The translations under genes were made by a program, and so were the position numbers. The notes under the pieces are model-generated. The model was not told the DNA's origin, ran no database searches, and saw only the letters and a list, made by a program, of their open reading frames with translations. Of a DNA stretch of 64,000 bases, positions 1-64,000 are shown in pieces. Each line of letters starts with the position of its first letter. Position 1 is the first letter of the stretch. The stretch is from positions 620,001 through 684,000 of the forward strand of contig NZ_CP095042.1 of assembly GCF_022919715.1 (NCBI RefSeq), read 5' to 3'. The stretch comes from Agromyces sp. H17E-10 (GTDB lineage: Bacteria > Actinomycetota > Actinomycetes > Actinomycetales > Microbacteriaceae).

Positions 1-13
1 TGGCGGTGTCGAC

Positions 14-1123
14 TTACTCCTGGCCGGAGAGGTACGACTCGACCGGAACGTCGCCCGAGATGATGGCGGCCTTCAGGTCGTCGAGCTCGCCCTGGAGCTC
101 AGGCGACACCTTCGACTCGAAGTCGTGGAACGGCGCGATGCCGACGCCCTCGTTCTCCAGCGTGCCGACGTAGGGAGCGGCGTCGAAGTCGCCCTTGCCC
201 GCGGCGAGCACCGAGTCGTAGGTCGCCACGTCGATGCCCTTGAGGATCGAGGTGAGGATCAGGTCGGCGACCGAGGGGTCGGTCTGCGTCAGGTCGGCGT
301 CGACGCCGATCATCGCGATGTCACGACCCGAGTCGCGCACGGCCGCGGCACCCGACTGGTAGATCGGGCCGCCGACGGGCAGCAGCACGTCGATGTTCTG
401 GTCGATGAGCGCCTGCGCGGTCTGGCGGGCCTGGTCGTTGGCCTCGAAGCCGCCGGTGAAGGAGCCGTCTTGCTTGGCGCGGTCCCAGCCGACGACCTTG
501 ACGTCGGTGCCCTTCTCCTTGTTGTGGTAGTCGACGCCCTGGGCGAAGCCGTCCATGAAGATCGACACGGTCGGGAAGTTCATGCCGCCGTACGTGCCGA
601 CGACGCCGGTCTCCGAGAAGTCGGCGCCCGCGTAGCCCGCGAGGAACGCGGCCTGGGCGGTGTCGAAGAGGATCGGCTTGATGTTCGGGGCGTCGACCTT
701 GCCGTCGAAGTCGTTGTCGGCCGCGTCGTCGATGATGATGTACTCGATGTCGGGGTTGGCGAGCGCCGACTCGACGGTCGCCGCCGAGAGGGCGAAGCCG
801 ACGGTCGTGATGACCGAGCAGCCCTGGTCGACGAGGCTCGAGAGGTTCGGGGCGTACTCGGTCTCGTCCTTCGACTCGACCGTGATGGCCTTGACGCCGA
901 GCTCGTCGGCGGCCTTGTTGATGCCCTCGTAGCCCAGCTGGTTGAAGGACTTGTCGTCGAAGCCGCCCGCGTCGGAGACCATGCACGGCTGGAAGCCTTC
1001 GATCGCCTCGGCCGTCGGGGTGGCCGCCTCTTCGGGCGCGGATGCGCAGCCCGCGAGCAGCAGGGCGCTGCTGCCGAGCAGCGCGAGGCCGCCGAGCGCG
1101 GCCTTCTTGGTCGTGACCTTCAC
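14..1123 (-). CDS. BMP-family ABC transporter substrate-binding lipoprotein (copy 1)
   Basis: Predicted extracytoplasmic lipoprotein of the BMP/PnrA (Med) family, which binds nucleosides or related solutes for an ABC importer. The 369-residue protein starts with a lipoprotein signal ending in LLAGC (Cys about 26), followed by an Ala/Thr/Glu linker and the family's characteristic segment around GGFDDKSFNQLGYEG, then VGTYGGMNFP and later VLLPVGGPIYQSG. The GTG at 1123 is chosen because GGAGG lies 5 nt upstream (1129-1133) and the signal peptide begins there; the frame is open further upstream but without signal features. It lies downstream of a paralogue (1308-2378) on the same strand. No permease or ATPase is visible, so these probably lie beyond base 1. 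The substrate is not determinable from sequence alone. Confidence 0.9.
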   Translation of the reverse strand: MKVTTKKAALGGLALLGSSALLLAGCASAPEEAATPTAEAIEGFQPCMVSDAGGFDDKSFNQLGYEGINKAADELGVKAITVESKDETEYAPNLSSLVDQGCSVITTVGFALSAATVESALANPDIEYIIIDDAADNDFDGKVDAPNIKPILFDTAQAAFLAGYAGADFSETGVVGTYGGMNFPTVSIFMDGFAQGVDYHNKEKGTDVKVVGWDRAKQDGSFTGGFEANDQARQTAQALIDQNIDVLLPVGGPIYQSGAAAVRDSGRDIAMIGVDADLTQTDPSVADLILTSILKGIDVATYDSVLAAGKGDFDAAPYVGTLENEGVGIAPFHDFESKVSPELQGELDDLKAAIISGDVPVESYLSGQE

Positions 1124-1250
1124 TGTGTCCTCCAAAAGACGCAAGACCCCGACCTTCGCGGGGCTGATCGATGTCACGTTACCCAATGTTTCGTCGTGCG
1201 CCATGGGCTCGGCCGCATCGATCGGCCAATGGTTATGAATACGCGACATT

Positions 1251-1266
1251 CTGCTCATATGAGCAG
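1251..1266. promoter_or_regulatory. 16-bp perfect palindrome upstream of the first BMP gene
   Basis: CTGCTCATATGAGCAG reads identically on both strands. It lies in the 184-bp gap between the two BMP genes, about 130 bp before the GTG of the downstream one. It is AT-centred and has no loop, so an operator is more likely than a terminator. The binding protein is unknown. Confidence 0.4.
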
Positions 1267-1307
1267 GCGGCCTGTCCCGCGAACGGGGGTGAACGCGTCC
1301 CTGCGGC

Positions 1308-2378
1308 TCAGCCGCGCGACGGGGCGCTCGGCGAGTCGACGACCAGGTCGCCCGCGATGATGGCCTTCCGCAGGCCGTCGATCTCGCCGTCGAGCTCGTC
1401 GGAGACGAGCGGCGCGAGGTCGTGGTACGGCGCGATCTCGACGCCGCCGTTCTCGAGCGTGCCGATGTAGGGCTCGTTCGTGAACTCGTCGTCGATGACA
1501 TCGCCCATGATCTCGACCATCGCGTCCTGCGTGTTCTTGAGCACGCTCGTGAGCACGACGGGGCGGAACTGCGCGTTGAGGGTCTCGTAGCCGTCGCTGT
1601 CGACCCAGATCACCGAGACGCCGTCGTGCTCGAGCGCCGCCGCGGCCGCGCCCTCGCCCACCTGGCCGGCCACCGGCAGGATCACGTCGGCGCCCTGGTC
1701 GATGAAGCCCTGGGTGAGCGTCTTGCCCTTGTTGACGTCTTCGAAGTCGCCCGTGAACGCGCCGTCCTGCTTCGCCTTGTCCCAGCCGAGCGCGCGCACG
1801 TTCGTGCCGTGCACCTCGTTGTACTTCGCGACGCCGTCGACGAAGCCGTCCATGAAGAGGGTCACGGGCGGCTGGTTGCCGCCGCCGAACGTCGCGACGA
1901 CGCCCGTCTTGGACACGCCGGCCGCGAGGTAGCCGGCGAGGAACGACGCCTGCGCCGTGTCGAACACGACGGGCTTGATGTTGTCGCCCTCGACCGTCTC
2001 GTCGACGATCGCGAAGTGGAGGTCGGGGTTCTTCGCCGCCTGGTCGGTCGTCGCCTCGGCGAGCTCCCAGCCGACCGTCACGATGAGCTCGCAGCCCGAG
2101 TCGACGGCCTGGGCGACGTTCGGTGCGAGATCGGTCTCACCGGTGGAGACGATCGCCTTCGCGTCGATGCCGTACTCCTGCTCGGCGGCCTGCAGGCCCT
2201 CCCAGCTCGACTGGTTGAACGAACGGTCCTCGAGACCGCCCGAGTTCGTCACCATCCGCGCGCAGACCTCGCTCGCCGCGTCGGTCGGCTTCGCCTCGGG
2301 CGCGGTCGCGCACGAGACGAGGGCGAGGGATGCCGCGGCCGACGCCGCGACGAGGAGGAGACGCTGTGCCCGAGGCAT
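1308..2378 (-). CDS. BMP-family ABC transporter substrate-binding lipoprotein (copy 2)
   Basis: Second BMP/PnrA-type solute-binding lipoprotein, 356 residues, clearly paralogous to the product of 14-1123 (shared GLEDRSFNQSSWEGLQ, DTAQASFLAGY, LGWDKAKQDG and IGTLENGGVEIAP stretches). The signal peptide ends in LALVSC, giving a lipidated Cys at about 23. The ATG at 2378 lies 34 bp after the manC-like gene on the same strand, so the two may be co-transcribed. Neighbouring paralogous binding proteins often feed one transporter with different ligands; here that is inference. The start codon sits inside a copy of the repeated word GGATGCCTCG. Confidence 0.88.
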   Translation of the reverse strand: MPRAQRLLLVAASAAASLALVSCATAPEAKPTDAASEVCARMVTNSGGLEDRSFNQSSWEGLQAAEQEYGIDAKAIVSTGETDLAPNVAQAVDSGCELIVTVGWELAEATTDQAAKNPDLHFAIVDETVEGDNIKPVVFDTAQASFLAGYLAAGVSKTGVVATFGGGNQPPVTLFMDGFVDGVAKYNEVHGTNVRALGWDKAKQDGAFTGDFEDVNKGKTLTQGFIDQGADVILPVAGQVGEGAAAAALEHDGVSVIWVDSDGYETLNAQFRPVVLTSVLKNTQDAMVEIMGDVIDDEFTNEPYIGTLENGGVEIAPYHDLAPLVSDELDGEIDGLRKAIIAGDLVVDSPSAPSRG

Positions 2379-2412
2379 CCTGATACCCGTTCTTCCGTGA
2401 GGTGGTGCGTGG

Positions 2413-3531
2413 TCAGAGCACGTCGCTCGAGCCGCCGAGCCGCAGTGCGTCGACGACCGCCTTCACGCGCTGGGCGTGCTCGCTCGTCGTGACCAGCAGC
2501 GCGTCGGGGGTGTCGACGACGACGATATCGCGCACGCCGATGAGGCTGATGACGCGCTTCGAGCGGCTCACGACGATGCCGCTCGACGCGTCGGCGAGCA
2601 CGCGGGCGTGCTCGCCGAGGATCGCGAGCTCGCCCGAGCGGCCGGCGGTGTTGAGTTTCGCGAGGGAGGCGAAGTCGCCGACGTCGTCCCACTGGAAATG
2701 CCCGCGGATGACGGCGAGACGCCCCGCCGCGGCCGCGGGCTCGGCGACCGAGTAGTCGATCGCGATCTTCTCGAGCCTCGGCCAGATGCGGTCGACCGCC
2801 GGGCCGCGGGTCGCGGGGTCGTCCCACGCCTCGGCGAGCTCGACGAGTCCGGCATGGAGTTCGGGCTTGTTGCGCTCGATCTCGGCGAGCAGCTGGTCGG
2901 CGCGGGCGATGAACATGCCCGCGTTCCAGAGGTGCTTGCCGCCGGCCAGGTAGCGCTTCGCGGTCGTGAGGTCGGGCTTCTCGACGAAGCTCGACACGAC
3001 CTCGGCGTGCTCGGTGCCCGGGATGTCGAGCGCGCTGCCGCACTCGATGTAGCCGAAGCCGACCGCCGGCTCCGTCGGGGTGATGCCGATCGTCGCGATG
3101 TAGCCGGCCTGCGCCGCGGTGACGGCTTCGGTGACCGCCGCCTGGAAGAGGGCATCGCCCGAGATGACGTGGTCGGCGGCGAACGAGCCGATGACGACGC
3201 CGGGCTCGCGGCGCTCGAGGATCGCCGCCGCGAGGCCGATCGCCGCGGTCGAGTCGCGCGGCTCCGACTCGAGCACGATGTTCGCGTCGGCCAGGTCGGG
3301 CAGCTGCTCCTCGACGGCACCGCGGTGGGCGCGCCCGGTGACGATCATGATGCGCTGGTCGCCCGAGAGCGGTGCGAGGCGGTCCCAGGTGTCCTTGAGG
3401 AGCGTCTGCCCCGATCCGGTGAGGTCGTGCAGGAACTTCGGCGCGTCGGCGCGGGAGAGCGGCCAGAGGCGCGAACCCACTCCCCCGGCGGGGATGATCG
3501 TGTAGAAGCCCTCGAGCGGTTCGTTCGGCAT
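2413..3531 (-). CDS. manC: Mannose-1-phosphate guanylyltransferase
   Basis: Nucleotidyltransferase that makes GDP-mannose from mannose-1-phosphate and GTP for glycan and lipoglycan synthesis. The 372-residue protein opens with the family's nucleotide-binding loop (IIPAGGVGSRLWPLSR, about residues 10-25), followed by KFLHDLTG and, near the middle, FVEKPDLTTAKRYL and LWNAGMFIARAD, all typical of ManC/AlgA-type GMPPs. It lacks the C-terminal isomerase domain of bifunctional AlgA enzymes, consistent with its length. The ATG at 3531 is preferred over in-frame upstream starts because homology begins immediately after it. It is divergent from sdhC, a pairing I associate with Microbacteriaceae. Confidence 0.9.
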   Translation of the reverse strand: MPNEPLEGFYTIIPAGGVGSRLWPLSRADAPKFLHDLTGSGQTLLKDTWDRLAPLSGDQRIMIVTGRAHRGAVEEQLPDLADANIVLESEPRDSTAAIGLAAAILERREPGVVIGSFAADHVISGDALFQAAVTEAVTAAQAGYIATIGITPTEPAVGFGYIECGSALDIPGTEHAEVVSSFVEKPDLTTAKRYLAGGKHLWNAGMFIARADQLLAEIERNKPELHAGLVELAEAWDDPATRGPAVDRIWPRLEKIAIDYSVAEPAAAAGRLAVIRGHFQWDDVGDFASLAKLNTAGRSGELAILGEHARVLADASSGIVVSRSKRVISLIGVRDIVVVDTPDALLVTTSEHAQRVKAVVDALRLGGSSDVL

Positions 3532-3626
3532 CCGAACAGGATAGCGGCGAGGCATCCCACCGACCTGATCGCCGTCGCGGCGATCGGCTAAGGGTGCCCT
3601 CACCTGCATGGCGAGCGAGCCGGGTC

Positions 3627-3632
3627 TAGACT
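3627..3632 (+). promoter_or_regulatory. Candidate -10 element for sdhCDAB
   Basis: TAGACT in the 171-bp divergent region matches an actinobacterial -10 (TANNNT) and would start transcription about 65 bp before sdhC. No convincing -35 box is visible. Confidence 0.35.
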
Positions 3633-3702
3633 CGGATCGGGCCGTCGTGCCCCTGCGCCCGCTTGTCAAGGGCGTGTTTCACACAGCCAGGGAGGGTTGT
3701 TC

Positions 3703-4125
3703 ATGCCAGAGACCTCGGCAGGAACCCTGACCGCACCCGAGAAGCCGGCGAAGCAGAAGCCGGGCGGCACGCTCTATCGCGGCCACGAGGGTATGTGGTC
3801 ATGGGTGCTGCACCGCATCACGGGTGTCGCCATCTTCTTCTTCCTCCTCGTGCACATCCTCGACACGGCACTCGTGCGGGTGAGCCCCGAGGCGTACAAC
3901 ACCGTCATCGGCGCGTACCAGACGCCGATCATGGGCCTCGGCGAGGTCGCGCTCGTCGGCGCGATCGTGTTCCACGCGTTCAACGGCCTGCGCATCATCC
4001 TGGTCGACTTCTGGGCCTGGGCCACGCGCCACCAGAAGGTGCTGTTCTGGATCGTCATCGCCCTCTGGGTGATCACGATGCTCGCGTTCACGCCGCGCCA
4101 CCTGATGAACGTGTTCGGGCACTGA
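3703..4125 (+). CDS. sdhC: Succinate dehydrogenase cytochrome b556 subunit
   Basis: Membrane anchor subunit of complex II (succinate:menaquinone oxidoreductase). The 140-residue protein has a hydrophilic N-terminus and three hydrophobic segments. HRITGVAIFFFLLVHILD (about residues 40-57) contains the family's heme/quinone region, and HAFNGLRIILVD follows later. The ATG at 3703 has GGAGGG 6 nt upstream; a TTG two codons earlier is less likely. It is the first gene of sdhC-sdhD-sdhA-sdhB, with 13 bp to sdhD. Confidence 0.93.
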   Translation: MPETSAGTLTAPEKPAKQKPGGTLYRGHEGMWSWVLHRITGVAIFFFLLVHILDTALVRVSPEAYNTVIGAYQTPIMGLGEVALVGAIVFHAFNGLRIILVDFWAWATRHQKVLFWIVIALWVITMLAFTPRHLMNVFGH

Positions 4126-4138
4126 GGGGTTCACTGAC

Positions 4139-4588
4139 ATGACTGCGACCATCGAAGCACCCCGCACTCCGGCGCGTCCGGCCCGAAAGGGCGGCGCCAA
4201 CTGGGAGAAGTGGGGCTGGATCTACATGCGCGCCTCCGGCGTGCTGCTGCTCGTGCTCATCTTCGGGCACCTCTTCACCAACCTCATGCTCGGCGACGGC
4301 ATCCACGCCATCGACTTCGGCTTCGTCGGCGGCAAGTGGGCCGACCCGTTCTGGCAGTGGTGGGACGTGCTGATGCTCTGGCTCGCCCTCATCCACGGCG
4401 CCAACGGCATGCGCACCCTCGTGAACGACTACACGAACCCCGGTGCGGTGCAGAAGGTCCTGAAGGGCGCGCTCTTCGCAGCGGCCGCCGTGCTCATCGT
4501 GCTCGGCACCCTCGTCGTCTTCACGTTCGACCCGTGCCCCGCCGGTGCCCCGGCGGACCTCCTCCCCAGTTTCTGCGCCGCGCTCTAG
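4139..4588 (+). CDS. sdhD: Succinate dehydrogenase membrane anchor subunit
   Basis: Second hydrophobic anchor of complex II, 149 residues with three membrane spans. [20 protein letters not shown] (first span) carries the His expected to help ligate heme b, and [15 protein letters not shown] is a conserved loop. It sits between sdhC and sdhA with a spacing of 7 bp to the sdhA GTG. Confidence 0.92.
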
Positions 4589-4595
4589 GAGACAT

Positions 4596-6404
4596 GTGAC
4601 CAGCGAGACCCACGTCGAGACGAAGATCGTCGACGGCGTCCACTACCACCAGTACGACATCGTGATCGTCGGCGCCGGCGGCGCCGGCATGCGGGCGGCC
4701 ATCGAGGCCGGCCCGGGCGCGAAGACCGCCGTCATCTCGAAGCTCTACCCCACCCGCTCGCACACGGGCGCGGCGCAGGGCGGCATGGCCGCGGCGCTCG
4801 CGAACGTCGAGGAGGACTCGTGGGAGTGGCACACCTTCGACACCGTCAAGGGCGGCGACTACCTCGTCGACCAGGACGCGGCCGAGATCCTCGCGAAAGA
4901 GGCGATCGACGCGGTCATCGACCTCGAGAACATGGGCCTGCCGTTCAACCGCACGCCCGAGGGCAAGATCGACCAGCGCCGCTTCGGCGGCCACACCCGC
5001 GACCACGGCAAGGCGCCCGTGCGCCGCGCCTGCTACGCGGCCGACCGCACGGGTCACATGATCCTGCAGACGCTGTTCCAGAACTGCGTCAAGCTCGGCA
5101 TCGAGTTCTACAACGAGTACTACGCGCTCGACGTCGTCATGACCGAGGTCGACGGCGTCCAGCAGCCGAGCGGCGTCGTCGCGTACGAACTCGCGACCGG
5201 CGAGCTGCACGTCTTCCAGGCGAAGGCGATCATCTTCGCCACCGGCGGCTTCGGCAAGATCTTCAAGACGACGTCGAACGCGCACACCCTCACGGGCGAC
5301 GGCGTCGGCATCATCTGGCGCAAGGGCCTGCCGCTCGAGGACATGGAGTTCTTCCAGTTCCACCCGACCGGGCTCGCCGGCCTCGGCATCCTCCTCACCG
5401 AGGGCGCCCGCGGCGAGGGCGCGATCCTGCGCAACGCGAGCGGTGAGCGCTTCATGGAGCGCTACGCCCCCACCATCAAGGACCTGGCGCCGCGCGACAT
5501 CGTCGCCCGCTGCATGGTGCAAGAGGTGGCCGAGGGCCGCGGCGCCGGCCCGCACAAGGACTACGTGCTGCTCGACTGCACCCACCTGGGCGCCGAGGTG
5601 CTCGAGACGAAGCTGCCCGACATCACCGAGTTCGCGCGCACCTACCTGGGCGTCGACCCCGTCTACGAGCCGGTGCCCGTCATGCCGACCGCGCACTACG
5701 CGATGGGCGGCATCCCCACCAACAACAACGCCGAGGTGCTTCGCGACAACACGACCGTCGTGCCCGGCCTGTACGCCGCCGGCGAGTGCGCGTGCGTCTC
5801 GGTGCACGGTTCGAACCGACTCGGCACGAACTCGCTGCTCGACATCAACGTCTTCGGCAAGCGCGCCGGCCGCAACGCGGTCGAGTACGTGAACTCGGGC
5901 GTCGACTTCCTGCCGCTGCCCGACGACCCCGCCGCCGGCGTCCGCGACCTCCTCGTGGGCCTGCGCGACTCGACCGGCACCGAGCGGATCGCCGCGATCC
6001 GCAAGGAGCTGCAGGACGAGATGGACCGCAACGCCCAGGTGTTCCGCACCGACGAGTCGCTCGCCCACGCGGCCGGCGTGATCGCCGGTCTCCGCGAGCG
6101 CTACAAGGACGTCGCCGTGCAGGACAAGGGCAAGCGGTTCAACACCGACCTGCTCGAGGCCGTCGAGCTCGGCTTCCTGCTCGACCTCGCCGAGGTCGTC
6201 GTCACGAGCGCCCGCAACCGGGAGGAGAGTCGCGGCGGCCACATGCGCGACGACTTCCCGAACCGCGACGACGAGAAGTTCATGCAGCACACGATGGCGT
6301 ACCTGTCGGGTGACGCGCACTCGTCCGATGCGAGCGACCACATCCGGCTCGACTGGAAGCCGGTCGTCGTCACGCGCTACCAGCCGATGGAGAGGAAGTA
6401 CTGA
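4596..6404 (+). CDS. sdhA: Succinate dehydrogenase flavoprotein subunit
   Basis: Catalytic FAD subunit oxidising succinate to fumarate. The 602-residue protein has the dinucleotide fold [13 protein letters not shown] near the N-terminus, the covalent-FAD segment SHTGAAQGG, the substrate-site motifs [20 protein letters not shown] and FHPTGL, and TEGARGEGA. The GTG at 4596 is chosen: it is in frame, follows an AGGAGA Shine-Dalgarno and places the FAD fold about 18 residues in. An overlapping ATG at 4594 is out of frame and immediately followed by a stop. sdhB begins 2 bp after the stop codon. Confidence 0.96.
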
Positions 6405-6406
6405 TC

Positions 6407-7177
6407 GTGAGCACCGCCACGCTCGAAGCACAGCAGCCGGCCGCATCGGGGTCCGACGCCATCCAGTCGTTCACGGTCACCTTCCTGATCCGTCGCTTCG
6501 ACCCCGACGTCGACACCGAGCCGCGCTGGCAGGACTTCGACGTCGAGATGTACGCAACCGACCGCGTGCTCGACGCCCTCCACAAGATCAAGTGGGAGCA
6601 GGACGGCTCGCTGACGTTCCGCCGCTCGTGCGCCCACGGCATCTGCGGGTCCGACGCGATGCGCATCAACGGCCGCAACCGGCTCGCCTGCAAGACGCTG
6701 ATCAAGGACCTCGACATCTCGAAGCCGATCTACGTCGAGGCGATCAAGGGCCTGCCGCTCGAGAAGGACCTCATCGTCGACATGGAGCCGTTCTTCGCGA
6801 GCTACCGCGAGGTGCAGCCGTTCCTCGTCGCGAACTCGACCCCCGAGGCCGGCAAGGAGCGCGTGCAGTCGGTCGCGCAGCGCGCGATCTTCGACGACAC
6901 CACGAAGTGCATCCTCTGCGCCGCGTGCACCTCGTCGTGCCCCGTGTTCTGGACCGACGGCCAGTACTTCGGACCGGCCGCGATCGTCAACGCGCACCGC
7001 TTCATCTTCGACTCGCGCGACGACAACGCGCAGACCCGCCTCGACATCCTCAACGACAAGGAGGGCGTGTGGCGCTGCCGCACGACCTTCAACTGCACCG
7101 AGGCGTGCCCCCGCGGCATCGAGGTCACGAAGGCCATCGCCGAGGTGAAGCAGGCCGTCATGCGCGGCAAGCCGTAA
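6407..7177 (+). CDS. sdhB: Succinate dehydrogenase iron-sulfur subunit
   Basis: Electron-transfer subunit of complex II, 256 residues. The N-terminal 2Fe-2S ferredoxin domain shows CAHGICGSDAM and the C-terminal domain shows CILCAACTSSCP and CRTTFNCTEACPRGI for the 4Fe-4S and 3Fe-4S clusters. The GTG start at 6407 is 2 bp after sdhA, with GAGAGGA upstream. It is the last gene of the operon, followed by a strong hairpin terminator. Confidence 0.96.
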   Translation: MSTATLEAQQPAASGSDAIQSFTVTFLIRRFDPDVDTEPRWQDFDVEMYATDRVLDALHKIKWEQDGSLTFRRSCAHGICGSDAMRINGRNRLACKTLIKDLDISKPIYVEAIKGLPLEKDLIVDMEPFFASYREVQPFLVANSTPEAGKERVQSVAQRAIFDDTTKCILCAACTSSCPVFWTDGQYFGPAAIVNAHRFIFDSRDDNAQTRLDILNDKEGVWRCRTTFNCTEACPRGIEVTKAIAEVKQAVMRGKP

Positions 7178-7190
7178 CCACCTGCGCTCC

Positions 7191-7231
7191 GCGAACGGGG
7201 CCGGTCGCCTGAGGCGACCGGCCCCGTTCGC
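7191..7231 (+). terminator. Terminator of sdhCDAB
   Basis: Perfect 19-bp inverted repeat (7191-7209 and 7213-7231) with a TGA loop, 14 bp after the sdhB stop and followed by GTTTC. There is no long T-run, as is usual in GC-rich actinobacteria. Confidence 0.85.
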
Positions 7232-7260
7232 GTTTCAGTGCGCTTCCGCACCCTCGGCTG

Positions 7261-7334
7261 CGTTCCGGGGGTGCTTTTGCGCAAGCTTCGGGCCGGATGC
7301 ACCCGCCTGACTGCGGAAATGCACCCCCGGAACG
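7261..7334. repeat. Long-stem inverted repeat between sdhB and the giant surface gene
   Basis: CGTTCCGGGGGTGC at 7261-7274 is exactly repeated in inverse as GCACCCCCGGAACG at 7321-7334, separated by 46 nt. It lies between convergent genes, 67 bp beyond the end of the 3344-residue surface-protein gene. It may terminate that transcript, or be a structured RNA element. Confidence 0.45.
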
Positions 7335-7400
7335 ACCTGGAGGGACGAACGAGGGGCCGGTGCACCCGCTGCCCCGGCCCCCCGTCCCTTTCGTCGGGCG

Positions 7401-10400
7401 CTACTCGGTGCGCCGCTCCCCCGGTCGACGACGACGGACGATCGTCGTCGCGACCAGCAGCGCGCCGATCAGCAGCAGCCCGGCAGCTCCCCACAGGAAG
7501 GGGCCTCCGGCGAACCCGGTCGAGGCGATCCCGGGCTTCGGGGTCGGCCTCGGCGACGGGCTCGTCACGACCGTGACCGTCACGGTCGAGTCGTCGCACA
7601 GGACGGGCAGTTCGGGATCGATCGCCGCGGCCGCACCGACCTCGCCCTCGGCGGCGGGCTCCGCCTCGGCCTCGGGCTCCACGGGCTCGTCGTCGGGATC
7701 GTTCCAGCAGACCTCGCCGGTGTTGTCGATGCTGTCGACGGTGGTCGCCGGATCGAGCACGACCGAGAGCCCCACGTCCGGAGCATCCGGTTGCGTGCCG
7801 CCGATCATGCCGTTGAGCACGCAGTGCAGCGTGCCGCCGTACCCGTCGGCGTCGGCGTCGGTCACCGCGCAGTCGTCCCAGCGCGGGAACGCGGGCGCCT
7901 CGGCCGTCGTGATGCCGGTGACCTTGAGGTCAGCCGGGATCTCGTCGAAGAGCTCCATGTTCTCGATGGCGCCGAGACCCGAGTTGGTCACCGACAGGGT
8001 GTAGTCGAATGCGTCGCCCGGCTTGGCCTGCTCGACGCTCGACGTCTTCACGATCTCGACCGACGGGTCGCGCACGACCTCGCACGCCGGGGTGGCCTGC
8101 GGGTACACCGCGAGGATCGACTCACTCGGGTTGACCGAGAAGGTGATCGTCATCGGATTCACCTGGTCGGCGAACGCGTAGCTCGGGAGCTTCGAGTCCT
8201 TGACCATGTTCTCCCACATGTCGACGATGCCGTTCTCGCCGACGACGTCGCCCTCCTCGATCAGGCGCCAGCCGGGCCAGCCGATCGAGATGCCGTCGTC
8301 GTTCACGACACCGTACGGCCAGAGCAGCCGGCCGTTGCGCTCGCTCCACGGCACCTGCATGACGATCGGCTCGGCGTCGGGGTAGACGGTCGGGTCGGGC
8401 GTCCAGGTCACCGTGATCGGCCCGGGCTCGACGTCGTCGGAGACCGCGACGTCGAAGTAGAGGTACGGCACGTCGTTGACGCAGCGGGTGTAGGCCGCCG
8501 GGTCGATGGCCTTCGTCGGCACGTCGACGTCGTCGCAGTCGTTCGCGGGCACCATGTCGGGGATCACGCCGTCCTCGGCGAGTGCGAGTCCGCGCGCGAG
8601 CCCGGCGAACTCGGCGAGCTCGGGCTGCTCGGACGCCACGATCGCAACGCAGGCCTCGTTGGGGATGTCGCCCAGGTCGACGACCGGCACGGGCGGCGCC
8701 GGGTCGTCGGGCCCGACGGGCGGCACCGGCGGCAGCGGCGCGGGCACGGCCATCTGCACCGGGATGGTGATGACGGTCACCGCCCCCGCCGGGTACGCGC
8801 CCGTGTACGTCGCCGCGAACGCGTTGTCGGCATCACCCGACGTCTGCGCCCACGTGCCCGTCTGCGCCGGGTCGTCGGCCGGCGCGAACGTGGCCGGCCC
8901 CGTGACGACGAGGTCGTCGTCGAGCAGGTCGGAGACCTCGAGGCCCGGCACGTCGAGCGTGCCGTGGTTCGTCACCGTGAGCCGGTACTCGAACGCGTCG
9001 CCCGCCTGCACCGCGGTCTGGTCGTCGGGAAGCACGTACTCCTTCTCGATGCCGACGTCGAACGACTCGGCGACGTTCTTCAGCGAGCACACGGTGGTGC
9101 CGCCCGGCGCGACCTGCGCGTGGGTGACCGCCGCGTCGCCGCAGAGCCAGGCCTCGGCGTGGTAGTACGCCGCGAACGGGTTGCTCGCGTGCGCGGCCGC
9201 CAGCTGCTCGCCGAGCAGGTAGGACCCGACCGGGACGACGAGCTCGAGGCCGCCGCCGTTCAGGTACTGCGCGAACGTTGTGGCCGACTCGCCGCTGAGG
9301 TTCCAGTCGGCTGCCGCGAGCAGCTCCGCCGGATCGATGCCGAGGTCGAGGAGAGCCGTGTTGTCGACCGACTTCGTGAGCCGCAGCTTGCCGACGGGGA
9401 TGTCGGTGCACCCCTCGAGCTCGGTCGTGAACGTGCCGTTCGTCATCTCGGCCGTGTTGAGGAATCCGCCGCCCGTCTCGGTCGCCTCGCACGTCGCGAG
9501 GTCGATCGAGGTGATGGAGGCGACGTTCGCGCGGACGGTGATCGTCCACACGTGGGTGTCTCCGGCCACGATCGCGTGCGCGGTGGCGAGGGTCGTCGCA
9601 TCCTGACCGTTCCAGTCGGCGACCGGGTCGCCGTCGGGATCGGTCGCCGACGCCGAGACGATGCTCACGCCGTCGGGGAATGCGAGCGCATCGTCGAGGT
9701 CGTAGACGAGATCGTGCGAGCCGACGGTGTCGACCGTGATCTCGTACTCGACCTCCCACTGGCCCGGTGCGACGAGGGTCGCGGGGCCGGTGGGCGCCTT
9801 CACCGCGGTCGTGCGGCCGGGCTCGTCGCACGCCCCGGCCTCGGTCGGCACGCCCGCGACGGTCAGCGTCGCGGTGTTCGCGAAGCCGCCCTGCTCGCCG
9901 GGCACGCAACTCGTCGAGCCCTCGACCTCCTCGGTCTCGGGGTCGTCCCAGACCACGTCGGCGGTGACGGTCGCGTCGACCGTCACGTCGTAGACGTGGG
10001 TGCCGACGGAGGCGGGGAGCACGACGTCGTCCGCGAGCTCCTCCACCGGCTCGGCCTCGGGGTCGGCCCAGGAGCCGGCGGCACCGTCGGGTCCCTGCCA
10101 GGCGGCCGAGTCGATGCGGATGCCGCTGCCGAAGTCGGCGAGCGAGTCGGTGAGGTCGTACGTGACCGCCGAGACGACGCTCTCGTCGGTGACCGTGACC
10201 CGGTACTCGATCGTCCAGCTGCCGTCGTCGTGCTGCACGACGTCGGTGACGTCCTTGACGACGGAGTACGTCGCCGGCTTCGCCGTATTGACGATCGTGC
10301 AGGTGACGTCGTCGCCCGGGTCGAGGTTCACGGTGTCGCCGTCGAGGACGCCGGCGGCGTCGCAGCTCCAGGTGCCGGCCTCGAACTCGTCGGCGCCTGC

Positions 10401-13400
10401 GAAGTCGGTCGCGACCTCGTCGAGCACGTAGTCGACGTTCGCGTCGACCGCCCCGCTCGCGGTGCCGGCGCCCGTGACGATCGGGTCCTCGCCGTCCTCG
10501 GTCGCCGAGACCGTCCACAGCGTCGGCGGGAAGTCCGCCGCGACCGCGTCGGGCTGCACCTCCTTCACGAGGGTGAGCTTCGGCGCGATGTCGGTGTTGA
10601 CGATCTCGCAGTCGACCGTGGCGCCGAGTTCGTGCACTTCGATGGTCGCGGTCGTCGAACCGGTCGCATCCGTGAGCGTGAATGCGTCGTCGCCCTGGTC
10701 GGACGTGCACGCCCAGGTCGCTGCGACCCGGTACTCGTCGCCGTTCGTCCACTCGACCGAGGTCTCGGCAAGGGTGTACGGGGCGTCGAGTCGAACGGAT
10801 CCGCTCGCCGTGCCCGGACCGCCGAAGCCGTCGCCGGGGCTCGATGCGCTGACGGTCCAGTCGTCGGCCACGGCGTCGCCGCCGTGCGCGTTGACGACCG
10901 TCTTCTCGAGGTTCACGGTCTGCGTGCAGTCGACCTCGTTCGTGATGAGGAACGTCGACACCGCGGCATCCAGCGTCTTGTCGCCCGTGCCGTTGCCGGC
11001 GGTGTCGACGAGCACGCACCCGGTGGGCACGACGACGTCGGTCTCGCCGACCGTCACCTGGTCGCCGAGGGCGTACGGTCCGGACTCGGCGCCCCAGTCG
11101 ACGTCGGAACCGTCGAGCTGCCCCTGGGCGGTGAACCCGTCGGGCAGGTCGTCGCTGTTCCACGCGATCGGCTCGCCGCCGTCGATGACCCATGCCTTGT
11201 CGACGATGACGACCACGGGCACGTCGCCGCAGTCGTCGGCGGTGTACTCGTCGCCCGAGATGACGGTCGCCGTGTTCAGCAGGCCGTCCCCCTCGGTCTG
11301 GTCGCCGGCGCAGACGAGGCCTTCGGCCGGGGCATCCGCGTCGACGGTGAAGGTGACCGTCACCGTGTAGGTGTGGGTCGCGCCGCCCGCGAGCGCCTGG
11401 TCGGCGACGATCTCGGTGTCGTCGTCGCCGTTCCAGCCGGGGTTGACCGTGACGTCGGCCGACTCGACCGTGGCACCCGTGATGACGACGCCGTCGGCGT
11501 AGTCGGGCGCGTCGTCGAGGTCGTAGACCAGCGCCTGGTCGGCACTCGTGTTGTGCACGGTGATCGTGTAGCTCGCCGTCCACCCGCTCGCGTCCCCGGT
11601 GACCGGGCCGTCGAAGGTCTTGGTCACCTCGGGCTCGGCGGGAAGGCCGCACCCCGTGTCGCTCGAGGGGATGCCGTTCGACGTGAGCGTGACCTCGTTG
11701 AGGAAGCCCACGTTCGGGTCCGCCTCGGTCGGCGAACAGGTGTTCGTCGTCGGGACGCCGAACGCCGCCTCGTCGACCTTCGCGGTGACGGTCACCGTGT
11801 AGGTGTGCACGCCGTCGATGCCGATGACCTTGTCGGCCGGTGCCGTGCTGTTCGGCACGATGTCGGCCGTCGGGTCGTTCTCGGGGTCGCTCCAGGTGCC
11901 GTTCGCGCCCTCGCCCTCCCAGCTCGCCGACTGGATGTCGACCTCGGGGCCGAACCGCAGCGAGTCGGCGAGCGTGTAGCGCGAGACGAACTCCGAGTTG
12001 CCGGTCACCGTGACGTCGTACACGATCGTCCAGAGCCCGTCGCCGTCCTGCGTGACCGTCGGGTCGCCCTTCACGACGGTCGGCTCGCCGCCGCGCTCGA
12101 TGTCGGTGCAGTCGTCGTCGGTGCGCGCGATGTCGCCCGACGTCACGATGGCGTTGTTCAGGAAGCCGACACCGTCGGAGTGGTCGGCGGTCTTGCACTC
12201 GAGTTCGTCGGGGTCGATGTCCCCGGCGGGGGCGTCGACGTTCAGCACGACGGTGTAGACGTCGGTCGCTCCGGCGGCGATCGGCTTGTCCGATGCCACC
12301 GTGAACGGCGAGCCGTCGTACGGGGTCACGGGTGCGCCCCCGTCGATCGCGTAGCCGAGGTAGGCGACGCCGGCCGGGAACGCCGGGTCATCGGTCAGCG
12401 AGTAGTACGACGGCTTGGCACCCGGGTCGGTGTTGGAGACGGTCAGCGTGTACGCGACGTTCCAGGTCGAGTCGGGCTGCTGGGTCGAGGTCGCCCCCGA
12501 CTTCACGATCTTCGGGGCGCTGGGCGAGTCGCACGCCGATGCATCGGCCGGAACGCCCGCGACCGTCAGGGTCGCCGTGTTGTTGAACGCCGCGTTCCCG
12601 CTGCCACCGGTCGGACATGCCGACTGGGCCGGTGTCAGGTCGGGGCCCGTGAGGGCGATGCCCGTGACCGTCACGCGGTAGGTGTCGCTCGGGTCGGGGT
12701 CGCCGGCCGCGAGGTAGGCGTCGTCGGCGAGGACGCCGCCGTTCGTCCAGCCGGGGATCGCGACGCCGTTCTTCGTGGCCGAGTACGTGCCGCCCGTGAC
12801 ACCGGCACCGAAGTGGGTGGTGTCCGAGAGGTCGTAGACGCCGCCGACCGTGCCGGTGTTCGTCACGACGACGTCGTACTGGATGCTCCACGTGCCGTCG
12901 ATCGCCTGCGCGACCGAGCCGGGGACGACCACCTTGGTGTGGGTGATCTTCGGCGACTCGAGGGTCACGCAGCCCGTGGCATCCGTCGTCTGGTTGCCCG
13001 AGACGAGCGTCGCCGTGTTGTCGAGGCCGTCCGCGCTCGGGCACGTGTAGGTCGGGTCGTCGGCACCGAGACGCACCGTGACCGCGATCTGGTAGACGTG
13101 AGCCGCCGCGCCGCCCGCGAGGGCGACGTCGTCGGCGAGGAGGTCGTTCGGCGCCGCCCCCGTCCAGGTGGGCACGGTCGCGACGCCGGCCGGCTTGCCG
13201 ACGACCGTCGGGTCGCCCTCCTGCGTCGCCGTGGTGGGCAGGTCGAGCTCGTCCCTGAGGTCGTAGACGACGCCGGTCGTGGCCGAGGGGTTCGTCACCG
13301 TGATCGTGTACGGCAGGGTCCAGGTTCCGTCGCCGTTGTCGACGGCGGTGCCGCCGGTCTTCGTGATCGTCGGCTTCACCGGCAGGGCGCAGTCGGATGC

Positions 13401-16400
13401 CGCGTAGGGGGTCTGCCCGACGTACATGGTCGCCGTGTTGAGGAATCCGACAGTGCCCGGCTCGAGGTCGTCGCAGGCCGCGGCAGTGGTGCCGTCGAAG
13501 TCGGCGTCCACGTCGAGGGTCGCGTTCACGGTGACCCGCCACGTGTGCGAGGTGCCCGGCGCGAGTTGCGGCTCACCGTCGAACGGCTGGATCTGGTCGA
13601 AGGGGACCGTCCAGTTCTCGCTCGATCCCGCCGGAAGCGGCAACGTGCGCTGGTAGCTCGCGCTGTTCACCGTGACCTCCGAGCCGAACTCGAGCCGGTC
13701 GGAGAGCACGTAGCCGAGCGACTGGAACGCGCTCGGGTTCGTCACGACGATGTCGTACGCGATGGTCCAGCTGCCGTCGGCGTTCGGCACGGGCACCCCC
13801 GCTGTCTTCGTGATCGACGGGGTGATGGGCTTGAGCGTGTTGACGACGGTGCACGAGAGCTCGTCACCGGCTCCGAGGGCGGGCACGCTCGCGGACGGGA
13901 CGGGAGTGTCGGGTCCGTCGTTGAGCGAACAGGTCCAGACGCCCGGGGCGAACTGGTCGGCGTGAGCGAGGTCGGTCGTCTCGGCGAGATCGAACGCGAC
14001 GCCCGCCGGCACCGGAACCGGGCCGCCGGTGCCGCCGTCGCCGATGGCGACGATCTGGTCGTCGTCGGCGCGGCTTGCGCTCAACGTGAACTCGTCGGCC
14101 GACACGACGCCGTCGGTCACGACCTTCTCGAGCTCGAGCGTCGGGGCGATCGGATCGTTGTACACGACGCACGTGCCCTGTCCGAGCGCGGCCACGGTGA
14201 TCTCGTTCGTCTCGACGAACTGGCCGTTCGGCGTCGTGCGGCACATGACCGACGTCTGCTCCCAGCCGTCGGGGCCCCCGGTCTCGGAGATCGTGTACGT
14301 CTGACCGGGGCGGACGAACACCGTGTCGCCCGAGGTCGCGTCGACGGCTCCGAGGCCGGCAGGAGCGGGCGCCTTCGGGGTCGCGACGAGCGTCCAGTCG
14401 GCAGGGTCGGCGTCGAGGTCGAGGTCGTTGTCGACGTTCTTGATGAGCGTCAGCGACGCCGTCTGGTTGACCGCCGTGCACTGCACCCGGAAGCCCAGCG
14501 GAACCGTGACCCCGCCGTTGAGGCCGTCGGCGAAGCCGGGGACGACCGTTCCGGCCGCGTTGACCTGCACGCAGTCCCAGCTGCCCGTGGCGGGCGGGAT
14601 CGGGACGGCGTTCAGGCCGAGCGTCTGCACGTAGCGCGGATCACCCGTCTCAACGAGCGGATACGTCACGTTCGGCGTCACGAGGGCGGTCGCCCCGGGG
14701 GTGCCGGTGGCTCCGTTCGGCCCGGCGAGCGCCCCGCCGGGGGCGACCGCGTCGAGGTTCCACGCGCCCGGTGCGGCCGGACCGTTCGCGACCGTCTTCT
14801 TCAGCGTCAACTGGGAGTCGCAGGTGACGGTGTTCGTGATCGTGTAGGTGTTGTCGCCGGGTTGCAGCGTCGCGCTGTACGGCAGGGCGCCGTTGGCCGG
14901 AGCGCTGCCGTTCGCGAGCGTCACCCTGCTGTCGGTGATGCGGCAGAGATCCCGAGAGCCGACGCTCGTCGTCTCGTTCAGCGACACGACGGTGTTGGCC
15001 GGGACCGGTCCCTGCGGCGTCACCCACGGCGCGTTCGCGCCGCCGACGGTGAGCTGGGCCGTGAGGCCGATCGGCTGCTGACCGTTCTGGTAGGTCACGC
15101 CGTTCACGACCCAGACCTTGTTGACGCTGTACGTCGCCTGCGGCAGCGGTGGCCGGTTCCAGACCGTGCAGCTGACGGCCTGCGTGGAGCTGACCGGGAT
15201 CGAGAAGCCGTTCGTCTCGTTCGTCACGGTGATGGCGCCGCCGGTGGCGACGTCGGTGCAGACGGCGTTCTTGCCGCTCGACGTGACGATGCTGTGGCCC
15301 TGCGGATCCTCGGTGACCTTGACCGTGCCAGAGGTCGTGCCGCCGGCGAACGTGAGCGGGAGGTTCACGGCGCCGGTTCCGGCCGCGGTCACACCCGACT
15401 GGGAGGCGGGCGTGATGCCGCCGGTCGTGGGCTGCGCGGTGAAGTTCCAGCCGCCGGCGGGGGTCTGGCCCGTCTTCTGCTCGCCCGTGCTCGTGTTCGA
15501 GACGACCTGCTTGACGACCGAGATCGATCCCTGGCAGGAACCGAGCGCGAGGTTGCGGAGGATCGTGCCGGCCTCGTTGTAGTCGGCCGACTGGAAGTAG
15601 TCGGAGTTCAGCGTGCTGCCCGAGATCGCGATCAGGTTGTTCGGCGAGCCGCCGACGCCGTCGCCGACTCCGAACGCCACGACGCGGGTGCCGAGCGCCT
15701 TGAGCGCGTTCGCCGAGAACACGCCGTTCTCGACCTCGCGGAAGCGCGTGCGGTTGCCGGGGCCTTCGTCGCCCGCGTAGACCGTCGGGTTGCCGTCGGT
15801 GAGGACGACGGCGAGGTCGTACTGCGTGCCGCTCGTCGCCACCTGGTAGATGCCGCGATCCCAGTTCGTCGCATCGGTCGGCGTCGAGAAGCCGTCGATG
15901 TGGTTGCGCACGGTGTTCGCGCCGGCCACGGTCGAGACCGGGGTGATGCCGAGGTTCGCGCCCGACGACGCCGGTGCCACGTTGTTGAAGGTGAAGATGC
16001 CGACCTGCGAGGGCGTGCCCTGCAGCGCCGTGACGAAGCCCTTGGCGGCGTTCTTCAGTTCGGTGAAGTTCGGTGCGACCGAGCCGGAGAGGTCGATCAC
16101 CAGCGCGACGCGCACACCGCACTGCTGGGCTCTGGTGGGATTCGCGAGCGAGTTCTGCCAGATGCCGCCGGACGCGTTGTTCGCGGTGCTGCCCGTGGCG
16201 ATCATGAAGTCGCTCAGCGAGCTGTACGTTCCGCCGCTGTCGATGACCGAGGTCTGGAAGCGGTACGGCGACGAGGCGGGCGATGTGCCCGTGGCGAGGT
16301 TGTTGTTCTGGAACCAGCCGGCCGGAACGCCCGGCGTCGCCTGGGCGACCCAGTAGCGCGAGCCGTTCGCGTTCGGCACCGTGAAGGTGCAGACGCCGGC

Positions 16401-17435
16401 TGCGGTCGAGGTGCAGGTGGCCCACGGCTGGTTGATGATGGAGCCGAAGCTGCCGCCGTTGTCGGTGTAGAGCTGGAGAGTCACGCCGCCGAGGCCGCCG
16501 ACGCTCGAGAGGCCGGTGCGGCTGCCGCCGACCTGGACGTTGATCGTCGCGGGACCCGAGTAGGTCTGGGTGAACGTGCAGTTCGCGAACTTCTGCGTGG
16601 GGTTGCCGTTCGAGTTGCTGAAGGTGACCGTGCGGTCGTCCTCGTCCCAATCGGGGTCCTGCCCGCCCGAGCCGCCGGTGGTGCACGAGAAGGTCGTCGT
16701 GTAGTCGGCCGGCCCGTTGTCGGCGTAGAGGGTGTAGGTGGTGTTGCGCGGCACCGGTCGGGTCTGTCCCGACGTGAAGTCGTAGTTGTCGCTGTTGCTC
16801 GAGCGGATCGCGTGCAGCGTCCACTGGTTCGGCGTCGCGGGTCCGCCGGAGACGACGTTGGTGATGGTGAGGTTGCCGCAGTTCGTCGTACAGTCGGCCG
16901 TGTCCGCCGGCGCCGCCGCGAGCGGGGTGATCGCGGGTGGCGCGGCCTTGGCCCTCGTCGGCGGCCCGGTGGCGGGTGCCTCCTCGGTCGGTGGCGTGGA
17001 TGCCTCGGGCTCTTCGGTCGTCGGCGTCTCCGCTGCGGGCGGCTCACTCGTCGGCGGGTCGGCGGCCGGCGGCTCGGCGACGGGTGCGTCGTCGCCGGTC
17101 GAGTCGTCGGCCGCCGCGTCGTCGGCAGGCGGTTCGGCCGGCTGCTGCGTGGTCGGCTCGTCTGCGGCGGGCGCCTGGTCGTTCGCCGTCGTGGATGCCT
17201 CGGCGCCGGCCTGCTCGCTCGTCTGCGACGACTCGGTCGCCGAGGCATCCGCCCCCGCCTCGCCGTTCGCCGCGGCGAACGCGATCGTCGGCAGCCCGAC
17301 CGCGAGCATCGCGCCCGCGGTGAGCGCGGCGATCGTCGCACGCAGCGATCGTGATCGGCGTTCGGTGCGACGGCGTCGAGCACGCCGGCCGTCGTGGAGC
17401 GGAGCGGAACGGAACGGGTCGAACAAGCTGTCCAT
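7401..17435 (-). CDS. Giant wall-anchored VWA/CnaB/DUF11-like multidomain surface protein (3344 aa)
   Basis: Predicted secreted, cell-wall-anchored protein. Order: Arg-rich N-terminus and signal peptide (about 28-56); Pro/Thr/Ala/Glu-rich stalk (about 57-175); beta-rich region; VWA domain (about 440-640) with MIDAS motif DLSGS near 448 and TDGNP downstream; about five CnaB/SpaA-like domains (640-1190). Then come eight roughly 120-residue DUF11-like repeats with a WxxxYxIxV...YxLxD signature, interrupted by three CnaB-like domains. Near the end: a further CnaB-like domain, a DUF11 domain, the Cys-bracketed module shared with its neighbours (about 2985-3118), a last DUF11 domain, then IASTG, a membrane span and RRRR. 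The start at 17435 has AGAAGG about 10 nt upstream. Likely an adhesin or structural filament; the VWA suggests ligand binding. Ligand unknown. It is continuous, without a frameshift. Confidence 0.9.
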   Translation of the reverse strand: MDSLFDPFRSAPLHDGRRARRRRTERRSRSLRATIAALTAGAMLAVGLPTIAFAAANGEAGADASATESSQTSEQAGAEASTTANDQAPAADEPTTQQPAEPPADDAAADDSTGDDAPVAEPPAADPPTSEPPAAETPTTEEPEASTPPTEEAPATGPPTRAKAAPPAITPLAAAPADTADCTTNCGNLTITNVVSGGPATPNQWTLHAIRSSNSDNYDFTSGQTRPVPRNTTYTLYADNGPADYTTTFSCTTGGSGGQDPDWDEDDRTVTFSNSNGNPTQKFANCTFTQTYSGPATINVQVGGSRTGLSSVGGLGGVTLQLYTDNGGSFGSIINQPWATCTSTAAGVCTFTVPNANGSRYWVAQATPGVPAGWFQNNNLATGTSPASSPYRFQTSVIDSGGTYSSLSDFMIATGSTANNASGGIWQNSLANPTRAQQCGVRVALVIDLSGSVAPNFTELKNAAKGFVTALQGTPSQVGIFTFNNVAPASSGANLGITPVSTVAGANTVRNHIDGFSTPTDATNWDRGIYQVATSGTQYDLAVVLTDGNPTVYAGDEGPGNRTRFREVENGVFSANALKALGTRVVAFGVGDGVGGSPNNLIAISGSTLNSDYFQSADYNEAGTILRNLALGSCQGSISVVKQVVSNTSTGEQKTGQTPAGGWNFTAQPTTGGITPASQSGVTAAGTGAVNLPLTFAGGTTSGTVKVTEDPQGHSIVTSSGKNAVCTDVATGGAITVTNETNGFSIPVSSTQAVSCTVWNRPPLPQATYSVNKVWVVNGVTYQNGQQPIGLTAQLTVGGANAPWVTPQGPVPANTVVSLNETTSVGSRDLCRITDSRVTLANGSAPANGALPYSATLQPGDNTYTITNTVTCDSQLTLKKTVANGPAAPGAWNLDAVAPGGALAGPNGATGTPGATALVTPNVTYPLVETGDPRYVQTLGLNAVPIPPATGSWDCVQVNAAGTVVPGFADGLNGGVTVPLGFRVQCTAVNQTASLTLIKNVDNDLDLDADPADWTLVATPKAPAPAGLGAVDATSGDTVFVRPGQTYTISETGGPDGWEQTSVMCRTTPNGQFVETNEITVAALGQGTCVVYNDPIAPTLELEKVVTDGVVSADEFTLSASRADDDQIVAIGDGGTGGPVPVPAGVAFDLAETTDLAHADQFAPGVWTCSLNDGPDTPVPSASVPALGAGDELSCTVVNTLKPITPSITKTAGVPVPNADGSWTIAYDIVVTNPSAFQSLGYVLSDRLEFGSEVTVNSASYQRTLPLPAGSSENWTVPFDQIQPFDGEPQLAPGTSHTWRVTVNATLDVDADFDGTTAAACDDLEPGTVGFLNTATMYVGQTPYAASDCALPVKPTITKTGGTAVDNGDGTWTLPYTITVTNPSATTGVVYDLRDELDLPTTATQEGDPTVVGKPAGVATVPTWTGAAPNDLLADDVALAGGAAAHVYQIAVTVRLGADDPTYTCPSADGLDNTATLVSGNQTTDATGCVTLESPKITHTKVVVPGSVAQAIDGTWSIQYDVVVTNTGTVGGVYDLSDTTHFGAGVTGGTYSATKNGVAIPGWTNGGVLADDAYLAAGDPDPSDTYRVTVTGIALTGPDLTPAQSACPTGGSGNAAFNNTATLTVAGVPADASACDSPSAPKIVKSGATSTQQPDSTWNVAYTLTVSNTDPGAKPSYYSLTDDPAFPAGVAYLGYAIDGGAPVTPYDGSPFTVASDKPIAAGATDVYTVVLNVDAPAGDIDPDELECKTADHSDGVGFLNNAIVTSGDIARTDDDCTDIERGGEPTVVKGDPTVTQDGDGLWTIVYDVTVTGNSEFVSRYTLADSLRFGPEVDIQSASWEGEGANGTWSDPENDPTADIVPNSTAPADKVIGIDGVHTYTVTVTAKVDEAAFGVPTTNTCSPTEADPNVGFLNEVTLTSNGIPSSDTGCGLPAEPEVTKTFDGPVTGDASGWTASYTITVHNTSADQALVYDLDDAPDYADGVVITGATVESADVTVNPGWNGDDDTEIVADQALAGGATHTYTVTVTFTVDADAPAEGLVCAGDQTEGDGLLNTATVISGDEYTADDCGDVPVVVIVDKAWVIDGGEPIAWNSDDLPDGFTAQGQLDGSDVDWGAESGPYALGDQVTVGETDVVVPTGCVLVDTAGNGTGDKTLDAAVSTFLITNEVDCTQTVNLEKTVVNAHGGDAVADDWTVSASSPGDGFGGPGTASGSVRLDAPYTLAETSVEWTNGDEYRVAATWACTSDQGDDAFTLTDATGSTTATIEVHELGATVDCEIVNTDIAPKLTLVKEVQPDAVAADFPPTLWTVSATEDGEDPIVTGAGTASGAVDANVDYVLDEVATDFAGADEFEAGTWSCDAAGVLDGDTVNLDPGDDVTCTIVNTAKPATYSVVKDVTDVVQHDDGSWTIEYRVTVTDESVVSAVTYDLTDSLADFGSGIRIDSAAWQGPDGAAGSWADPEAEPVEELADDVVLPASVGTHVYDVTVDATVTADVVWDDPETEEVEGSTSCVPGEQGGFANTATLTVAGVPTEAGACDEPGRTTAVKAPTGPATLVAPGQWEVEYEITVDTVGSHDLVYDLDDALAFPDGVSIVSASATDPDGDPVADWNGQDATTLATAHAIVAGDTHVWTITVRANVASITSIDLATCEATETGGGFLNTAEMTNGTFTTELEGCTDIPVGKLRLTKSVDNTALLDLGIDPAELLAAADWNLSGESATTFAQYLNGGGLELVVPVGSYLLGEQLAAAHASNPFAAYYHAEAWLCGDAAVTHAQVAPGGTTVCSLKNVAESFDVGIEKEYVLPDDQTAVQAGDAFEYRLTVTNHGTLDVPGLEVSDLLDDDLVVTGPATFAPADDPAQTGTWAQTSGDADNAFAATYTGAYPAGAVTVITIPVQMAVPAPLPPVPPVGPDDPAPPVPVVDLGDIPNEACVAIVASEQPELAEFAGLARGLALAEDGVIPDMVPANDCDDVDVPTKAIDPAAYTRCVNDVPYLYFDVAVSDDVEPGPITVTWTPDPTVYPDAEPIVMQVPWSERNGRLLWPYGVVNDDGISIGWPGWRLIEEGDVVGENGIVDMWENMVKDSKLPSYAFADQVNPMTITFSVNPSESILAVYPQATPACEVVRDPSVEIVKTSSVEQAKPGDAFDYTLSVTNSGLGAIENMELFDEIPADLKVTGITTAEAPAFPRWDDCAVTDADADGYGGTLHCVLNGMIGGTQPDAPDVGLSVVLDPATTVDSIDNTGEVCWNDPDDEPVEPEAEAEPAAEGEVGAAAAIDPELPVLCDDSTVTVTVVTSPSPRPTPKPGIASTGFAGGPFLWGAAGLLLIGALLVATTIVRRRRPGERRTE

Positions 17436-17507
17436 GGTCGTCGAACCTTCTGATCGGGTAATGCCGCGCCACGTCGGATCGCGCAGTTGCGCCGAGTCAA
17501 GCAGAGG

Positions 17508-17654
17508 ATTCGGGGTACGTAACAGGGGTGGGCTGGCACCAAAACGGGGGACAACGCAGATTCTGATTAGAACTTTGATCTGGGGTTTTCAAAACCTTGT
17601 CCCCCGAAAACGGGGTTAACGACAAATACTCGAATAACCCCATTCGGGGGACAC
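17508..17654 (-). promoter_or_regulatory. Upstream region of the 3344-aa gene with repeated G4/C4 motifs
   Basis: Read on the plus strand, ATTCGGGGTAC (17508-17518), CCAAAACGGGGGAC (17539-17552), GTCCCCCGAAAACGGGGTTA (from 17599) and TAACCCCATTCGGGGGAC (17635-17652) form a cluster 75-220 bp before the start codon. The last two form opposed pairs. The same core recurs before the other three surface genes. Confidence 0.55.
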
Positions 17655-17660
17655 GAACAA

Positions 17661-17692
17661 CCGGGGGCCGGGCCTTCAGGCCCGACCCCCGG
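17661..17692 (-). terminator. Terminator of the 2397-aa surface gene
   Basis: Two 14-nt arms (17661-17674 and 17679-17692) around a 4-nt loop, 18 bp beyond the stop. The single plus-strand C/A mismatch becomes a U-G pair in minus-strand RNA, so the hairpin suits a minus-strand terminator. Confidence 0.75.
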
Positions 17693-17709
17693 AAGGTTGG
17701 TGCAGTGGG

Positions 17710-20700
17710 TTACGCCGACGGCGTCCCGTGCTTGCGTCGACGGATCACGACCCCGGCGGCGACCAGCAGGCCGCCCAGGATCACGAGCCCGGCCGCGCCC
17801 CAGATGAACGGCGACCCGCCGAACCCGGTGGCCGGCATCGAGGGCTGCGGCTGCGGGATCGTGACCGTCACCGAGTCGTCGTCGCACAGGACGGCCGGAT
17901 CGTCGGACGTGTCGTCGGCGTTCTGCCAGCAGACCTCGCCCGTGTTCTCGACCTCGGTCGACGTCGTGCCCGGGTCGACGCTCACGTCGAGCACGATGTC
18001 GGGTGCCTCCGGGTAGTCGGGGCCGAGCACGCCGAGCAGGTCGCAGTGCAGCGTGCCGCCGTAGCCGTCGCTGTCCTGACCCGTGACCTCGCAGTCCTGC
18101 CAGCGCGGGAAGGTCGGCGAGCCGGCGGTCGTGATGTCGGTCACCTTGAGCTCCGACGGGATCTCGTCGAAGATCTCGACGGGCTCGGCCGACCCGGTTC
18201 CGGTGGTCGAGACCGACAGCGTGTAGTCGAACGAGGTACCCGGCTTCGCCTGGGTGACGCTCGCCTCCTTCACGATGCTCACGTCCGGCGTGCGATCGAT
18301 CGCACAGGCCGGGAGGGCCTGCGGGTAGACCGCGAGCACCGACTGCGACGGGTTGATCGAGAAGGTGATCGTCGCCGGGTTCTCCATGTCGCGCCACGGG
18401 TACGTCGGCACCGTCTCGTCGAGGATCAGGTCACCGAACCGGGTGCCCGGCGTCGGCGGGTTGATCAGGTCCTCTTCGGTGATGGGGCGCCAGCCCGGGA
18501 ACTCGTACGGCACGCCGTTCTCGTCGACCGCCGCACCCGGCCAGAGCAGCTTGCCCTCGCGCTCGTCCCACGCGATCGTCTGCGTCTTCGTGAGCGTGCC
18601 GTCGGCACTCGTCCACGTCACCGTGATGTCGCCGGGCTCGACGCCGTCGGACACCTGGATGTCGTAGTAGAGCCACGGGACGTCGGCGACGCAGCGCACG
18701 TAGGCGCCGGAGTCGATCGCCTTCTTGGGCACCTCGACCGAGTCGCAGTTGTTGCGCTCGATGAGGTCGGGCAGCACGCCCTCGCCGTCGGTGATCGCGA
18801 CGCACGCCTCGTTCGGCACGTCGTCGAGGTCGACCGGCTCGACCGTCGGCGCGGGGTCGTCGGGTCCGACGACGTCGGGCGTCTCGACCGGCGCTGCGGG
18901 CAGCGTGACCGGGATGGTGATCGTGATCACGTCACCCGGCGCGAACGGCCCGTCGCCGTGGGCGGCGAAGTCGTTGTCGCCCGTCGTGCCGGTCTCGGTC
19001 CAGGTGCCGGGACCGTCGAAGACCGGGTCGCCGGCGACCACGAGCTCGGAGTCGATGACGTCGGTCACGTCGAGCCCGGCGACCGGCACCGTCGAGTGGT
19101 TCGTCACCTTCAGCACGAAGTCGAAGGTGTCGCCCTGCTCGATGTAACCGTCGGGGTCGTCGCCGAGGTCGTACGACTTCTCGAGGCCGACGTCGGCGAG
19201 CTCGGCCTTGTTGGTGAGGTCGCAGCTCGTGAGCTTTCCGAGCGAGACGGTCGCCGTGTCGCCGGCGGGCGTCTCGTCGTCGCAGCTCCAGCCCTGACTG
19301 AAGAAGTACTTCAGCAGCGGGTGACCGGCGGCCATCGCGGTCGGCTCCTCGTCGAGCGTGTAGTCGCCCGTCGGCACCGTGAACACGAGGCCCTGGTCGC
19401 CGAGTTCGGCGATGCCCTTCAGCAGGCCCTCACCGGTCAGCAGCCAGTCCTTCGCGGCGAGCTGCACCACCCCGTCGCCGAGGCCGAGGTCGGCCGGGTC
19501 GATGCCCTCGAACGCCGACAGGTCGACGTGCTTCATGAGCGTGATCCGACCGACGGGCGGCGTCGCGCACGCGTCGTCCGTCGTCGTGATCGTGCCGTTG
19601 TCGAGCGTGACCTCGTTGAAGAAGCCCTTGCCGCTCGTCGACTCGACGCACTGGACGTCGTCGATGTCGGTGATCTCGTCGACATCGGCGACCACGGTGA
19701 TCTTGTAGGTGTGCACGGCCGACTTCGCGATGGGCGCGTCGTCGGCGAGCGCGGTCACCGTGTCACCGTTCCAGTCGGCGACGTCGACGGAGCCCGTGCT
19801 GGGCGCATCGGTCGTCGCCGTGGCCGAGACGATCTCGACGCCGGCGGGGAAGCCGAGGTCGTCGCTCAGGTCGTAGTACTGGTCGCGGAGGTCGCTCTGG
19901 TTCGTGACCACCACGTTGTACTTGACGGTCCAGTCACCGGTCACCGCGTCGCGCACGGGCTGGCCGTCGAGGGACTTCTCGATGGTCGTGCGCCCGGGGA
20001 CGTCGCAGTCGGTGGCCGGCTGCGGTTCACCGTGCCCGACCGTCAGCCAGGCCGTGTTGCGGAAGCCGCCGTCGTCGCCCTCCTGGCACTGGTCCTGGCC
20101 CGTCTCGTAGACCTCCGCCGGCACGGTCGCGTTGATCGTGATCACGTAGGTGTCGGTCTGGGATGCCGGCACCGAGGTGTCGTCGGCGAGTACGAAGTCC
20201 GCCGGGTCGCCGATCGGATCCCACGACGCCGCCGAGCTGTCCGCCGGTCCGGTCGCGCTCGCCTCGTTGATCACGACGCCTGCGCCGAACTGCGGTTCGT
20301 CGCGGAGGTCGTAGACCAGCGGGGCGACCGGGCTCTGGTTCTCGACCGTCACCTCGTACTCGAGGTCCCACGTGCCGTCCGTCTGCTGCGCGATCGACGT
20401 CAGGTGCTTCTCGATCAGGCCGGTCGGCGGGATCACCTTGTTCGTGAGCTCGCACGCGACCTCGAGGCCAGGCGTCGCCGTGAAGGCGAAGCCGGCTTCG
20501 TCGCCGTTCTCGTCGGTGAGCGGGTCGCCGCCGACGGAGCAGGTGATCTCGCCGCCGGTCCAGCCGGCGGGCACCGGCAGCTCGGTGATGACGTACTGCT
20601 GGCCGATCGCGAGGTTCGACCACGTCGCCGTGTCGGTCACGTCGCCCGTGCCGCTGACCGTCTGCGGGCTGTCGCCCTCGACGCCCTCGGTCGGGCTGAT

Positions 20701-23700
20701 CTCGAGCTGGAACGACCAGTCGAAGTCCTCGGGCACGCCCGAGACGCCCTTCTCGACCGTCACCTTGCCGGGGACCGCGGTGTTCTCGATCGTGCAGCTG
20801 ATCGAGAGGCCGGGCGTCACGACGAACTGGAAGCCGGCGAGCTCGTCGTCCGCATCCTTCAGCGAGCCGCTGTTGCAGATGAAGTCGCCCTCGTTCCAGC
20901 CGCCGACGTCGCCCTCGGTGAGGGTGTAGGTCTGACCGACGACGAGGTCGCTCCAGCTGACGCTCGGGTCCTCGTCGGTGACCTTCTGTGACGGCGGCGT
21001 GCCGCCGGCGAGGAAGATCTCGAACTCGAAGTCGTAGCCCTGCGGCACCCCGTCGACGGTCTTGCGCACCGTCAGGTCGCCGGTGTCGGGGGCGTTGGTG
21101 TAGGTGCAGTGCACCACGTCACCGGCAGCGAGGTCGATCGTCGCGACCGAGCCATCGATCTCGACGGTCGACTTGTCGCCCTCGCCGACGGGGCACTGGA
21201 GACCGGTGAGATGCCAGTTCGCCTCGGCGAGCTCTTCGACGGTGTACTCACCCGGAACGAGCAGCCCCGACTCGAAGGGGTCGGCGCCGTCGGTCAGCGT
21301 GAACGGGTCGTCTCCGAACTCGAAGTCGAACACCTGCGTCGCGCCGCCGGGGATCGATCCGACCCCGGGGACGACCTTGTCGACGATGATCTTGCCGAGC
21401 TGCGTGTTCGAGTAGGTGCAGACGACGGTCTCACCCGGGTCGAGGTCGATCGTGCCGACGAGGCCGGCGACGCTCGAGCCCTGGTCGGGGTCGGTGCACT
21501 GCAGCGCGCCGATGTGGGCCGTCGTGAGCAGCTCGGTCACCTGGTAGGTGCCCGGCAGCACGTCGTTGTACGTGTTCGATTTCGTGCCGTTCACCGTGGT
21601 GATGGTGAACGCCTGGGGGTCGAGCCACGTGCCCGTGAAGTTGAACGTCGCGTCGTCGCCGTTGATGTTCTTGACGATGACGATCGTCGCCTTGGCGGTG
21701 TTCGTGATCGTGCACTCGAACGTGTCGCCGGGCTGCACCGTGAATCCGGTCTCGTCGATGTCGGTCCAGGTGTCGGAGCCGATGGCCTTGACCTTGCAGA
21801 CGAGGGCGCCGGCGGTCCAGCCGGCTCCCGGGTCCTTCTCGGCGATGGAGTACTTCGTGCCGGGCACGAGGGCGGTGAACGTCGTCGAGCCCGACTGGCC
21901 GGCGTCGACGCTGACCGACTGCTCGACCGGGTCACCGGCCGGAGCCAGGGGCGTGAGGACGAAGGTGAAGGTCCCGTCGGCGCCGATCGCCGTCTTCGTC
22001 ACCTTCGCCGTCGCGGGCTTGGCCGTGTTCGTCGCCGTGCAGGTGAGCGTGAAGCCCGGAGTCACCCGGAACTGGTCGCCGGGCGTGTTCGGGTCGACGT
22101 CCTCACCGCACTCGACCGCGCTGGACTCCCAGCCGGCCTTCGGCGTCTCGGTGATCGTGTAGACGTGTCCGACGGTGAGGTTCTTCCACGTGATGCTCTC
22201 GGTGGAGTTTCCGGTGCCCGACACCGTCTGCTTCGCCGACGGCGTCACCTGGTCGGCGGGCGAGATCGTGAAGTCGAACGACCACGCGAATCCCGGCGCG
22301 ACCCCCTCGACCTTCTTCTCGAGCGTCACCTCGCCGGGCTTGGCCGTGTTGGTGATGTCGCATTCGACGACCAGACCGGGGGTGACGGTGAACGTCACCG
22401 ACGCGTTGTTCGGGTTGCCGTCCTGGTCGGTCACGTTGCAGGTGAAGCTCTTCAGCGTCCAGCCGTCGGGAACGGTCTCGGTGATCGTGTAGGTCTTGCC
22501 GACCACGAGGTTGTCCCACTCGGCGGTCGCATCGGTGCTGTCGACCGTCTGCGGGTTCTGCTCGCTCGCGGGCGCGTCGCTGAGGCTCAGCGAGAACGGA
22601 CCCCATGCGACGCCGTCGGGCACGTTCTCGACGTGCTTCTCGACGACGAGCTTGCCCTTGGTCGCCTCGTTCGTGACGGTGCAGACGACGCTCTGTCCGA
22701 TGCCGACGACGACGTCGCGCTTGGCGGCGGTCGTCTGGGAGGGCACGCCGCCGTCCACGGCGCACGAGATGTTGTCGACCTTCCAGCCGTCGGGAAGGTT
22801 CACCTCTTCGAGCGTGTACGTCTTGGGCTTGATGTTGTCGAAGGCCTTCGAGCCGCCGTCGGTCAGCGAGAAGTTCGTCTGGTCGGTGAGCGTGAAGTCG
22901 AAGGACTGCGTCGCACCGTCGGGGATCGTCTGCTTGATGACCGTGAGGTCGCCGCGCTGCGTGTTCGTGTAGGTGCAGGTGACGAGCTCGCCCGGGTCGA
23001 GGTCGATCGTGCCGACGCCCGTCGCGACGTTTCCGCTCGAGGTGTCGTCGGCGACGTCGCCCGCGCAGGTGAGGGCGGTCACGTCGTACTCCGGTGCGGG
23101 TGTGAGCTCCTGGACGCTGTAGGCGCCCGGGGTGACGCTGGTGTACAGGACCTCGTCGCTGCCGTTCTCACCGGGCGTGAGCGTGGGGGTCACGCCGCCG
23201 TTCCAGTTGCCCGTGAAGTGGAATTCGCCGCCGTCGCCCTGGACCTTCTTGATGATCTTGATCTGGCCGTCCTGGCGGTTCGTGAACGTGCACTCGATCA
23301 CCTGTCCGGCGACCGTCTGCACGGAGGCTTTCCCGGTCGGGACGTCGGTCTGGTACGCGCCGCCCTGCGGCGTGCACGCGATGGACTGCAGCTTCCACGC
23401 CGGGTCGCCGGGCTCGGCGATCTCGGTGATGTCGACGGTCGAACCGGGCGTGTAGTAGAACACCTGCGAGCTCGAGTTGCCCGGCACCTGCACGGTGCCC
23501 TGCTGTCCGGTGACGGTGAAGTCGAACGTCGCCGCATCGCCCTGTGCGACCTTCGTGATCTTCACCGCGGAGGTGACGTTCTCGATCGTGCAGGTCGTGG
23601 TGGCGCCGACGTACATGGCGAAGCCGCCGTTGGTGGTCGTCTCGACCTGGTTCGTGGTGGGGTTCGTCACCGTACAGGTGGTCTGCTTGAAGGCCCAGGG

Positions 23701-24903
23701 CGACGGCGGCGCCGCCTCGGTGAGCTTGTAGTCGTTCCCGGCGAAGACGTTGCCCCAGTTGTGGGTGTCGCCGATCTTGATCCCGGCGCCCAGGCCGTTG
23801 TTGCCGGCGACCGTGTCGGCGACCGTGCCCGTGAGCGTGCCGTCGTGCACCTGCCCGCCGCCCGTGCGGTTCACGGTGTAGCTGAACGTCGCGTCGGGAC
23901 CGCCCGCGGTACCGACCTTCTTGACGACGAGGTTGCCGCAGTTCGAGAGGGTGATCGGGTCGGTCGAAGCGAGCATGTCCTGCAGCGTCGCCGTGTCGTT
24001 GTTGCCGGTGCGCGTGATGAAGCCCGCGTCGAGGAAGGTACGGCAGGTGCCGCCGGCCGGCAGGAGGCCCGATGCCGTGAGGTCGACGGCCATCTCACCG
24101 AAGGTCGCATCGTTTCCCGAGGTGTTCGTGTCGGTGTTGCCGCCGACCGCCGCCTTGTACACGACCGGATCGCCGGTCGACACCCACGCCGAGCCGTTCC
24201 AGCCGAGCACGCGCACGGACGTTCCCGACGACGGGTCGTAGTTGAACTCGATGAGGTAGTCGTCGGCGCGCCCGGCAGCCGGCCCCTGGAAGATCTCGTA
24301 GGACGTCATGTCGCCGTTGCCCGACAGACGGGTCCAGTACGCGTAGAAGATCGTGTGCGGCACGCCGTTGACCGTCACGACCTCGTAGGCCGAGCCACCG
24401 GTACAGGCGTCGCCCTTGGCGTTCGCCGAGTTGGTGATCAGCGCCTTCCACGGGTCGTCGTTGACCTTCGCGCCGCCCGGGAAGACGCTGAGCGTCTCGG
24501 TCGCACCGCACGTGCCCTTCGCCCCGCCGTTGACGTCGGCCGGCGTCGTGCCCGAGTCCCAGCTGCGCTGGGCGTCGAGGATGCCCGTCGACTGTCCGCT
24601 CCCAGCGGTGTAGGGCGCCTTGGGCGTCGACCCGACGACGTTCCGCCAGTCGAGCTGCCCGTCACTGTCCGTGTCCCCGTCGATCTCGAACGACGTGATG
24701 ATCCCATTGCCGAGATCGACCGCCGACGCGGACTGCGCCGGTGCCAGCGCGACCGTGTACACGGCACCGCCCGTCGCGATCAGGCCGGCGATCGCGAGGG
24801 CGCTGATGAAGCGCTTCCTCGCGCGTTCGAGGCGCAGGCGCGTCGACCTGGGAGCGGTCGCCGGGTCGGTGGAACGGGTGCGGAAAGATCGCTTGACGTT
24901 CAT
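17710..24903 (-). CDS. Giant wall-anchored surface protein with eleven CnaB-like repeats (2397 aa)
   Basis: Predicted secreted filamentous protein. After a signal peptide (about 30-60) comes a roughly 270-residue beta-rich N-terminal domain containing Cys and Asn/Gly-rich loops. Next are eleven consecutive CnaB/SpaA-like (DUF5979-like) domains at about 325-1490. Each begins with a VxK strand, carries a TE or EE motif mid-domain and ends CTxxN, so a Lys/Glu/Asn isopeptide triad can be read in every copy, plus two Cys each. Then two WxxxY-type DUF11-like repeats, a further CnaB-like domain, a DUF11 domain, the shared Cys-bracketed module (about 2071-2205), a final DUF11 domain and the sorting signal MPATG, membrane span, RRRK. 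The last 900 residues are paralogous to the 3344-aa neighbour. ATG 24903 is preferred over 24906 because GAAGG then lies 6 nt upstream. No VWA domain. Function inferred: a mechanically stable stalk. Confidence 0.9.
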   Translation of the reverse strand: MNVKRSFRTRSTDPATAPRSTRLRLERARKRFISALAIAGLIATGGAVYTVALAPAQSASAVDLGNGIITSFEIDGDTDSDGQLDWRNVVGSTPKAPYTAGSGQSTGILDAQRSWDSGTTPADVNGGAKGTCGATETLSVFPGGAKVNDDPWKALITNSANAKGDACTGGSAYEVVTVNGVPHTIFYAYWTRLSGNGDMTSYEIFQGPAAGRADDYLIEFNYDPSSGTSVRVLGWNGSAWVSTGDPVVYKAAVGGNTDTNTSGNDATFGEMAVDLTASGLLPAGGTCRTFLDAGFITRTGNNDTATLQDMLASTDPITLSNCGNLVVKKVGTAGGPDATFSYTVNRTGGGQVHDGTLTGTVADTVAGNNGLGAGIKIGDTHNWGNVFAGNDYKLTEAAPPSPWAFKQTTCTVTNPTTNQVETTTNGGFAMYVGATTTCTIENVTSAVKITKVAQGDAATFDFTVTGQQGTVQVPGNSSSQVFYYTPGSTVDITEIAEPGDPAWKLQSIACTPQGGAYQTDVPTGKASVQTVAGQVIECTFTNRQDGQIKIIKKVQGDGGEFHFTGNWNGGVTPTLTPGENGSDEVLYTSVTPGAYSVQELTPAPEYDVTALTCAGDVADDTSSGNVATGVGTIDLDPGELVTCTYTNTQRGDLTVIKQTIPDGATQSFDFTLTDQTNFSLTDGGSKAFDNIKPKTYTLEEVNLPDGWKVDNISCAVDGGVPSQTTAAKRDVVVGIGQSVVCTVTNEATKGKLVVEKHVENVPDGVAWGPFSLSLSDAPASEQNPQTVDSTDATAEWDNLVVGKTYTITETVPDGWTLKSFTCNVTDQDGNPNNASVTFTVTPGLVVECDITNTAKPGEVTLEKKVEGVAPGFAWSFDFTISPADQVTPSAKQTVSGTGNSTESITWKNLTVGHVYTITETPKAGWESSAVECGEDVDPNTPGDQFRVTPGFTLTCTATNTAKPATAKVTKTAIGADGTFTFVLTPLAPAGDPVEQSVSVDAGQSGSTTFTALVPGTKYSIAEKDPGAGWTAGALVCKVKAIGSDTWTDIDETGFTVQPGDTFECTITNTAKATIVIVKNINGDDATFNFTGTWLDPQAFTITTVNGTKSNTYNDVLPGTYQVTELLTTAHIGALQCTDPDQGSSVAGLVGTIDLDPGETVVCTYSNTQLGKIIVDKVVPGVGSIPGGATQVFDFEFGDDPFTLTDGADPFESGLLVPGEYTVEELAEANWHLTGLQCPVGEGDKSTVEIDGSVATIDLAAGDVVHCTYTNAPDTGDLTVRKTVDGVPQGYDFEFEIFLAGGTPPSQKVTDEDPSVSWSDLVVGQTYTLTEGDVGGWNEGDFICNSGSLKDADDELAGFQFVVTPGLSISCTIENTAVPGKVTVEKGVSGVPEDFDWSFQLEISPTEGVEGDSPQTVSGTGDVTDTATWSNLAIGQQYVITELPVPAGWTGGEITCSVGGDPLTDENGDEAGFAFTATPGLEVACELTNKVIPPTGLIEKHLTSIAQQTDGTWDLEYEVTVENQSPVAPLVYDLRDEPQFGAGVVINEASATGPADSSAASWDPIGDPADFVLADDTSVPASQTDTYVITINATVPAEVYETGQDQCQEGDDGGFRNTAWLTVGHGEPQPATDCDVPGRTTIEKSLDGQPVRDAVTGDWTVKYNVVVTNQSDLRDQYYDLSDDLGFPAGVEIVSATATTDAPSTGSVDVADWNGDTVTALADDAPIAKSAVHTYKITVVADVDEITDIDDVQCVESTSGKGFFNEVTLDNGTITTTDDACATPPVGRITLMKHVDLSAFEGIDPADLGLGDGVVQLAAKDWLLTGEGLLKGIAELGDQGLVFTVPTGDYTLDEEPTAMAAGHPLLKYFFSQGWSCDDETPAGDTATVSLGKLTSCDLTNKAELADVGLEKSYDLGDDPDGYIEQGDTFDFVLKVTNHSTVPVAGLDVTDVIDSELVVAGDPVFDGPGTWTETGTTGDNDFAAHGDGPFAPGDVITITIPVTLPAAPVETPDVVGPDDPAPTVEPVDLDDVPNEACVAITDGEGVLPDLIERNNCDSVEVPKKAIDSGAYVRCVADVPWLYYDIQVSDGVEPGDITVTWTSADGTLTKTQTIAWDEREGKLLWPGAAVDENGVPYEFPGWRPITEEDLINPPTPGTRFGDLILDETVPTYPWRDMENPATITFSINPSQSVLAVYPQALPACAIDRTPDVSIVKEASVTQAKPGTSFDYTLSVSTTGTGSAEPVEIFDEIPSELKVTDITTAGSPTFPRWQDCEVTGQDSDGYGGTLHCDLLGVLGPDYPEAPDIVLDVSVDPGTTSTEVENTGEVCWQNADDTSDDPAVLCDDDSVTVTIPQPQPSMPATGFGGSPFIWGAAGLVILGGLLVAAGVVIRRRKHGTPSA

Positions 24904-24982
24904 CATCAGCCTTCGGGTTTCGGAAGCGGGAACTTCCGGCTGTAATCCGGCCCGGGCGACCGAGCCATTCGGAGTTCGCGGG

Positions 24983-25152
24983 CACGAACCCCGAAGTCCG
25001 CTGAAAGCGGACATGCGAGCCCGTGGGTGCGGACTCGCGCTCATACTCGCATCGCCGTGGGGCTGCGGATAGGGGGCGGGTGACACCAAAACGGGGGGAT
25101 CCTCATGTTCGGGGTACAGATCCGTCCCCGAAACACTCGAAAACGGGGTACA
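24983..25152 (-). promoter_or_regulatory. Upstream region of the 2397-aa gene with repeated G4/C4 motifs
   Basis: The 24904-25283 gap (380 bp) holds no credible gene. It contains CCAAAACGGGG (25086-25096), GTTCGGGGTACA (25107-25118), GTCCCCGAAA (25124-25133) and CGAAAACGGGGTACAG (from 25138), with a weaker GAACCCCGAAG near 24986. On the coding strand these read TGTACCCCGWWW. The segment CCCCCGTTTTGGTGYCA is shared with the 3344-aa gene's upstream region. The far end holds the terminator of the next gene. Confidence 0.55.
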
Positions 25153-25238
25153 GGTTCGATTTGCCCGGGTGCGTCGTCGTCAAGTCCAGTGTGCGAACCG
25201 GAGCGTCCCCCGATTCCGGACTTCGCGGCGAACGGCGA

Positions 25239-25270
25239 ATGCCTCGCCGGGATCGCTCCCGGCGAGGCAT
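25239..25270 (-). terminator. Terminator of the 864-aa surface gene
   Basis: Perfect 14-bp arms (25239-25252, 25257-25270) with a TCGC loop, 13 bp beyond the stop. The right arm overlaps a copy of CGAGGCATCC. Confidence 0.8.
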
Positions 25271-25283
25271 CCGTCTCAGTGGA

Positions 25284-27878
25284 TCAGTCGACGCGACGGC
25301 GGCGTGCTCCGCGCGCGATCGCCGCGGCCCCGATCGCCGTCAGCAGCACCGCGAACGGCAGCATCAGGCCGGTCTCGACACCCGTCTCGGCGAGTCCCTG
25401 CGTCGAACCCGTCGGAGTCGACGGCGGCGTCACGGGCGGCGTCGGCTGGTCGGGTGCCGCGTTGCAGTTCGGCGTCGGCGGCGGGTAGACCACGTCGGCG
25501 TCGCTGGACGGGTTGATGCGGATCTCGGCGACCGCCTGCGACCGCAGGTCGTAGAACGGTGCGCTCGGGTCGAGCACCCAGGTGCCGTCGGCCAGCTCGG
25601 TCCAGCCGGGCCAGGCGATCGGGTCTCCGGCTTCGTTCACCGCCGCTCCCGGCCAGAGCTGCTGGCCCGAGATCGTGTCGCCGCTCACCCATCCGTCGGG
25701 ATAGGCGATCGGGTCCACCTCCGACGCCCCGTCCGCGAGCAACGCCGAGATGTCATCGGCGGGGATCGACGGGTCGCGGTTCGCGAACGCCTCGGGCGTC
25801 CACCAGATCAGCGAGATCGGATTGGCCGCGGGGTCGGTGATGTTGAACGGCGTGATCGAGTACGTGAACCACGGGGTGTCGTTCACGCACTGCGCGAGCC
25901 CGACGAGGCCGATCGACTTCACGGGCGTCACGGCGTCGTCGCAGTTGTTCTCGGGATTCGAGTCGACCCCGGCGGCCGAGGCCGCGACGTCAGCAGCGAC
26001 CTGCGGCTCGGGGTCGGGATACGCCTCGCTCGCGACGCAGGCGCCGTTCACGAGATCGGGGATCGGCTGGTCGGGTGCGGGCTGCGAGAGCTCGCCGACC
26101 GTGGCCTCGAACGTGATCGTGATGACGTCGCCCGGGTAGATCCAGCCGTTGTGCTGCGCGGTGAGCACGCCGTCCGCGACCTCGACCGGATCCCACTCGC
26201 CGGGGTTCGGCGCGATGACCGCAGACCCGTCGACGTAGGTCACGCCCTCGGGAAGGGTGTCGGTGACGAGGCTCCGGTATGCCGGGTCCTCTCCCTCGTT
26301 CGTGACCGTGATGGTGTACGTGATGACGTCACCCTCGCCGGAGTCGACCGGTTCGTCGTTCTCGGTCGCCTCGTCCTTCACGAGCACGAGGTCGACGTCG
26401 GCGACCGGGTGGTCGACGACGCACGGGTCGTCCTCGGCCGCGACCGCGACCGCGGCCTTCTCGAGCACGACGTCGTCGGTCGGGCACTCGCCGCCGGGGC
26501 CGGGAACGACCACGTTATGCAGCAGGGTGCCGGCGGAGTCACCATCGACGATGACCGTGTACGTGACGGTCGCGGTCGCACCCGGTTCGAGGTCGGGGAT
26601 GTTCCAGGTCAGCACATCGCCGACCGGACCGGTGAGCCCCGCACCGAGCGTGCCCAGCGTGCCGTTGTCGAGCACGTCGCTCACGTCGTCGAACGCCTGC
26701 GCACCGGTCACGACCGCGTCCGAGTCGTTGTACGCCTGGAGGGTGTACGTGATCTCGTCACCGGGCTCGACCGTCTCACCGTCGGTCGGATCCGACCACT
26801 TCTGCAGCACCCAGTGCGGGACCGGAGCGGTCGGGCAGGGGTTCACGGTGACGGTCTTCTCGAGGTCGTTCTCGGGATCGTCGCCCTCGCGATGGAGCAC
26901 CACGTCGTACGTTCCCGGTTGCAACTGGAAGTCGTGGTCGAACGAACCGTCGGGGTCGGTGAAGTCGAACGTCGCGACGACGTCGTCCGTACCGGAGACG
27001 TACACGGTGATGGTGTAGTCGAAGTTGAGCAGCAGGTCGAGCAGCGTGACCTTCAGGGCCGGCGGCGTGCCGCCGACCTCGGTGCACACGGCGGCGAAGA
27101 GCTCGATCTCAGGCGGAGCCGGGTTGCAGTCCTCCTCGGTCAGCTCGGTCTTCGTGGTGTTGAGGCCGGGGAAGTGATGCTCGACCCCGTCCTTGTCCTT
27201 GTAGTCGAAGACCGGGATGATGTCCTGGAGGTCCTGATGCGTCGCGTGCGCGTGGCCGCCCGAGTACGGGTCGCTCGGGTCGCCGTTCGGGTCGATGATC
27301 GACCGCACGCTCGGGCTGATGAACACGTACGGGTTCGAGTCGCTCGCGGTCGCGTGGCAGATCGCGACGTGGTCGTTCCACTCGGGGATCGTCGTGACCG
27401 GAGGCCCGCCGGCCTCGTCGGCTGCGGCAACGGTCCTGGCCGCCGGAGCGGGCGACGTCGATGCTCCCGCCGGCGCGTCGGCCACCGGCGCCTCAGGCTC
27501 GGGCTCCGCAGCAGGGGCGGGCTCGGCAGCAGGGGCGGGCTCCGCCGCAGGGGCGGGCTCCGCCGCAGGAGCGGGCTCGGCAGCGGGCGCGGGCTCGGCA
27601 GCGGGAGCGGACTCCGCCGGCGCCGGTGCGGGCTCCGGTTCGGCCGCGGGTTCCGGGGCCGGCTCGGGTGCCGGTTCGGCCGCGGGATCGGGCGCCGGTT
27701 CGGCCTCGGGTGCGGCGGCGACCGCCGCGGTCGGGTCGGCGGGTGCCGCCTCGTCGGCGGCGGCGACCATGGGCGCTCCGAAGATCACGAGAGCGCCGAC
27801 GGTGACGGCGGCGAGCGCAGCGCGCACGCCCCCGCCTCGGATTCGGGCCGCGCGGTGCGCAGGCAGAGATCGTTGCAT
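25284..27878 (-). CDS. Wall-anchored surface protein with Pro/Ala/Glu stalk and LAETG signal (864 aa)
   Basis: Predicted secreted, sortase-anchored protein. Signal peptide about 15-41 ending VAAADE; a long Ala/Pro/Glu stalk (about 42-155) with six 18-bp tandem units; a His/Cys-rich segment beginning ICHATASDSNPY (about 172) and ending near EEDC. Then a Cys-containing beta domain, two DUF11-type repeats (VEPGDEITYTLQAYN and SGEGDVITYTITVTN), the Cys-bracketed module shared with the neighbours (about 662-810), and LAETG, a membrane span and RRRR. LAxTG is the signal class I associate with actinobacterial class E sortases. The start at 27878 has TGGAG 5 nt upstream. Its C-terminal half closely resembles that of the 1212-aa neighbour, so the two are probable tandem duplicates. 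Role inferred: surface adhesion or structure. Confidence 0.9.
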   Translation of the reverse strand: MQRSLPAHRAARIRGGGVRAALAAVTVGALVIFGAPMVAAADEAAPADPTAAVAAAPEAEPAPDPAAEPAPEPAPEPAAEPEPAPAPAESAPAAEPAPAAEPAPAAEPAPAAEPAPAAEPAPAAEPEPEAPVADAPAGASTSPAPAARTVAAADEAGGPPVTTIPEWNDHVAICHATASDSNPYVFISPSVRSIIDPNGDPSDPYSGGHAHATHQDLQDIIPVFDYKDKDGVEHHFPGLNTTKTELTEEDCNPAPPEIELFAAVCTEVGGTPPALKVTLLDLLLNFDYTITVYVSGTDDVVATFDFTDPDGSFDHDFQLQPGTYDVVLHREGDDPENDLEKTVTVNPCPTAPVPHWVLQKWSDPTDGETVEPGDEITYTLQAYNDSDAVVTGAQAFDDVSDVLDNGTLGTLGAGLTGPVGDVLTWNIPDLEPGATATVTYTVIVDGDSAGTLLHNVVVPGPGGECPTDDVVLEKAAVAVAAEDDPCVVDHPVADVDLVLVKDEATENDEPVDSGEGDVITYTITVTNEGEDPAYRSLVTDTLPEGVTYVDGSAVIAPNPGEWDPVEVADGVLTAQHNGWIYPGDVITITFEATVGELSQPAPDQPIPDLVNGACVASEAYPDPEPQVAADVAASAAGVDSNPENNCDDAVTPVKSIGLVGLAQCVNDTPWFTYSITPFNITDPAANPISLIWWTPEAFANRDPSIPADDISALLADGASEVDPIAYPDGWVSGDTISGQQLWPGAAVNEAGDPIAWPGWTELADGTWVLDPSAPFYDLRSQAVAEIRINPSSDADVVYPPPTPNCNAAPDQPTPPVTPPSTPTGSTQGLAETGVETGLMLPFAVLLTAIGAAAIARGARRRRVD
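27505..27612. repeat. Six 18-bp tandem repeats in the stalk of the 864-aa surface protein
   Basis: Units start at 27505, 27523, 27541, 27559, 27577 and 27595, with consensus TCSGCMGCRGGVGCGGGC. They encode repeated AEPAPA on the minus strand. The units are whole-codon length, so copy-number change would lengthen or shorten the stalk in frame. Confidence 0.85.
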
Positions 27879-27960
27879 GACAGCTCCAGACGTCGGGTAT
27901 GGGAGCCGGCTCGGGTAGTCGGGTCAGCAGTGCCAGTGTGCGCCGCGATCGGCGCCGACG

Positions 27961-27992
27961 ACAAGGATTTCTCATCTTTTGTACCCTGAAGA
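27961..27992 (-). promoter_or_regulatory. Upstream promoter block of the 864-aa gene
   Basis: Coding-strand TGAGAAATCCTTG (27962-27974 region) is shared exactly with the 1212-aa gene, at similar distances from the start (about 85-95 versus 70-80 bp). A degenerate GTACCCTGAA lies beside it (27981-27990). The shared block suggests a common promoter. Confidence 0.5.
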
Positions 27993-27994
27993 GG

Positions 27995-28029
27995 GGGATG
28001 CCCCGGCGCGCGTCGCGCCGAGGCATCCC
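27995..28029 (-). terminator. Terminator of the 1212-aa surface gene
   Basis: 16-nt arms (27995-28010 and 28014-28029) with a CGT loop, 20 bp beyond the stop. The one C/A mismatch on plus becomes a U-G pair in minus-strand RNA. The right arm contains CGAGGCATCC. Confidence 0.75.
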
Positions 28030-28048
28030 ACCGCCCGTCAGGCGGCGC

Positions 28049-31000
28049 TCATGCGCCGCTCGATCGACGCGCCCGAACCCACGCGCCGACGGCGCCGAGT
28101 GCGCCGAGCACGAACAGGGCGATCGCGCCCGACAGGAGGCCCGCCCCGTCGATGCCGGTCGTCGCCATGCCCTGCGGGGTCGACTGCCCGGGGTTCGACG
28201 GGTTCTCCGGCACCTCGTTCGCGGGCGGGGCCGCGTTGCAGTTCGGCGTCGCCGGCGGGTAGACCGTGATCACGTCGGTCGACGGGTTGATGCGGATCTC
28301 GACCACGGCCTCCTCGCGGAGGTCGTAGAACGGAGCATCCGGGTCGAGCACCCACGTGCCGTCGGCAAGCTCGGTCCAGCCGGGCCAGGCGATCGGGTCG
28401 CCGTTCTCGTCGACCGCTGCGCCCGGCCAGAGCTGCCGGCCGTCGATCGAGTCGCCCGGCACCCAGTCGGCGGGCACGTCGAGGTAGTCGACCTGCGAGG
28501 CGCCGTCGGCGAGGAGCGCCGCCTCGTCGCCCGCATCGATCGAGGGATCGTGCGCGGCGAAGGCGTCGGCCGTCCACCAGATCAGGGCGACCTGGGGCGA
28601 GTCGACGTTCACCGGCGTGACCGAGTACGCGAACCATGGCGTGTCGTTCACGCACTGCGCGCCGCCGTCGAGCGCGATCGACTTGACGGGGGTGGATGCC
28701 TCGTCGCAGTCGTTCCCGGGGTTCGCATCGCGGCTCGGGGCGTCGGCACCCGGGCCGACGACGTCGAGGGCGGCGATGAGCGCCGGCGGCTCGGGCGCGG
28801 GCACCGGCCCGCTGAACACGCACACCGTGTTCACGAGGTCGGGGATCGGCACGGTCGGATCGGGCTGGGCCAGTTCGCCCACCTCGACGTCGAACGTGAT
28901 CGTCGCCGTGTCGCCCGGCGCGAACGGCCCCGGATATCGGAACGTCAACTCGCCGCCGACCGAGTCGTCGATCGTCCAGCCCGCCTCCTCGCCGGGCGGC
29001 GTCGTCACGACGACCTCGGAGCCCGGCACGAAGGCCACGCCCTCGGGCAGCACGTCGGTCACCTCGACCCCGTACGCCGGGTCGTCGCCGAGGTTCTCGA
29101 CGCGCACCTCGTACGACACGACGTCGGGCGGCGTCGAACCGGAGTCGACCGCGTCGCCGTCGGCCGTGGTCGCGGTCTTCGTGACGGCGAGGTCGACGTT
29201 GGGCGTGCGATGCTCGGTCGTGCAGTCGGTCACCTCGGGCACGACCTGCGCGGATGCCCCGGGCGAACGCTGCGACCCGGCATCCAGCCCCCCGATGACG
29301 ACGGGCGGTTCCCCTCCCCCGTCGCCGGGCGGGCAGATGCCCGGGGTGTCGGGCGTCACGACGTTGACGAGCTGCGCGTTCCACGCGTCGTCGTCGACGG
29401 TGACCTCGAACGAGACCGTGGCCTCGTCGGAGCCGACCGCCAGGTCGGGCACGGCCCACTCGAGGTCGGTGCCGTCGAGCGTGAGCGACGGATCGAGCGG
29501 CTCCGTCAGGGTCGCGTCGTCGAGCACGTCGGCGAGGTCGTCGACCGCGGTCGCGCCCTCGACGCTCGCCTGCGAGAAGTTCCACGCGTGCAGCGTGTAC
29601 TCGATCGTGTCGCCCGGTTCGACGAGTCCGTCGGCGGGGTCGCTCGTCTTCCAGAGCACGAAGCCCGGCGTCGGGTGCTCGGTCACGCACGCGTCGGACT
29701 CGGCCTCGACCTCGTCGGGGCCGACGAGGAGGGGCTCGGTCGGGCAGTTCGTGAGCACGTGGTTGCGGAGCACCGTTCCCGGCGGGGTGTCCGCCGAGAC
29801 GATGACGCGGTACGTGATCTGCAACGTCTCACCGGCCTCGAGCGACGCGAGCTTCAGGAAGAGTCGGCCCGGGTGGGTCGTGTTCCAGTCCGACTCGACG
29901 ACGGGCGGCGACCCGACGAATCCGTCGAAGTCGACGTACGGGGCCAGCTGCGAGACGTCGTCGAAGAGCTCGAGGTCGGTTGCGGCCGGGCCCGAGACGT
30001 GCTCGACGGCGAGGGTGTACTCGATCTCGTCACCCGGCTCGACGGCGGTGCCGCTCGGCGGGTCGGCGCTCTTCGTGACCCGCCAGACCGGCGGCTCGAC
30101 GGCGTTCTCGACGGTGCAGTGCACGATCGACTCGATGCCGACGTCGACCCGCCAGCCGAGGTCGCCGACGAGGGTGACGGGCAGCGGCCCGTCGCCGTCC
30201 TCGCAGGCGACGTCGGTGCGGTGGTGGAACGGACGGTCCTCCTCGGCGAACTCGACGGTGCGGGTGTCGCTCGTGAACCCGGTCACCTCGAACGCCTCGG
30301 TCGTGCCCGTCTCGTCGGTCGTCTGCGACGACGGCGACACCTCGGCGTCGCCGGTCGCGAACTGCCAGCCCTCGACGGGCTGGCCGGCGATCTCCTTGTG
30401 CACGAAGACCGAGCCGCCGCAGAGCTCGAGCGCGATCTGCTTGAGCTGGCCGCCGAGCGTGCCGTAGTCGGTCGTGACGACGTGGTCGGCGCTCGTGAGG
30501 TCGCCGCCGTAGACGTCGTCACCGGTGATGGCCCTGATCGGCTCGAGGTCGAGGTCGCTGCCGACGGCGATGCCGAACAGGTGCGACGGCGAGAGCTTGA
30601 TCGCGTTCGCCTGCTCGATCGCCGGGTCGAGCGCACCGGCCGAGCCGTCGGGGAACTCTCCCCCGTCGGCGGGATCGACGGTGTTCGGATTGCCGTCGGT
30701 GATCATGATCGTGAGGTCGACCGCGTCGTCGAAGCCGCCGAACGTGCCGGCCGCGAGTTCGAGCCCGCGCTTCCAGTTCGTCCAGCCGTCGCTCACGAGG
30801 CCGGCGTACGAGCCCTGGATCGCGGCGAGGTTCGCACTCGTCAGGTCGGTCGCCCCGAGCAGCACCGACGCGTCCTGGTCGAACGCGGTCACCGACACCT
30901 GCGAACCGGTGTCGACGAGCGCACTCGTGAACGCGTCGGCTGCCGCCTTCAGGTTCGCGATGCCCGCGGCACCGATCGAGCCCGACTTGTCGAGCACGAG

Positions 31001-31687
31001 CGCGATGTCGACGCCGCAGTTCGGCTGCAGGTCGGGGTTCGCGACCGTGCCCACCGTCGGGGCGGCGGCGGCGAGCGAGCGCAGACCCGTGCGCTGTTCG
31101 GCGAGGCACGCGTCGCGCGCGCTCCGATCGTCGTTCGCGATCGGGATCGTCTCGCAGTCGACGGCGACCGCGGCCCGCTTCGGCGTCGCCGCGGCCGGGG
31201 CCTCGTCCGCCGGGGCGTCGGTGGCCGCGCCCGGCGCAGAGCCGTCCTGCGCGGCCACGGGGCCGACCGGGCCGGCGGCCGGATCGTCGCCCGGCGGATC
31301 GACCGGATCGGCGGCCGGCGTCTGCTCGGCCGGCGTCTGCTCGGCCGGCGTCTCCTCGGCCGGTGTCTGGGGCTCCGTCGCCGGCTCGTCGGCAGGTGCC
31401 GGCGGATCGACCGGATCGGCCGGATCGACCGACGCCGTCGGCTCGGGTTCAGCCGCAGGGGGTTGCGTCGCAGACGCCGTCGGGGATGACGCGTCCGCGG
31501 TCGCCGCCGACGTGCCGGCGGGTGCCGCCGCGTCGTCAGCCGACGCGATCGCCGGTACTCCGGCGAGCACGAGCGCGCCCGCCACGACGGCGGCGAGGAG
31601 ACCACCGAGACCGGGGCTCAGTGTCCCCCGAATCCGCGTTCGGGGTTCGGGTCGGGTTCTGCTGCGTGGTTGCATGGTTCCGCTCAT
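28049..31687 (-). CDS. Wall-anchored VWA/DUF11 surface protein (1212 aa)
   Basis: Predicted secreted adhesin-like protein. Signal peptide about 24-50; Ala/Pro/Thr/Glu stalk (50-190) with repeated AEQTP; VWA domain (about 225-430) with MIDAS DKSGS at 233-237 and ITDGNP downstream. Then one CnaB-like domain, several DUF11-like repeats, the Cys-bracketed module (about 1010-1158), and MATTG near 1173, a membrane span and a basic tail. It is closely related to the 864-aa neighbour from the DUF11 region onward but has a VWA head instead of the His/Cys segment. ATG 31687 and ATG 31675 are both possible; neither has a clear Shine-Dalgarno. It is the most upstream of the four minus-strand surface genes. 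Confidence 0.9.
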   Translation of the reverse strand: MSGTMQPRSRTRPEPRTRIRGTLSPGLGGLLAAVVAGALVLAGVPAIASADDAAAPAGTSAATADASSPTASATQPPAAEPEPTASVDPADPVDPPAPADEPATEPQTPAEETPAEQTPAEQTPAADPVDPPGDDPAAGPVGPVAAQDGSAPGAATDAPADEAPAAATPKRAAVAVDCETIPIANDDRSARDACLAEQRTGLRSLAAAAPTVGTVANPDLQPNCGVDIALVLDKSGSIGAAGIANLKAAADAFTSALVDTGSQVSVTAFDQDASVLLGATDLTSANLAAIQGSYAGLVSDGWTNWKRGLELAAGTFGGFDDAVDLTIMITDGNPNTVDPADGGEFPDGSAGALDPAIEQANAIKLSPSHLFGIAVGSDLDLEPIRAITGDDVYGGDLTSADHVVTTDYGTLGGQLKQIALELCGGSVFVHKEIAGQPVEGWQFATGDAEVSPSSQTTDETGTTEAFEVTGFTSDTRTVEFAEEDRPFHHRTDVACEDGDGPLPVTLVGDLGWRVDVGIESIVHCTVENAVEPPVWRVTKSADPPSGTAVEPGDEIEYTLAVEHVSGPAATDLELFDDVSQLAPYVDFDGFVGSPPVVESDWNTTHPGRLFLKLASLEAGETLQITYRVIVSADTPPGTVLRNHVLTNCPTEPLLVGPDEVEAESDACVTEHPTPGFVLWKTSDPADGLVEPGDTIEYTLHAWNFSQASVEGATAVDDLADVLDDATLTEPLDPSLTLDGTDLEWAVPDLAVGSDEATVSFEVTVDDDAWNAQLVNVVTPDTPGICPPGDGGGEPPVVIGGLDAGSQRSPGASAQVVPEVTDCTTEHRTPNVDLAVTKTATTADGDAVDSGSTPPDVVSYEVRVENLGDDPAYGVEVTDVLPEGVAFVPGSEVVVTTPPGEEAGWTIDDSVGGELTFRYPGPFAPGDTATITFDVEVGELAQPDPTVPIPDLVNTVCVFSGPVPAPEPPALIAALDVVGPGADAPSRDANPGNDCDEASTPVKSIALDGGAQCVNDTPWFAYSVTPVNVDSPQVALIWWTADAFAAHDPSIDAGDEAALLADGASQVDYLDVPADWVPGDSIDGRQLWPGAAVDENGDPIAWPGWTELADGTWVLDPDAPFYDLREEAVVEIRINPSTDVITVYPPATPNCNAAPPANEVPENPSNPGQSTPQGMATTGIDGAGLLSGAIALFVLGALGAVGAWVRARRSSGA

Positions 31688-31745
31688 CTCGTACTGGATG
31701 CACCGGCTCGGCCTTCGGGTCGGCGCGGTCAGTCTTCTCCGGCCC

Positions 31746-31820
31746 GTCCCCCGTTTTCAAGGATTTCTCACCTCTCACCCCCCGAAGTCGGGGTACAGAA
31801 ATGAGCGATTTCGGGGTACA
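31746..31820 (-). promoter_or_regulatory. Upstream region of the 1212-aa gene with repeated G4/C4 motifs
   Basis: Coding-strand TGTACCCCGAAATCG and TGTACCCCGACTTCG lie 23 bp apart (about 31806-31820 and 31783-31797). They are followed by TGAGAAATCCTTG (31757-31769) and GTCCCCCGTTTTC on plus (31746-31758). The TGAGAAATCCTTG block is identical to that of the 864-aa gene. The 240-bp gap also contains the yihY promoter. Confidence 0.55.
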
Positions 31821-31914
31821 CGCTGAGCGGGGTTCAGTGCTGCCCCTGAGCGGCCCCGGTCGGAGCATCCCGGACAGCACCGCCGCCGTGCAGGGGGCAA
31901 CTCACGCTTCTCGC

Positions 31915-31920
31915 TATCGT
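31915..31920 (+). promoter_or_regulatory. -10 element for a leaderless yihY transcript
   Basis: TATCGT ends 7 nt before the GTG at 31928, so transcription would begin at or next to the start codon. No Shine-Dalgarno is present. Confidence 0.45.
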
Positions 31921-31927
31921 TGGGATC

Positions 31928-35112
<3,185 letters not shown>

Positions 35113-35113
35113 C

Positions 35114-35707
35114 ATGCGGCCGGTCACGTTGCAGACGTCGCGGCTCGTGCTCGACCTTCCAGTGTCAGGCGATGCCGAGCGGGTTGCGCGGTACTGCAAG
35201 GACCCGCTGTTCGAGCGGTTCCTCACGACGCCGTGGCCGTACACCGATGCGCACGCGCGCGGATTCCTCGACGAGTATGTACCGAGCGCATGGCAGTCGG
35301 GTGCCGAGTTGACGTGGGCCCTGCGTGCCGCGCCGGGCGGCTCGCTCATGGGCGTCATCAGCCTGCGCGCGAAGGGTCGCGAGGTGGGCTACTGGCTGGG
35401 TGCCGAACACCGCGGCTCGGCGTACATGGCCGAGGCCCTCGATGCCGTCTGCACGTGGGCGTTCGACGGATTCCCCGGGACCGAGACCATCACCTGGCGC
35501 GCGAACGCGGGCAACACGGCATCGGCCATGGTCGCCCGCGCCTCCGGGTTCTGCAACACCACGACGGCGGAGACGACGGTTCCCGCCCGTGACGGCGCCG
35601 ATCTCCCGGGGTGGTCGGGCGAGCGAGGGCGACTGCCGGTCGCCGATGCGCGAGTCAGCTGGCGGCCGCTGCTCGGCGAGGTGACCGACGAGGGCGGTGC
35701 CGCGTGA
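35114..35707 (+). CDS. GNAT-family N-acetyltransferase
   Basis: Predicted acetyl-CoA-dependent acetyltransferase of the RimJ/RimL-like GNAT group, 197 residues. TSRLVLDLP at the N-terminus, GVISLRAKGREVGYWLGAEHRGSAYMAEALDA in the middle (the acetyl-CoA binding strand-helix) and ANAGNTASAMVARASGF are typical. The acceptor is unknown. It starts 1 bp after trpS and its stop overlaps the GTG of the HAD gene, so the three are likely co-transcribed. Confidence 0.82.
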   Translation: MRPVTLQTSRLVLDLPVSGDAERVARYCKDPLFERFLTTPWPYTDAHARGFLDEYVPSAWQSGAELTWALRAAPGGSLMGVISLRAKGREVGYWLGAEHRGSAYMAEALDAVCTWAFDGFPGTETITWRANAGNTASAMVARASGFCNTTTAETTVPARDGADLPGWSGERGRLPVADARVSWRPLLGEVTDEGGAA

Positions 35708-36504
35708 CCGCCGACGAGGACACTCGTCGACCGGACGCCGGCGGCCCGGCGGAATCGACCACGGCACCTGCGGCTCCCGTCGTGCTCTTCGACCTCGACG
35801 ACACCCTCATGGCGCACCGCGAGGCGGTCGCCACGGCGATCGTGCTCCACATGCGGGAACGGGCATACATCGGCGACGACGACGCGGCGCAGCGGCTCTG
35901 GCACGAACTCGAAGAGCAGCATTACCACGAGTACCTTGCCGGGCGCGCGACGTACGAAGGGCAGCGCCGCGCTCGCGCCCGTGACTTCGCCCTCGCCCAC
36001 GACGACGAGCTCGACGACCTCGCGGCGAGCGCCTGGTTCGCCCGGTACTTCGAGCGCTACCGCGAGTGGTGGTCGCTGCACGACGACGCGCTCCCAGCGC
36101 TCGCGGCCGTCGAGACCGCGCTGCCCGGCGTTCGGCTCGGCGTGATCACGAACGGCGAGCTCGAGCTGCAGACGACGAAGCTCGAACGGCTCGGCCTGCT
36201 CGAGCGGTTCGAACTCGTCATCGCCTCGGGCGACGTGGGCGTCGCCAAGCCCGATCCGGCGATCTTCGAGCTTGCCCTCGGCCGCTTCGCGGAGGCCGCG
36301 CCCGTCGGGCGTGCGGCATACGTCGGCGACCGGCTCGTGACCGATGCGATCGGGGCGGCGCGGGCGGGACTCCTCGGCGTGTGGCTGAACCGTGCAGGCG
36401 GGCGGCCTCTTCCTGACGATGCGGAGGCGGCCGAAGCCGCCGAGGTCACGGAGATCGCGTCGCTCGACGAGCTGGCCCCGCTGCTCGCCGACCGGCTCCG
36501 CTGA
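35704..36504 (+). CDS. HAD-family hydrolase
   Basis: Haloacid dehalogenase-superfamily phosphatase, 266 residues. Motif I is VLFDLDDTLMAHR (nucleophile and acid Asp), motif II is GVITNGE, the motif III Lys lies in VAKPDPAIFE and motif IV is YVGDRLVTDAIGA. A helical cap domain sits between motifs I and II. GTG 35704 overlaps the preceding TGA (GTGA), implying translational coupling. An upstream GTG is in frame but would overlap the acetyltransferase by nearly 100 bp. Substrate unknown. Confidence 0.85.
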   Translation: MTADEDTRRPDAGGPAESTTAPAAPVVLFDLDDTLMAHREAVATAIVLHMRERAYIGDDDAAQRLWHELEEQHYHEYLAGRATYEGQRRARARDFALAHDDELDDLAASAWFARYFERYREWWSLHDDALPALAAVETALPGVRLGVITNGELELQTTKLERLGLLERFELVIASGDVGVAKPDPAIFELALGRFAEAAPVGRAAYVGDRLVTDAIGAARAGLLGVWLNRAGGRPLPDDAEAAEAAEVTEIASLDELAPLLADRLR

Positions 36505-36573
36505 CGCCCGCGGCGCGAGGGCTCGCCGCGCCGGGAGCGACCCACCGGAGCCCTCGCGCCTCGAACGGCAGGG

Positions 36574-36603
36574 GGGCCGGGCGCACCCCCATGCGCCCGG
36601 CCC
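36574..36603. terminator. Bidirectional terminator between HAD gene and glpK
   Basis: Perfect 12-bp arms (36574-36585, 36592-36603) with a 6-nt loop between convergent genes. A second small hairpin (CCCACCG / CGGTGGG) lies at 36609-36629. Confidence 0.7.
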
Positions 36604-36640
36604 GCGAACCCACCGTAACCCGCGGTGGGCGCACTCGATG

Positions 36641-38155
36641 TCAGACGACGTCGCCGTCGACCCAGTCGAGGGTCTTCGACACCGCCTTCTTCCAGTTGCG
36701 GTCGAGTCGCGCACGCTCGGCCTCGTCCATCGACGGGGTCCAGCGCCGGTCCTCCTGCCAGTTCTGCGCGAGCTCGTCGAGGCTCGACCAGAAGCCGACC
36801 GCGAGTCCCGCCGCGTAGGCGGCGCCGAGCGCGGTCGTCTCGGCGACGACCGGCCGCACGACCGGCACGCCGAGGATGTCGGCCTGGAACTGCAGCAGGG
36901 TGTCGTTGGCGGTGGCACCGCCGTCGACGCGCAGCTCGGTCAGGTCGACACCGGCGTCGGCATTCACGGCCTCGATGACGTCGCGGGTCTGGAAGGCGAT
37001 CGCCTCGAGCGCGGCCCGGGCGATGTGGCCCTTGTTCACGTAGCGGGTGAGGCCCACGAGGGCCCCACGCGCATCGGGTCGCCAGTACGGTGCGAAGAGG
37101 CCCGAGAACGCGGGCACGAAGTACGCACCGCCGTTGTCCTCGACCGAGTTCGCGAGCTCCTCGACCTCGGCAGCCGAAGAGATCAGCCCGAGGTTGTCGC
37201 GGAGCCACTGGATCAGCGATCCCGTGACCGCGATCGATCCCTCGAGCGCGTAGTGCACCGGCTGGTCGCCGAGCTTGTACCCGACGGTCGTGAGCAGCCC
37301 GTTCTTGGAGTGGACGATCTCCTCACCCGTGTTGAAGATCAGGAAGTTGCCCGTGCCGTAGGTGTTCTTGGCCTCGCCGGTTGCGAACGCGGCCTGCCCG
37401 AAGGTCGCGGCCTGCTGGTCGCCGAGGATGCCCGAGATCGGGGTCTCGCGGAGGAGGGAGTGCTCGTTCGCGACGCCGTAGACCTCGGAGGAGCTCTTGA
37501 TCTCGGGCAGCATCGAGCGCGGCACGCCGAAGGCGGCGAGGATCTCGTCGTCCCACTGCAGCGTCTCGAGATCCATGAACATGGTCCGCGAGGCGTTCGT
37601 GACATCCGTCGCGTGCACGCCGCCCTCGACGCCACCGGTGAGGTTCCACAGCACCCACGTGTCGGTCGTTCCGAACAGCAGGTCGCCCGCTTCGGCCTTC
37701 TCGCGCGCACCGGGCACGTTCTCGAGGATCCAGACGATCTTCGTGCCCGAGAAGTAGGTCGCAAGGGGCAGGCCGACCTTGGCCTTGAAGCGCTCGACGC
37801 CGCCGTCGGCCGCGAGGCGGTCGACGATCGACTGCGTGCGGGTGTCCTGCCACACGATCGCGTTGTAGACCGGCTCGCCGGTGTTCTTGTCCCACACGAC
37901 CGCGGTCTCGCGCTGGTTCGTGATGCCGACCGCGGCGATGTCGTGCCGGGTCAGGTTCGCCTTGCCGAGGGCCTGGCCGATCACCTCGCCCGTGTTGGTC
38001 CAGATCTCGGTCGGGTCGTGCTCGACCCAGCCCGCCTTCGGGAAGATCTGCTCGTGCTCGAGCTGGCCGGTCGAGACGATCGATCCGGCCTTGTCGAAGA
38101 TGATCGCGCGCGACGAGGTGGTGCCCTGGTCGATCGCGAGGACGTAGTCAGCCAT
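36641..38155 (-). CDS. glpK: Glycerol kinase
   Basis: ATP-dependent kinase converting glycerol to sn-glycerol-3-phosphate. The 504-residue FGGY-family protein opens with [15 protein letters not shown], followed by [51 protein letters not shown] and, late, [20 protein letters not shown]. Length is standard. It lies 63 bp downstream of glpF on the same strand, so glycerol entry and trapping are probably co-expressed. Confidence 0.96.
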
Positions 38156-38218
38156 CTGAGAACTCCGTTGCTGTCAGTGAATGGTGAATGGTGTGGTTGA
38201 GGGGTGGATGCCTCGGGG

Positions 38219-38977
38219 TCAGCCGAGGACGGGGAGCAGCACGAGTGCCGCCCAGCCGGCGAGCACGCCGCCGATGATGGGGCCGACGACCGGCACCCAC
38301 GAGTACGACCAGTCCGAACCACCCTTGCCCTTGATCGGGAGGATGGCGTGCGCGATGCGCGGCCCGAGGTCACGGGCCGGGTTGATCGCGTAGCCGGTCG
38401 GCCCGCCGAGCGAGGCGCCGATGCCGATCACGAGGAGCGCGACGGGCAGGGCGCCCAGCGCAGTGAGCCCCGCGGCGTCGCCGTTGCGACCGAAGCCGAT
38501 GACGACGAAGACGAGCACGAAGGTGCCGATGATCTCGGTGACGAGGTTCCAGCCGTACGAGCGGATCGCCGGACCGGTCGAGAACACGCCGAGCTTGTTG
38601 CCCGCGTCGGGTTCGGCGTCGAAGTGCTGCTTGTAGGCGAGCCAGCAGAACACCGCACCGATGAACGCGCCGATCATCTGGGCGCCGATGTAGGTCAGCA
38701 CCGAGACCAGGTTCACGGGCACACCGGAGCCGAACTCCTGGGCGCCGTTCGCCACGAGACCGAGGGTGACGGCGGGGTTGAGCTGTGCGCCCGAGGCGTA
38801 CGAGACGGTGACGCCGGCGAAGACCGCGAGGCCCCAGCCGATGTTCACCATCAGGAAGCCGCCGTTGTGTCCCTTGTTCCGCGCGAGCGCGACGTTGGCG
38901 ACGACGCCGCAGCCGAGCAGCACGAGCAGTGCGGTGCCGACGACTTCCGAGAGGAAGACGAGACCGAGATTGTCCAC
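38219..38977 (-). CDS. glpF: Glycerol uptake facilitator (aquaglyceroporin)
   Basis: MIP-family channel for glycerol, 252 residues with six predicted spans. The two pore motifs are both present: SGAQLNPAVTLG and YAINPARDLGPR; an Asp after the second NPAR favours glycerol selectivity over pure water conduction. GTG 38977 has GAAGG 5 nt upstream. First gene of glpF-glpK, with a SorC-type operator about 120 bp upstream. Confidence 0.93.
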   Translation of the reverse strand: MDNLGLVFLSEVVGTALLVLLGCGVVANVALARNKGHNGGFLMVNIGWGLAVFAGVTVSYASGAQLNPAVTLGLVANGAQEFGSGVPVNLVSVLTYIGAQMIGAFIGAVFCWLAYKQHFDAEPDAGNKLGVFSTGPAIRSYGWNLVTEIIGTFVLVFVVIGFGRNGDAAGLTALGALPVALLVIGIGASLGGPTGYAINPARDLGPRIAHAILPIKGKGGSDWSYSWVPVVGPIIGGVLAGWAALVLLPVLG

Positions 38978-39097
38978 GTTGACCTTCTTTCACGAGGGCG
39001 GCGCGGATGCCGCATCCGCCCGTGTTCCGAACGATGGGCCGCGTTCGGCCCCGATGAAACGTACCCGCCGGAATCGCCGAATCGAGGGGTTTCCGCG

Positions 39098-39111
39098 TGC
39101 ACATCCGTGCA
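39098..39111. promoter_or_regulatory. Candidate SorC-type operator upstream of glpF
   Basis: TGCACATCCGTGCA matches the palindrome before the divergent regulator gene (TGCACATATGTGCA) at 12 of 14 positions, differing only in the central pair. It lies 121 bp upstream of the glpF GTG. Confidence 0.6.
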
Positions 39112-39175
39112 GATTCGGGCGGGGGTTGCGGCGCGACGAAGCAGCGTCTCAGAACCTGCCGCACGTGGCCGACCC

Positions 39176-39217
39176 GGTCTCGAGACGCGACCTCCTTCGT
39201 CGGGCGCTCCTCAACCC
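39176..39217. repeat. Intergenic repeat copy R1 (end of glpD)
   Basis: A 42-nt element that agrees with 44134-44175 at 36 of 42 positions by eye. The glpD stop codon (39211-39213) lies inside it. Confidence 0.7.
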
Positions 39218-40974
39218 ACGGGGGTCGGGACCGCTCCGAGTTCGACCCCGTGACGCTCGGCGAGCAGGTGCGTCGTCGCAGCGATCTCGGCCGCGACGCG
39301 ACCGGTGTCCCAGCCGAGTTCGCCGCCGACGATGCCCGCGAGTTCCTCGAGGAGCGGGGCCGTGATCGCGCCCGTGAACGCGAGACTCGTGCGCCGGAGC
39401 ACGACGTCCTGCAGGTGGACCACGCGCTCGTTGCGCGCAAGCCAGGCGACCTCGAGCCGGCTGTAGCCGGGGTGGTGCGCGAGCGGCTCGTCCTGCTCGC
39501 CCTCGATGTCGGCGAGGAAGGCCGCCGCCCGCGTTCCGTAGCGTTCGAGCAGCTCGTCCGCGCGGGCGCGGCCGACCTCGTCGCCGTGCGAGACGACCCA
39601 GACGCGTCGCGCATCGTCGGTCGCGGGGTAGCCGACGCCGCCGCCGATCGCGAGCCCCTCGGTCGAGACGACCCGCTCGCGTCCGAGGAGCGCGAGCACC
39701 TCGTCGGAGAGGTGCTCGGCGAGCGCGCGGAACGTCGTCCACTTGCCGCCGACGAGGCTCAGCACGGTGGTGCCGGGCCGGCCCGAGGCATCCGCCCGCT
39801 CGATGCGGTAGTCGCGCGACACGAAGCCGGGCTGGGTGTCGTCGTGCCGGGGCAGCGGCCGCACCCCCGAGAAGCGGTAGACGATCTGCGAGCGGTCGAC
39901 ACGGACGGCTGGGAAAACGTGCGCGATGAGGTCGAAGAAGTAGTCGACCTCCTCCTCGGTGCAGATCGCGGGCTCGCGCATGTCGTGCTCGAGGTCGGTC
40001 GTGCCGACCATCACGCGGCCCTTGAGCGGGTAGATGAGCACGATCCGGCCGTCCTCGTGCTCGAAGAAGATCTCGCGGCCTGCGGTGGCGGCGTAGAGCT
40101 CGGGGTGGTCGAGCACGATGTGCGAGCCCTTGGTGCCGCCCATGAACCGGGTCTCGCGGCCGAGGTCGGTGTTCGTGAGGTCCGTCCAGGGGCCAGAGGT
40201 GTTGACGACCACGTCGGCGGCGACCGAGAACTCCTCGCCCGTCGTCGTGTCGCGCAGCCGCACGCCGGCCGCATCGTGGCCGATCGCCTCGACGTAGTTC
40301 ACCGCACGGGCGTGCGCTCCGGCGGCGAGGCCGTCGAAGAGCACGTCGAGTGCGAGCCGTTCGGGGTCGTGCATGCTCGCGTCGTAGTAGGTCGCGGTGT
40401 ACTTCACGCCGGGGTTCAGGGCCGGCAGCTCGGCGAGCGAGCGCTTCGCACCGTGGAACCGGTGACGGGGAACCGTGCCGCCGTCGCGCGAGAACGAGTC
40501 GTAGATGGTGAGTCCGGTCTTGATGAGCGCGGCGCCGCGCTCGGTCGGCTTGCCCGACTTGTGGGTGAGGAACCGCAGCGGGGCCGAGAGGATGCCCGAG
40601 AAGGTCGAGAAGATCGGCACCGTGGTCTCGAGCGGCTTGACGTAGTGGGGTGCGATGCGGATGAGCCCGTTTCGCTCCTCGACCGATTCCTTGACGAGCC
40701 GGAACTCGCCGTTCTCGAGGTACCGGATGCCGCCGTGGATCATGTGCGAGGAGGCGGATGACGCCCCCGAGACGAAGTCGCCGCGCTCGACGAGCACGAC
40801 GTCGACGCCCTGGAGGGCGAGGTCGCGGAACGTCGCGATGCCGTTGATGCCGCCGCCGATCACGAGCACCGCGGCGTGCGGGCGCCCGCGCAGTGCCGCG
40901 ACCGCCTCACGGGTCGAGACCGCGCCGGCCGAAGCGGGCTGCCGGCGGTTCCGGTTCGTCGATTGCGCTGACAT
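39211..40974 (-). CDS. glpD: Glycerol-3-phosphate dehydrogenase (FAD-dependent)
   Basis: Membrane-associated flavoenzyme oxidising glycerol-3-phosphate to dihydroxyacetone phosphate and passing electrons to quinone. The 587-residue protein has the FAD-binding fold VIGGGINGIATFRDLALQG near residue 40, ERGDFVSGASSASSHMIHGG, GPWTDLTN and YRFSGVRPLP, and a C-terminal helical domain. ATG 40974 has GAGAGGA upstream. It is divergent from the SorC-type regulator at 41096. The last residues are encoded by an intergenic repeat that supplies the stop codon. Confidence 0.94.
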   Translation of the reverse strand: MSAQSTNRNRRQPASAGAVSTREAVAALRGRPHAAVLVIGGGINGIATFRDLALQGVDVVLVERGDFVSGASSASSHMIHGGIRYLENGEFRLVKESVEERNGLIRIAPHYVKPLETTVPIFSTFSGILSAPLRFLTHKSGKPTERGAALIKTGLTIYDSFSRDGGTVPRHRFHGAKRSLAELPALNPGVKYTATYYDASMHDPERLALDVLFDGLAAGAHARAVNYVEAIGHDAAGVRLRDTTTGEEFSVAADVVVNTSGPWTDLTNTDLGRETRFMGGTKGSHIVLDHPELYAATAGREIFFEHEDGRIVLIYPLKGRVMVGTTDLEHDMREPAICTEEEVDYFFDLIAHVFPAVRVDRSQIVYRFSGVRPLPRHDDTQPGFVSRDYRIERADASGRPGTTVLSLVGGKWTTFRALAEHLSDEVLALLGRERVVSTEGLAIGGGVGYPATDDARRVWVVSHGDEVGRARADELLERYGTRAAAFLADIEGEQDEPLAHHPGYSRLEVAWLARNERVVHLQDVVLRRTSLAFTGAITAPLLEELAGIVGGELGWDTGRVAAEIAATTHLLAERHGVELGAVPTPVG

Positions 40975-41060
40975 CACTGTCCTCTCGGGAAGCGAACGGC
41001 GGGCTTGCACGAAGCCTGCCGAATGTGGATGAATACATCGTGAACACGACAGCACGAACT

Positions 41061-41090
41061 TGCAAGGTGCGTGCACATATGTGCAAGGTG
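41061..41090. promoter_or_regulatory. Operator cluster between glpD and the SorC-type regulator
   Basis: Contains the perfect 14-bp palindrome TGCACATATGTGCA (41072-41085) and the direct repeat TGCAAGGTG (41061-41069 and 41082-41090), 21 bp apart, or two helical turns. It is placed to control both divergent genes. Confidence 0.65.
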
Positions 41091-41095
41091 GACGG

Positions 41096-42097
41096 ATGAT
41101 CGACAAGGAACTCCTCGCGACGGTGGACGCCGACGAGGCGGTGCCCGGCAAGACGCGGGACGCGCTGCGCGCAGCGCACCTCTACTACCTGCAGGACCTC
41201 ACGATGGATGCGATCGCGCACGAGCTGCACACCTCGCGATCCTCCGTCTCCCGCCTGTTGAGCCACGCCAGGGCCAGCGGGCTCGTCGAGATCTCGATCC
41301 ACTCGCCGCTCGACCTGCCGAGCCGCATCGAGCAGGAGATCCTCGAGCGGTTCGAGGTCGCGGCCCACGTCATCCCCGTGCCCGACCACGCGAGCGACGT
41401 CGACCGGCTCGATCGGGTCGCACTCTCCGCTGCACGAATTCTCGGGCGGTTCATCGACTCGAACCAGCTCGTCGGCGTCGCCTGGGGCTCGACGATGGGC
41501 GCGATGAGCCGCCACCTCGTGCCGAAGGCGACGCACAACACCGAGATCGTGCAGCTCAACGGCGCCGGCAACCTGCGCACGACCGGCATCGTCTACGCGA
41601 GCGAGCTGCTGCGCCGCTTCGGCGACGCGTTCGGCGCGCGCGTCCAGCAGTTCCCGGTGCCCGCGTTCTTCGACGACCCCGCGACCAAGGAGGCGTTCTG
41701 GCGCGAACGCTCGACCCGGCGGCTCCTCGAGCTGCAGGGCCGGCTCGACCTCGCCATCTTCGGCATCGGGTCGCCGTTCGCCGAGGTGCCGAGCCACGTC
41801 TACCAGGGCGGATACCTCGAGCGGGCCGACTACGAGGCGTTGAGCGCCGACGGCGCCGTCGGCGACGTGGCGACGGTGTTCTATCGCGCCGACGGCTCGA
41901 CCGACGGCATCCCGCTGAACGCACGTGCGACCGGTCCCGACTTCTCGGTGCTCCGCCGAGCGCCCCGCCGCATCTGCGTCGTCTCCGGCAGGGCGAAGCT
42001 CGCCGGCCTGCGCGGCGCCCTCGCCGCCGGACTCATCACCGACCTGATCGTCGACGAGGGAACGGCGCGGGCCCTGGTGGAGCATCAGGCTGGGTGA
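41096..42097 (+). CDS. SorC-family sugar-binding transcriptional regulator
   Basis: Predicted regulator of the flanking glycerol genes, 333 residues. N-terminal HTH (about 20-60) shows AAHLYYLQDLTMDAIAHEL then SRSSVSRLLSHARASGLVEI, typical of SorC/DeoR-type regulators. The C-terminal effector domain has VGVAWGSTMGAMSR and VCVVSG-like strands plus LGIGSPF-type (here FGIGSPF) phosphosugar-binding segments. The effector is probably a glycerol-pathway phosphate ester (inference). ATG 41096 follows GGTGGACGG. It is divergent from glpD with operators between. The TGA lies inside an intergenic repeat. Confidence 0.88.
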   Translation: MIDKELLATVDADEAVPGKTRDALRAAHLYYLQDLTMDAIAHELHTSRSSVSRLLSHARASGLVEISIHSPLDLPSRIEQEILERFEVAAHVIPVPDHASDVDRLDRVALSAARILGRFIDSNQLVGVAWGSTMGAMSRHLVPKATHNTEIVQLNGAGNLRTTGIVYASELLRRFGDAFGARVQQFPVPAFFDDPATKEAFWRERSTRRLLELQGRLDLAIFGIGSPFAEVPSHVYQGGYLERADYEALSADGAVGDVATVFYRADGSTDGIPLNARATGPDFSVLRRAPRRICVVSGRAKLAGLRGALAAGLITDLIVDEGTARALVEHQAG

Positions 42098-42168
42098 GGA
42101 GGGAGCGCAGCGACCGTCTCGAAACCACCCCCCCCGGTTTCGAGACGCTCCTCCGTCGCTCCCAACCC
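42092..42168. repeat. Intergenic repeat pair R3 after the SorC-type regulator
   Basis: Two opposed copies (42092-42126 and 42136-42168) of a sequence related to R1 and R2, separated by a C-run. They can form a hairpin and so may terminate the regulator transcript. The regulator's stop codon lies in the left copy. Confidence 0.65.
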
Positions 42169-42210
42169 GCTCGGCGACGCGGGAATAGGTCGGCCCGTCC
42201 TGCGTTGACC

Positions 42211-42216
42211 TATGAT
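42211..42216 (+). promoter_or_regulatory. -10 element of the riboflavin operon
   Basis: TATGAT lies 12 nt before the FMN riboswitch, where a promoter is expected. An overlapping TTGACC is too close to be its -35. Confidence 0.5.
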
Positions 42217-42228
42217 CGAACACGAGAA

Positions 42229-42371
42229 ACGTGCTCCGGGGTCGGTGTAATTCCGAGCCGGCGGTGATAGTCCGCGAGCCGGGCGCGATCGATCGAGAGA
42301 TCGGCAGCGCACGGTTGAGCCGGTGGAATTCCGGTACCGACGGTGAAAGTCCGGATGGGAGGCGGCACGTG
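42229..42371 (+). ncRNA. FMN riboswitch (RFN element)
   Basis: Contains the family's conserved blocks in order: CGGGGTCGGTGTAATTCCGA at the 5' side, CCGGCGGTGATAGTCCGCGA, a variable stem, CCGGTGGAATTCCGGT, and ACCGACGGTGAAAGTCCGGAT followed by GGGAGG. It sits 87 bp before ribD. In high-GC actinobacteria it is expected to control translation or termination of the rib operon in response to FMN. Confidence 0.95.
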
Positions 42372-42457
42372 TCGGCAGCGCCGTGTGCGCCGTCGACGCC
42401 ACGGCGATCGCACCGTGGCCGACCGAGCATTCCCGGAGCCTCGGATGAGGACGAGGA

Positions 42458-43504
42458 ATGACGACGGTCGATGAACGGCTCGGGGCGGACGCCGCCGCGA
42501 TGCGCCGCGCCCTGGAGCTCGCCGAGCTCGGACCGGCTCGCGGGGTGAACCCGCGGGTGGGGTGCGTGATCCTCTCCCCCGCCGGCGACGTCCTCGCCGA
42601 GGGCTGGCACCGCGGCGCGGGCACGGCGCATGCCGAGGTCGACGCGCTGTCGAAGCTCGAGCCAGGCGCCGCACGCGGCGCGACCGCCGTCGTGACCCTC
42701 GAGCCCTGCAACCACACCGGCCGCACCGGCCCCTGCGCCGTCGCCCTCGTCGACGCCGGCGTCAGGCGCGTCGTCTATGCGGTCGCCGACCCTGGCGATC
42801 ATTCCTCCGGCGGTGCCGCTCGCTTGCGCGCGGCGGGCGTCGACGTGACCGCGGGTGTGCTCGCCGGCGAGGTCGAGGCGATGCTCGACGACTGGCTCTT
42901 CGCCGCCCGCAGCCGGCGCCCGCGGGTGATCGTGAAGTGGGCGGCGACGCTCGACGCCCGCACCGCCGCGACGGACGGCACGAGCCAGTGGATCACGGGG
43001 CCGGCCGCACGCGCTGACGTGCACCGTCGTCGGGCGGCGGCCGACGCCATCGCGGTCGGCACCGGCACGGTGTTCGCCGACGACCCGTCGCTCACCGCGC
43101 GCGACGACGGCGGGCACCTGCTCGACGAACAGCCCGTGCCGGTCGTCTTCGGTCGCCGCGCGGTTCCCGCCGACGCCGCGGTCCACCGGCACCCGCACAC
43201 GCCCGTCCTCCTGACCGGCGAAGATCTCGCCGCCGACCTCGAGGAACTCCAGCGCCGCGGCATCCGCTCGCTCTTCGTCGAAGGCGGGCCCACGCTCGCG
43301 ACCGCCTTCCTCGCCACCGGTCTCGTCGACGAACTCCTCGTCTACGTCGCGCCGGCGCTCCTCGGCGGCCCGCACCTCGCGGTCGGCGATCTCGGCATCT
43401 CGACGATCGCCGATGCCCACCGCTTCCGCTTCGCCGCCGTCGAGCGGCTCGGCGACGACGTGCTGCTCGTCGCCCACCCGACCACCCACCCTGGAGGGAA
43501 CTGA
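42458..43504 (+). CDS. ribD: Bifunctional diaminohydroxyphosphoribosylaminopyrimidine deaminase / 5-amino-6-(5-phosphoribosylamino)uracil reductase
   Basis: Catalyses the deamination and reduction steps of riboflavin synthesis. The 348-residue protein has an N-terminal deaminase domain with zinc ligands in AHAEVDAL and EPCNHTGRTGPC, and a C-terminal NADPH reductase domain with VKWAATLDARTAATDG, SQWITG and FVEGGPTLATAFL. ATG 42458 has GAGG 7 nt upstream. First gene of ribD-ribE-ribBA-ribH, downstream of the FMN riboswitch, 2 bp before ribE. Confidence 0.95.
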   Translation: MTTVDERLGADAAAMRRALELAELGPARGVNPRVGCVILSPAGDVLAEGWHRGAGTAHAEVDALSKLEPGAARGATAVVTLEPCNHTGRTGPCAVALVDAGVRRVVYAVADPGDHSSGGAARLRAAGVDVTAGVLAGEVEAMLDDWLFAARSRRPRVIVKWAATLDARTAATDGTSQWITGPAARADVHRRRAAADAIAVGTGTVFADDPSLTARDDGGHLLDEQPVPVVFGRRAVPADAAVHRHPHTPVLLTGEDLAADLEELQRRGIRSLFVEGGPTLATAFLATGLVDELLVYVAPALLGGPHLAVGDLGISTIADAHRFRFAAVERLGDDVLLVAHPTTHPGGN

Positions 43505-43506
43505 CC

Positions 43507-44214
43507 ATGTTCACGGGAATCATCGAGGAGCTCGGCCGCATCACGCGCGTCGAGCGCAGCGACGACGCCGCACGACTCACCGTGCGCGGGCCGCTCGCCG
43601 TCGAGGGCGTCGCCCACGGCGACTCCATCGCGGTGTCCGGCGTCTGCCTCACGGTCGTCGACTTCGACGCCGAGGGCTTCACCGCCGACGTGATGGCCCA
43701 GACCCTCGCCATGTCGACCCTCGACGATGCGCGCGAGGGACTCGCCGTCAACCTCGAGCGCGCCGCCCGGGTGGGCGACCGGCTCGGCGGGCACATCGTG
43801 CAGGGCCACATCGACGGCACCGCTCGGGTGCTCGAGATCCGCCCGGGCGAGGCCTGGCGTTACGTGCGGTTCTCGCTCGACCCCGAGCACGCGCCGCTCG
43901 TCGTCGACAAGGGCTCGATCGCCGTCGACGGCGTCTCGCTGACGGTCTCGAGCGTCGGCGCCGACGCTGACGGCGACTGGTTCGAGGTGTCGCTCATCCC
44001 CGAGACGCTCGTCGCGACCACGCTCGGCGAGCGCGAGGTCGGCGACCTCGTCAACATCGAGACCGACATCGTCGCGAGGCAGGTGGCGCGGATGCTGCGC
44101 TACGGCGACCACCGGACGTTGCCGTCGTCGGTGGGCTTCGAGACGCGCCCTCCTGCGCCGGGCGCTCCTCAGCCCGCAGATCCCGCCATCACGACCGAAG
44201 GAGGCGCGGCATGA
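43507..44214 (+). CDS. ribE: Riboflavin synthase alpha subunit
   Basis: Dismutates two 6,7-dimethyl-8-ribityllumazine molecules to riboflavin. It begins MFTGIIEELG and has two homologous lumazine-binding halves, each with SGVCLTV / DGVSLTV; GGHIVQGHIDGT is also present. The 235 residues exceed the usual length of a little over 200: after VARQVARMLRYG the C-terminal tail is partly encoded by an intergenic repeat (44134-44175). Its stop overlaps the ribBA start (ATGA). Confidence 0.94.
   Translation: MFTGIIEELGRITRVERSDDAARLTVRGPLAVEGVAHGDSIAVSGVCLTVVDFDAEGFTADVMAQTLAMSTLDDAREGLAVNLERAARVGDRLGGHIVQGHIDGTARVLEIRPGEAWRYVRFSLDPEHAPLVVDKGSIAVDGVSLTVSSVGADADGDWFEVSLIPETLVATTLGEREVGDLVNIETDIVARQVARMLRYGDHRTLPSSVGFETRPPAPGAPQPADPAITTEGGAA
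44134..44175. repeat. Intergenic-type repeat copy R2 inside the ribE 3' end
   Basis: Matches R1 (39176-39217) at 36 of 42 positions in the same plus-strand orientation. It is translated as part of the ribE C-terminal tail. Confidence 0.7.
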
Positions 44215-45524
44215 GCCTCGCCACGATCCCAGAAGTGCTCGACGCGCTGCGCGCGGGCAAGCCCGTCATCGTCGCCGACGACGAGGCCCGCGAGAACGAG
44301 GGCGACGCCATCATGGCCGCCGAGTTCGCGACCCAGGAGTGGATCGCGTGGATGGTGCGCCACACCAGCGGCTACCTCTGCGCCCCGATGCCGAACTCGG
44401 TCGCCGACCGGCTGTCGCTGCCGCTCATGGTCGAACGCAACGAAGACGTGCGCGGCACCGCGTACACGGTCTCGGTCGACGCGGCCGACCGCAACTCGAC
44501 CGGCATCTCCGCCGCCGAGCGAGCGCACACCCTGCGCGTGCTCGCCGATCCCGACTCGACGCCGCGCGCGCTCGTACGGCCCGGGCACATCCTGCCGCTG
44601 CGCGCGGTGGACGGCGGCGTGCGCGAGCGTGCCGGCCACACCGAGGCCGCGGTCGACCTCATGCGCCTCGCCGGGCTCGCGCCCGTCGGCGTGATCGGCG
44701 AGCTCGTCGAGGACGACGGCGAGATGATGCGCCTGCCCGGCCTCATCGCGCTCGGCGAGCGCGAGGGCCTGCCGGTGACGACCGTCGCCGCGCTCACCGA
44801 CTGGTTGCGCGAGCGATTCGACGGTCAGGCATTCGACGCCGATGCGCTTCGACAGGCCCGGGCCGCGATCGACGAGTCCTCCCCTGTGGACTTCGAGGTC
44901 GAGACGATGCTGCCGACCGTGCACGGCGACTTCCGGGTGCGGGCGTACCGAGACCGGGGCACGGGCGCCGACCACGTCGCGATCATCGCGGGCGACCCCG
45001 CCGCCGACCCGGCGGGCGCCATCGTCCGCGTGCACTCCGAGTGCCTGACGGGCGAAGCCTTCGGCTCGCTGAAGTGCGAGTGCGGGCCGCAGCTCGACAC
45101 GGCGCTGCAGACGATCCAGCAGGACGGCGGCGTGGTCGTCTACCTGCGCGGGCACGAAGGGCGCGGCATCGGCCTCATCAACAAGCTGCGCGCCTACCGG
45201 CTGCAGGAGCAGGGCCTCGACACGCTCGATGCGAACGTCGCCCTCGGCCTGCCGATCGACGCCCGCGACTACACGGCCGCGACGGCGATCCTCACCGACC
45301 TCGGCATCGAGAAGGTGCGCCTGCTCACGAACAACCCCGAGAAGGTGCGCCAGCTCACCGCGCACGGCATCGACGTCGTCGAGCGACTTCCGCTCGTCGT
45401 CGGCGTCGGCCGCGTGAACCAGGCGTACCTCGAGACCAAGGCGTCGCGCATGGGCCACGCCATCGACGACCAGCAGCTCGCGGATGCCGCGGCTGAAGCC
45501 CTCCTGGAAGGACACGCATCATGA
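44211..45524 (+). CDS. ribBA: Bifunctional 3,4-dihydroxy-2-butanone-4-phosphate synthase / GTP cyclohydrolase II
   Basis: Supplies both precursors of lumazine. The 437-residue protein has an N-terminal RibB domain (DDEARENEGDAIMAAEF, RAGHTEAAVDLMRLAG) and a C-terminal RibA domain with zinc Cys residues in HSECLTGEAFGSLKCECG, then YLRGHEGRGIGL and RLLTNNPEKV. GGAGG precedes the ATG, which overlaps the ribE stop. Its own stop overlaps the ribH ATG. Confidence 0.95.
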   Translation: MSLATIPEVLDALRAGKPVIVADDEARENEGDAIMAAEFATQEWIAWMVRHTSGYLCAPMPNSVADRLSLPLMVERNEDVRGTAYTVSVDAADRNSTGISAAERAHTLRVLADPDSTPRALVRPGHILPLRAVDGGVRERAGHTEAAVDLMRLAGLAPVGVIGELVEDDGEMMRLPGLIALGEREGLPVTTVAALTDWLRERFDGQAFDADALRQARAAIDESSPVDFEVETMLPTVHGDFRVRAYRDRGTGADHVAIIAGDPAADPAGAIVRVHSECLTGEAFGSLKCECGPQLDTALQTIQQDGGVVVYLRGHEGRGIGLINKLRAYRLQEQGLDTLDANVALGLPIDARDYTAATAILTDLGIEKVRLLTNNPEKVRQLTAHGIDVVERLPLVVGVGRVNQAYLETKASRMGHAIDDQQLADAAAEALLEGHAS

Positions 45525-46006
45525 GCGGACAGGGATCCCCGATCCTCGACATCGACGGCAGCGGCCTCAAGGTCGTGATCGTCGCCGGCAGCTGGCACGA
45601 CGAGATCACCGACGGACTCATCGCCGGCGCGACGCGCACGCTCGAGGGCGCCGGCGCCGACTACGAGCTCGTGCGGGTGCCGGGCAGCTTCGAGCTGCCG
45701 GTCGTCTCGAAGGCCGCGCTCGAGGCGGGCGCCGACGCGGTGGTCGCGCTCGGCGTGATCATCCGCGGCGGCACGCCGCACTTCGAGTACGTGTCGTCGG
45801 CCGCGACCGATGGGCTCACGCGGGTCGCGCTCGACACGGGCAAGCCCGTCGGGTTCGGCGTGCTCACCCTCGACGACGAGCAGCAGGGCCTCGACCGTGC
45901 GGGCCTGCCCGGCTCGAAGGAGGACAAGGGTCGTGAGGCGGCCGAGGCCGCGATCGCGACGGCGCGGGCGCTCGGCGCGCTGCGCGCTCCGAAGTCGTTC
46001 GAGTAG
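45521..46006 (+). CDS. ribH: 6,7-dimethyl-8-ribityllumazine synthase
   Basis: Condenses the RibB and RibD-pathway products to lumazine, normally as an icosahedral or pentameric assembly. The 161-residue protein contains VIVAGSWHDEITDGL, VRVPGSFELPVVSKAAL, ALGVIIRGGTPHFEYVSSAATDGL and FGVLTLDDEQQGLDRAG, all standard. Last gene of the operon; start overlaps ribBA by 4 bp. The stop lies in a TCGAGTAGCG word repeated in the hairpin that follows. Confidence 0.95.
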   Translation: MSGQGSPILDIDGSGLKVVIVAGSWHDEITDGLIAGATRTLEGAGADYELVRVPGSFELPVVSKAALEAGADAVVALGVIIRGGTPHFEYVSSAATDGLTRVALDTGKPVGFGVLTLDDEQQGLDRAGLPGSKEDKGREAAEAAIATARALGALRAPKSFE

Positions 46007-46012
46007 CGAGTA

Positions 46013-46095
46013 CTCCGGTGGTCGAGTAGCGGAGCGTATCGAGGCCCGTCGCGAGGGTCTCGATACGCTCCTTCGTCGCTACTCGACCACCGGAG
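46013..46095. terminator. Long hairpin between ribH and the DUF2269 gene (repeat R4)
   Basis: Imperfect inverted repeat: 46013-46046 pairs with 46056-46095 (outer arm CTCCGGTGGTCGAGTAGC, inner arm GGAGCGTATCGAG). It lies between convergent genes and would act as a bidirectional terminator. I recall similar elements widely dispersed in Microbacteriaceae genomes. Confidence 0.7.
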
Positions 46096-46104
46096 GCGGT
46101 GCGC

Positions 46105-46563
46105 CTACGGCTTCCAGACCATGAGCACGACGACCGCGAGGAGCAGGAGCGACACGATGCCGCTGCCGGCCGCGATCGCCGGGTAGCCCTTCGACTCGCC
46201 GGCCGTCGCGCCCGAGGCATCCGCCCCGCTCGCCTGCAGCGCCTCGGCGGCGCGGTTCATCGCCGGCACGACGACGAAGAGGCTCAGGCCGAAGGCGATG
46301 ACGTAGAGGATGATCGACCAGAGGATCCACGGCGTCGTCACCGACAGGTCGTACTCATCGGGCGCCATGCTCATGGCGCCGAAGCCGAACACGAACACGG
46401 CGAGCGAGAGCCAGCTGAAGATCATCGTCGACTTCGCGAGCGTGGCGACCTGCGCCCCGTTGCCGGCACGCACCGCGCGCATCGCGGTCATCGGCAGGAT
46501 GGCCATCGGGCCCACGATGAAGACGGCCGCGGTCACGTGCAGAACGCTGAAGAGGGTATCCAT
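46105..46563 (-). CDS. DUF2269-like integral membrane protein
   Basis: Small polytopic membrane protein of 152 residues with four predicted spans: an N-terminal LHVTAAVFIVGPMAILPM, then FSWLSLAVFVFGFGAMSM, WSIILYVIAFGLSLFVVVPAM and a C-terminal span near IVSLLLLAVVVLMV. The His in the first span and overall layout resemble DUF2269 proteins. Function unknown. Convergent with ribH. Confidence 0.7.
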   Translation of the reverse strand: MDTLFSVLHVTAAVFIVGPMAILPMTAMRAVRAGNGAQVATLAKSTMIFSWLSLAVFVFGFGAMSMAPDEYDLSVTTPWILWSIILYVIAFGLSLFVVVPAMNRAAEALQASGADASGATAGESKGYPAIAAGSGIVSLLLLAVVVLMVWKP

Positions 46564-46867
46564 GCGCTCAGCCTAACGAGGCGGGCGCTCCTGCCGCGTC
46601 GAACCTTCGGTTGAACCGGATGCCGCGGGCACGGGTGGCGTCGATCCGCTGCGCTGCTCGACCGACCGACCGTTCGTCGCACGATCGCCACCGTTCGTCG
46701 CAGCGAGCGGCACCGATCACCCCCGATCGCGGGGTGGCGCGGCATCCCTGCCGTATCGTATGCGGGTTGCCACAAGCGACGATTCCATCACTGCCTCGCG
46801 GCCCAGCGCCAGACCGACGTGCCCCGAGCGCAGCGTCACCCGCAACACCACTGGAGTCTTCGCAGCG
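46564..46867. other. 304-bp divergent intergenic region
   Basis: No credible gene. TATCGT at 46754-46759 is a candidate -10 for the downstream transporter, giving a leader of about 100 nt. The open frame from 46760 continues into the transporter gene, but its first 36 codons lack signal, membrane or homology features. Confidence 0.5.
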
Positions 46868-48256
46868 ATGTCGTCATCGACCGCGGCCACGGCCGCACCC
46901 GCAGCACCCGCCAACCCACGCAGTCGCGTGATCCTCGCGAGCCTCATCGGCACGACGATCGAGTTCTACGACTTCTACGTCTACGCGACCGCGGCCGTGC
47001 TCGTCTTCCCCCACCTCTTCTTCCCGACCGGCGACCCGACGACCGCGCTGCTCGCCTCGTTCGCCGTGTTCGGCGCCGCCATGGTCGCCCGCCCGCTCGG
47101 CGCGGTCGTCTTCGGCCACCTCGGCGACCGGGTCGGCCGCAAGGCGACCCTCGTCGGCGCCCTCCTCACGATGGGCATCGCCACGTTCCTCATCGGCGTG
47201 CTGCCGACCTACGCCGCGGTGGGCTGGCTCGCGCCGCTGCTGCTCGTCATCCTCCGCATCGCGCAGGGCTTCGCCCTCGGCGGCGAGTGGTCGGGCGCCG
47301 CGCTCGTCGCGACCGAGAACGCCCCGAAGGGCAAGCGCGCCTGGTACGGCACGTTCCCGCAGCTCGGCGCGCCGATCGGCTTCATCATCGCGAACGGCCT
47401 GTTCCTGATCATCGCCGCCGCGCTGCCGTCGAGCGACCCGACGATGCCGTCGCAGGCGTTCCTCGACTGGGGCTGGCGCATCCCGTTCCTGTTCTCGGTC
47501 GTGATGGTCGCCGTCGGGCTCTGGGTGCGCCTGCGCCTCGTCGAGTCGACCGCGTTCTCGGCCGCATCGAAGCAGGGGCGCCTGAAGCGACTGCCGCTCG
47601 CGAGCGTCTTCAAGAACTACTGGAAGCAGCTCATCCTCGGAACCTTCTTCATGCTTGCGACGTACGTGCTCTTCTACCTGATGACCACGTTCTCGCTGAG
47701 CTACGGCCGTGCGCCGGTCGAGGCCTCGGAGGGCGTGCTGCCCGGCCTCGGCTACTCGTACAACACGTTCGTGCTCATGCTCATCGGCGGCGTCGTGTTC
47801 TTCGGTGTCTTCACCCTGCTGTCCGGCCCGTGGGCCGACCGCTGGGGCCGCCGCAAGACGCTCATCTGGGTCACGCTCGCGATCATCGTGTTCGGCCTGC
47901 TCTGGGTTCCGCTGCTGTCGGCGGGCTTCGCGGGCGTCATGGGCTGGCTCGTGATCGGCTTCTCGCTGATGGGCATGACGTTCGGCCCGATGGGGGCGCT
48001 CCTGCCCGAGCTGTTCCCGACGAACGTGCGCTACACGGGTTCGGGCATCTCGTACAACGTGTCGTCGATCCTCGGCGCCGCGGTCGCCCCGTTCATCGCG
48101 GTCGCGCTCTGGCAGGCGGGCGGCGGCAGCCCGTTCTGGGTCGGCATCTACCTCTCGGCGATGGCGGTGCTCACGCTCATCGCGCTGCTCGTCTCGAAGG
48201 AGACCCGCGACGTCGACTTCGACGAGGCCGGGCTCGAGTCGTCGGCCGTGCTGTAG
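46868..48256 (+). CDS. MFS transporter, metabolite:H+ symporter (MHS) type
   Basis: Proton-coupled importer of an organic acid or related metabolite, 462 residues with about 12 spans. ASLIGTTIEFYDFYVYATAAVLVF marks the MHS subfamily start; GHLGDRVGRKATLVG is the MFS loop 2-3 signature; RIAQGFALGGEWSGAALVATE and FPTNVRYTGSGISYN are also typical. ATG 46868 follows GGAG by about 10 nt and begins just before the first span. Substrate not determinable. Followed by a hairpin at 48280. Confidence 0.88.
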   Translation: MSSSTAATAAPAAPANPRSRVILASLIGTTIEFYDFYVYATAAVLVFPHLFFPTGDPTTALLASFAVFGAAMVARPLGAVVFGHLGDRVGRKATLVGALLTMGIATFLIGVLPTYAAVGWLAPLLLVILRIAQGFALGGEWSGAALVATENAPKGKRAWYGTFPQLGAPIGFIIANGLFLIIAAALPSSDPTMPSQAFLDWGWRIPFLFSVVMVAVGLWVRLRLVESTAFSAASKQGRLKRLPLASVFKNYWKQLILGTFFMLATYVLFYLMTTFSLSYGRAPVEASEGVLPGLGYSYNTFVLMLIGGVVFFGVFTLLSGPWADRWGRRKTLIWVTLAIIVFGLLWVPLLSAGFAGVMGWLVIGFSLMGMTFGPMGALLPELFPTNVRYTGSGISYNVSSILGAAVAPFIAVALWQAGGGSPFWVGIYLSAMAVLTLIALLVSKETRDVDFDEAGLESSAVL

Positions 48257-48279
48257 TCGGGTTCGGGCCGCTCGGTCCG

Positions 48280-48309
48280 CGAGGGGGATGCCGCGCGGCA
48301 TCCCCCTCG
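48280..48309 (+). terminator. Terminator of the MHS transporter gene
   Basis: 14-bp arms (48280-48293, 48296-48309) around a 2-nt centre, 23 bp after the stop. Confidence 0.75.
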
Positions 48310-48380
48310 TCGTGTCTGCGGCTGCCCCGTTGAGGATGCGTCGTCGTTCCGAGCCCCTTCTGGCGCGACCGGCCCCGGCG

Positions 48381-48386
48381 TAGCAT
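48381..48386 (+). promoter_or_regulatory. Candidate -10 for the copper-binding protein gene
   Basis: TAGCAT lies about 75 bp before the ATG in the region between the MHS terminator and the Cys/Met-rich protein. No clear metal-responsive operator was recognised. Confidence 0.35.
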
Positions 48387-48461
48387 GGCCCGCATCAGGG
48401 CCGCCGATCCCCGCGTCGGCACCGTCGACGCTCGGCCGCCCGGGTGGGAACGGGTGCGCCG

Positions 48462-48875
48462 ATGAACATGACGATGGACATGATGAAGGACGCCATGTCG
48501 ACCGGCGAGATGCCGATGCAGGGCATGGATGCGGCGATGATGCAGGAGTGTCTGGAGGCCCTCTCCGCATGCGTGCAGGCGTGCCTCATGTGCGCCGATG
48601 CGGACGCGGGCGAGGGCATGGGCCGCTGCGCCGCGATGTGCGCGAACTGCGCCGACGTGTGCGACACCATGATGCGGATGATGCTGCGAATGCGCGGCAT
48701 GGACCGAGAGGTCATGACGTCGATGATGCAGACGACGATCGCGATGTGTCGCGCCTGCTCGGCCGAGTGCATGCAGCACGCCGAGATGAGCGAGCACTGC
48801 CGCATGTGCGCCATGGCCTGCGATCAGTGCGCCGCCGCCATGGAGAAGATGATGGGGTCGATGTCGATGGCCTGA
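48462..48875 (+). CDS. Four-helix-bundle copper-binding protein (Csp-like, DUF326)
   Basis: Predicted copper storage or buffering protein. The 137-residue product contains 33 Met and 15 Cys by count. Cys are spaced CxxxC and CxxC along predicted helices (CVQACLMC, CAAMCANCADVC, CRACSAEC, CRMCAMACDQC), as in four-helix Csp proteins whose Cys line a Cu(I)-binding core. The Met-rich N-terminus is unusually dense (MNMTMDMM, GEMPMQGMDAAMM). No Tat or Sec signal is visible, so it is probably cytoplasmic. ATG 48462 is preferred; a GTG at 48444 is in frame. It stands alone, without an obvious copper ATPase or CsoR nearby. Confidence 0.85.
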   Translation: MNMTMDMMKDAMSTGEMPMQGMDAAMMQECLEALSACVQACLMCADADAGEGMGRCAAMCANCADVCDTMMRMMLRMRGMDREVMTSMMQTTIAMCRACSAECMQHAEMSEHCRMCAMACDQCAAAMEKMMGSMSMA

Positions 48876-48899
48876 GCGGTCACCCGACGGCTGTTCGGC

Positions 48900-49250
48900 T
48901 CACGCCTCCGCGACGCTGAACCGCAGTCCGCCCGCTGCGAGCACGCCGTAGACGCCGTGCACGGCGACCGGGTCGCCGACCTGCAGTTCGCCCGCGAACG
49001 CGTCGTGGTGCCAGACTCGGCGTGCCCCGCCCGCGAGCGTCGCGACGGTGGCGAAGCCGTCGGCGTCGATCGAGGTCACGATCGCGTCGAGCCACTTCGA
49101 CGGCGTCGCGGTCGCGAGCCGCAGCTGCATCGCGTGCAGGCCGTGGCCCGGACGATCGCTCGAGCACTCGCTCGCGTGCACGCAGCCGCGCATGCCCGTC
49201 GCCCGGCCCGTGCGGGGCTGGGTGGCGGCGTGCGGCTCGCGGTGCGACAT
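48900..49250 (-). CDS. Conserved-looking hypothetical protein
   Basis: 116-residue soluble protein not assigned to a family. The N-terminus is polar and His/Cys-containing (GCVHASECSSDRPGHGLH). The remainder reads as a compact beta-rich domain (LDAIVTSIDADGFATVATL, then VWHHDAFAGELQVGDPVAVHGVYGVLAAGG), reminiscent of small OB-fold or beta-barrel proteins. ATG 49250 has AGGAG 5 nt upstream, which supports it being a real gene. Convergent with the copper protein gene, 24 bp apart; a metal link is speculation. Confidence 0.6.
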   Translation of the reverse strand: MSHREPHAATQPRTGRATGMRGCVHASECSSDRPGHGLHAMQLRLATATPSKWLDAIVTSIDADGFATVATLAGGARRVWHHDAFAGELQVGDPVAVHGVYGVLAAGGLRFSVAEA

Positions 49251-49366
49251 GAGGGCTCCTCGTGATCGGTTCGTGCAGGCGACGATACGCGGACGGCGTC
49301 GGGATGTCGCGGGCGGCCGTCACACGCGGCAACAGTGTCGCCCGACGCGGCCGACGAATCTGACGA

Positions 49367-49780
49367 TCAGCCGAGCTGGGCGACGCTCAGCACATTGCGC
49401 GCCGGGTCGAGGAACCAGGCGCGGGAGCCGGAGTCGGTGCGCGCGATGCCGCGTTCGTCGGTCGGCAGCACGGCGTCGTCGTAGATCTTCGTGGCGACGC
49501 CGAGCGCGTTGAGCCGGATGACGGCCTCGTCGATGTCGGCGACCACGAGCGCGAGGGCGGTGTACGACGCGGGTTCGTGCCGGCTTCCCTTGCCGTACAC
49601 GTGCAGGCGATGGCCGTCGCCGAAGGTGACGACGAGCCCGCCGCCGAGCGGCAGTTCGTCGATCGTGGCGCCGAGCACGTCGCGGTAGAAGGCGCCTGCC
49701 GCGGCCTCGTCGTCGACGCTCATGCTGCCGAGCGCCGCGAGGATGCCGACGGGGCCCGCCGAATCTGATGTCTCGCTCAT
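49367..49780 (-). CDS. VOC (glyoxalase/bleomycin-resistance) family protein
   Basis: 137-residue single-domain VOC protein with two beta-alpha-beta-beta-beta halves: GSMSVDDEAAAGAFYRDVLGATIDELPLGG and ASYTALALVVADIDEAVIRLNALGV, ending SRAWFLDPARNVLSVAQL. The late PARN motif is common in these proteins. The substrate is unknown. ATG 49780 starts just ahead of the domain; the open frame continues upstream but without domain features. Divergent from psuG. Confidence 0.8.
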   Translation of the reverse strand: MSETSDSAGPVGILAALGSMSVDDEAAAGAFYRDVLGATIDELPLGGGLVVTFGDGHRLHVYGKGSRHEPASYTALALVVADIDEAVIRLNALGVATKIYDDAVLPTDERGIARTDSGSRAWFLDPARNVLSVAQLG

Positions 49781-49828
49781 GGCGCCACCGTAGCGCCGCG
49801 GCCCGCTCGCCGGGTACCCCGCAGCCGA

Positions 49829-49852
49829 GGGATGCCGTGGGCGAGGCATCCC
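49829..49852. terminator. Short hairpin between the VOC gene and psuG
   Basis: GGGATGCC (49829-49836) pairs with GGCATCCC (49845-49852). The genes diverge here, so termination has no obvious target; an upstream transcript or another role is possible. The right arm is part of CGAGGCATCC. Confidence 0.35.
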
Positions 49853-49873
49853 GGTCGTGTCGGTAGCCGCCCC

Positions 49874-49879
49874 TAGCAT
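49874..49879 (+). promoter_or_regulatory. -10 element for a leaderless psuG transcript
   Basis: TAGCAT ends 6 nt before the psuG ATG; no Shine-Dalgarno precedes the start. Confidence 0.5.
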
Positions 49880-49885
49880 TGCCGC

Positions 49886-50824
49886 ATGCCCGCCGACGTG
49901 CACCCCGTTCCAGCCGACCACGCCGCGATCCGCGTCTCCGACGAGGTGCGCGCCGCCCTCGACGCGGGGCGGCCGGTGCTCGCGCTCGAGTCGACCATCC
50001 TCACGCACGGTCTGCCGCGGCCGCGCAACCTCGAGGTCGGGCTCGGGTCGGAGGCCGACGTGCGTGCGACCGGAGTCGTGCCGGCGACCATCGGCGTCGT
50101 CGACGGCGTCGCGGTCGTGGGCCTCTCCGGCGCCGAGATCGAACGGCTGTGCACGGCGGACGACGTCGTGAAGGCGAGCGTGCGCGACCTGCCGATCACC
50201 CGGGCGAAGCGGCTGGATGCGGGCACCACCGTCGCGGCGACCGCGTGGCTCGCGCATCGCGCCGGCATCCGCGTGATGTCGACGGGCGGGCTCGGCGGTG
50301 TGCACCGCGGCGCGGGCGAGAGCTTCGACGAGTCGGCAGATCTTCCGGTGCTCGCCGAGACGCCGATCACCCTCGTGAGCGCCGGCGTGAAGTCGATCCT
50401 CGACATCGGCGCGACGCTCGAGCGCCTCGAGACGCTCGGGGTGCCGGTCGTCGGCTATCGCACGACGCGGTTCCCGGCCTTCACGGTCGCCGACTCCGGC
50501 TTCTCCGTCGACTACCGCGTCGACTCCCCCGCCGAAGCGGCTGCGCTCGCACGGGCGCGCGACGACTTCGGGCAGCGGGCCGCGGTGCTCGTCGCCAACC
50601 CGATCGCCGCCGACCGGCAGCTCGACCCCGCCCTGCACGACCGGGTGCTCGCCGAGGCCCTCGCGGCCGCCGACGCCGCGGGCATCACGGGCCACGACAC
50701 CACGCCGTTCCTGCTCGACCGATTCCAGCGCGAGACGGGCGGGCGCAGCCTCGAGGTCAACCTCGAACTGTATGCGGCCAACGTCGCGCTCGGTGCGGAG
50801 ATCGCGCGTGCGATCGCCGGCTGA
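49886..50824 (+). CDS. psuG: Pseudouridine-5'-phosphate glycosidase
   Basis: Cleaves pseudouridine-5'-phosphate to uracil and ribose-5-phosphate in pseudouridine degradation. The 312-residue protein shows the family's ALESTILTHGLPRPRNL, the conserved Lys/Asp region VKASVRDLPITRAKRLDAGTTVAAT, MSTGGLGGVHRG, FPAFTVADSGF and VLVANPIAAD, ending with SLEVNLELYAANVALGAEIA. Length is typical. A PfkB kinase follows after 13 bp, matching the usual glycosidase-kinase pair. Confidence 0.94.
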   Translation: MPADVHPVPADHAAIRVSDEVRAALDAGRPVLALESTILTHGLPRPRNLEVGLGSEADVRATGVVPATIGVVDGVAVVGLSGAEIERLCTADDVVKASVRDLPITRAKRLDAGTTVAATAWLAHRAGIRVMSTGGLGGVHRGAGESFDESADLPVLAETPITLVSAGVKSILDIGATLERLETLGVPVVGYRTTRFPAFTVADSGFSVDYRVDSPAEAAALARARDDFGQRAAVLVANPIAADRQLDPALHDRVLAEALAAADAAGITGHDTTPFLLDRFQRETGGRSLEVNLELYAANVALGAEIARAIAG

Positions 50825-50837
50825 CGGGGCGGGCGCC

Positions 50838-51800
50838 GTGGCTGGGCCGGCGGCCGATGGCGGGGCGACGGGCGATGGGGCGGATGCCTCGGGCCGACCG
50901 CTCCTCGCGATCGTCGGCGACCTCGTGGAGGACATCGTGGTGTGGGCCTCCGAGCCGGTTCGCGACGGCACCGACACCGCGGCTCGCGTCTTCCGCACGC
51001 GCGGCGGCAGCGCCGCGAACGTCGCCGCGCTCGCGGCCCCGCTCGTCACGACCCGATTCATCGGCTGCGTCGGACCCGACGCGGCGGGCGACGCGCTCGT
51101 CTCGGCGCTCGAGGCCTCCGGTGCCGAGACGCTCGTGCAGCGTCGCGGTACGACCGGTGCGGTCGTCGTGATCGTCGATCCGGCCGGCGAGCGGACGATG
51201 TTCCCCGACCGCGGCGCATCGGCCCTGCTCGACGGGGTCGAGCCGGACTGGCTCCACGGCGCCTCCTGGTTGCATGTGCCGAGCTACGGCTTCGAGCGCG
51301 AACCCGCGCGCACGGCGGTCCTCGAGCTCATCGCCGAGGCCCGCCGACGCGGTGCCGGCCTCTCGATCGACGCATCCTCGACGGGTCTGCTCACGGGCCT
51401 CGGCGTCGACGAGGTGCTCGACCTCTACGCGTCGCTCGCGCCCGACGTGCTCTTCGCCAACGAGACGGAGGCGGCACTGCTCGGACTCGGGCTCGGGCAC
51501 GGGTACGGCCACGGGGACGGATACGGTCTCAGGTCGAGGCCGATCGCGGCGACGATCGTCGTCAAGCACGGACCCGACCCCACCCAGGTGTTCGCGGCGG
51601 GCGCATCGGTCGCGACCGTGCCCGTCGACCCGGTGCCCGAGGCTCGCGACCTCACCGGTGCGGGCGATGCGTTCGCCGCAGGTTATCTCGCCTCGGCCCT
51701 GGGCGGCGCCGACCCCGCGGCCGCAGCGCGGGCCGGGCATCGGCTCGCCGCGCGCGTGATCACCGCCGCCGGAGCGGAGGTCGGCGTCGCAGACCCCTGA
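50838..51800 (+). CDS. PfkB-family carbohydrate kinase, probable pseudouridine kinase
   Basis: Ribokinase-fold kinase, 320 residues. Visible motifs: GDLVEDIVVWASEP near the N-terminus, TRGGSAANVAALAA (first PfkB signature region) and DLTGAGDAFAAGYLASAL (second signature with catalytic Asp). Downstream pairing with psuG supports phosphorylation of pseudouridine, although the kinase alone could act on another nucleoside or sugar. GTG 50838 is the best start available; the Shine-Dalgarno is weak and the N-terminal 20 residues are low complexity. A Gly/His/Tyr run (GHGYGHGDGYG) near residue 225 is an unusual insertion. Confidence 0.82.
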   Translation: MAGPAADGGATGDGADASGRPLLAIVGDLVEDIVVWASEPVRDGTDTAARVFRTRGGSAANVAALAAPLVTTRFIGCVGPDAAGDALVSALEASGAETLVQRRGTTGAVVVIVDPAGERTMFPDRGASALLDGVEPDWLHGASWLHVPSYGFEREPARTAVLELIAEARRRGAGLSIDASSTGLLTGLGVDEVLDLYASLAPDVLFANETEAALLGLGLGHGYGHGDGYGLRSRPIAATIVVKHGPDPTQVFAAGASVATVPVDPVPEARDLTGAGDAFAAGYLASALGGADPAAAARAGHRLAARVITAAGAEVGVADP

Positions 51801-51801
51801 C

Positions 51802-51846
51802 GTCAACGTAGGTTGACACGGTGCGCCAACGTCAACTACGGTTGAC
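51802..51846. promoter_or_regulatory. Twin palindromic operators over the promoter of the small HTH gene
   Basis: GTCAACGTAGGTTGAC (51802-51817) and GTCAACTACGGTTGAC (51831-51846) share perfect 6-bp arms with 4-nt spacers, 29 bp centre to centre. TTGACA (51813-51818) can serve as -35 and TACGGT (51837-51842) as -10 with an 18-bp spacer. Each operator overlaps one promoter element, and the ATG follows 7 nt after the -10. Confidence 0.7.
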
Positions 51847-51849
51847 GGC

Positions 51850-52077
51850 ATGGACGACCACCGCCTCCGCACCGCCATCGCCGCAGCCGACGGCGACGAC
51901 CCCTACCGAGCGTTGCGCGAGCTGCATCGGGCTCGCGTCGACCTCAATCGAGCGCTCGACCGCGCCGAGTCCGTCGCCGTCCGCCGGGCCCGCGCCGCCG
52001 GATCGAGCTGGCAGCTCATCGCACTCGCGCTGGAGGTCTCGAAGCAGGCGGTGCACAAGAAGTACGGACGCAGCTGA
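51850..52077 (+). CDS. Small helix-turn-helix DNA-binding protein (75 aa)
   Basis: Short protein with a helical N-terminal half (LRELHRARVDLNRALDRAE) and a C-terminal HTH: AAGSSWQLIALALEVSKQAVHKKYGRS, where SWQLIALALEVS and KQAVHKKY form the two HTH helices. Such mini-regulators occur in actinobacteria, often near Clp N-domain proteins; none is present here. The gene appears leaderless, with its start 3 bp after a palindrome, so it is a probable autorepressor. Target genes beyond itself are unknown. Confidence 0.8.
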   Translation: MDDHRLRTAIAAADGDDPYRALRELHRARVDLNRALDRAESVAVRRARAAGSSWQLIALALEVSKQAVHKKYGRS

Positions 52078-52160
52078 GGCGCGTAGGCTGCAATGCGGCG
52101 ATGACGCGGGCGACGGGGGCGCGAGGCATCCGATTCGCCGTCATCGACGAGAGAGCGAGC

Positions 52161-54131
52161 ATGAGCACCAGCGAGACCCCCACCCGCCGATCAGAGCGCG
52201 AAGCGCGCCGCCGTCCCGAACGCACCGCGCGATCGGCGTCCGACTCCCGAACAGACGACCGCAAGGCCCGCACCTCGCGCTTCGGCCGCCGCGGCGATCA
52301 GCCCACCGGCCCGCGCGCGACCTTCGCGCAGTTGCTGCCGTTCATCTTCGAGCACCGCCCCGTGCTCATCTGGGTCGCCGTGCTCTCGATCGTCGGCGCG
52401 CTCGCGAGCCTCGCCCAGCCGCTGCTCGTCGGCAGCGTCATCAACACCGTGCAGGCGGGCGACCCGCTCGGCGGCATCGTCTGGGCGCTCGTCGCCCTCG
52501 TCGTGATCAGCGGCGTGATCTCGGGCTACCAGCACTACCTGCTGCAGCGCACAGGCGAGGGCGTCGTGCTCTCGAGTCGCAAGCGGCTCATCGCCAAGCT
52601 GCTCAACCTGCCCATCGCCGAGTTCGACACCCGCCGCACCGGCGACCTCGTCTCGCGCGTCGGCAGCGACACCACGATGCTGCGCGCCGTGCTCACGCAG
52701 GGCCTCGTCGAGGCGATCGGCGGCACCGTCACCTTCGTCGGCGCGCTCATCGCGATGCTCATCCTCGACCCCGTGCTGCTCGGGCTCACCGTGCTCGTCG
52801 TCGCGATCGCGATCACGACCGTCACCCTGCTGTCGCAGCGGGTGCGCGAGGCCTCGCACGCCGCCCAGGCGAAGGTCGGGGATGTCGCCGCCAGCGTCGA
52901 ACGCGCCATCGGCGCCGTACGCACCATCCGCGCCGCGGGCGCGACCGAACGCGAGGTCGCCGCCGTCGAGGCCGAGGCCGAAGGCGCCTGGCGCATGGGT
53001 GTGCAGGTCGCCAAGATCTCGGCGCTCATCGTGCCCATCGCGGGCATCGCGATGCAGGTGTCGTTCCTCGTCGTGCTCGGCGTCGGCGGGTACCGGGTCG
53101 CCTCGGGCGCGACCTCGGTCGCGAACCTCGTCGCGTTCATCCTGTTCCTGTTCATGATGATCCTGCCGCTCGGGCAGGCGTTCGGCGCGATCACCTCGGT
53201 CAACTCGGCGCTCGGTGCACTCGGCCGCATCCAGGAGATCCTCGACCTGCCCGATGAGGACGAGCACGACCGCGAGCTCGCCCCGCGGGCGCTCATCGTC
53301 GGCGATGCGAACGAGGGCCTGCTGCCCGACGCGCCGGCGATCGCCTTCGACGACGTGCACTTCGCGTACGCATCGACGCGGCAGGACCCGGCCGACCCGG
53401 CCAACGACTCGGCTGACGAGCACCTGCCCGAGCCCGACGTCACCGAGCGCCAACCGGTGCTTCGCGGCGTCTCGTTCGACGTGCCGCGCGGCCGGCGCAT
53501 CGCGCTCGTCGGCCCGTCGGGCGCGGGCAAGTCGACGATCCTCGCGCTCGTCGAGCGCTTCTACGATCCGTCGGTCGGCACCGTGCGCATGGGCGGCCTC
53601 GACCTGCGCTCGATCGACCGCACCGAGCTCCGGGCCCAGATCGGCTACGTCGAGCAGGACGCGCCCGTTCTCGCCGGCACCATCCGCGAGAACCTGCTGC
53701 TCGGCTCGCCCGACGCGACCGACGCCGAGTGCGAGCACGTGCTGCGCGCGGTCAACCTCGGCGCGGTGCTCGATCGCGACCCGGCCGGACTGGGTGCGGC
53801 GGTCGGCGACGACGGCATCATGCTCTCGGGCGGCGAGCGGCAGCGCCTCGCGATCGCCCGGGCGCTGCTCGCCGCGCCGCCGATCCTGCTGCTCGACGAA
53901 TCGACCTCGTCGCTCGACGGCGTCAACGAGCGCATGATGCGCGAGGCGATCGACGCCGTCGCCGCAGGTCGCACGCTCATCGTGATCGCCCACCGGCTCT
54001 CGACGGTCGTCGACTCCGACCGCATCGTCGTCCTCGACGACGGCCGGGTGATCGGCGAGGGCACGCACGAGGAGCTCGTCGCGAGCGTGCCGCTCTACCG
54101 CGAGCTCGCCGAGCACCAGCTCCTCGTCTGA
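52161..54131 (+). CDS. ABC exporter, fused transmembrane and ATP-binding domains
   Basis: Half-transporter of the MsbA/LmrA/MDR-like group, 656 residues, probably a homodimer. An Arg/Ser-rich cytoplasmic tail (about 1-55) precedes six membrane spans (about 65-380) and the ATPase domain: Walker A GPSGAGKST near 450, Q-loop YVEQDAP, signature LSGGERQRL near 554, Walker B ILLLDEST near 575, D-loop SSLDG and switch AHRLS near 610. The nucleotide domain has an unusual acidic/Pro insertion (DPADPANDSADEHLPEPD) between its first strands. ATG 52161 follows GAGAG. Substrate unknown. Confidence 0.88.
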   Translation: MSTSETPTRRSEREARRRPERTARSASDSRTDDRKARTSRFGRRGDQPTGPRATFAQLLPFIFEHRPVLIWVAVLSIVGALASLAQPLLVGSVINTVQAGDPLGGIVWALVALVVISGVISGYQHYLLQRTGEGVVLSSRKRLIAKLLNLPIAEFDTRRTGDLVSRVGSDTTMLRAVLTQGLVEAIGGTVTFVGALIAMLILDPVLLGLTVLVVAIAITTVTLLSQRVREASHAAQAKVGDVAASVERAIGAVRTIRAAGATEREVAAVEAEAEGAWRMGVQVAKISALIVPIAGIAMQVSFLVVLGVGGYRVASGATSVANLVAFILFLFMMILPLGQAFGAITSVNSALGALGRIQEILDLPDEDEHDRELAPRALIVGDANEGLLPDAPAIAFDDVHFAYASTRQDPADPANDSADEHLPEPDVTERQPVLRGVSFDVPRGRRIALVGPSGAGKSTILALVERFYDPSVGTVRMGGLDLRSIDRTELRAQIGYVEQDAPVLAGTIRENLLLGSPDATDAECEHVLRAVNLGAVLDRDPAGLGAAVGDDGIMLSGGERQRLAIARALLAAPPILLLDESTSSLDGVNERMMREAIDAVAAGRTLIVIAHRLSTVVDSDRIVVLDDGRVIGEGTHEELVASVPLYRELAEHQLLV

Positions 54132-54223
54132 GCGGGGGGCCGGGGCGACGCATCCACCCGGGTTCAGTGCCAGCCCGGGCGAACCTCAGTGCCTGCTCGG
54201 ATGGACCGGAAGCACCGGCTTCC

Positions 54224-54229
54224 TAGCGT
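54224..54229 (+). promoter_or_regulatory. Candidate -10 for the hypothetical gene at 54287
   Basis: TAGCGT, about 57 bp upstream of the ATG, in a 155-bp gap that also holds two CTCAGTGCC-like words (near 54164 and 54186). Confidence 0.35.
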
Positions 54230-54286
54230 TGAGCCATCGCATCCGAACGTGGATGCCCTGAGCCCACGCCCCCTGGAGGACCCATC

Positions 54287-55120
54287 ATGACCATCGCGAC
54301 CGTGCCCACCGCACGCGACCTCGACCCCTACGACGGGATCCCCGTCGGCCTCATCGACGACCTGCCCGACGTCGGCGGCGACGCCACGACGACCCGCCGC
54401 GCGGGCCTCGGCAACTCGTTCGACCGCGTGCAGTCGGCCCTGCAGGGTTGGCTGCGGCACTGGGAGCCGCTCGAGCTGCCCGCCTTCACCCCCGTTCGCG
54501 ACGTCATGCCCGACGACGATCGCGGCCGCAGCTCGCTGAAGGCGGCGCCGACGCGCGCCGACGGCTCGGTGCGCCTCACCGCGAGCCTCTACGACCCGCC
54601 CAAGCACGACGCCGACCGCGGCCCGCTCGCCTGGTCGCGCAACTGGGCGAGCGCCGCGGTGCTGCCGCCCGCACGCGAGTCGGGCCGGCTCTTCTACCGC
54701 TTCAGCGTGTCGAGCCGGCTCGTGCTCGACGGCCATGCCTCGCTCAGCCTCGTCTCGACGAGCGTCAACTTCGGCGTCGTCGCCGACGCGGCGAAGCAGA
54801 GCCCCTTCCAGGCGCCCGGCTTCGCGACGCCGATCGTCAGGCCGCTCGTGGGCGTGCAGGCCCGCGCCGAGGTCGACGCGCAGGCGTCGCAGGTGTTCGA
54901 AGGGTCGATCGCGGTGCGCCAGGGCGAGACCCCGGCGATGGCGTTCGTGATCGGCACCGACGTGCTCTTCGAGGACGGCTGGGTGCGCCTGCACGAAGGC
55001 TCGAGCACGTGGGTCGGCCCGGCCGAGCCCGGCGCGAGCGGCACGGTCGAGTTCCGCTACGCGCCCGCCGCCGTGCTGCGCGTCATCGGGCACCTCGACG
55101 ACCCGCACACGTTCGACTGA
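54287..55120 (+). CDS. Hypothetical protein (277 aa), family not recognised
   Basis: A real gene judging by GGAGG 6 nt before the ATG, consistent codon style and a complete frame. The soluble product has no signal peptide or membrane span. N-terminal segment (1-45) contains RDLDPYDGIPVGLIDDLPD. The middle has DPPKHDADRGPLAWSRNWAS and then alternating strands (LFYRFSVSSRLVLDG, SLSLVSTSVNFGVV), ending in a beta-rich C-terminus with GHLDDPHTF. It could be a beta-sandwich protein. Neighbours give no functional clue. Confidence 0.7.
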   Translation: MTIATVPTARDLDPYDGIPVGLIDDLPDVGGDATTTRRAGLGNSFDRVQSALQGWLRHWEPLELPAFTPVRDVMPDDDRGRSSLKAAPTRADGSVRLTASLYDPPKHDADRGPLAWSRNWASAAVLPPARESGRLFYRFSVSSRLVLDGHASLSLVSTSVNFGVVADAAKQSPFQAPGFATPIVRPLVGVQARAEVDAQASQVFEGSIAVRQGETPAMAFVIGTDVLFEDGWVRLHEGSSTWVGPAEPGASGTVEFRYAPAAVLRVIGHLDDPHTFD

Positions 55121-55147
55121 CCGGTCGCCGGGCTCGGCCCGGCGCCG

Positions 55148-55642
55148 TCAGACTCCGCCCGCCGAGAGCTCGCCGAGCGGCCACGATCCCGCGATCCGGC
55201 CGTGATGCGAGGTCTCCGGCGGGCGGAGTCGCACGAGTGCGACCGTGCCGAGGTCGAGCCGCTCACCCCGATGCACGCGGCCGTGACGCTTCGCCGTCAC
55301 GTGCGGGCGGAAGTCGGGTCGCAGGCGCACGAGGTCGACGCCGAGTTCGCGCAGCCTCGCGATCGTCGCGGCCCGCAGGGCGGCGATCTCACCGCCGTCG
55401 CGCACGAGCGAGACGGGGATGTCGCGGCGGGGGCCGAACATCGCGTCGTCGCCGACCGCGACCGAGATCGGCCGCGGTGCGGCCTCGCGCGCGACGCCCG
55501 CCAGCGCCGCCACCAGCGCGTCGGCGTCGAGGTCGGTCTCGAACGGTTCGACGAGGGTCACGTGCAGCGGCCATTGCGCGACCGTGAACACCTCGCCGGC
55601 GGCGAGGGGCTCCAGCGGCAGCACCACGACGTACCGTGCCAT
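55148..55642 (-). CDS. 2'-5' RNA ligase family (2H phosphoesterase) protein
   Basis: 164-residue 2H-superfamily protein with the two catalytic HxT motifs, LHVTLVEPF (about 27-35) and PHVTAKRHG (about 113-121). These enzymes act as 2',3'-cyclic phosphodiesterases or RNA-end processing enzymes; the substrate here is unknown. Its ATG shares one base with the stop of the DUF1622 gene upstream, so the two are translationally coupled. Confidence 0.83.
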   Translation of the reverse strand: MARYVVVLPLEPLAAGEVFTVAQWPLHVTLVEPFETDLDADALVAALAGVAREAAPRPISVAVGDDAMFGPRRDIPVSLVRDGGEIAALRAATIARLRELGVDLVRLRPDFRPHVTAKRHGRVHRGERLDLGTVALVRLRPPETSHHGRIAGSWPLGELSAGGV

Positions 55643-56058
55643 CAGCGGGCAGTGGCCGTCGCCGATTCGTCGTCGCCGACGACCGTCGCGTCGTCGTCGC
55701 GCGGTTCACCCGCCGTCGTGTCACGCCGCCGCTGCCACGGCCATCGCCCGTCGATCTCGACCGCGAGCGACCAGCTGAGGAACGTCCGGATGAGCACGAT
55801 GATGCCGAGCACGCCGACCGACTCGAGCGTCGGGGTGACGGCGACGGTGCGGATGATATCGGCGGCGACGAGCAGTTCGAGGCCGATCAGGATGCCCCGG
55901 CCGAGCACCCTGCGGAAGCGTTCGTAGACCGGTCCCGTGTTGCGCAGGCGCCGGACCGCGGCATCCACCATCGCGTACAGCACCCCGATGACGATCGCGA
56001 GCACGCCGACGACGTCGATGACCTCGCCCGCGCGGGTGATGATCTGGCCGAAGTCCAT
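55642..56058 (-). CDS. DUF1622 family membrane protein
   Basis: 138-residue protein with three predicted spans: EVIDVVGVLAIVIGVLYAMVDA, then VLGRGILIGLELLVAADIIRTV and SVGVLGIIVLIRTFLSWSLAVEIDGRWPW, ending in an acidic, disordered-looking tail. The GRGILIGLELLVAADII and RTFLSWSL stretches are typical of DUF1622. ATG 56058 is chosen because AGGAGGG lies just upstream; an earlier ATG six codons up overlaps that site. Function unknown. Confidence 0.8.
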   Translation of the reverse strand: MDFGQIITRAGEVIDVVGVLAIVIGVLYAMVDAAVRRLRNTGPVYERFRRVLGRGILIGLELLVAADIIRTVAVTPTLESVGVLGIIVLIRTFLSWSLAVEIDGRWPWQRRRDTTAGEPRDDDATVVGDDESATATAR

Positions 56059-56142
56059 GGCACCCTCCTGCCGCACACGCTAGACCCGGGTGGGGCGGAG
56101 GCCCGTCGACGCAGCCCGCGTGGCGCGGAGGCGGGGACGCGA

Positions 56143-56174
56143 AGGGGGCGGACGCCGGCCGGCGTCCGCCCCCT
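56143..56174 (-). terminator. Terminator of the PEPCK gene
   Basis: Perfect 32-bp palindrome, 18 bp beyond the PEPCK stop codon; with a small central loop it gives a strong GC-rich hairpin. Confidence 0.75.
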
Positions 56175-56191
56175 CGGGACCGCGGTGATCG

Positions 56192-58075
56192 CTACTCGGC
56201 GACGGGCGACGAGGCGTGCTCGAGGTGGTAGCGCAGGCTCGAGAGCTCGGCCTTCAGCGCCGCGGGCACGCGGTCGCCGAACTGGGCGAAGTACTCGTCG
56301 GTCAGGTCGCACTCGGCGAGCCACGAGTCACGGTCCACGTCGAAGAGCTGCGCGAGGGTCTCGTCGCTGAGTTCGAGGCCGTCGAGGTCGAGCGAGTCGG
56401 CGGCCGGCAGCAGGCCGATGGGGGTCTCGACCGTGTCGGCGGTGCCCTCGACGCGGCCGACGATCCACTCGAGCACGCGCGAGTTCTCGCCGAACCCGGG
56501 CCACAGGAACGAGCCGTCGGCGCCCTTGCGGAACCAGTTGACCTGGAAGATCTTCGGCGCGTTCTGGCCGAGCACGCGGCCCATCTTCACCCAGTGGCCC
56601 CAGTAGTCGGCCATGTTGTAGCCGCAGAACGGCAGCATCGCGAACGGGTCACGGCGCAGCTCGCCGACGGTGCCCTCGGCCGCAGCCGTCTTCTCCGACG
56701 AGATGGTCGCACCCATGAAGACGCCGTGCTTCCACGAGCGGGCCTCGGCCACGAGCGGCACGTTCGTCGCACGACGACCGCCGAACAGGATCGCGTCGAT
56801 CGGCACGCCGTCGTGGGCGTCCCAGTCGTCGGAGATCTGCGGGCACTGGGCGGCGGCGACCGTGAAGCGCGAGTTCGGGTGCGCGGCCGGACGACCCGAG
56901 GCGGGCGTCCAGGGGTTGCCCTCCCAGTCGGTGAGCTCGGCCGGGACCTCGTCGGTCAGGCCCTCCCACCAGACGTCGCCGTCGGGGCGGAGCGCCACGT
57001 TCGTGAAGATCGTGTTGCCCCAGAGCGTCTGCACCGCGGTCGGGTTCGTCGACTCACCCGTGCCGGGCGCGACGCCGAAGAAGCCGGCCTCGGGGTTGAT
57101 CGCGTAGAGGCGGCCGTCCTCGCCGGGACGCATCCAGGCGATGTCATCGCCGATCGTCTCGACCTTCCAGCCCGGGATCGTGGGCTGCAGCATCGCGAGG
57201 TTCGTCTTGCCGCAGGCCGAGGGGAACGCCGCAGCCACGTGGTACGACTTGCCCTCGGGCGAGGTGATCTTGATGAGCAGCATGTGCTCGGCGAGCCAGC
57301 CCTCGTCGCGCGCCATCACCGAGGCGATGCGCAGCGCGAAGCACTTCTTCGCGAGCAGGGCGTTGCCGCCGTAGCCCGAGCCGTACGACCAGATCTCGCG
57401 CGAGTCGGGGAACTGCACGATGTACTTCTCGTCGTTGCAGGGCCACTCGATCTCGGCGCGGTGGTGGCCGACGCCGTCGACGAGCGGGTAACCGACCGAG
57501 TGCACGGTGCGCACCCAGGGCTCGCCGGCCTCGATGAGGCGGTAGACCTGCTCGCCCATGCGGGTCATGATGCCCATCGACAGCACGACGTAGGGCGAGT
57601 CGGTGATCTCGACGCCGAGCTGCGAGATCGGGCCGCCGAGCGGGCCCATCGAGAAGGGCACGACGTACATCGTGCGGCCCTTCATCGAGCCGTCGAAGAC
57701 CTCGGTGAGTTCGTCGCGCATCTCGCGCGGGTCGCGCCAGTTGTTCGTCGGGCCCGCGTCCTCCTCGTAGGTCGAGCAGATGAAGGTGCGGTCCTCGACG
57801 CGCGCGACGTCGGAGGGGTCGGTGCGCGCGAGGTAGCTGTTGGGGCGCCACTCGGGGTTGAGCTTGATGAGCTTGCCCTCGGCCACGAGCTGGCGCTCGA
57901 GCAGGTCGGCCTCGTGCTGCGAACCGTCGCACCACACGACGGCGTCGGGCTTCGTGAGGCCGGCGATCTCGTCGACCCAGGCGCGAAGGGCCGGGTCGGT
58001 GGTGCCGCGCTGCGCGTGGCCTTCGCCGTATGACTGGGTGCCGTCCGTGTCGGTCGAGAGCCCGGAGATGGTCAT
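56192..58075 (-). CDS. pckG: Phosphoenolpyruvate carboxykinase (GTP)
   Basis: Interconverts oxaloacetate plus GTP and phosphoenolpyruvate plus GDP plus CO2; the entry point of gluconeogenesis. The 627-residue protein contains [40 protein letters not shown], the P-loop [13 protein letters not shown] with its reactive Cys, [20 protein letters not shown] and [14 protein letters not shown], all typical of GTP-type PEPCK. ATG 58075 has GGAAGGG just upstream. Divergent from a RamB-like regulator, which probably ties it to acetate or carbon status. Confidence 0.95.
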
Positions 58076-58169
58076 CGTCGTCCCTTCCAAATGCTGCCCG
58101 GCACGGCGCCGGATCGGTTCGTATTTCCAGAATGCGCCTCTTCGCGGCATCCCACCCGCCAAATCGGGT

Positions 58170-58202
58170 GTTAAGAATCTGCGATCTTTCGATATTCTTA
58201 AC
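58170..58202. promoter_or_regulatory. Inverted repeat between pckG and the RamB-like regulator
   Basis: GTTAAGAAT (58170-58178) and ATTCTTAAC (58194-58202) are perfect 9-bp arms 15 nt apart. They overlap a candidate -10 TATTCT (58193-58198) that ends 6 nt before the regulator's ATG. A strong candidate autoregulatory operator that could also act on pckG. Confidence 0.65.
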
Positions 58203-58204
58203 GG

Positions 58205-59647
58205 ATGAAGGCAGGCTCCCCCGATCTCGCGACCCTCGGCCACCGCATACGCCATTTCCGCGGCGAGCGCGGGCTCACGCTCGACCAGCTCGGCGACGCC
58301 GTCGGCATGGCCGGCAGCCAGCTCTCCCTCATCGAGAACGGCAAGCGAGAGCCGAAGCTCTCGACGCTCGACGCCCTCGCGGCGGCGCTCGGCGTCGACC
58401 TCGCCGACCTGCTCTCGCGCGAGGCGCCGAGCCGTCGGGCCGCACTCGAGCTCGAGCTCGGTCGCGCCCAGTCGGGTCCGCTGTACGCGAGCCTCGGGCT
58501 GCCGCCCGTGAAACCCTCGCGCGGAATCACCGACGAGACGCTCGAAGCGGTCGTGGGCCTCCACCGCGAGCTGCAGCGCCGCGCGTCGGAGGCGATCGCG
58601 ACGCCCGAGGAGGCGCGGCGCGCGAACACCGACCTGCGCGAGCGCATGCGCGGGCAGCACAACTACCTGCGCGACATCGAGGCCCTCGCCGAGGAGCAGG
58701 TGCGCGCCTCCGGGCACCGGTCGGGCGCGCTCACCCACCGCGAGGTCGGCGTGATGGCCGAGAAGCTCGGCTTCCAGCTCATCTACGTCGACGACCTGCC
58801 CGACTCGACCCGCTCGATCACCGACCTCGCGAACGGGCGCATCTACCTGCCGCCCGCCTCGATCCCGGGCGGACACGGCCTGCGCTCGATGGCGCTGCAG
58901 GCGATGGCGCACCGACTCCTCGGGCACACTCCCCCGGCCAGTTACGACGAGTTCCTCTGGCAGCGCCTTGAGATCAACTACTTCGCGGCGGCGTGCCTCA
59001 TGCCGCAGGACGCGTCGGTCGCGTTCCTGCAGGAGGCGAAGAAGGAGAAGCGACTCGCGATCGAGGACTTCCGCGACGCGTTCGGCGTCACCCACGAGGC
59101 GGCGGCGCTGCGGTTCACGAACCTCGCGACCGAGCACCTCGACATGACCCTGCACTTCCTGCGGGTGAACGGCGACGGCGCACTGCTCAAGGGCTACGAG
59201 AACGACGGGCTGCCGCTGCCGACCGACGTGACGGGCTCGATCGAGGGCCAGTGGGTGTGCAAGAAGTGGAGTGCCCGCACCGCCTTCGAGCACACCAACC
59301 GCACGACCGAGAACTACCAGTACACCGACACCCCGGCGGGCACCTTCTGGTGCGCGACCCAGACCGGCCGAACGGATGCCGCGGAGTTCTCGATCACGGT
59401 CGGCGTGCCGTTCGCGCAGGCCAAGTGGTTCCGCGGTCGCGAGACGACGGTGCGCGCGGTGTCGACGTGCCCCGACGAGTCGTGCTGCCGCCGTGCCCCC
59501 TCGGAGCTCGCCGAGCGGTGGGCGGGCCAGGCCTGGCCGAGCGCGCGGCTGCACGCGCACGTGCTCTCCCCGCTGCCCTCGGGCACCTTCCCCGGCGTCG
59601 ACGACGTGTCGGTGTACGAGTTCCTCGAGGCGCACGCCGGGCAGTAG
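58205..59647 (+). CDS. RamB-like XRE-family transcriptional regulator
   Basis: Regulator of the RamB/PrpR type (acetate or propionate metabolism in other actinobacteria), 480 residues. XRE HTH at about 8-65 ([38 protein letters not shown]). The central domain resembles IrrE-like proteins, but the expected HExxH is replaced by AHRLLGH, so peptidase activity is unlikely. The C-terminal Cys-containing region [11 protein letters not shown] is like DUF2083. The start appears leaderless. Position next to pckG suggests control of the gluconeogenic switch (inference). Confidence 0.86.
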
Positions 59648-59669
59648 GCGCGGCCGGCCCTTCCGATCG

Positions 59670-59692
59670 GGATGCCTCGAGCCGAGGCATCC
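59670..59692 (+). terminator. Terminator of the RamB-like gene
   Basis: GGATGCCTCG and CGAGGCATCC as 10-bp arms with a 3-nt loop, 22 bp after the stop. Confidence 0.7.
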
Positions 59693-59717
59693 GCCGCGCA
59701 ATGAAGTTTCTGTTGCA

Positions 59718-59741
59718 ATAGTGTGTTTGGCACAGTATCGT
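59718..59741 (+). promoter_or_regulatory. Operator-like repeat and -10 before padR-like gene
   Basis: ATAGTGTG (59718-59725) and CACAGTAT (59731-59738) form an inverted repeat with one mismatch. TATCGT (59736-59741) as -10 ends 7 nt before the ATG, implying a leaderless, self-repressed gene. Confidence 0.5.
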
Positions 59742-59748
59742 GTGAGGC

Positions 59749-60090
59749 ATGAACCTCGATGAGACGACCGCCGGGCACCTGCAAGAGCTGCGCCGCGGCA
59801 CCGTCGTGCTCGCCTGCCTCGTGCGGCTGCGCACGCCCGACTACGGCTACGCACTGCTCGAGTCGCTCAACTCGCTCGGCATCCTCGTCGACGCCAACAC
59901 GCTCTACCCGCTGCTGCGCCGGCTCGAGAAGCAGGGGCTGCTCACGAGCGAGTGGAACACCGACGAGGCGAGGCCCCGCAAGTTCTATCGCACGAGCCCG
60001 ACCGGCGAGCTCCTCGCCGACACCCTCATGACCGACTGGCGACGCATCGACGATGCCCTCGCCCGCCTCACCGACGGAGACGAATCATGA
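59749..60090 (+). CDS. PadR-family transcriptional regulator
   Basis: 113-residue winged-helix regulator: [25 protein letters not shown], then [21 protein letters not shown] (recognition helix and wing) and [11 protein letters not shown]. It overlaps the next gene (ATGA), and PadR genes are commonly paired with HAAS-domain membrane proteins as here. Probable repressor of its own operon. Confidence 0.9.
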
Positions 60091-61067
60091 ACGCCACCAC
60101 CAGCCTGACCGACCGCTACGTCTGGGCCGCCGGCCGCAGCGTGCCCGAGGCCCAGCGCGACGAGCTCGAGCGAGAGTTGCGCGAACGCATCGGCGACGCG
60201 ACCGACGCACTCGTCGACGAGGGGCAGGCGCCGGCCGACGCCGAGCACGCCGCACTGACGGCGCTCGGCGACCCGGCCGCCCTCGCCGCCGACTACATCG
60301 GGCGCCCGCTGCAACTCATCGGCCCGCGCTACTTCCTCGTGTGGTGGCGGCTGCTGAAGTTCCTGCTCGCGCTCGTGCTCCCGATCGCGGTCGCCGGCAT
60401 CACGCTCGGGCAGCTGCTGTCGGGCGTCGAGGTCGGCGAGGTCATCGGCAGCGCGGTCTCGGGCGCGCTCTCGGTCGGCGTGCACCTCTGCTTCTGGACG
60501 ACGCTCGTCTTCGCGATCCTCGAACGGGTGCCCGCCGCCCCCGGGCAGCGCGGCATCGATCTCGAGTGGAAGCCCGAGATGCTGCCGCAGATCGCCGACG
60601 ACGGCCGCACCAACCGGCTCGTCGACCTCGTCTCGTCGCTCGTGCTGCTCGGCATCTTCGGCGTGCTGCTCGTCGTACAGCAGTTCGGGCTGCCGTGGGT
60701 CGACGCGCTCTCGTCGATGCCGCTCCTCGACCCGGCGCTGTGGAGCTTCTGGCTGCCGTATTTCCTCGTTCTCATCGTGCTCGAGGCGGCGTTCGCGATC
60801 GCCGTGTACGTCCGTGGCTGGACGTGGGGCCTCGCGGGCATCAACCTCGTGCTCGGCGCCGCTTGGGTCGTGCCCGGCCTGTGGCTCTGGGCGACCGGGC
60901 AGCTCTTCAACCCGGCGGCTCTCGAGGCGGTCGGCTGGCCGTGGGGCGAGGCGGGCGCCGTGATCGCGCCCATCGTCGTGGTGGTCGTGATCGCCGCCGC
61001 CGCGTGGGACGTCGTCGACGGCTTCATCAAGGCGGCCCGGTCGCAGCAGCGCATCACGGCCGTGTGA
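60087..61067 (+). CDS. HAAS-domain (permease prefix) membrane protein
   Basis: 326-residue membrane protein. The N-terminal soluble segment (about 1-75) has the HAAS-like signature of helices around EAQRDELERELRERIGDATDAL and ALTALGDPAALAADYIGRP. At least five membrane spans follow. It is translationally coupled to the PadR regulator, the standard arrangement for this family. The molecular role is unknown; a link to envelope or stress sensing is inference. Confidence 0.82.
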   Translation: MNATTSLTDRYVWAAGRSVPEAQRDELERELRERIGDATDALVDEGQAPADAEHAALTALGDPAALAADYIGRPLQLIGPRYFLVWWRLLKFLLALVLPIAVAGITLGQLLSGVEVGEVIGSAVSGALSVGVHLCFWTTLVFAILERVPAAPGQRGIDLEWKPEMLPQIADDGRTNRLVDLVSSLVLLGIFGVLLVVQQFGLPWVDALSSMPLLDPALWSFWLPYFLVLIVLEAAFAIAVYVRGWTWGLAGINLVLGAAWVVPGLWLWATGQLFNPAALEAVGWPWGEAGAVIAPIVVVVVIAAAAWDVVDGFIKAARSQQRITAV

Positions 61068-61085
61068 ACGCGGCGGCATGAACAC

Positions 61086-61128
61086 GGATGCCTCGGGGCC
61101 GGCGATGATCGCCGGCCCCGAGGCATCC
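61086..61128. terminator. Bidirectional terminator between HAAS and SDR genes
   Basis: Near-perfect palindrome with 21-nt arms around one central base; both outer arms are copies of GGATGCCTCG. It separates convergent genes. Confidence 0.85.
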
Positions 61129-61147
61129 TGTCGCGAGGTTCGTCAGG

Positions 61148-61936
61148 TCACTTCGGCTGCATGCGGATCGCGCCGTCGAGGCGGATGACCTCGCCGTTGA
61201 GCATGGGGTTCGCGATGATCGAACGCACGAGGGCGGCGTACTCGGTGGGGTGGCCGAGCCGGGAGGGGTGCGGCACCTGCGCCTCGAGCGAGGCGCGGAC
61301 CTCGTCGGGCATGCCGGCCATCATGGGCGTCTCGAAGATGCCGGGCGCGATCGTCATGACGCGGATCAGCAGCTTCGAGAGGTCGCGCGCGATCGGCAGG
61401 GTCATGCCCGCGACGCCCGCCTTCGACGCCGAGTAGGCGGCCTGGCCGATCTGGCCGTCGAACGCCGCGACCGACGCCGTGTTCACGATGACGCCGCGCT
61501 CGGCCGTCTCGGGTCCGCCGGCGAGCGAGGAGGTGACGGGCTCGTTCTGCGCCATCGCCGCGGCGGCGAGCCGGGTCACGTTGAAGGTGCCGATGAGGTT
61601 CACCCGGATCGTGCGCTCGAATGCGTCGAGCGGGCCCGCGCCCTCACGGCCGACCGTGCGGTTCGCGGTCACGATGCCGGCGCAGTTCACCGCGACACGG
61701 AGCGGCGCGAGCGCCTGCGCCGCGTCGACCGCGGCCTGCACGTCGGCCTCGTTCGAGACGTCGGCCGCGACGAACCGGGCGTTCTCGCCGAGGGCGGCCG
61801 CGGCCTCCTCGCCGCGGGGCCCGGGCAGGTCGACGATGACGACCGAGGCGCCGCCGTCGATGAGGGCGGCAGCCGTCGCCCGGCCGAGGCCCGAGGCCCC
61901 GCCGGTGACGATCGCGGATGCGCCGCTGAGTTCCAT
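61148..61936 (-). CDS. SDR oxidoreductase, 3-hydroxyacyl-CoA dehydrogenase type II-like
   Basis: NAD-dependent short-chain dehydrogenase, 262 residues. Cofactor motif TGGASGLG near residue 11; [12 protein letters not shown] at about 85; catalytic Ser in [10 protein letters not shown] and YSASK (Tyr/Lys). The insertion [16 protein letters not shown] before the active strand and [11 protein letters not shown] resemble HSD10-type 3-hydroxyacyl-CoA dehydrogenases. Downstream of a thiolase on the same strand, so the pair probably does the last steps of fatty acid or branched-chain breakdown. GGAG precedes the ATG. Confidence 0.87.
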
Positions 61937-61956
61937 GTGTGCTCCTTCGTGGAGGT

Positions 61957-62019
61957 CGCTCGCTGAGCCTGCCGAAGCGCGCGGTCGTGGTGGTCTCGCT
62001 TCGACAGGCTCAGCGAGCG
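61957..62019. repeat. 23-bp inverted repeat between thiolase and SDR genes
   Basis: 61957-61979 pairs with 61997-62019 with one mismatch and a 17-nt loop. The core CTTCGACAGGCTCAGCGAGC looks like a dispersed genomic repeat of actinobacteria; it probably also forms a hairpin in the transcript. Confidence 0.65.
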
Positions 62020-62029
62020 GGTGGTGCGG

Positions 62030-63205
62030 TCAGATGCGCTCGATGACGGTGGCGTTCGCCATGCCGCCGCCTTCGCACATCGTCTGCAGGCCGAAGCGCC
62101 CGCCGGTCGCCTCGAGCTGGTTGACGAGCGTTGTGAGCAGGCGCGTTCCGGAGGAGCCCAGCGCGTGCCCGAGCGCGATCGCGCCGCCGCGCGGGTTGAG
62201 CTTCTCGGGGTCGGCCCGGGTGTCGGCGAGCCACGCGAGCGGCACCGAGGCGAACGCCTCGTTCACCTCGTACGCGTCGATGTCGTCGTGCGTGAGCCCG
62301 GCTCGCTCGAGCACCTTGGCCGTCGCCGGGATCACGCCCGTGAGCATGTAGAGCGGGTCGCTGCCGACGACCGAGAACGCCCGGAACCGCGCGCGGGGGG
62401 TGAGCCCCAGCTGCGAGGCGCGTTCGGCGCTCATGATGAGGGCTGCGGATGCTCCGTCGGTGAGCGGCGACGAGTTGCCGGGCGTGATGCGCCAGTCGAG
62501 TTCGGGAAAGCGCTCGGCGAGCGCGTCGGTGCGGAACGCCGGCTTGAGCCCCGCGAGCGACTCGGCGCTCGTGCCGGGGCGAACGGTCTCGTCCGTGAGC
62601 GAGTCGACGCCGGGCACGGGCACGACCTCGGTCGCGAAGGCGCCCGACTCGGTCGCGGCGGCCGCGAGCTCGTGCGAGCGCGCGGAGAACGCGTCGAGCT
62701 CGTCGCGCGAGAAGCCCCACTTCGCGGCGATGAGCTCGGCCGAGACGCCCTGGTTCACGAGCCCCTCGGGGTAGCGATTGCGCAGGCGCGAGCCGAAGGG
62801 GTCGGCGCCGGCGGCGCTCGTGCCGAGCGGCACGCGGCTCATCGACTCGACGCCGCAGGCGATCACGATGTCGGCGCTGCCCGCGATGACGGCCTGGGCG
62901 GCGAACGTCGCGGCCTGCTGGCTCGACCCGCACTGCCGGTCGATGGTCGTTCCGGGGACGTGCTCGGGGAAGCCGGCGGCGAGCACCGCGTTGCGGGTGA
63001 TGTTGTAACTCTGCTCGCCGATCTGGCTGACGCAGCCGCCGATGACGTCGTCGACGAGTCCCGGGTCGAGGTCGCTGCGCGAGACGAGCGCGTCGAGCAC
63101 CCCCGCGAGCAGATCGACCGGGTGCACGCCCGAGAGGAGTCCGCCGGGCTTGCCGCGCCCGACGGGGGTGCGCACGACGTCGACGATCACGGCTTCGTTG
63201 CTCAT
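62030..63205 (-). CDS. Acetyl-CoA acetyltransferase family thiolase
   Basis: Thiolase that cleaves 3-ketoacyl-CoA with CoA, 391 residues. Nucleophile Cys92 in DRQCGSSQQA, EVNEAFASVPLAW (His-site equivalent region), NPRGGAIALGHALGSSG with the catalytic His, and a C-terminal CEGGGMANA holding the second Cys. The last motif departs from the usual CIGGGQG, as in thiolases of the steroid/lipid-degrading group. Followed by the SDR gene 93 bp downstream. Confidence 0.9.
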   Translation of the reverse strand: MSNEAVIVDVVRTPVGRGKPGGLLSGVHPVDLLAGVLDALVSRSDLDPGLVDDVIGGCVSQIGEQSYNITRNAVLAAGFPEHVPGTTIDRQCGSSQQAATFAAQAVIAGSADIVIACGVESMSRVPLGTSAAGADPFGSRLRNRYPEGLVNQGVSAELIAAKWGFSRDELDAFSARSHELAAAATESGAFATEVVPVPGVDSLTDETVRPGTSAESLAGLKPAFRTDALAERFPELDWRITPGNSSPLTDGASAALIMSAERASQLGLTPRARFRAFSVVGSDPLYMLTGVIPATAKVLERAGLTHDDIDAYEVNEAFASVPLAWLADTRADPEKLNPRGGAIALGHALGSSGTRLLTTLVNQLEATGGRFGLQTMCEGGGMANATVIERI

Positions 63206-63234
63206 GGCTCCAGCCTACGTCGGCCGCGAACGGC

Positions 63235-63270
63235 GGATGCCCCGGACGCGGACTCGCGCACGGGGCATCC
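63235..63270 (-). terminator. Terminator of the GAPDH gene
   Basis: GGATGCCCCG (63235-63244) and CGGGGCATCC (63261-63270) form 10-bp arms with a 16-nt loop, just beyond the stop at 63289. Confidence 0.6.
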
Positions 63271-63288
63271 GATCGATCGTGAAGCAGG

Positions 63289-64000
63289 TCAGACGGGCAC
63301 GACCTCGCGCTCGAGCGAGGCGAGCACGACGGGCTGGCGCTCGGGGAAGACGATCGGGTGCGAACCCGCCATCGCCTCGATGACGCGCACGACCTGGCAC
63401 GAGTAGCCGTACTCGTTGTCGTACCAGACGTAGAGCACGGTGTCGGTGCCGTCGGCGATCGTGGCGAGGCCGTCGACGATGCCCGCGCGGTTGTTGCCGA
63501 CGAAGTCGGTCGAGACCACCTCGGGCGACTCGATGTAGTCGATCTGCTGGCGCAGCGGCGACGTGAGCGACACCTGGCGGAGGTACTTGTTGATCTCGTC
63601 CTTCGAGGTCGGCCGCTCGAGCTGCAGGTTGAGGATCGCGAGTGACACGTCGGGCGTGGGCACGCGGATCGCCGAGCCGGTGAGCTTGCCCTCGAGCTCG
63701 GGCAGCGCCTTCGAGACGGCCTTCGCCGCACCGGTCTCGGTGATGACCATGTTGAGCGCCGCCGAGCGGCCGCGACGGTCGCCCTTGTGGAAGTTGTCGA
63801 TGAGGTTCTGGTCGTTCGTGAACGAGTGCACGGTCTCGACGTGTCCGCGCACCACGCCGTAGGCGTCGTTGACGGCCTTCAGCACCGGAGTGATCGCGTT
63901 CGTCGTGCACGAAGCCGCCGAGAGGATGCGGTCGGCGTCGACGATGTCGTCGGTGTTGATGCCGTGCACGATGTTCTTGATCGCGCCCTTGCCCGGCGCG
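63289..64000 (-). CDS. Glyceraldehyde-3-phosphate dehydrogenase, long form (5' end outside window)
   Basis: C-terminal 237 residues only; the gene enters from the right edge. It shows APGKGAIKNIVHGIN, the catalytic SAASCTTNAI, FTNDQNLIDNFHKGD, RRGRSAALNMVITETGAAKAV and WYDNEYGYSCQVVRVIE. The IKNIVHGIN and HKGDRRGRSAALN wording matches the long actinobacterial GapB-like form rather than the shorter glycolytic enzyme, suggesting a gluconeogenic or alternative role. This assignment needs the missing N-terminus. Confidence 0.88.
   Translation of the reverse strand, partial: APGKGAIKNIVHGINTDDIVDADRILSAASCTTNAITPVLKAVNDAYGVVRGHVETVHSFTNDQNLIDNFHKGDRRGRSAALNMVITETGAAKAVSKALPELEGKLTGSAIRVPTPDVSLAILNLQLERPTSKDEINKYLRQVSLTSPLRQQIDYIESPEVVSTDFVGNNRAGIVDGLATIADGTDTVLYVWYDNEYGYSCQVVRVIEAMAGSHPIVFPERQPVVLASLEREVVPV

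Follow-up and report, generated by a model that had tools for sequence, protein, structure and literature searches.

A row of four genes for giant, predicted wall-anchored proteins lies in the soil bacterium Agromyces sp. H17E-10, in a 64,000-nucleotide stretch of the chromosome that is referred to here as the window. Gene content, synteny, site occupancy, head-tail combinations, motif enrichment and hairpins were computed directly. Taken together, the locus is likely to hold a repertoire of adhesins at a dedicated site, which would be anchored singly and partly co-regulated.

Four giant, predicted surface proteins carry different heads

Four open reading frames with coding-type codon positions, for products of 3344, about 2398, 864 and 1212 residues, follow one another on the minus strand between 7401 and 31687 (Table 1), confirming the initial annotation, which had described four consecutive same-strand giant surface-protein genes. 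The longest frame of gene 2 (17710-25089, TTG start) corresponds to 2459 residues, and relatives favour the ATG at 24906. Inspection of the translations by eye recognised a leader, a Pro/Ala/Glu-rich stalk, a sorting motif, a membrane span and a basic tail in all four proteins, as had been annotated; the accompanying claim of CnaB/DUF11-type modules throughout needs correction, CnaB/SpaA repeats being confined to protein 2. The paralogous C-termini annotated for the pairs 1/2 and 3/4 were recovered (42% over 1153 aligned columns and 45-51% over 682-525 columns, respectively), together with a related terminal module common to all four, which is about 28-29% identical between the pairs.

Table 1 Features of the adhesin locus and its borders (window positions)
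Feature	Position	Strand	Description
sdhB	6407..7177	+	left border of conserved site
Hairpin after gene 1	7330..7400	-	z -2.5
Giant protein 1 (3344 aa)	7401..17435	-	leader, stalk, VWA-like head ~430-680, RrgB-D2/DUF11-type modules, terminal module, IASTG anchor
Upstream region of gene 1	17436..17709	-	motif 17543-17553(-), 17598-17608(+), 17643-17653(-)
Hairpin after gene 2	17640..17709	-	z -4.2
Giant protein 2 (about 2398 aa, ATG 24906)	17710..24906	-	beta-sandwich head (possible), 11 CnaB repeats, terminal module, MPATG anchor
Upstream region of gene 2	24907..25283	-	motif 25108-25118(-), 25142-25152(-)
Hairpin after gene 3	25213..25283	-	z -4.2
Protein 3 (864 aa)	25284..27878	-	Pro/Glu-rich stalk, CHAT-type head (ICHATxSxxNPYV), DUF7927, DUF11 (pilin-D2-like fold match), terminal module, LAETG anchor
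Upstream region of gene 3	27879..28048	-	without motif site
Hairpin after gene 4	27978..28048	-	z -5.4
Protein 4 (1212 aa)	28049..31687	-	stalk, VWA head with MIDAS motifs, DUF7927, DUF11, terminal module, MATTG anchor
Further motif copy	31622-31632	+	~20 codons inside gene 4
Upstream region of gene 4	31688..31927	-	motif 31810-31820(-)
yhjD (BrkB/YhjD-family membrane protein)	31928..33223	+	right border
eep (Exo/endonuclease/phosphatase-family gene)	33233..34072	+	second right-hand anchor

Pattern searches placed MIDAS motifs in protein 1 (VIDLSGS at 446, TDGNP at 546) and protein 4 (VLDKSGS at 231, TDGNP at 330). Both proteins, candidate metal-dependent adhesins, have the DxSxS and TDG metal-site motifs in a VWA domain, in agreement with the two VWA heads proposed earlier, with the VWA domain of protein 4 alone exceeding the Pfam cut-off and that of protein 1, below this cut-off, assigned by its 28% similarity to protein 4. 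Protein 1 additionally contains DUF11 and an RrgB-D2-type fimbrial domain. In protein 2, residues 381-1551 form 11 CnaB/SpaA repeats (SpaA_4, E 7e-84), all 11 of which hold the isopeptide residues K, E and N as well as two Cys; CnaB domains with isopeptide triads, as in Spa-type pili, occur in this protein only. These residues predict isopeptide and disulfide bonds that probably lock its stalk. Its head is possibly a beta-sandwich of CBM9-like fold and a putative glycan binder. Sequence comparison with the PDB at E 0.01 gave no relative for proteins 2 and 4. At a second look, the top structural match of the first modules of protein 2 was the Mobiluncus mulieris adhesin (PDB 5u6f, 5u5o), at an rmsd of 15 A over 220 residues and therefore a modular likeness only. 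That adhesin, which carries disulfide, isopeptide and ester cross-links, and protein 2 share repeats with isopeptide and disulfide residues, but protein 2 has 11 repeats and its bonds are predicted. Overall, the long stalks would end in heads that differ from protein to protein: two of VWA/MIDAS type, one CBM9-like beta-sandwich and one of CHAT type.

Sorting signals point to anchoring one by one

The genome contains one sortase-family match (PF04203), at 1.965 Mb and 1.3 Mb from the cluster, and this sortase is probably of class E. By eye, the match adjoins trpG- and rhomboid-like frames. The arrangement of class E substrates, an A-x-TG motif followed by a hydrophobic span and a basic tail, is seen in three of the four proteins (IASTG, LAETG and MATTG in proteins 1, 3 and 4), and protein 2 has MPATG. 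Among the homologues and window proteins with the sorting pattern, 50 of 60 have Ala at the motif; 8 of 68 were without the pattern.

The initial annotation had raised the possibility of a multi-component surface fibre, in which proteins 1 and 4 would be VWA tips, protein 2 the CnaB shaft and protein 3 the base, whether covalently joined or not. CnaB and DUF11 modules do resemble pilins, and all four genes occur together in 4 of 41 Agromyces genomes. However, a dedicated class C sortase was not found in the gene cluster, the lone sortase-family match in the genome being distant, and simple patterns in their non-degenerate forms detected no pilin-motif lysine (YPKN type) in the four proteins. 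Moreover, a separate wall anchor was recognised by eye in each protein, a hairpin of its own follows each gene, and in relatives one gene alone or a different subset is retained. Because the cluster has neither a sortase nor a pilin motif by pattern, the covalent form was set aside. A multi-component fibre, covalent or not, is improbable overall. The best reading is that the proteins are anchored one by one: each would be exported and then attached on its own to peptidoglycan, through the single sortase.

Transcription as a single operon was also set aside, because a strong hairpin lies 3' of each gene (Table 1). Simple consensus scans found a single terminator-like site at the end of a gene, such sites being no commoner than in shuffled sequence, and detected no promoter of the sigma-70 type.

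One chromosomal site holds zero to four genes in Agromyces

Synteny placed the four adhesin genes at one fixed chromosomal site between sdhB and yhjD. Across 41 Agromyces genomes, this site contained four genes in 4 genomes, three in 4, two in 11 (one of these sites being cut by a contig end), one in 3 and none in 19. The occupancy listing comprised genes on the strand opposite to sdhB that passed a composition filter; the second gene of L015 (P0061), missed by the filter, was added by hand, and the tree covers 40 taxa, omitting L020, which stops at a contig end. The genes always lay on one strand and mostly in the same order, and a match search of the Agromyces genomes detected no match on the other strand of the site. 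No match adjoined the anchor of this site in 40 other Microbacteriaceae genera, a set of 40 of 59 genomes taken for their good eep matches (G099, G086, G052 and G058, of similar rank, and weaker matches were left out).

The head/tail assignment table, which keeps weak assignments, revealed that the head-tail combinations of the site proteins differ between genomes. One site with zero to four genes and reassorted heads and tails lends good support to the earlier proposal that a single locus expanded through duplication and the swapping of heads. Unrelated insertions and genes scattered singly were looked for as contrary outcomes and not seen; a single gene was present in 3 of 22 occupied sites, in the same place. 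The best reading is a genus-specific adhesin locus, which would have grown by duplication and would change by head-tail exchange and loss.

The proteins might conceivably be structural or morphogenetic coat proteins, for instance of a hyphal sheath or in the cell-cell cohesion of branching filaments, and not ligand-binding adhesins, in analogy to the SrtE-anchored proteins known from Streptomyces and Actinoplanes. In other organisms, substrates of class E sortases have roles in development, according to excerpts of PMC5148588 and PMC13251363. Yet the site is empty in 19 of 41 genomes, which argues against a core morphogenetic role, and the heads are distinct, two of them with MIDAS motifs; we consider a coat unlikely.

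A short motif precedes most locus genes and other surface genes

The motif TGTMCCCCGWW, newly described here, occurs 7 times in the window against 0.13 expected, and 26 times in the genome against 2 for the reversed control. By reading, 19 of the 26 genomic sites precede surface or secreted genes, including a Tad-pilus operon. Gene 3 has no site upstream (Table 1); of 6 orthologous upstream regions in relatives, 5 carry one or two looser sites, and TGAGAAATCCTTG is common to the upstream regions of genes 3 and 4. The motif-bearing operon has the composition of a Tad pilus operon (Flp pilin, TadE/G, CpaB, ATPases, two T2SSF): profile matches to TadE, Tad, RcpC, ParA-like, T2SSE and two T2SSF were above cut-offs, and Flp_Fap reached 29.9 bits, below its cut-off of 32.2.

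As the motif is common to genes 1, 2 and 4, the Tad operon and secreted or surface genes, at least in the clade of the window, these genes would probably be switched on together for surface attachment. Short DNA signals before most locus genes and other surface genes thus point to a shared control of attachment. It is rather doubtful that the motif, instead of being a regulator site, is a repeat or DNA-structure element specific to the clade and copied along with promoters. Motif counts do differ strongly between clades, orthologous upstream regions are related and 7 of the 26 sites lie elsewhere, but the motif also stands 5' of unrelated genes (Tad pilus, M6 peptidase, a Big_9 giant), three of the four Tad sites are kept at the same spacing in genome G032, and the commonest distances between sites are 11, 34, 23, 54 and 42 bases.

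No RNA family was detected near the conserved motif pair (593537/593626) or the Tad promoter. A LuxR/NarL-type response regulator and a histidine kinase lie within ~3.4 kb of this pair, and one neighbouring frame had no family match; linking the two regulatory genes to the motif is a guess. BldM was rejected as regulator. An excerpt of PMC4125116 gives the group I BldM site of Streptomyces as TCACcCgnncGgGTGA, whose half-site is similar to the Agromyces motif, but the Agromyces site has a centre of 4 bases versus 2, its commonest half-site differs, and it does not follow the 16-base palindrome TCACCCGnnCGGGTGA of the BldM regulon. BldC was rejected as its repeat, AATTxxxxC, differs from the motif.

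Tentatively, and with a chance slightly short of even, the sites could define an attachment regulon in which helically spaced TGTMCCCCGWW copies and a putative regulator join the giant adhesins, the Tad pilus, a TasA-like fibre gene (labelled by eye) and secreted enzymes. The adhesin locus would then be a recombining cassette store, its heads and tails exchanged between neighbours and whole sets lost or regained between species.

Discussion

Tandem clusters of wall-anchored adhesins are known from sdrCDE of Staphylococcus aureus, which shares with the Agromyces locus paralogous surface genes in tandem, different heads, repeats and a common anchor end. In contrast to sdrCDE, the Agromyces proteins reach 3344 residues, bear VWA, beta-sandwich and CHAT heads, probably depend on a class E sortase and have reassorting tails. 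The FCT pilus region of Streptococcus pyogenes likewise combines fixed chromosomal borders with variable surface-protein content, but the Agromyces cluster is without a sortase gene or, by pattern, a pilin motif, and its variation is between species. SrtE-anchored proteins of Streptomyces (chaplins) and Actinoplanes (CwpA, CwpB, SspA) probably use the same kind of sortase with A-x-TG sorting signals; where described, these are hydrophobic (an excerpt of PMC13251363) or disordered, whereas the Agromyces proteins are giant and multidomain.

Among the matches listed, the literature on Agromyces sortases or adhesins, DUF11/VWA proteins of Microbacteriaceae and the motif letters held nothing on this locus. 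For Flp pili or biofilm, no Agromyces paper was among the matches listed (8 of 366), which weighs little. To our knowledge, the attachment of soil actinobacteria to surfaces is poorly known. An excerpt of PMC10587086 names Agromyces among hyphal taxa that calcium favours in soil. The locus offers a testable set: one site with zero to four giant adhesins in related species, chimeras of heads and tails that occur naturally, only one sortase, and a candidate DNA signal linking the adhesins to the Tad pilus. Should this signal prove real, a regulator of attachment in the genus could be named by a single pulldown.

A single chromosomal site with variable occupancy

Reading the open frames of the window (bases 620001-684000 of a 4.25 Mb one-contig genome) showed that the four consecutive same-strand giant surface-protein genes proposed in the initial annotation are real, with four minus-strand frames filling 7401-31687. 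By eye, each protein shows a leader, a stalk, a sorting signal of the A/P-x-TG type, a membrane span and a basic tail, and family scans matched DUF11, DUF7927, SpaA and VWA families, as well as an RrgB D2-type fimbrial domain, among the four. Related loci were found in four named genomes (three Agromyces and one Propionicimonas MAG).

The genes are flanked by sdhCDAB on the left and, on the right, by a BrkB/YhjD gene (yhjD) followed by eep, an exo/endonuclease/phosphatase-family gene. A search matched sdhB in 41 of 41 Agromyces genomes. Comparison of the DNA downstream of sdhB in the 40 other genomes, with seven stretches extended, revealed four genes at the site in four of the 41 (the window, L007, L008 and L012), three in four, two in eleven (one stopping at a contig end, one with its second gene added by hand), one in three, and an empty site in 19. 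In 18 of the empty genomes, sdhB was followed within 32-239 bases by yhjD, or by eep if yhjD was not found; L030 instead held 1.7 kb with two short unrelated frames. Across the 22 occupied loci the four proteins gave 371 matches, every one on the strand opposite to sdhB. Gene order was identical across four-gene genomes and most subsets, except in L011, where the head-4 gene separates those with heads 1 and 3; L031 carries another gene set.

On a 40-taxon tree built from eep, a HAD gene and part of sdhB, occupied and empty states required six changes, a number as low being reached in 1 of 1000 label shuffles (mean 13.7). Occupancy is therefore inherited, yet was altered several times. Outside Agromyces, we compared up to 8 kb beside eep in 40 of 59 other genomes, each from a different genus: 28 of these stretches contained both sdhB and yhjD, and no match to any of the four proteins appeared at E 1e-8 in the 40 stretches compared. 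Where other genera had intervening genes, the one tested was a PEP-utilising, PTS enzyme I-type gene.

Probable head-tail exchange and the terminal module

Each of 53 occupied-site proteins, the window's four included as self-matches, was assigned to the closest window head (N-terminal part) and tail (C-terminal part). Head 1 was paired with tail 1 (eight proteins), tail 2 (11) or tail 4 (one); head 2 with tail 2 (eight) or tail 4 (one, L015, tail 3 being equally close); head 4 with tail 4 (nine) or tail 1 (three: L009, L011, L022); and head 3 with tail 3 (seven) or no tail (one). Three more proteins (L013, L018, L033) were assigned head 2 with tail 3 on only 24-25% identity, and one had no head match. 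Two of the 11 head 1-tail 2 pairings are weak, the second protein of L029 (head 27%) and the first surface protein of L031 (tail 29%, 36 bits), and L027, counted as head 4-tail 4, is without a VWA match. L016 carries a head 1 that shares 75% identity with that of the window, but on a tail nearer tail 2 (57%) than tail 1 (44%). These comparisons support reassortment of heads and tails; the differing pairings and the variable occupancy of one site bear out the earlier proposal of duplication and head swapping.

The C-terminal module common to all four proteins (protein 3 residues 500-840) was matched in 27 of 41 Agromyces genomes. The 14 genomes without it are all empty-site; five empty-site genomes have some match elsewhere. 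A further own-genome gene with this module encodes an 861 aa LAETG protein. A CHAT domain (CHATxSxxNPYV ... HQD ... P.F.Y) occurs in protein 3 (residues 170-260), in this 861 aa protein and in a 129 aa protein, the latter two being 38% identical to protein 3 in this domain; none of the three domains had a Pfam match.

Predicted anchoring of the four proteins

The whole genome contains one sortase-family match, whose nearest solved relatives were 5utt (7e-31), 5go5/5go6, 5uus and SrtE1 5cuw (4e-18), and which we infer to be class E. Class E sortases favour Ala at the second motif position, according to PMC5148588, and the sorting motifs of three of the four proteins fit this preference. Ala occupied this position in 50 of the 60 listed proteins with the pattern; eight of 68 had no match. 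Simple patterns detected no pilin motif in the four proteins and the gene cluster contains no sortase; by these tests a Spa-type pilus, as a form of the multi-component fibre suggested initially, is not supported. Attachment by separately anchored adhesins is the most likely function.

A motif upstream of the surface-protein genes

A hairpin follows each gene (z -2.5, -4.2, -4.2 and -5.4 for genes 1 to 4) and the intergenic gaps measure 170, 377 and 274 bases, so the four genes are likely transcribed as separate units. Their upstream regions have short motifs in common. GT[AC][AC]CCCG[ATC] (loose motif) occurred 75 times in 25.6 kb of DNA upstream of 52 genes, with at least one copy before 37, and 83 times in the remaining 828 kb of the same loci, an enrichment of about 29-fold that serves only as a guide, the upstream regions being mutually related and the rest mostly coding. 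The 19 empty loci held 31 copies in 319 kb. The commonest spacings were 11 (inverted, eight times), 34 (seven), 23 (five), 54 (three) and 42 (three) bases.

The strict form, TGTMCCCCGWW, was observed seven times in the window (0.13 expected), 26 times in the own genome (two for the reversed pattern) and 370 times over 41 genomes (control 80). The mean per genome was 23.5 in four-gene genomes (control 2.2) and 6.6 in empty ones (control 1.5); in several occupied genomes it was no commoner than control.

By our reading, 19 of the 26 own-genome sites lie about 450 bases or less before a surface, secreted or appendage gene. The Flp-like pilin gene is followed by TadE, Tad, RcpC, ParA-like, T2SSE and two T2SSF genes, and the TasA-like gene adjoins a SipW-like signal peptidase (label by eye; sub-threshold S26 match). 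The other seven sites are 250631, 593537, 593626, 651622, 1663282, 2682420 and 3804274. The pair 593537 and 593626 has a carboxylase-subunit frame (by eye) on one side and a two-component system on the other, with no downstream gene seen and no Rfam match. A pair 86-91 bases apart recurs in at least eight other Agromyces genomes among the rows listed, some of them with an empty site, and is 27-35 kb away from sdhB wherever both share a contig.

Genes and loci considered, with strict-motif sites
Feature	Coordinates	Strand	Motif sites	Description
Gene 4		-	1	first in transcription order; 1212 aa, VWA head
Gene 3	window 25284-27878	-		second; 864 aa, CHAT-type head
Gene 2	window, from ATG 24906	-	2	third; about 2398 aa, 11 CnaB repeats
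Gene 1		-	3	fourth; 3344 aa, VWA-like head
861 aa anchored protein	336106-338691		upstream	CHAT domain
Flp-like pilin	1488700-1496220 (L082)		4	heads Tad operon, to which the coordinates refer
TasA/camelysin-like	2144539-2147199 (L087)		34 bases before start	label by eye, no Pfam family
SdrD_B/DUF11 giant			upstream	
Big_9 giant			upstream	
>1625 aa protein			upstream	leader by eye, no Pfam family
129 aa protein	2347299		upstream	CHAT domain
M6 peptidase			2	sites may serve GH5 gene instead
371 aa protein			upstream	leader by eye
L031 site (G017)	632-9930			also dehydrogenase-like frame (by eye); VWA-like giant without usual terminal module
G031 locus (L136)	C36:40525-44611		1 each	two anchored SpaA-domain proteins

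Motif context in relatives was read at eight hand-picked loci. In G032 the Flp-like gene comes with three sites whose spacing matches that of three of the four in the own genome, and G020 encodes an 841 aa anchored protein resembling the 861 aa one. Both anchored proteins of G031, an empty-site genome, are encoded at another locus, and their heads carry the motif FEIDGN, which by eye resembles the one in protein 2. The context at L134 is mixed, with an Hsp70-family gene and what by eye is a secreted hydrolase. A histidine kinase gene was read at L137 and a non-surface gene (by eye) at L138, and in L135 and L139 no gene start lies within reach of the site. The upstream motif common to the four-gene locus and other genes is the most interesting lead.
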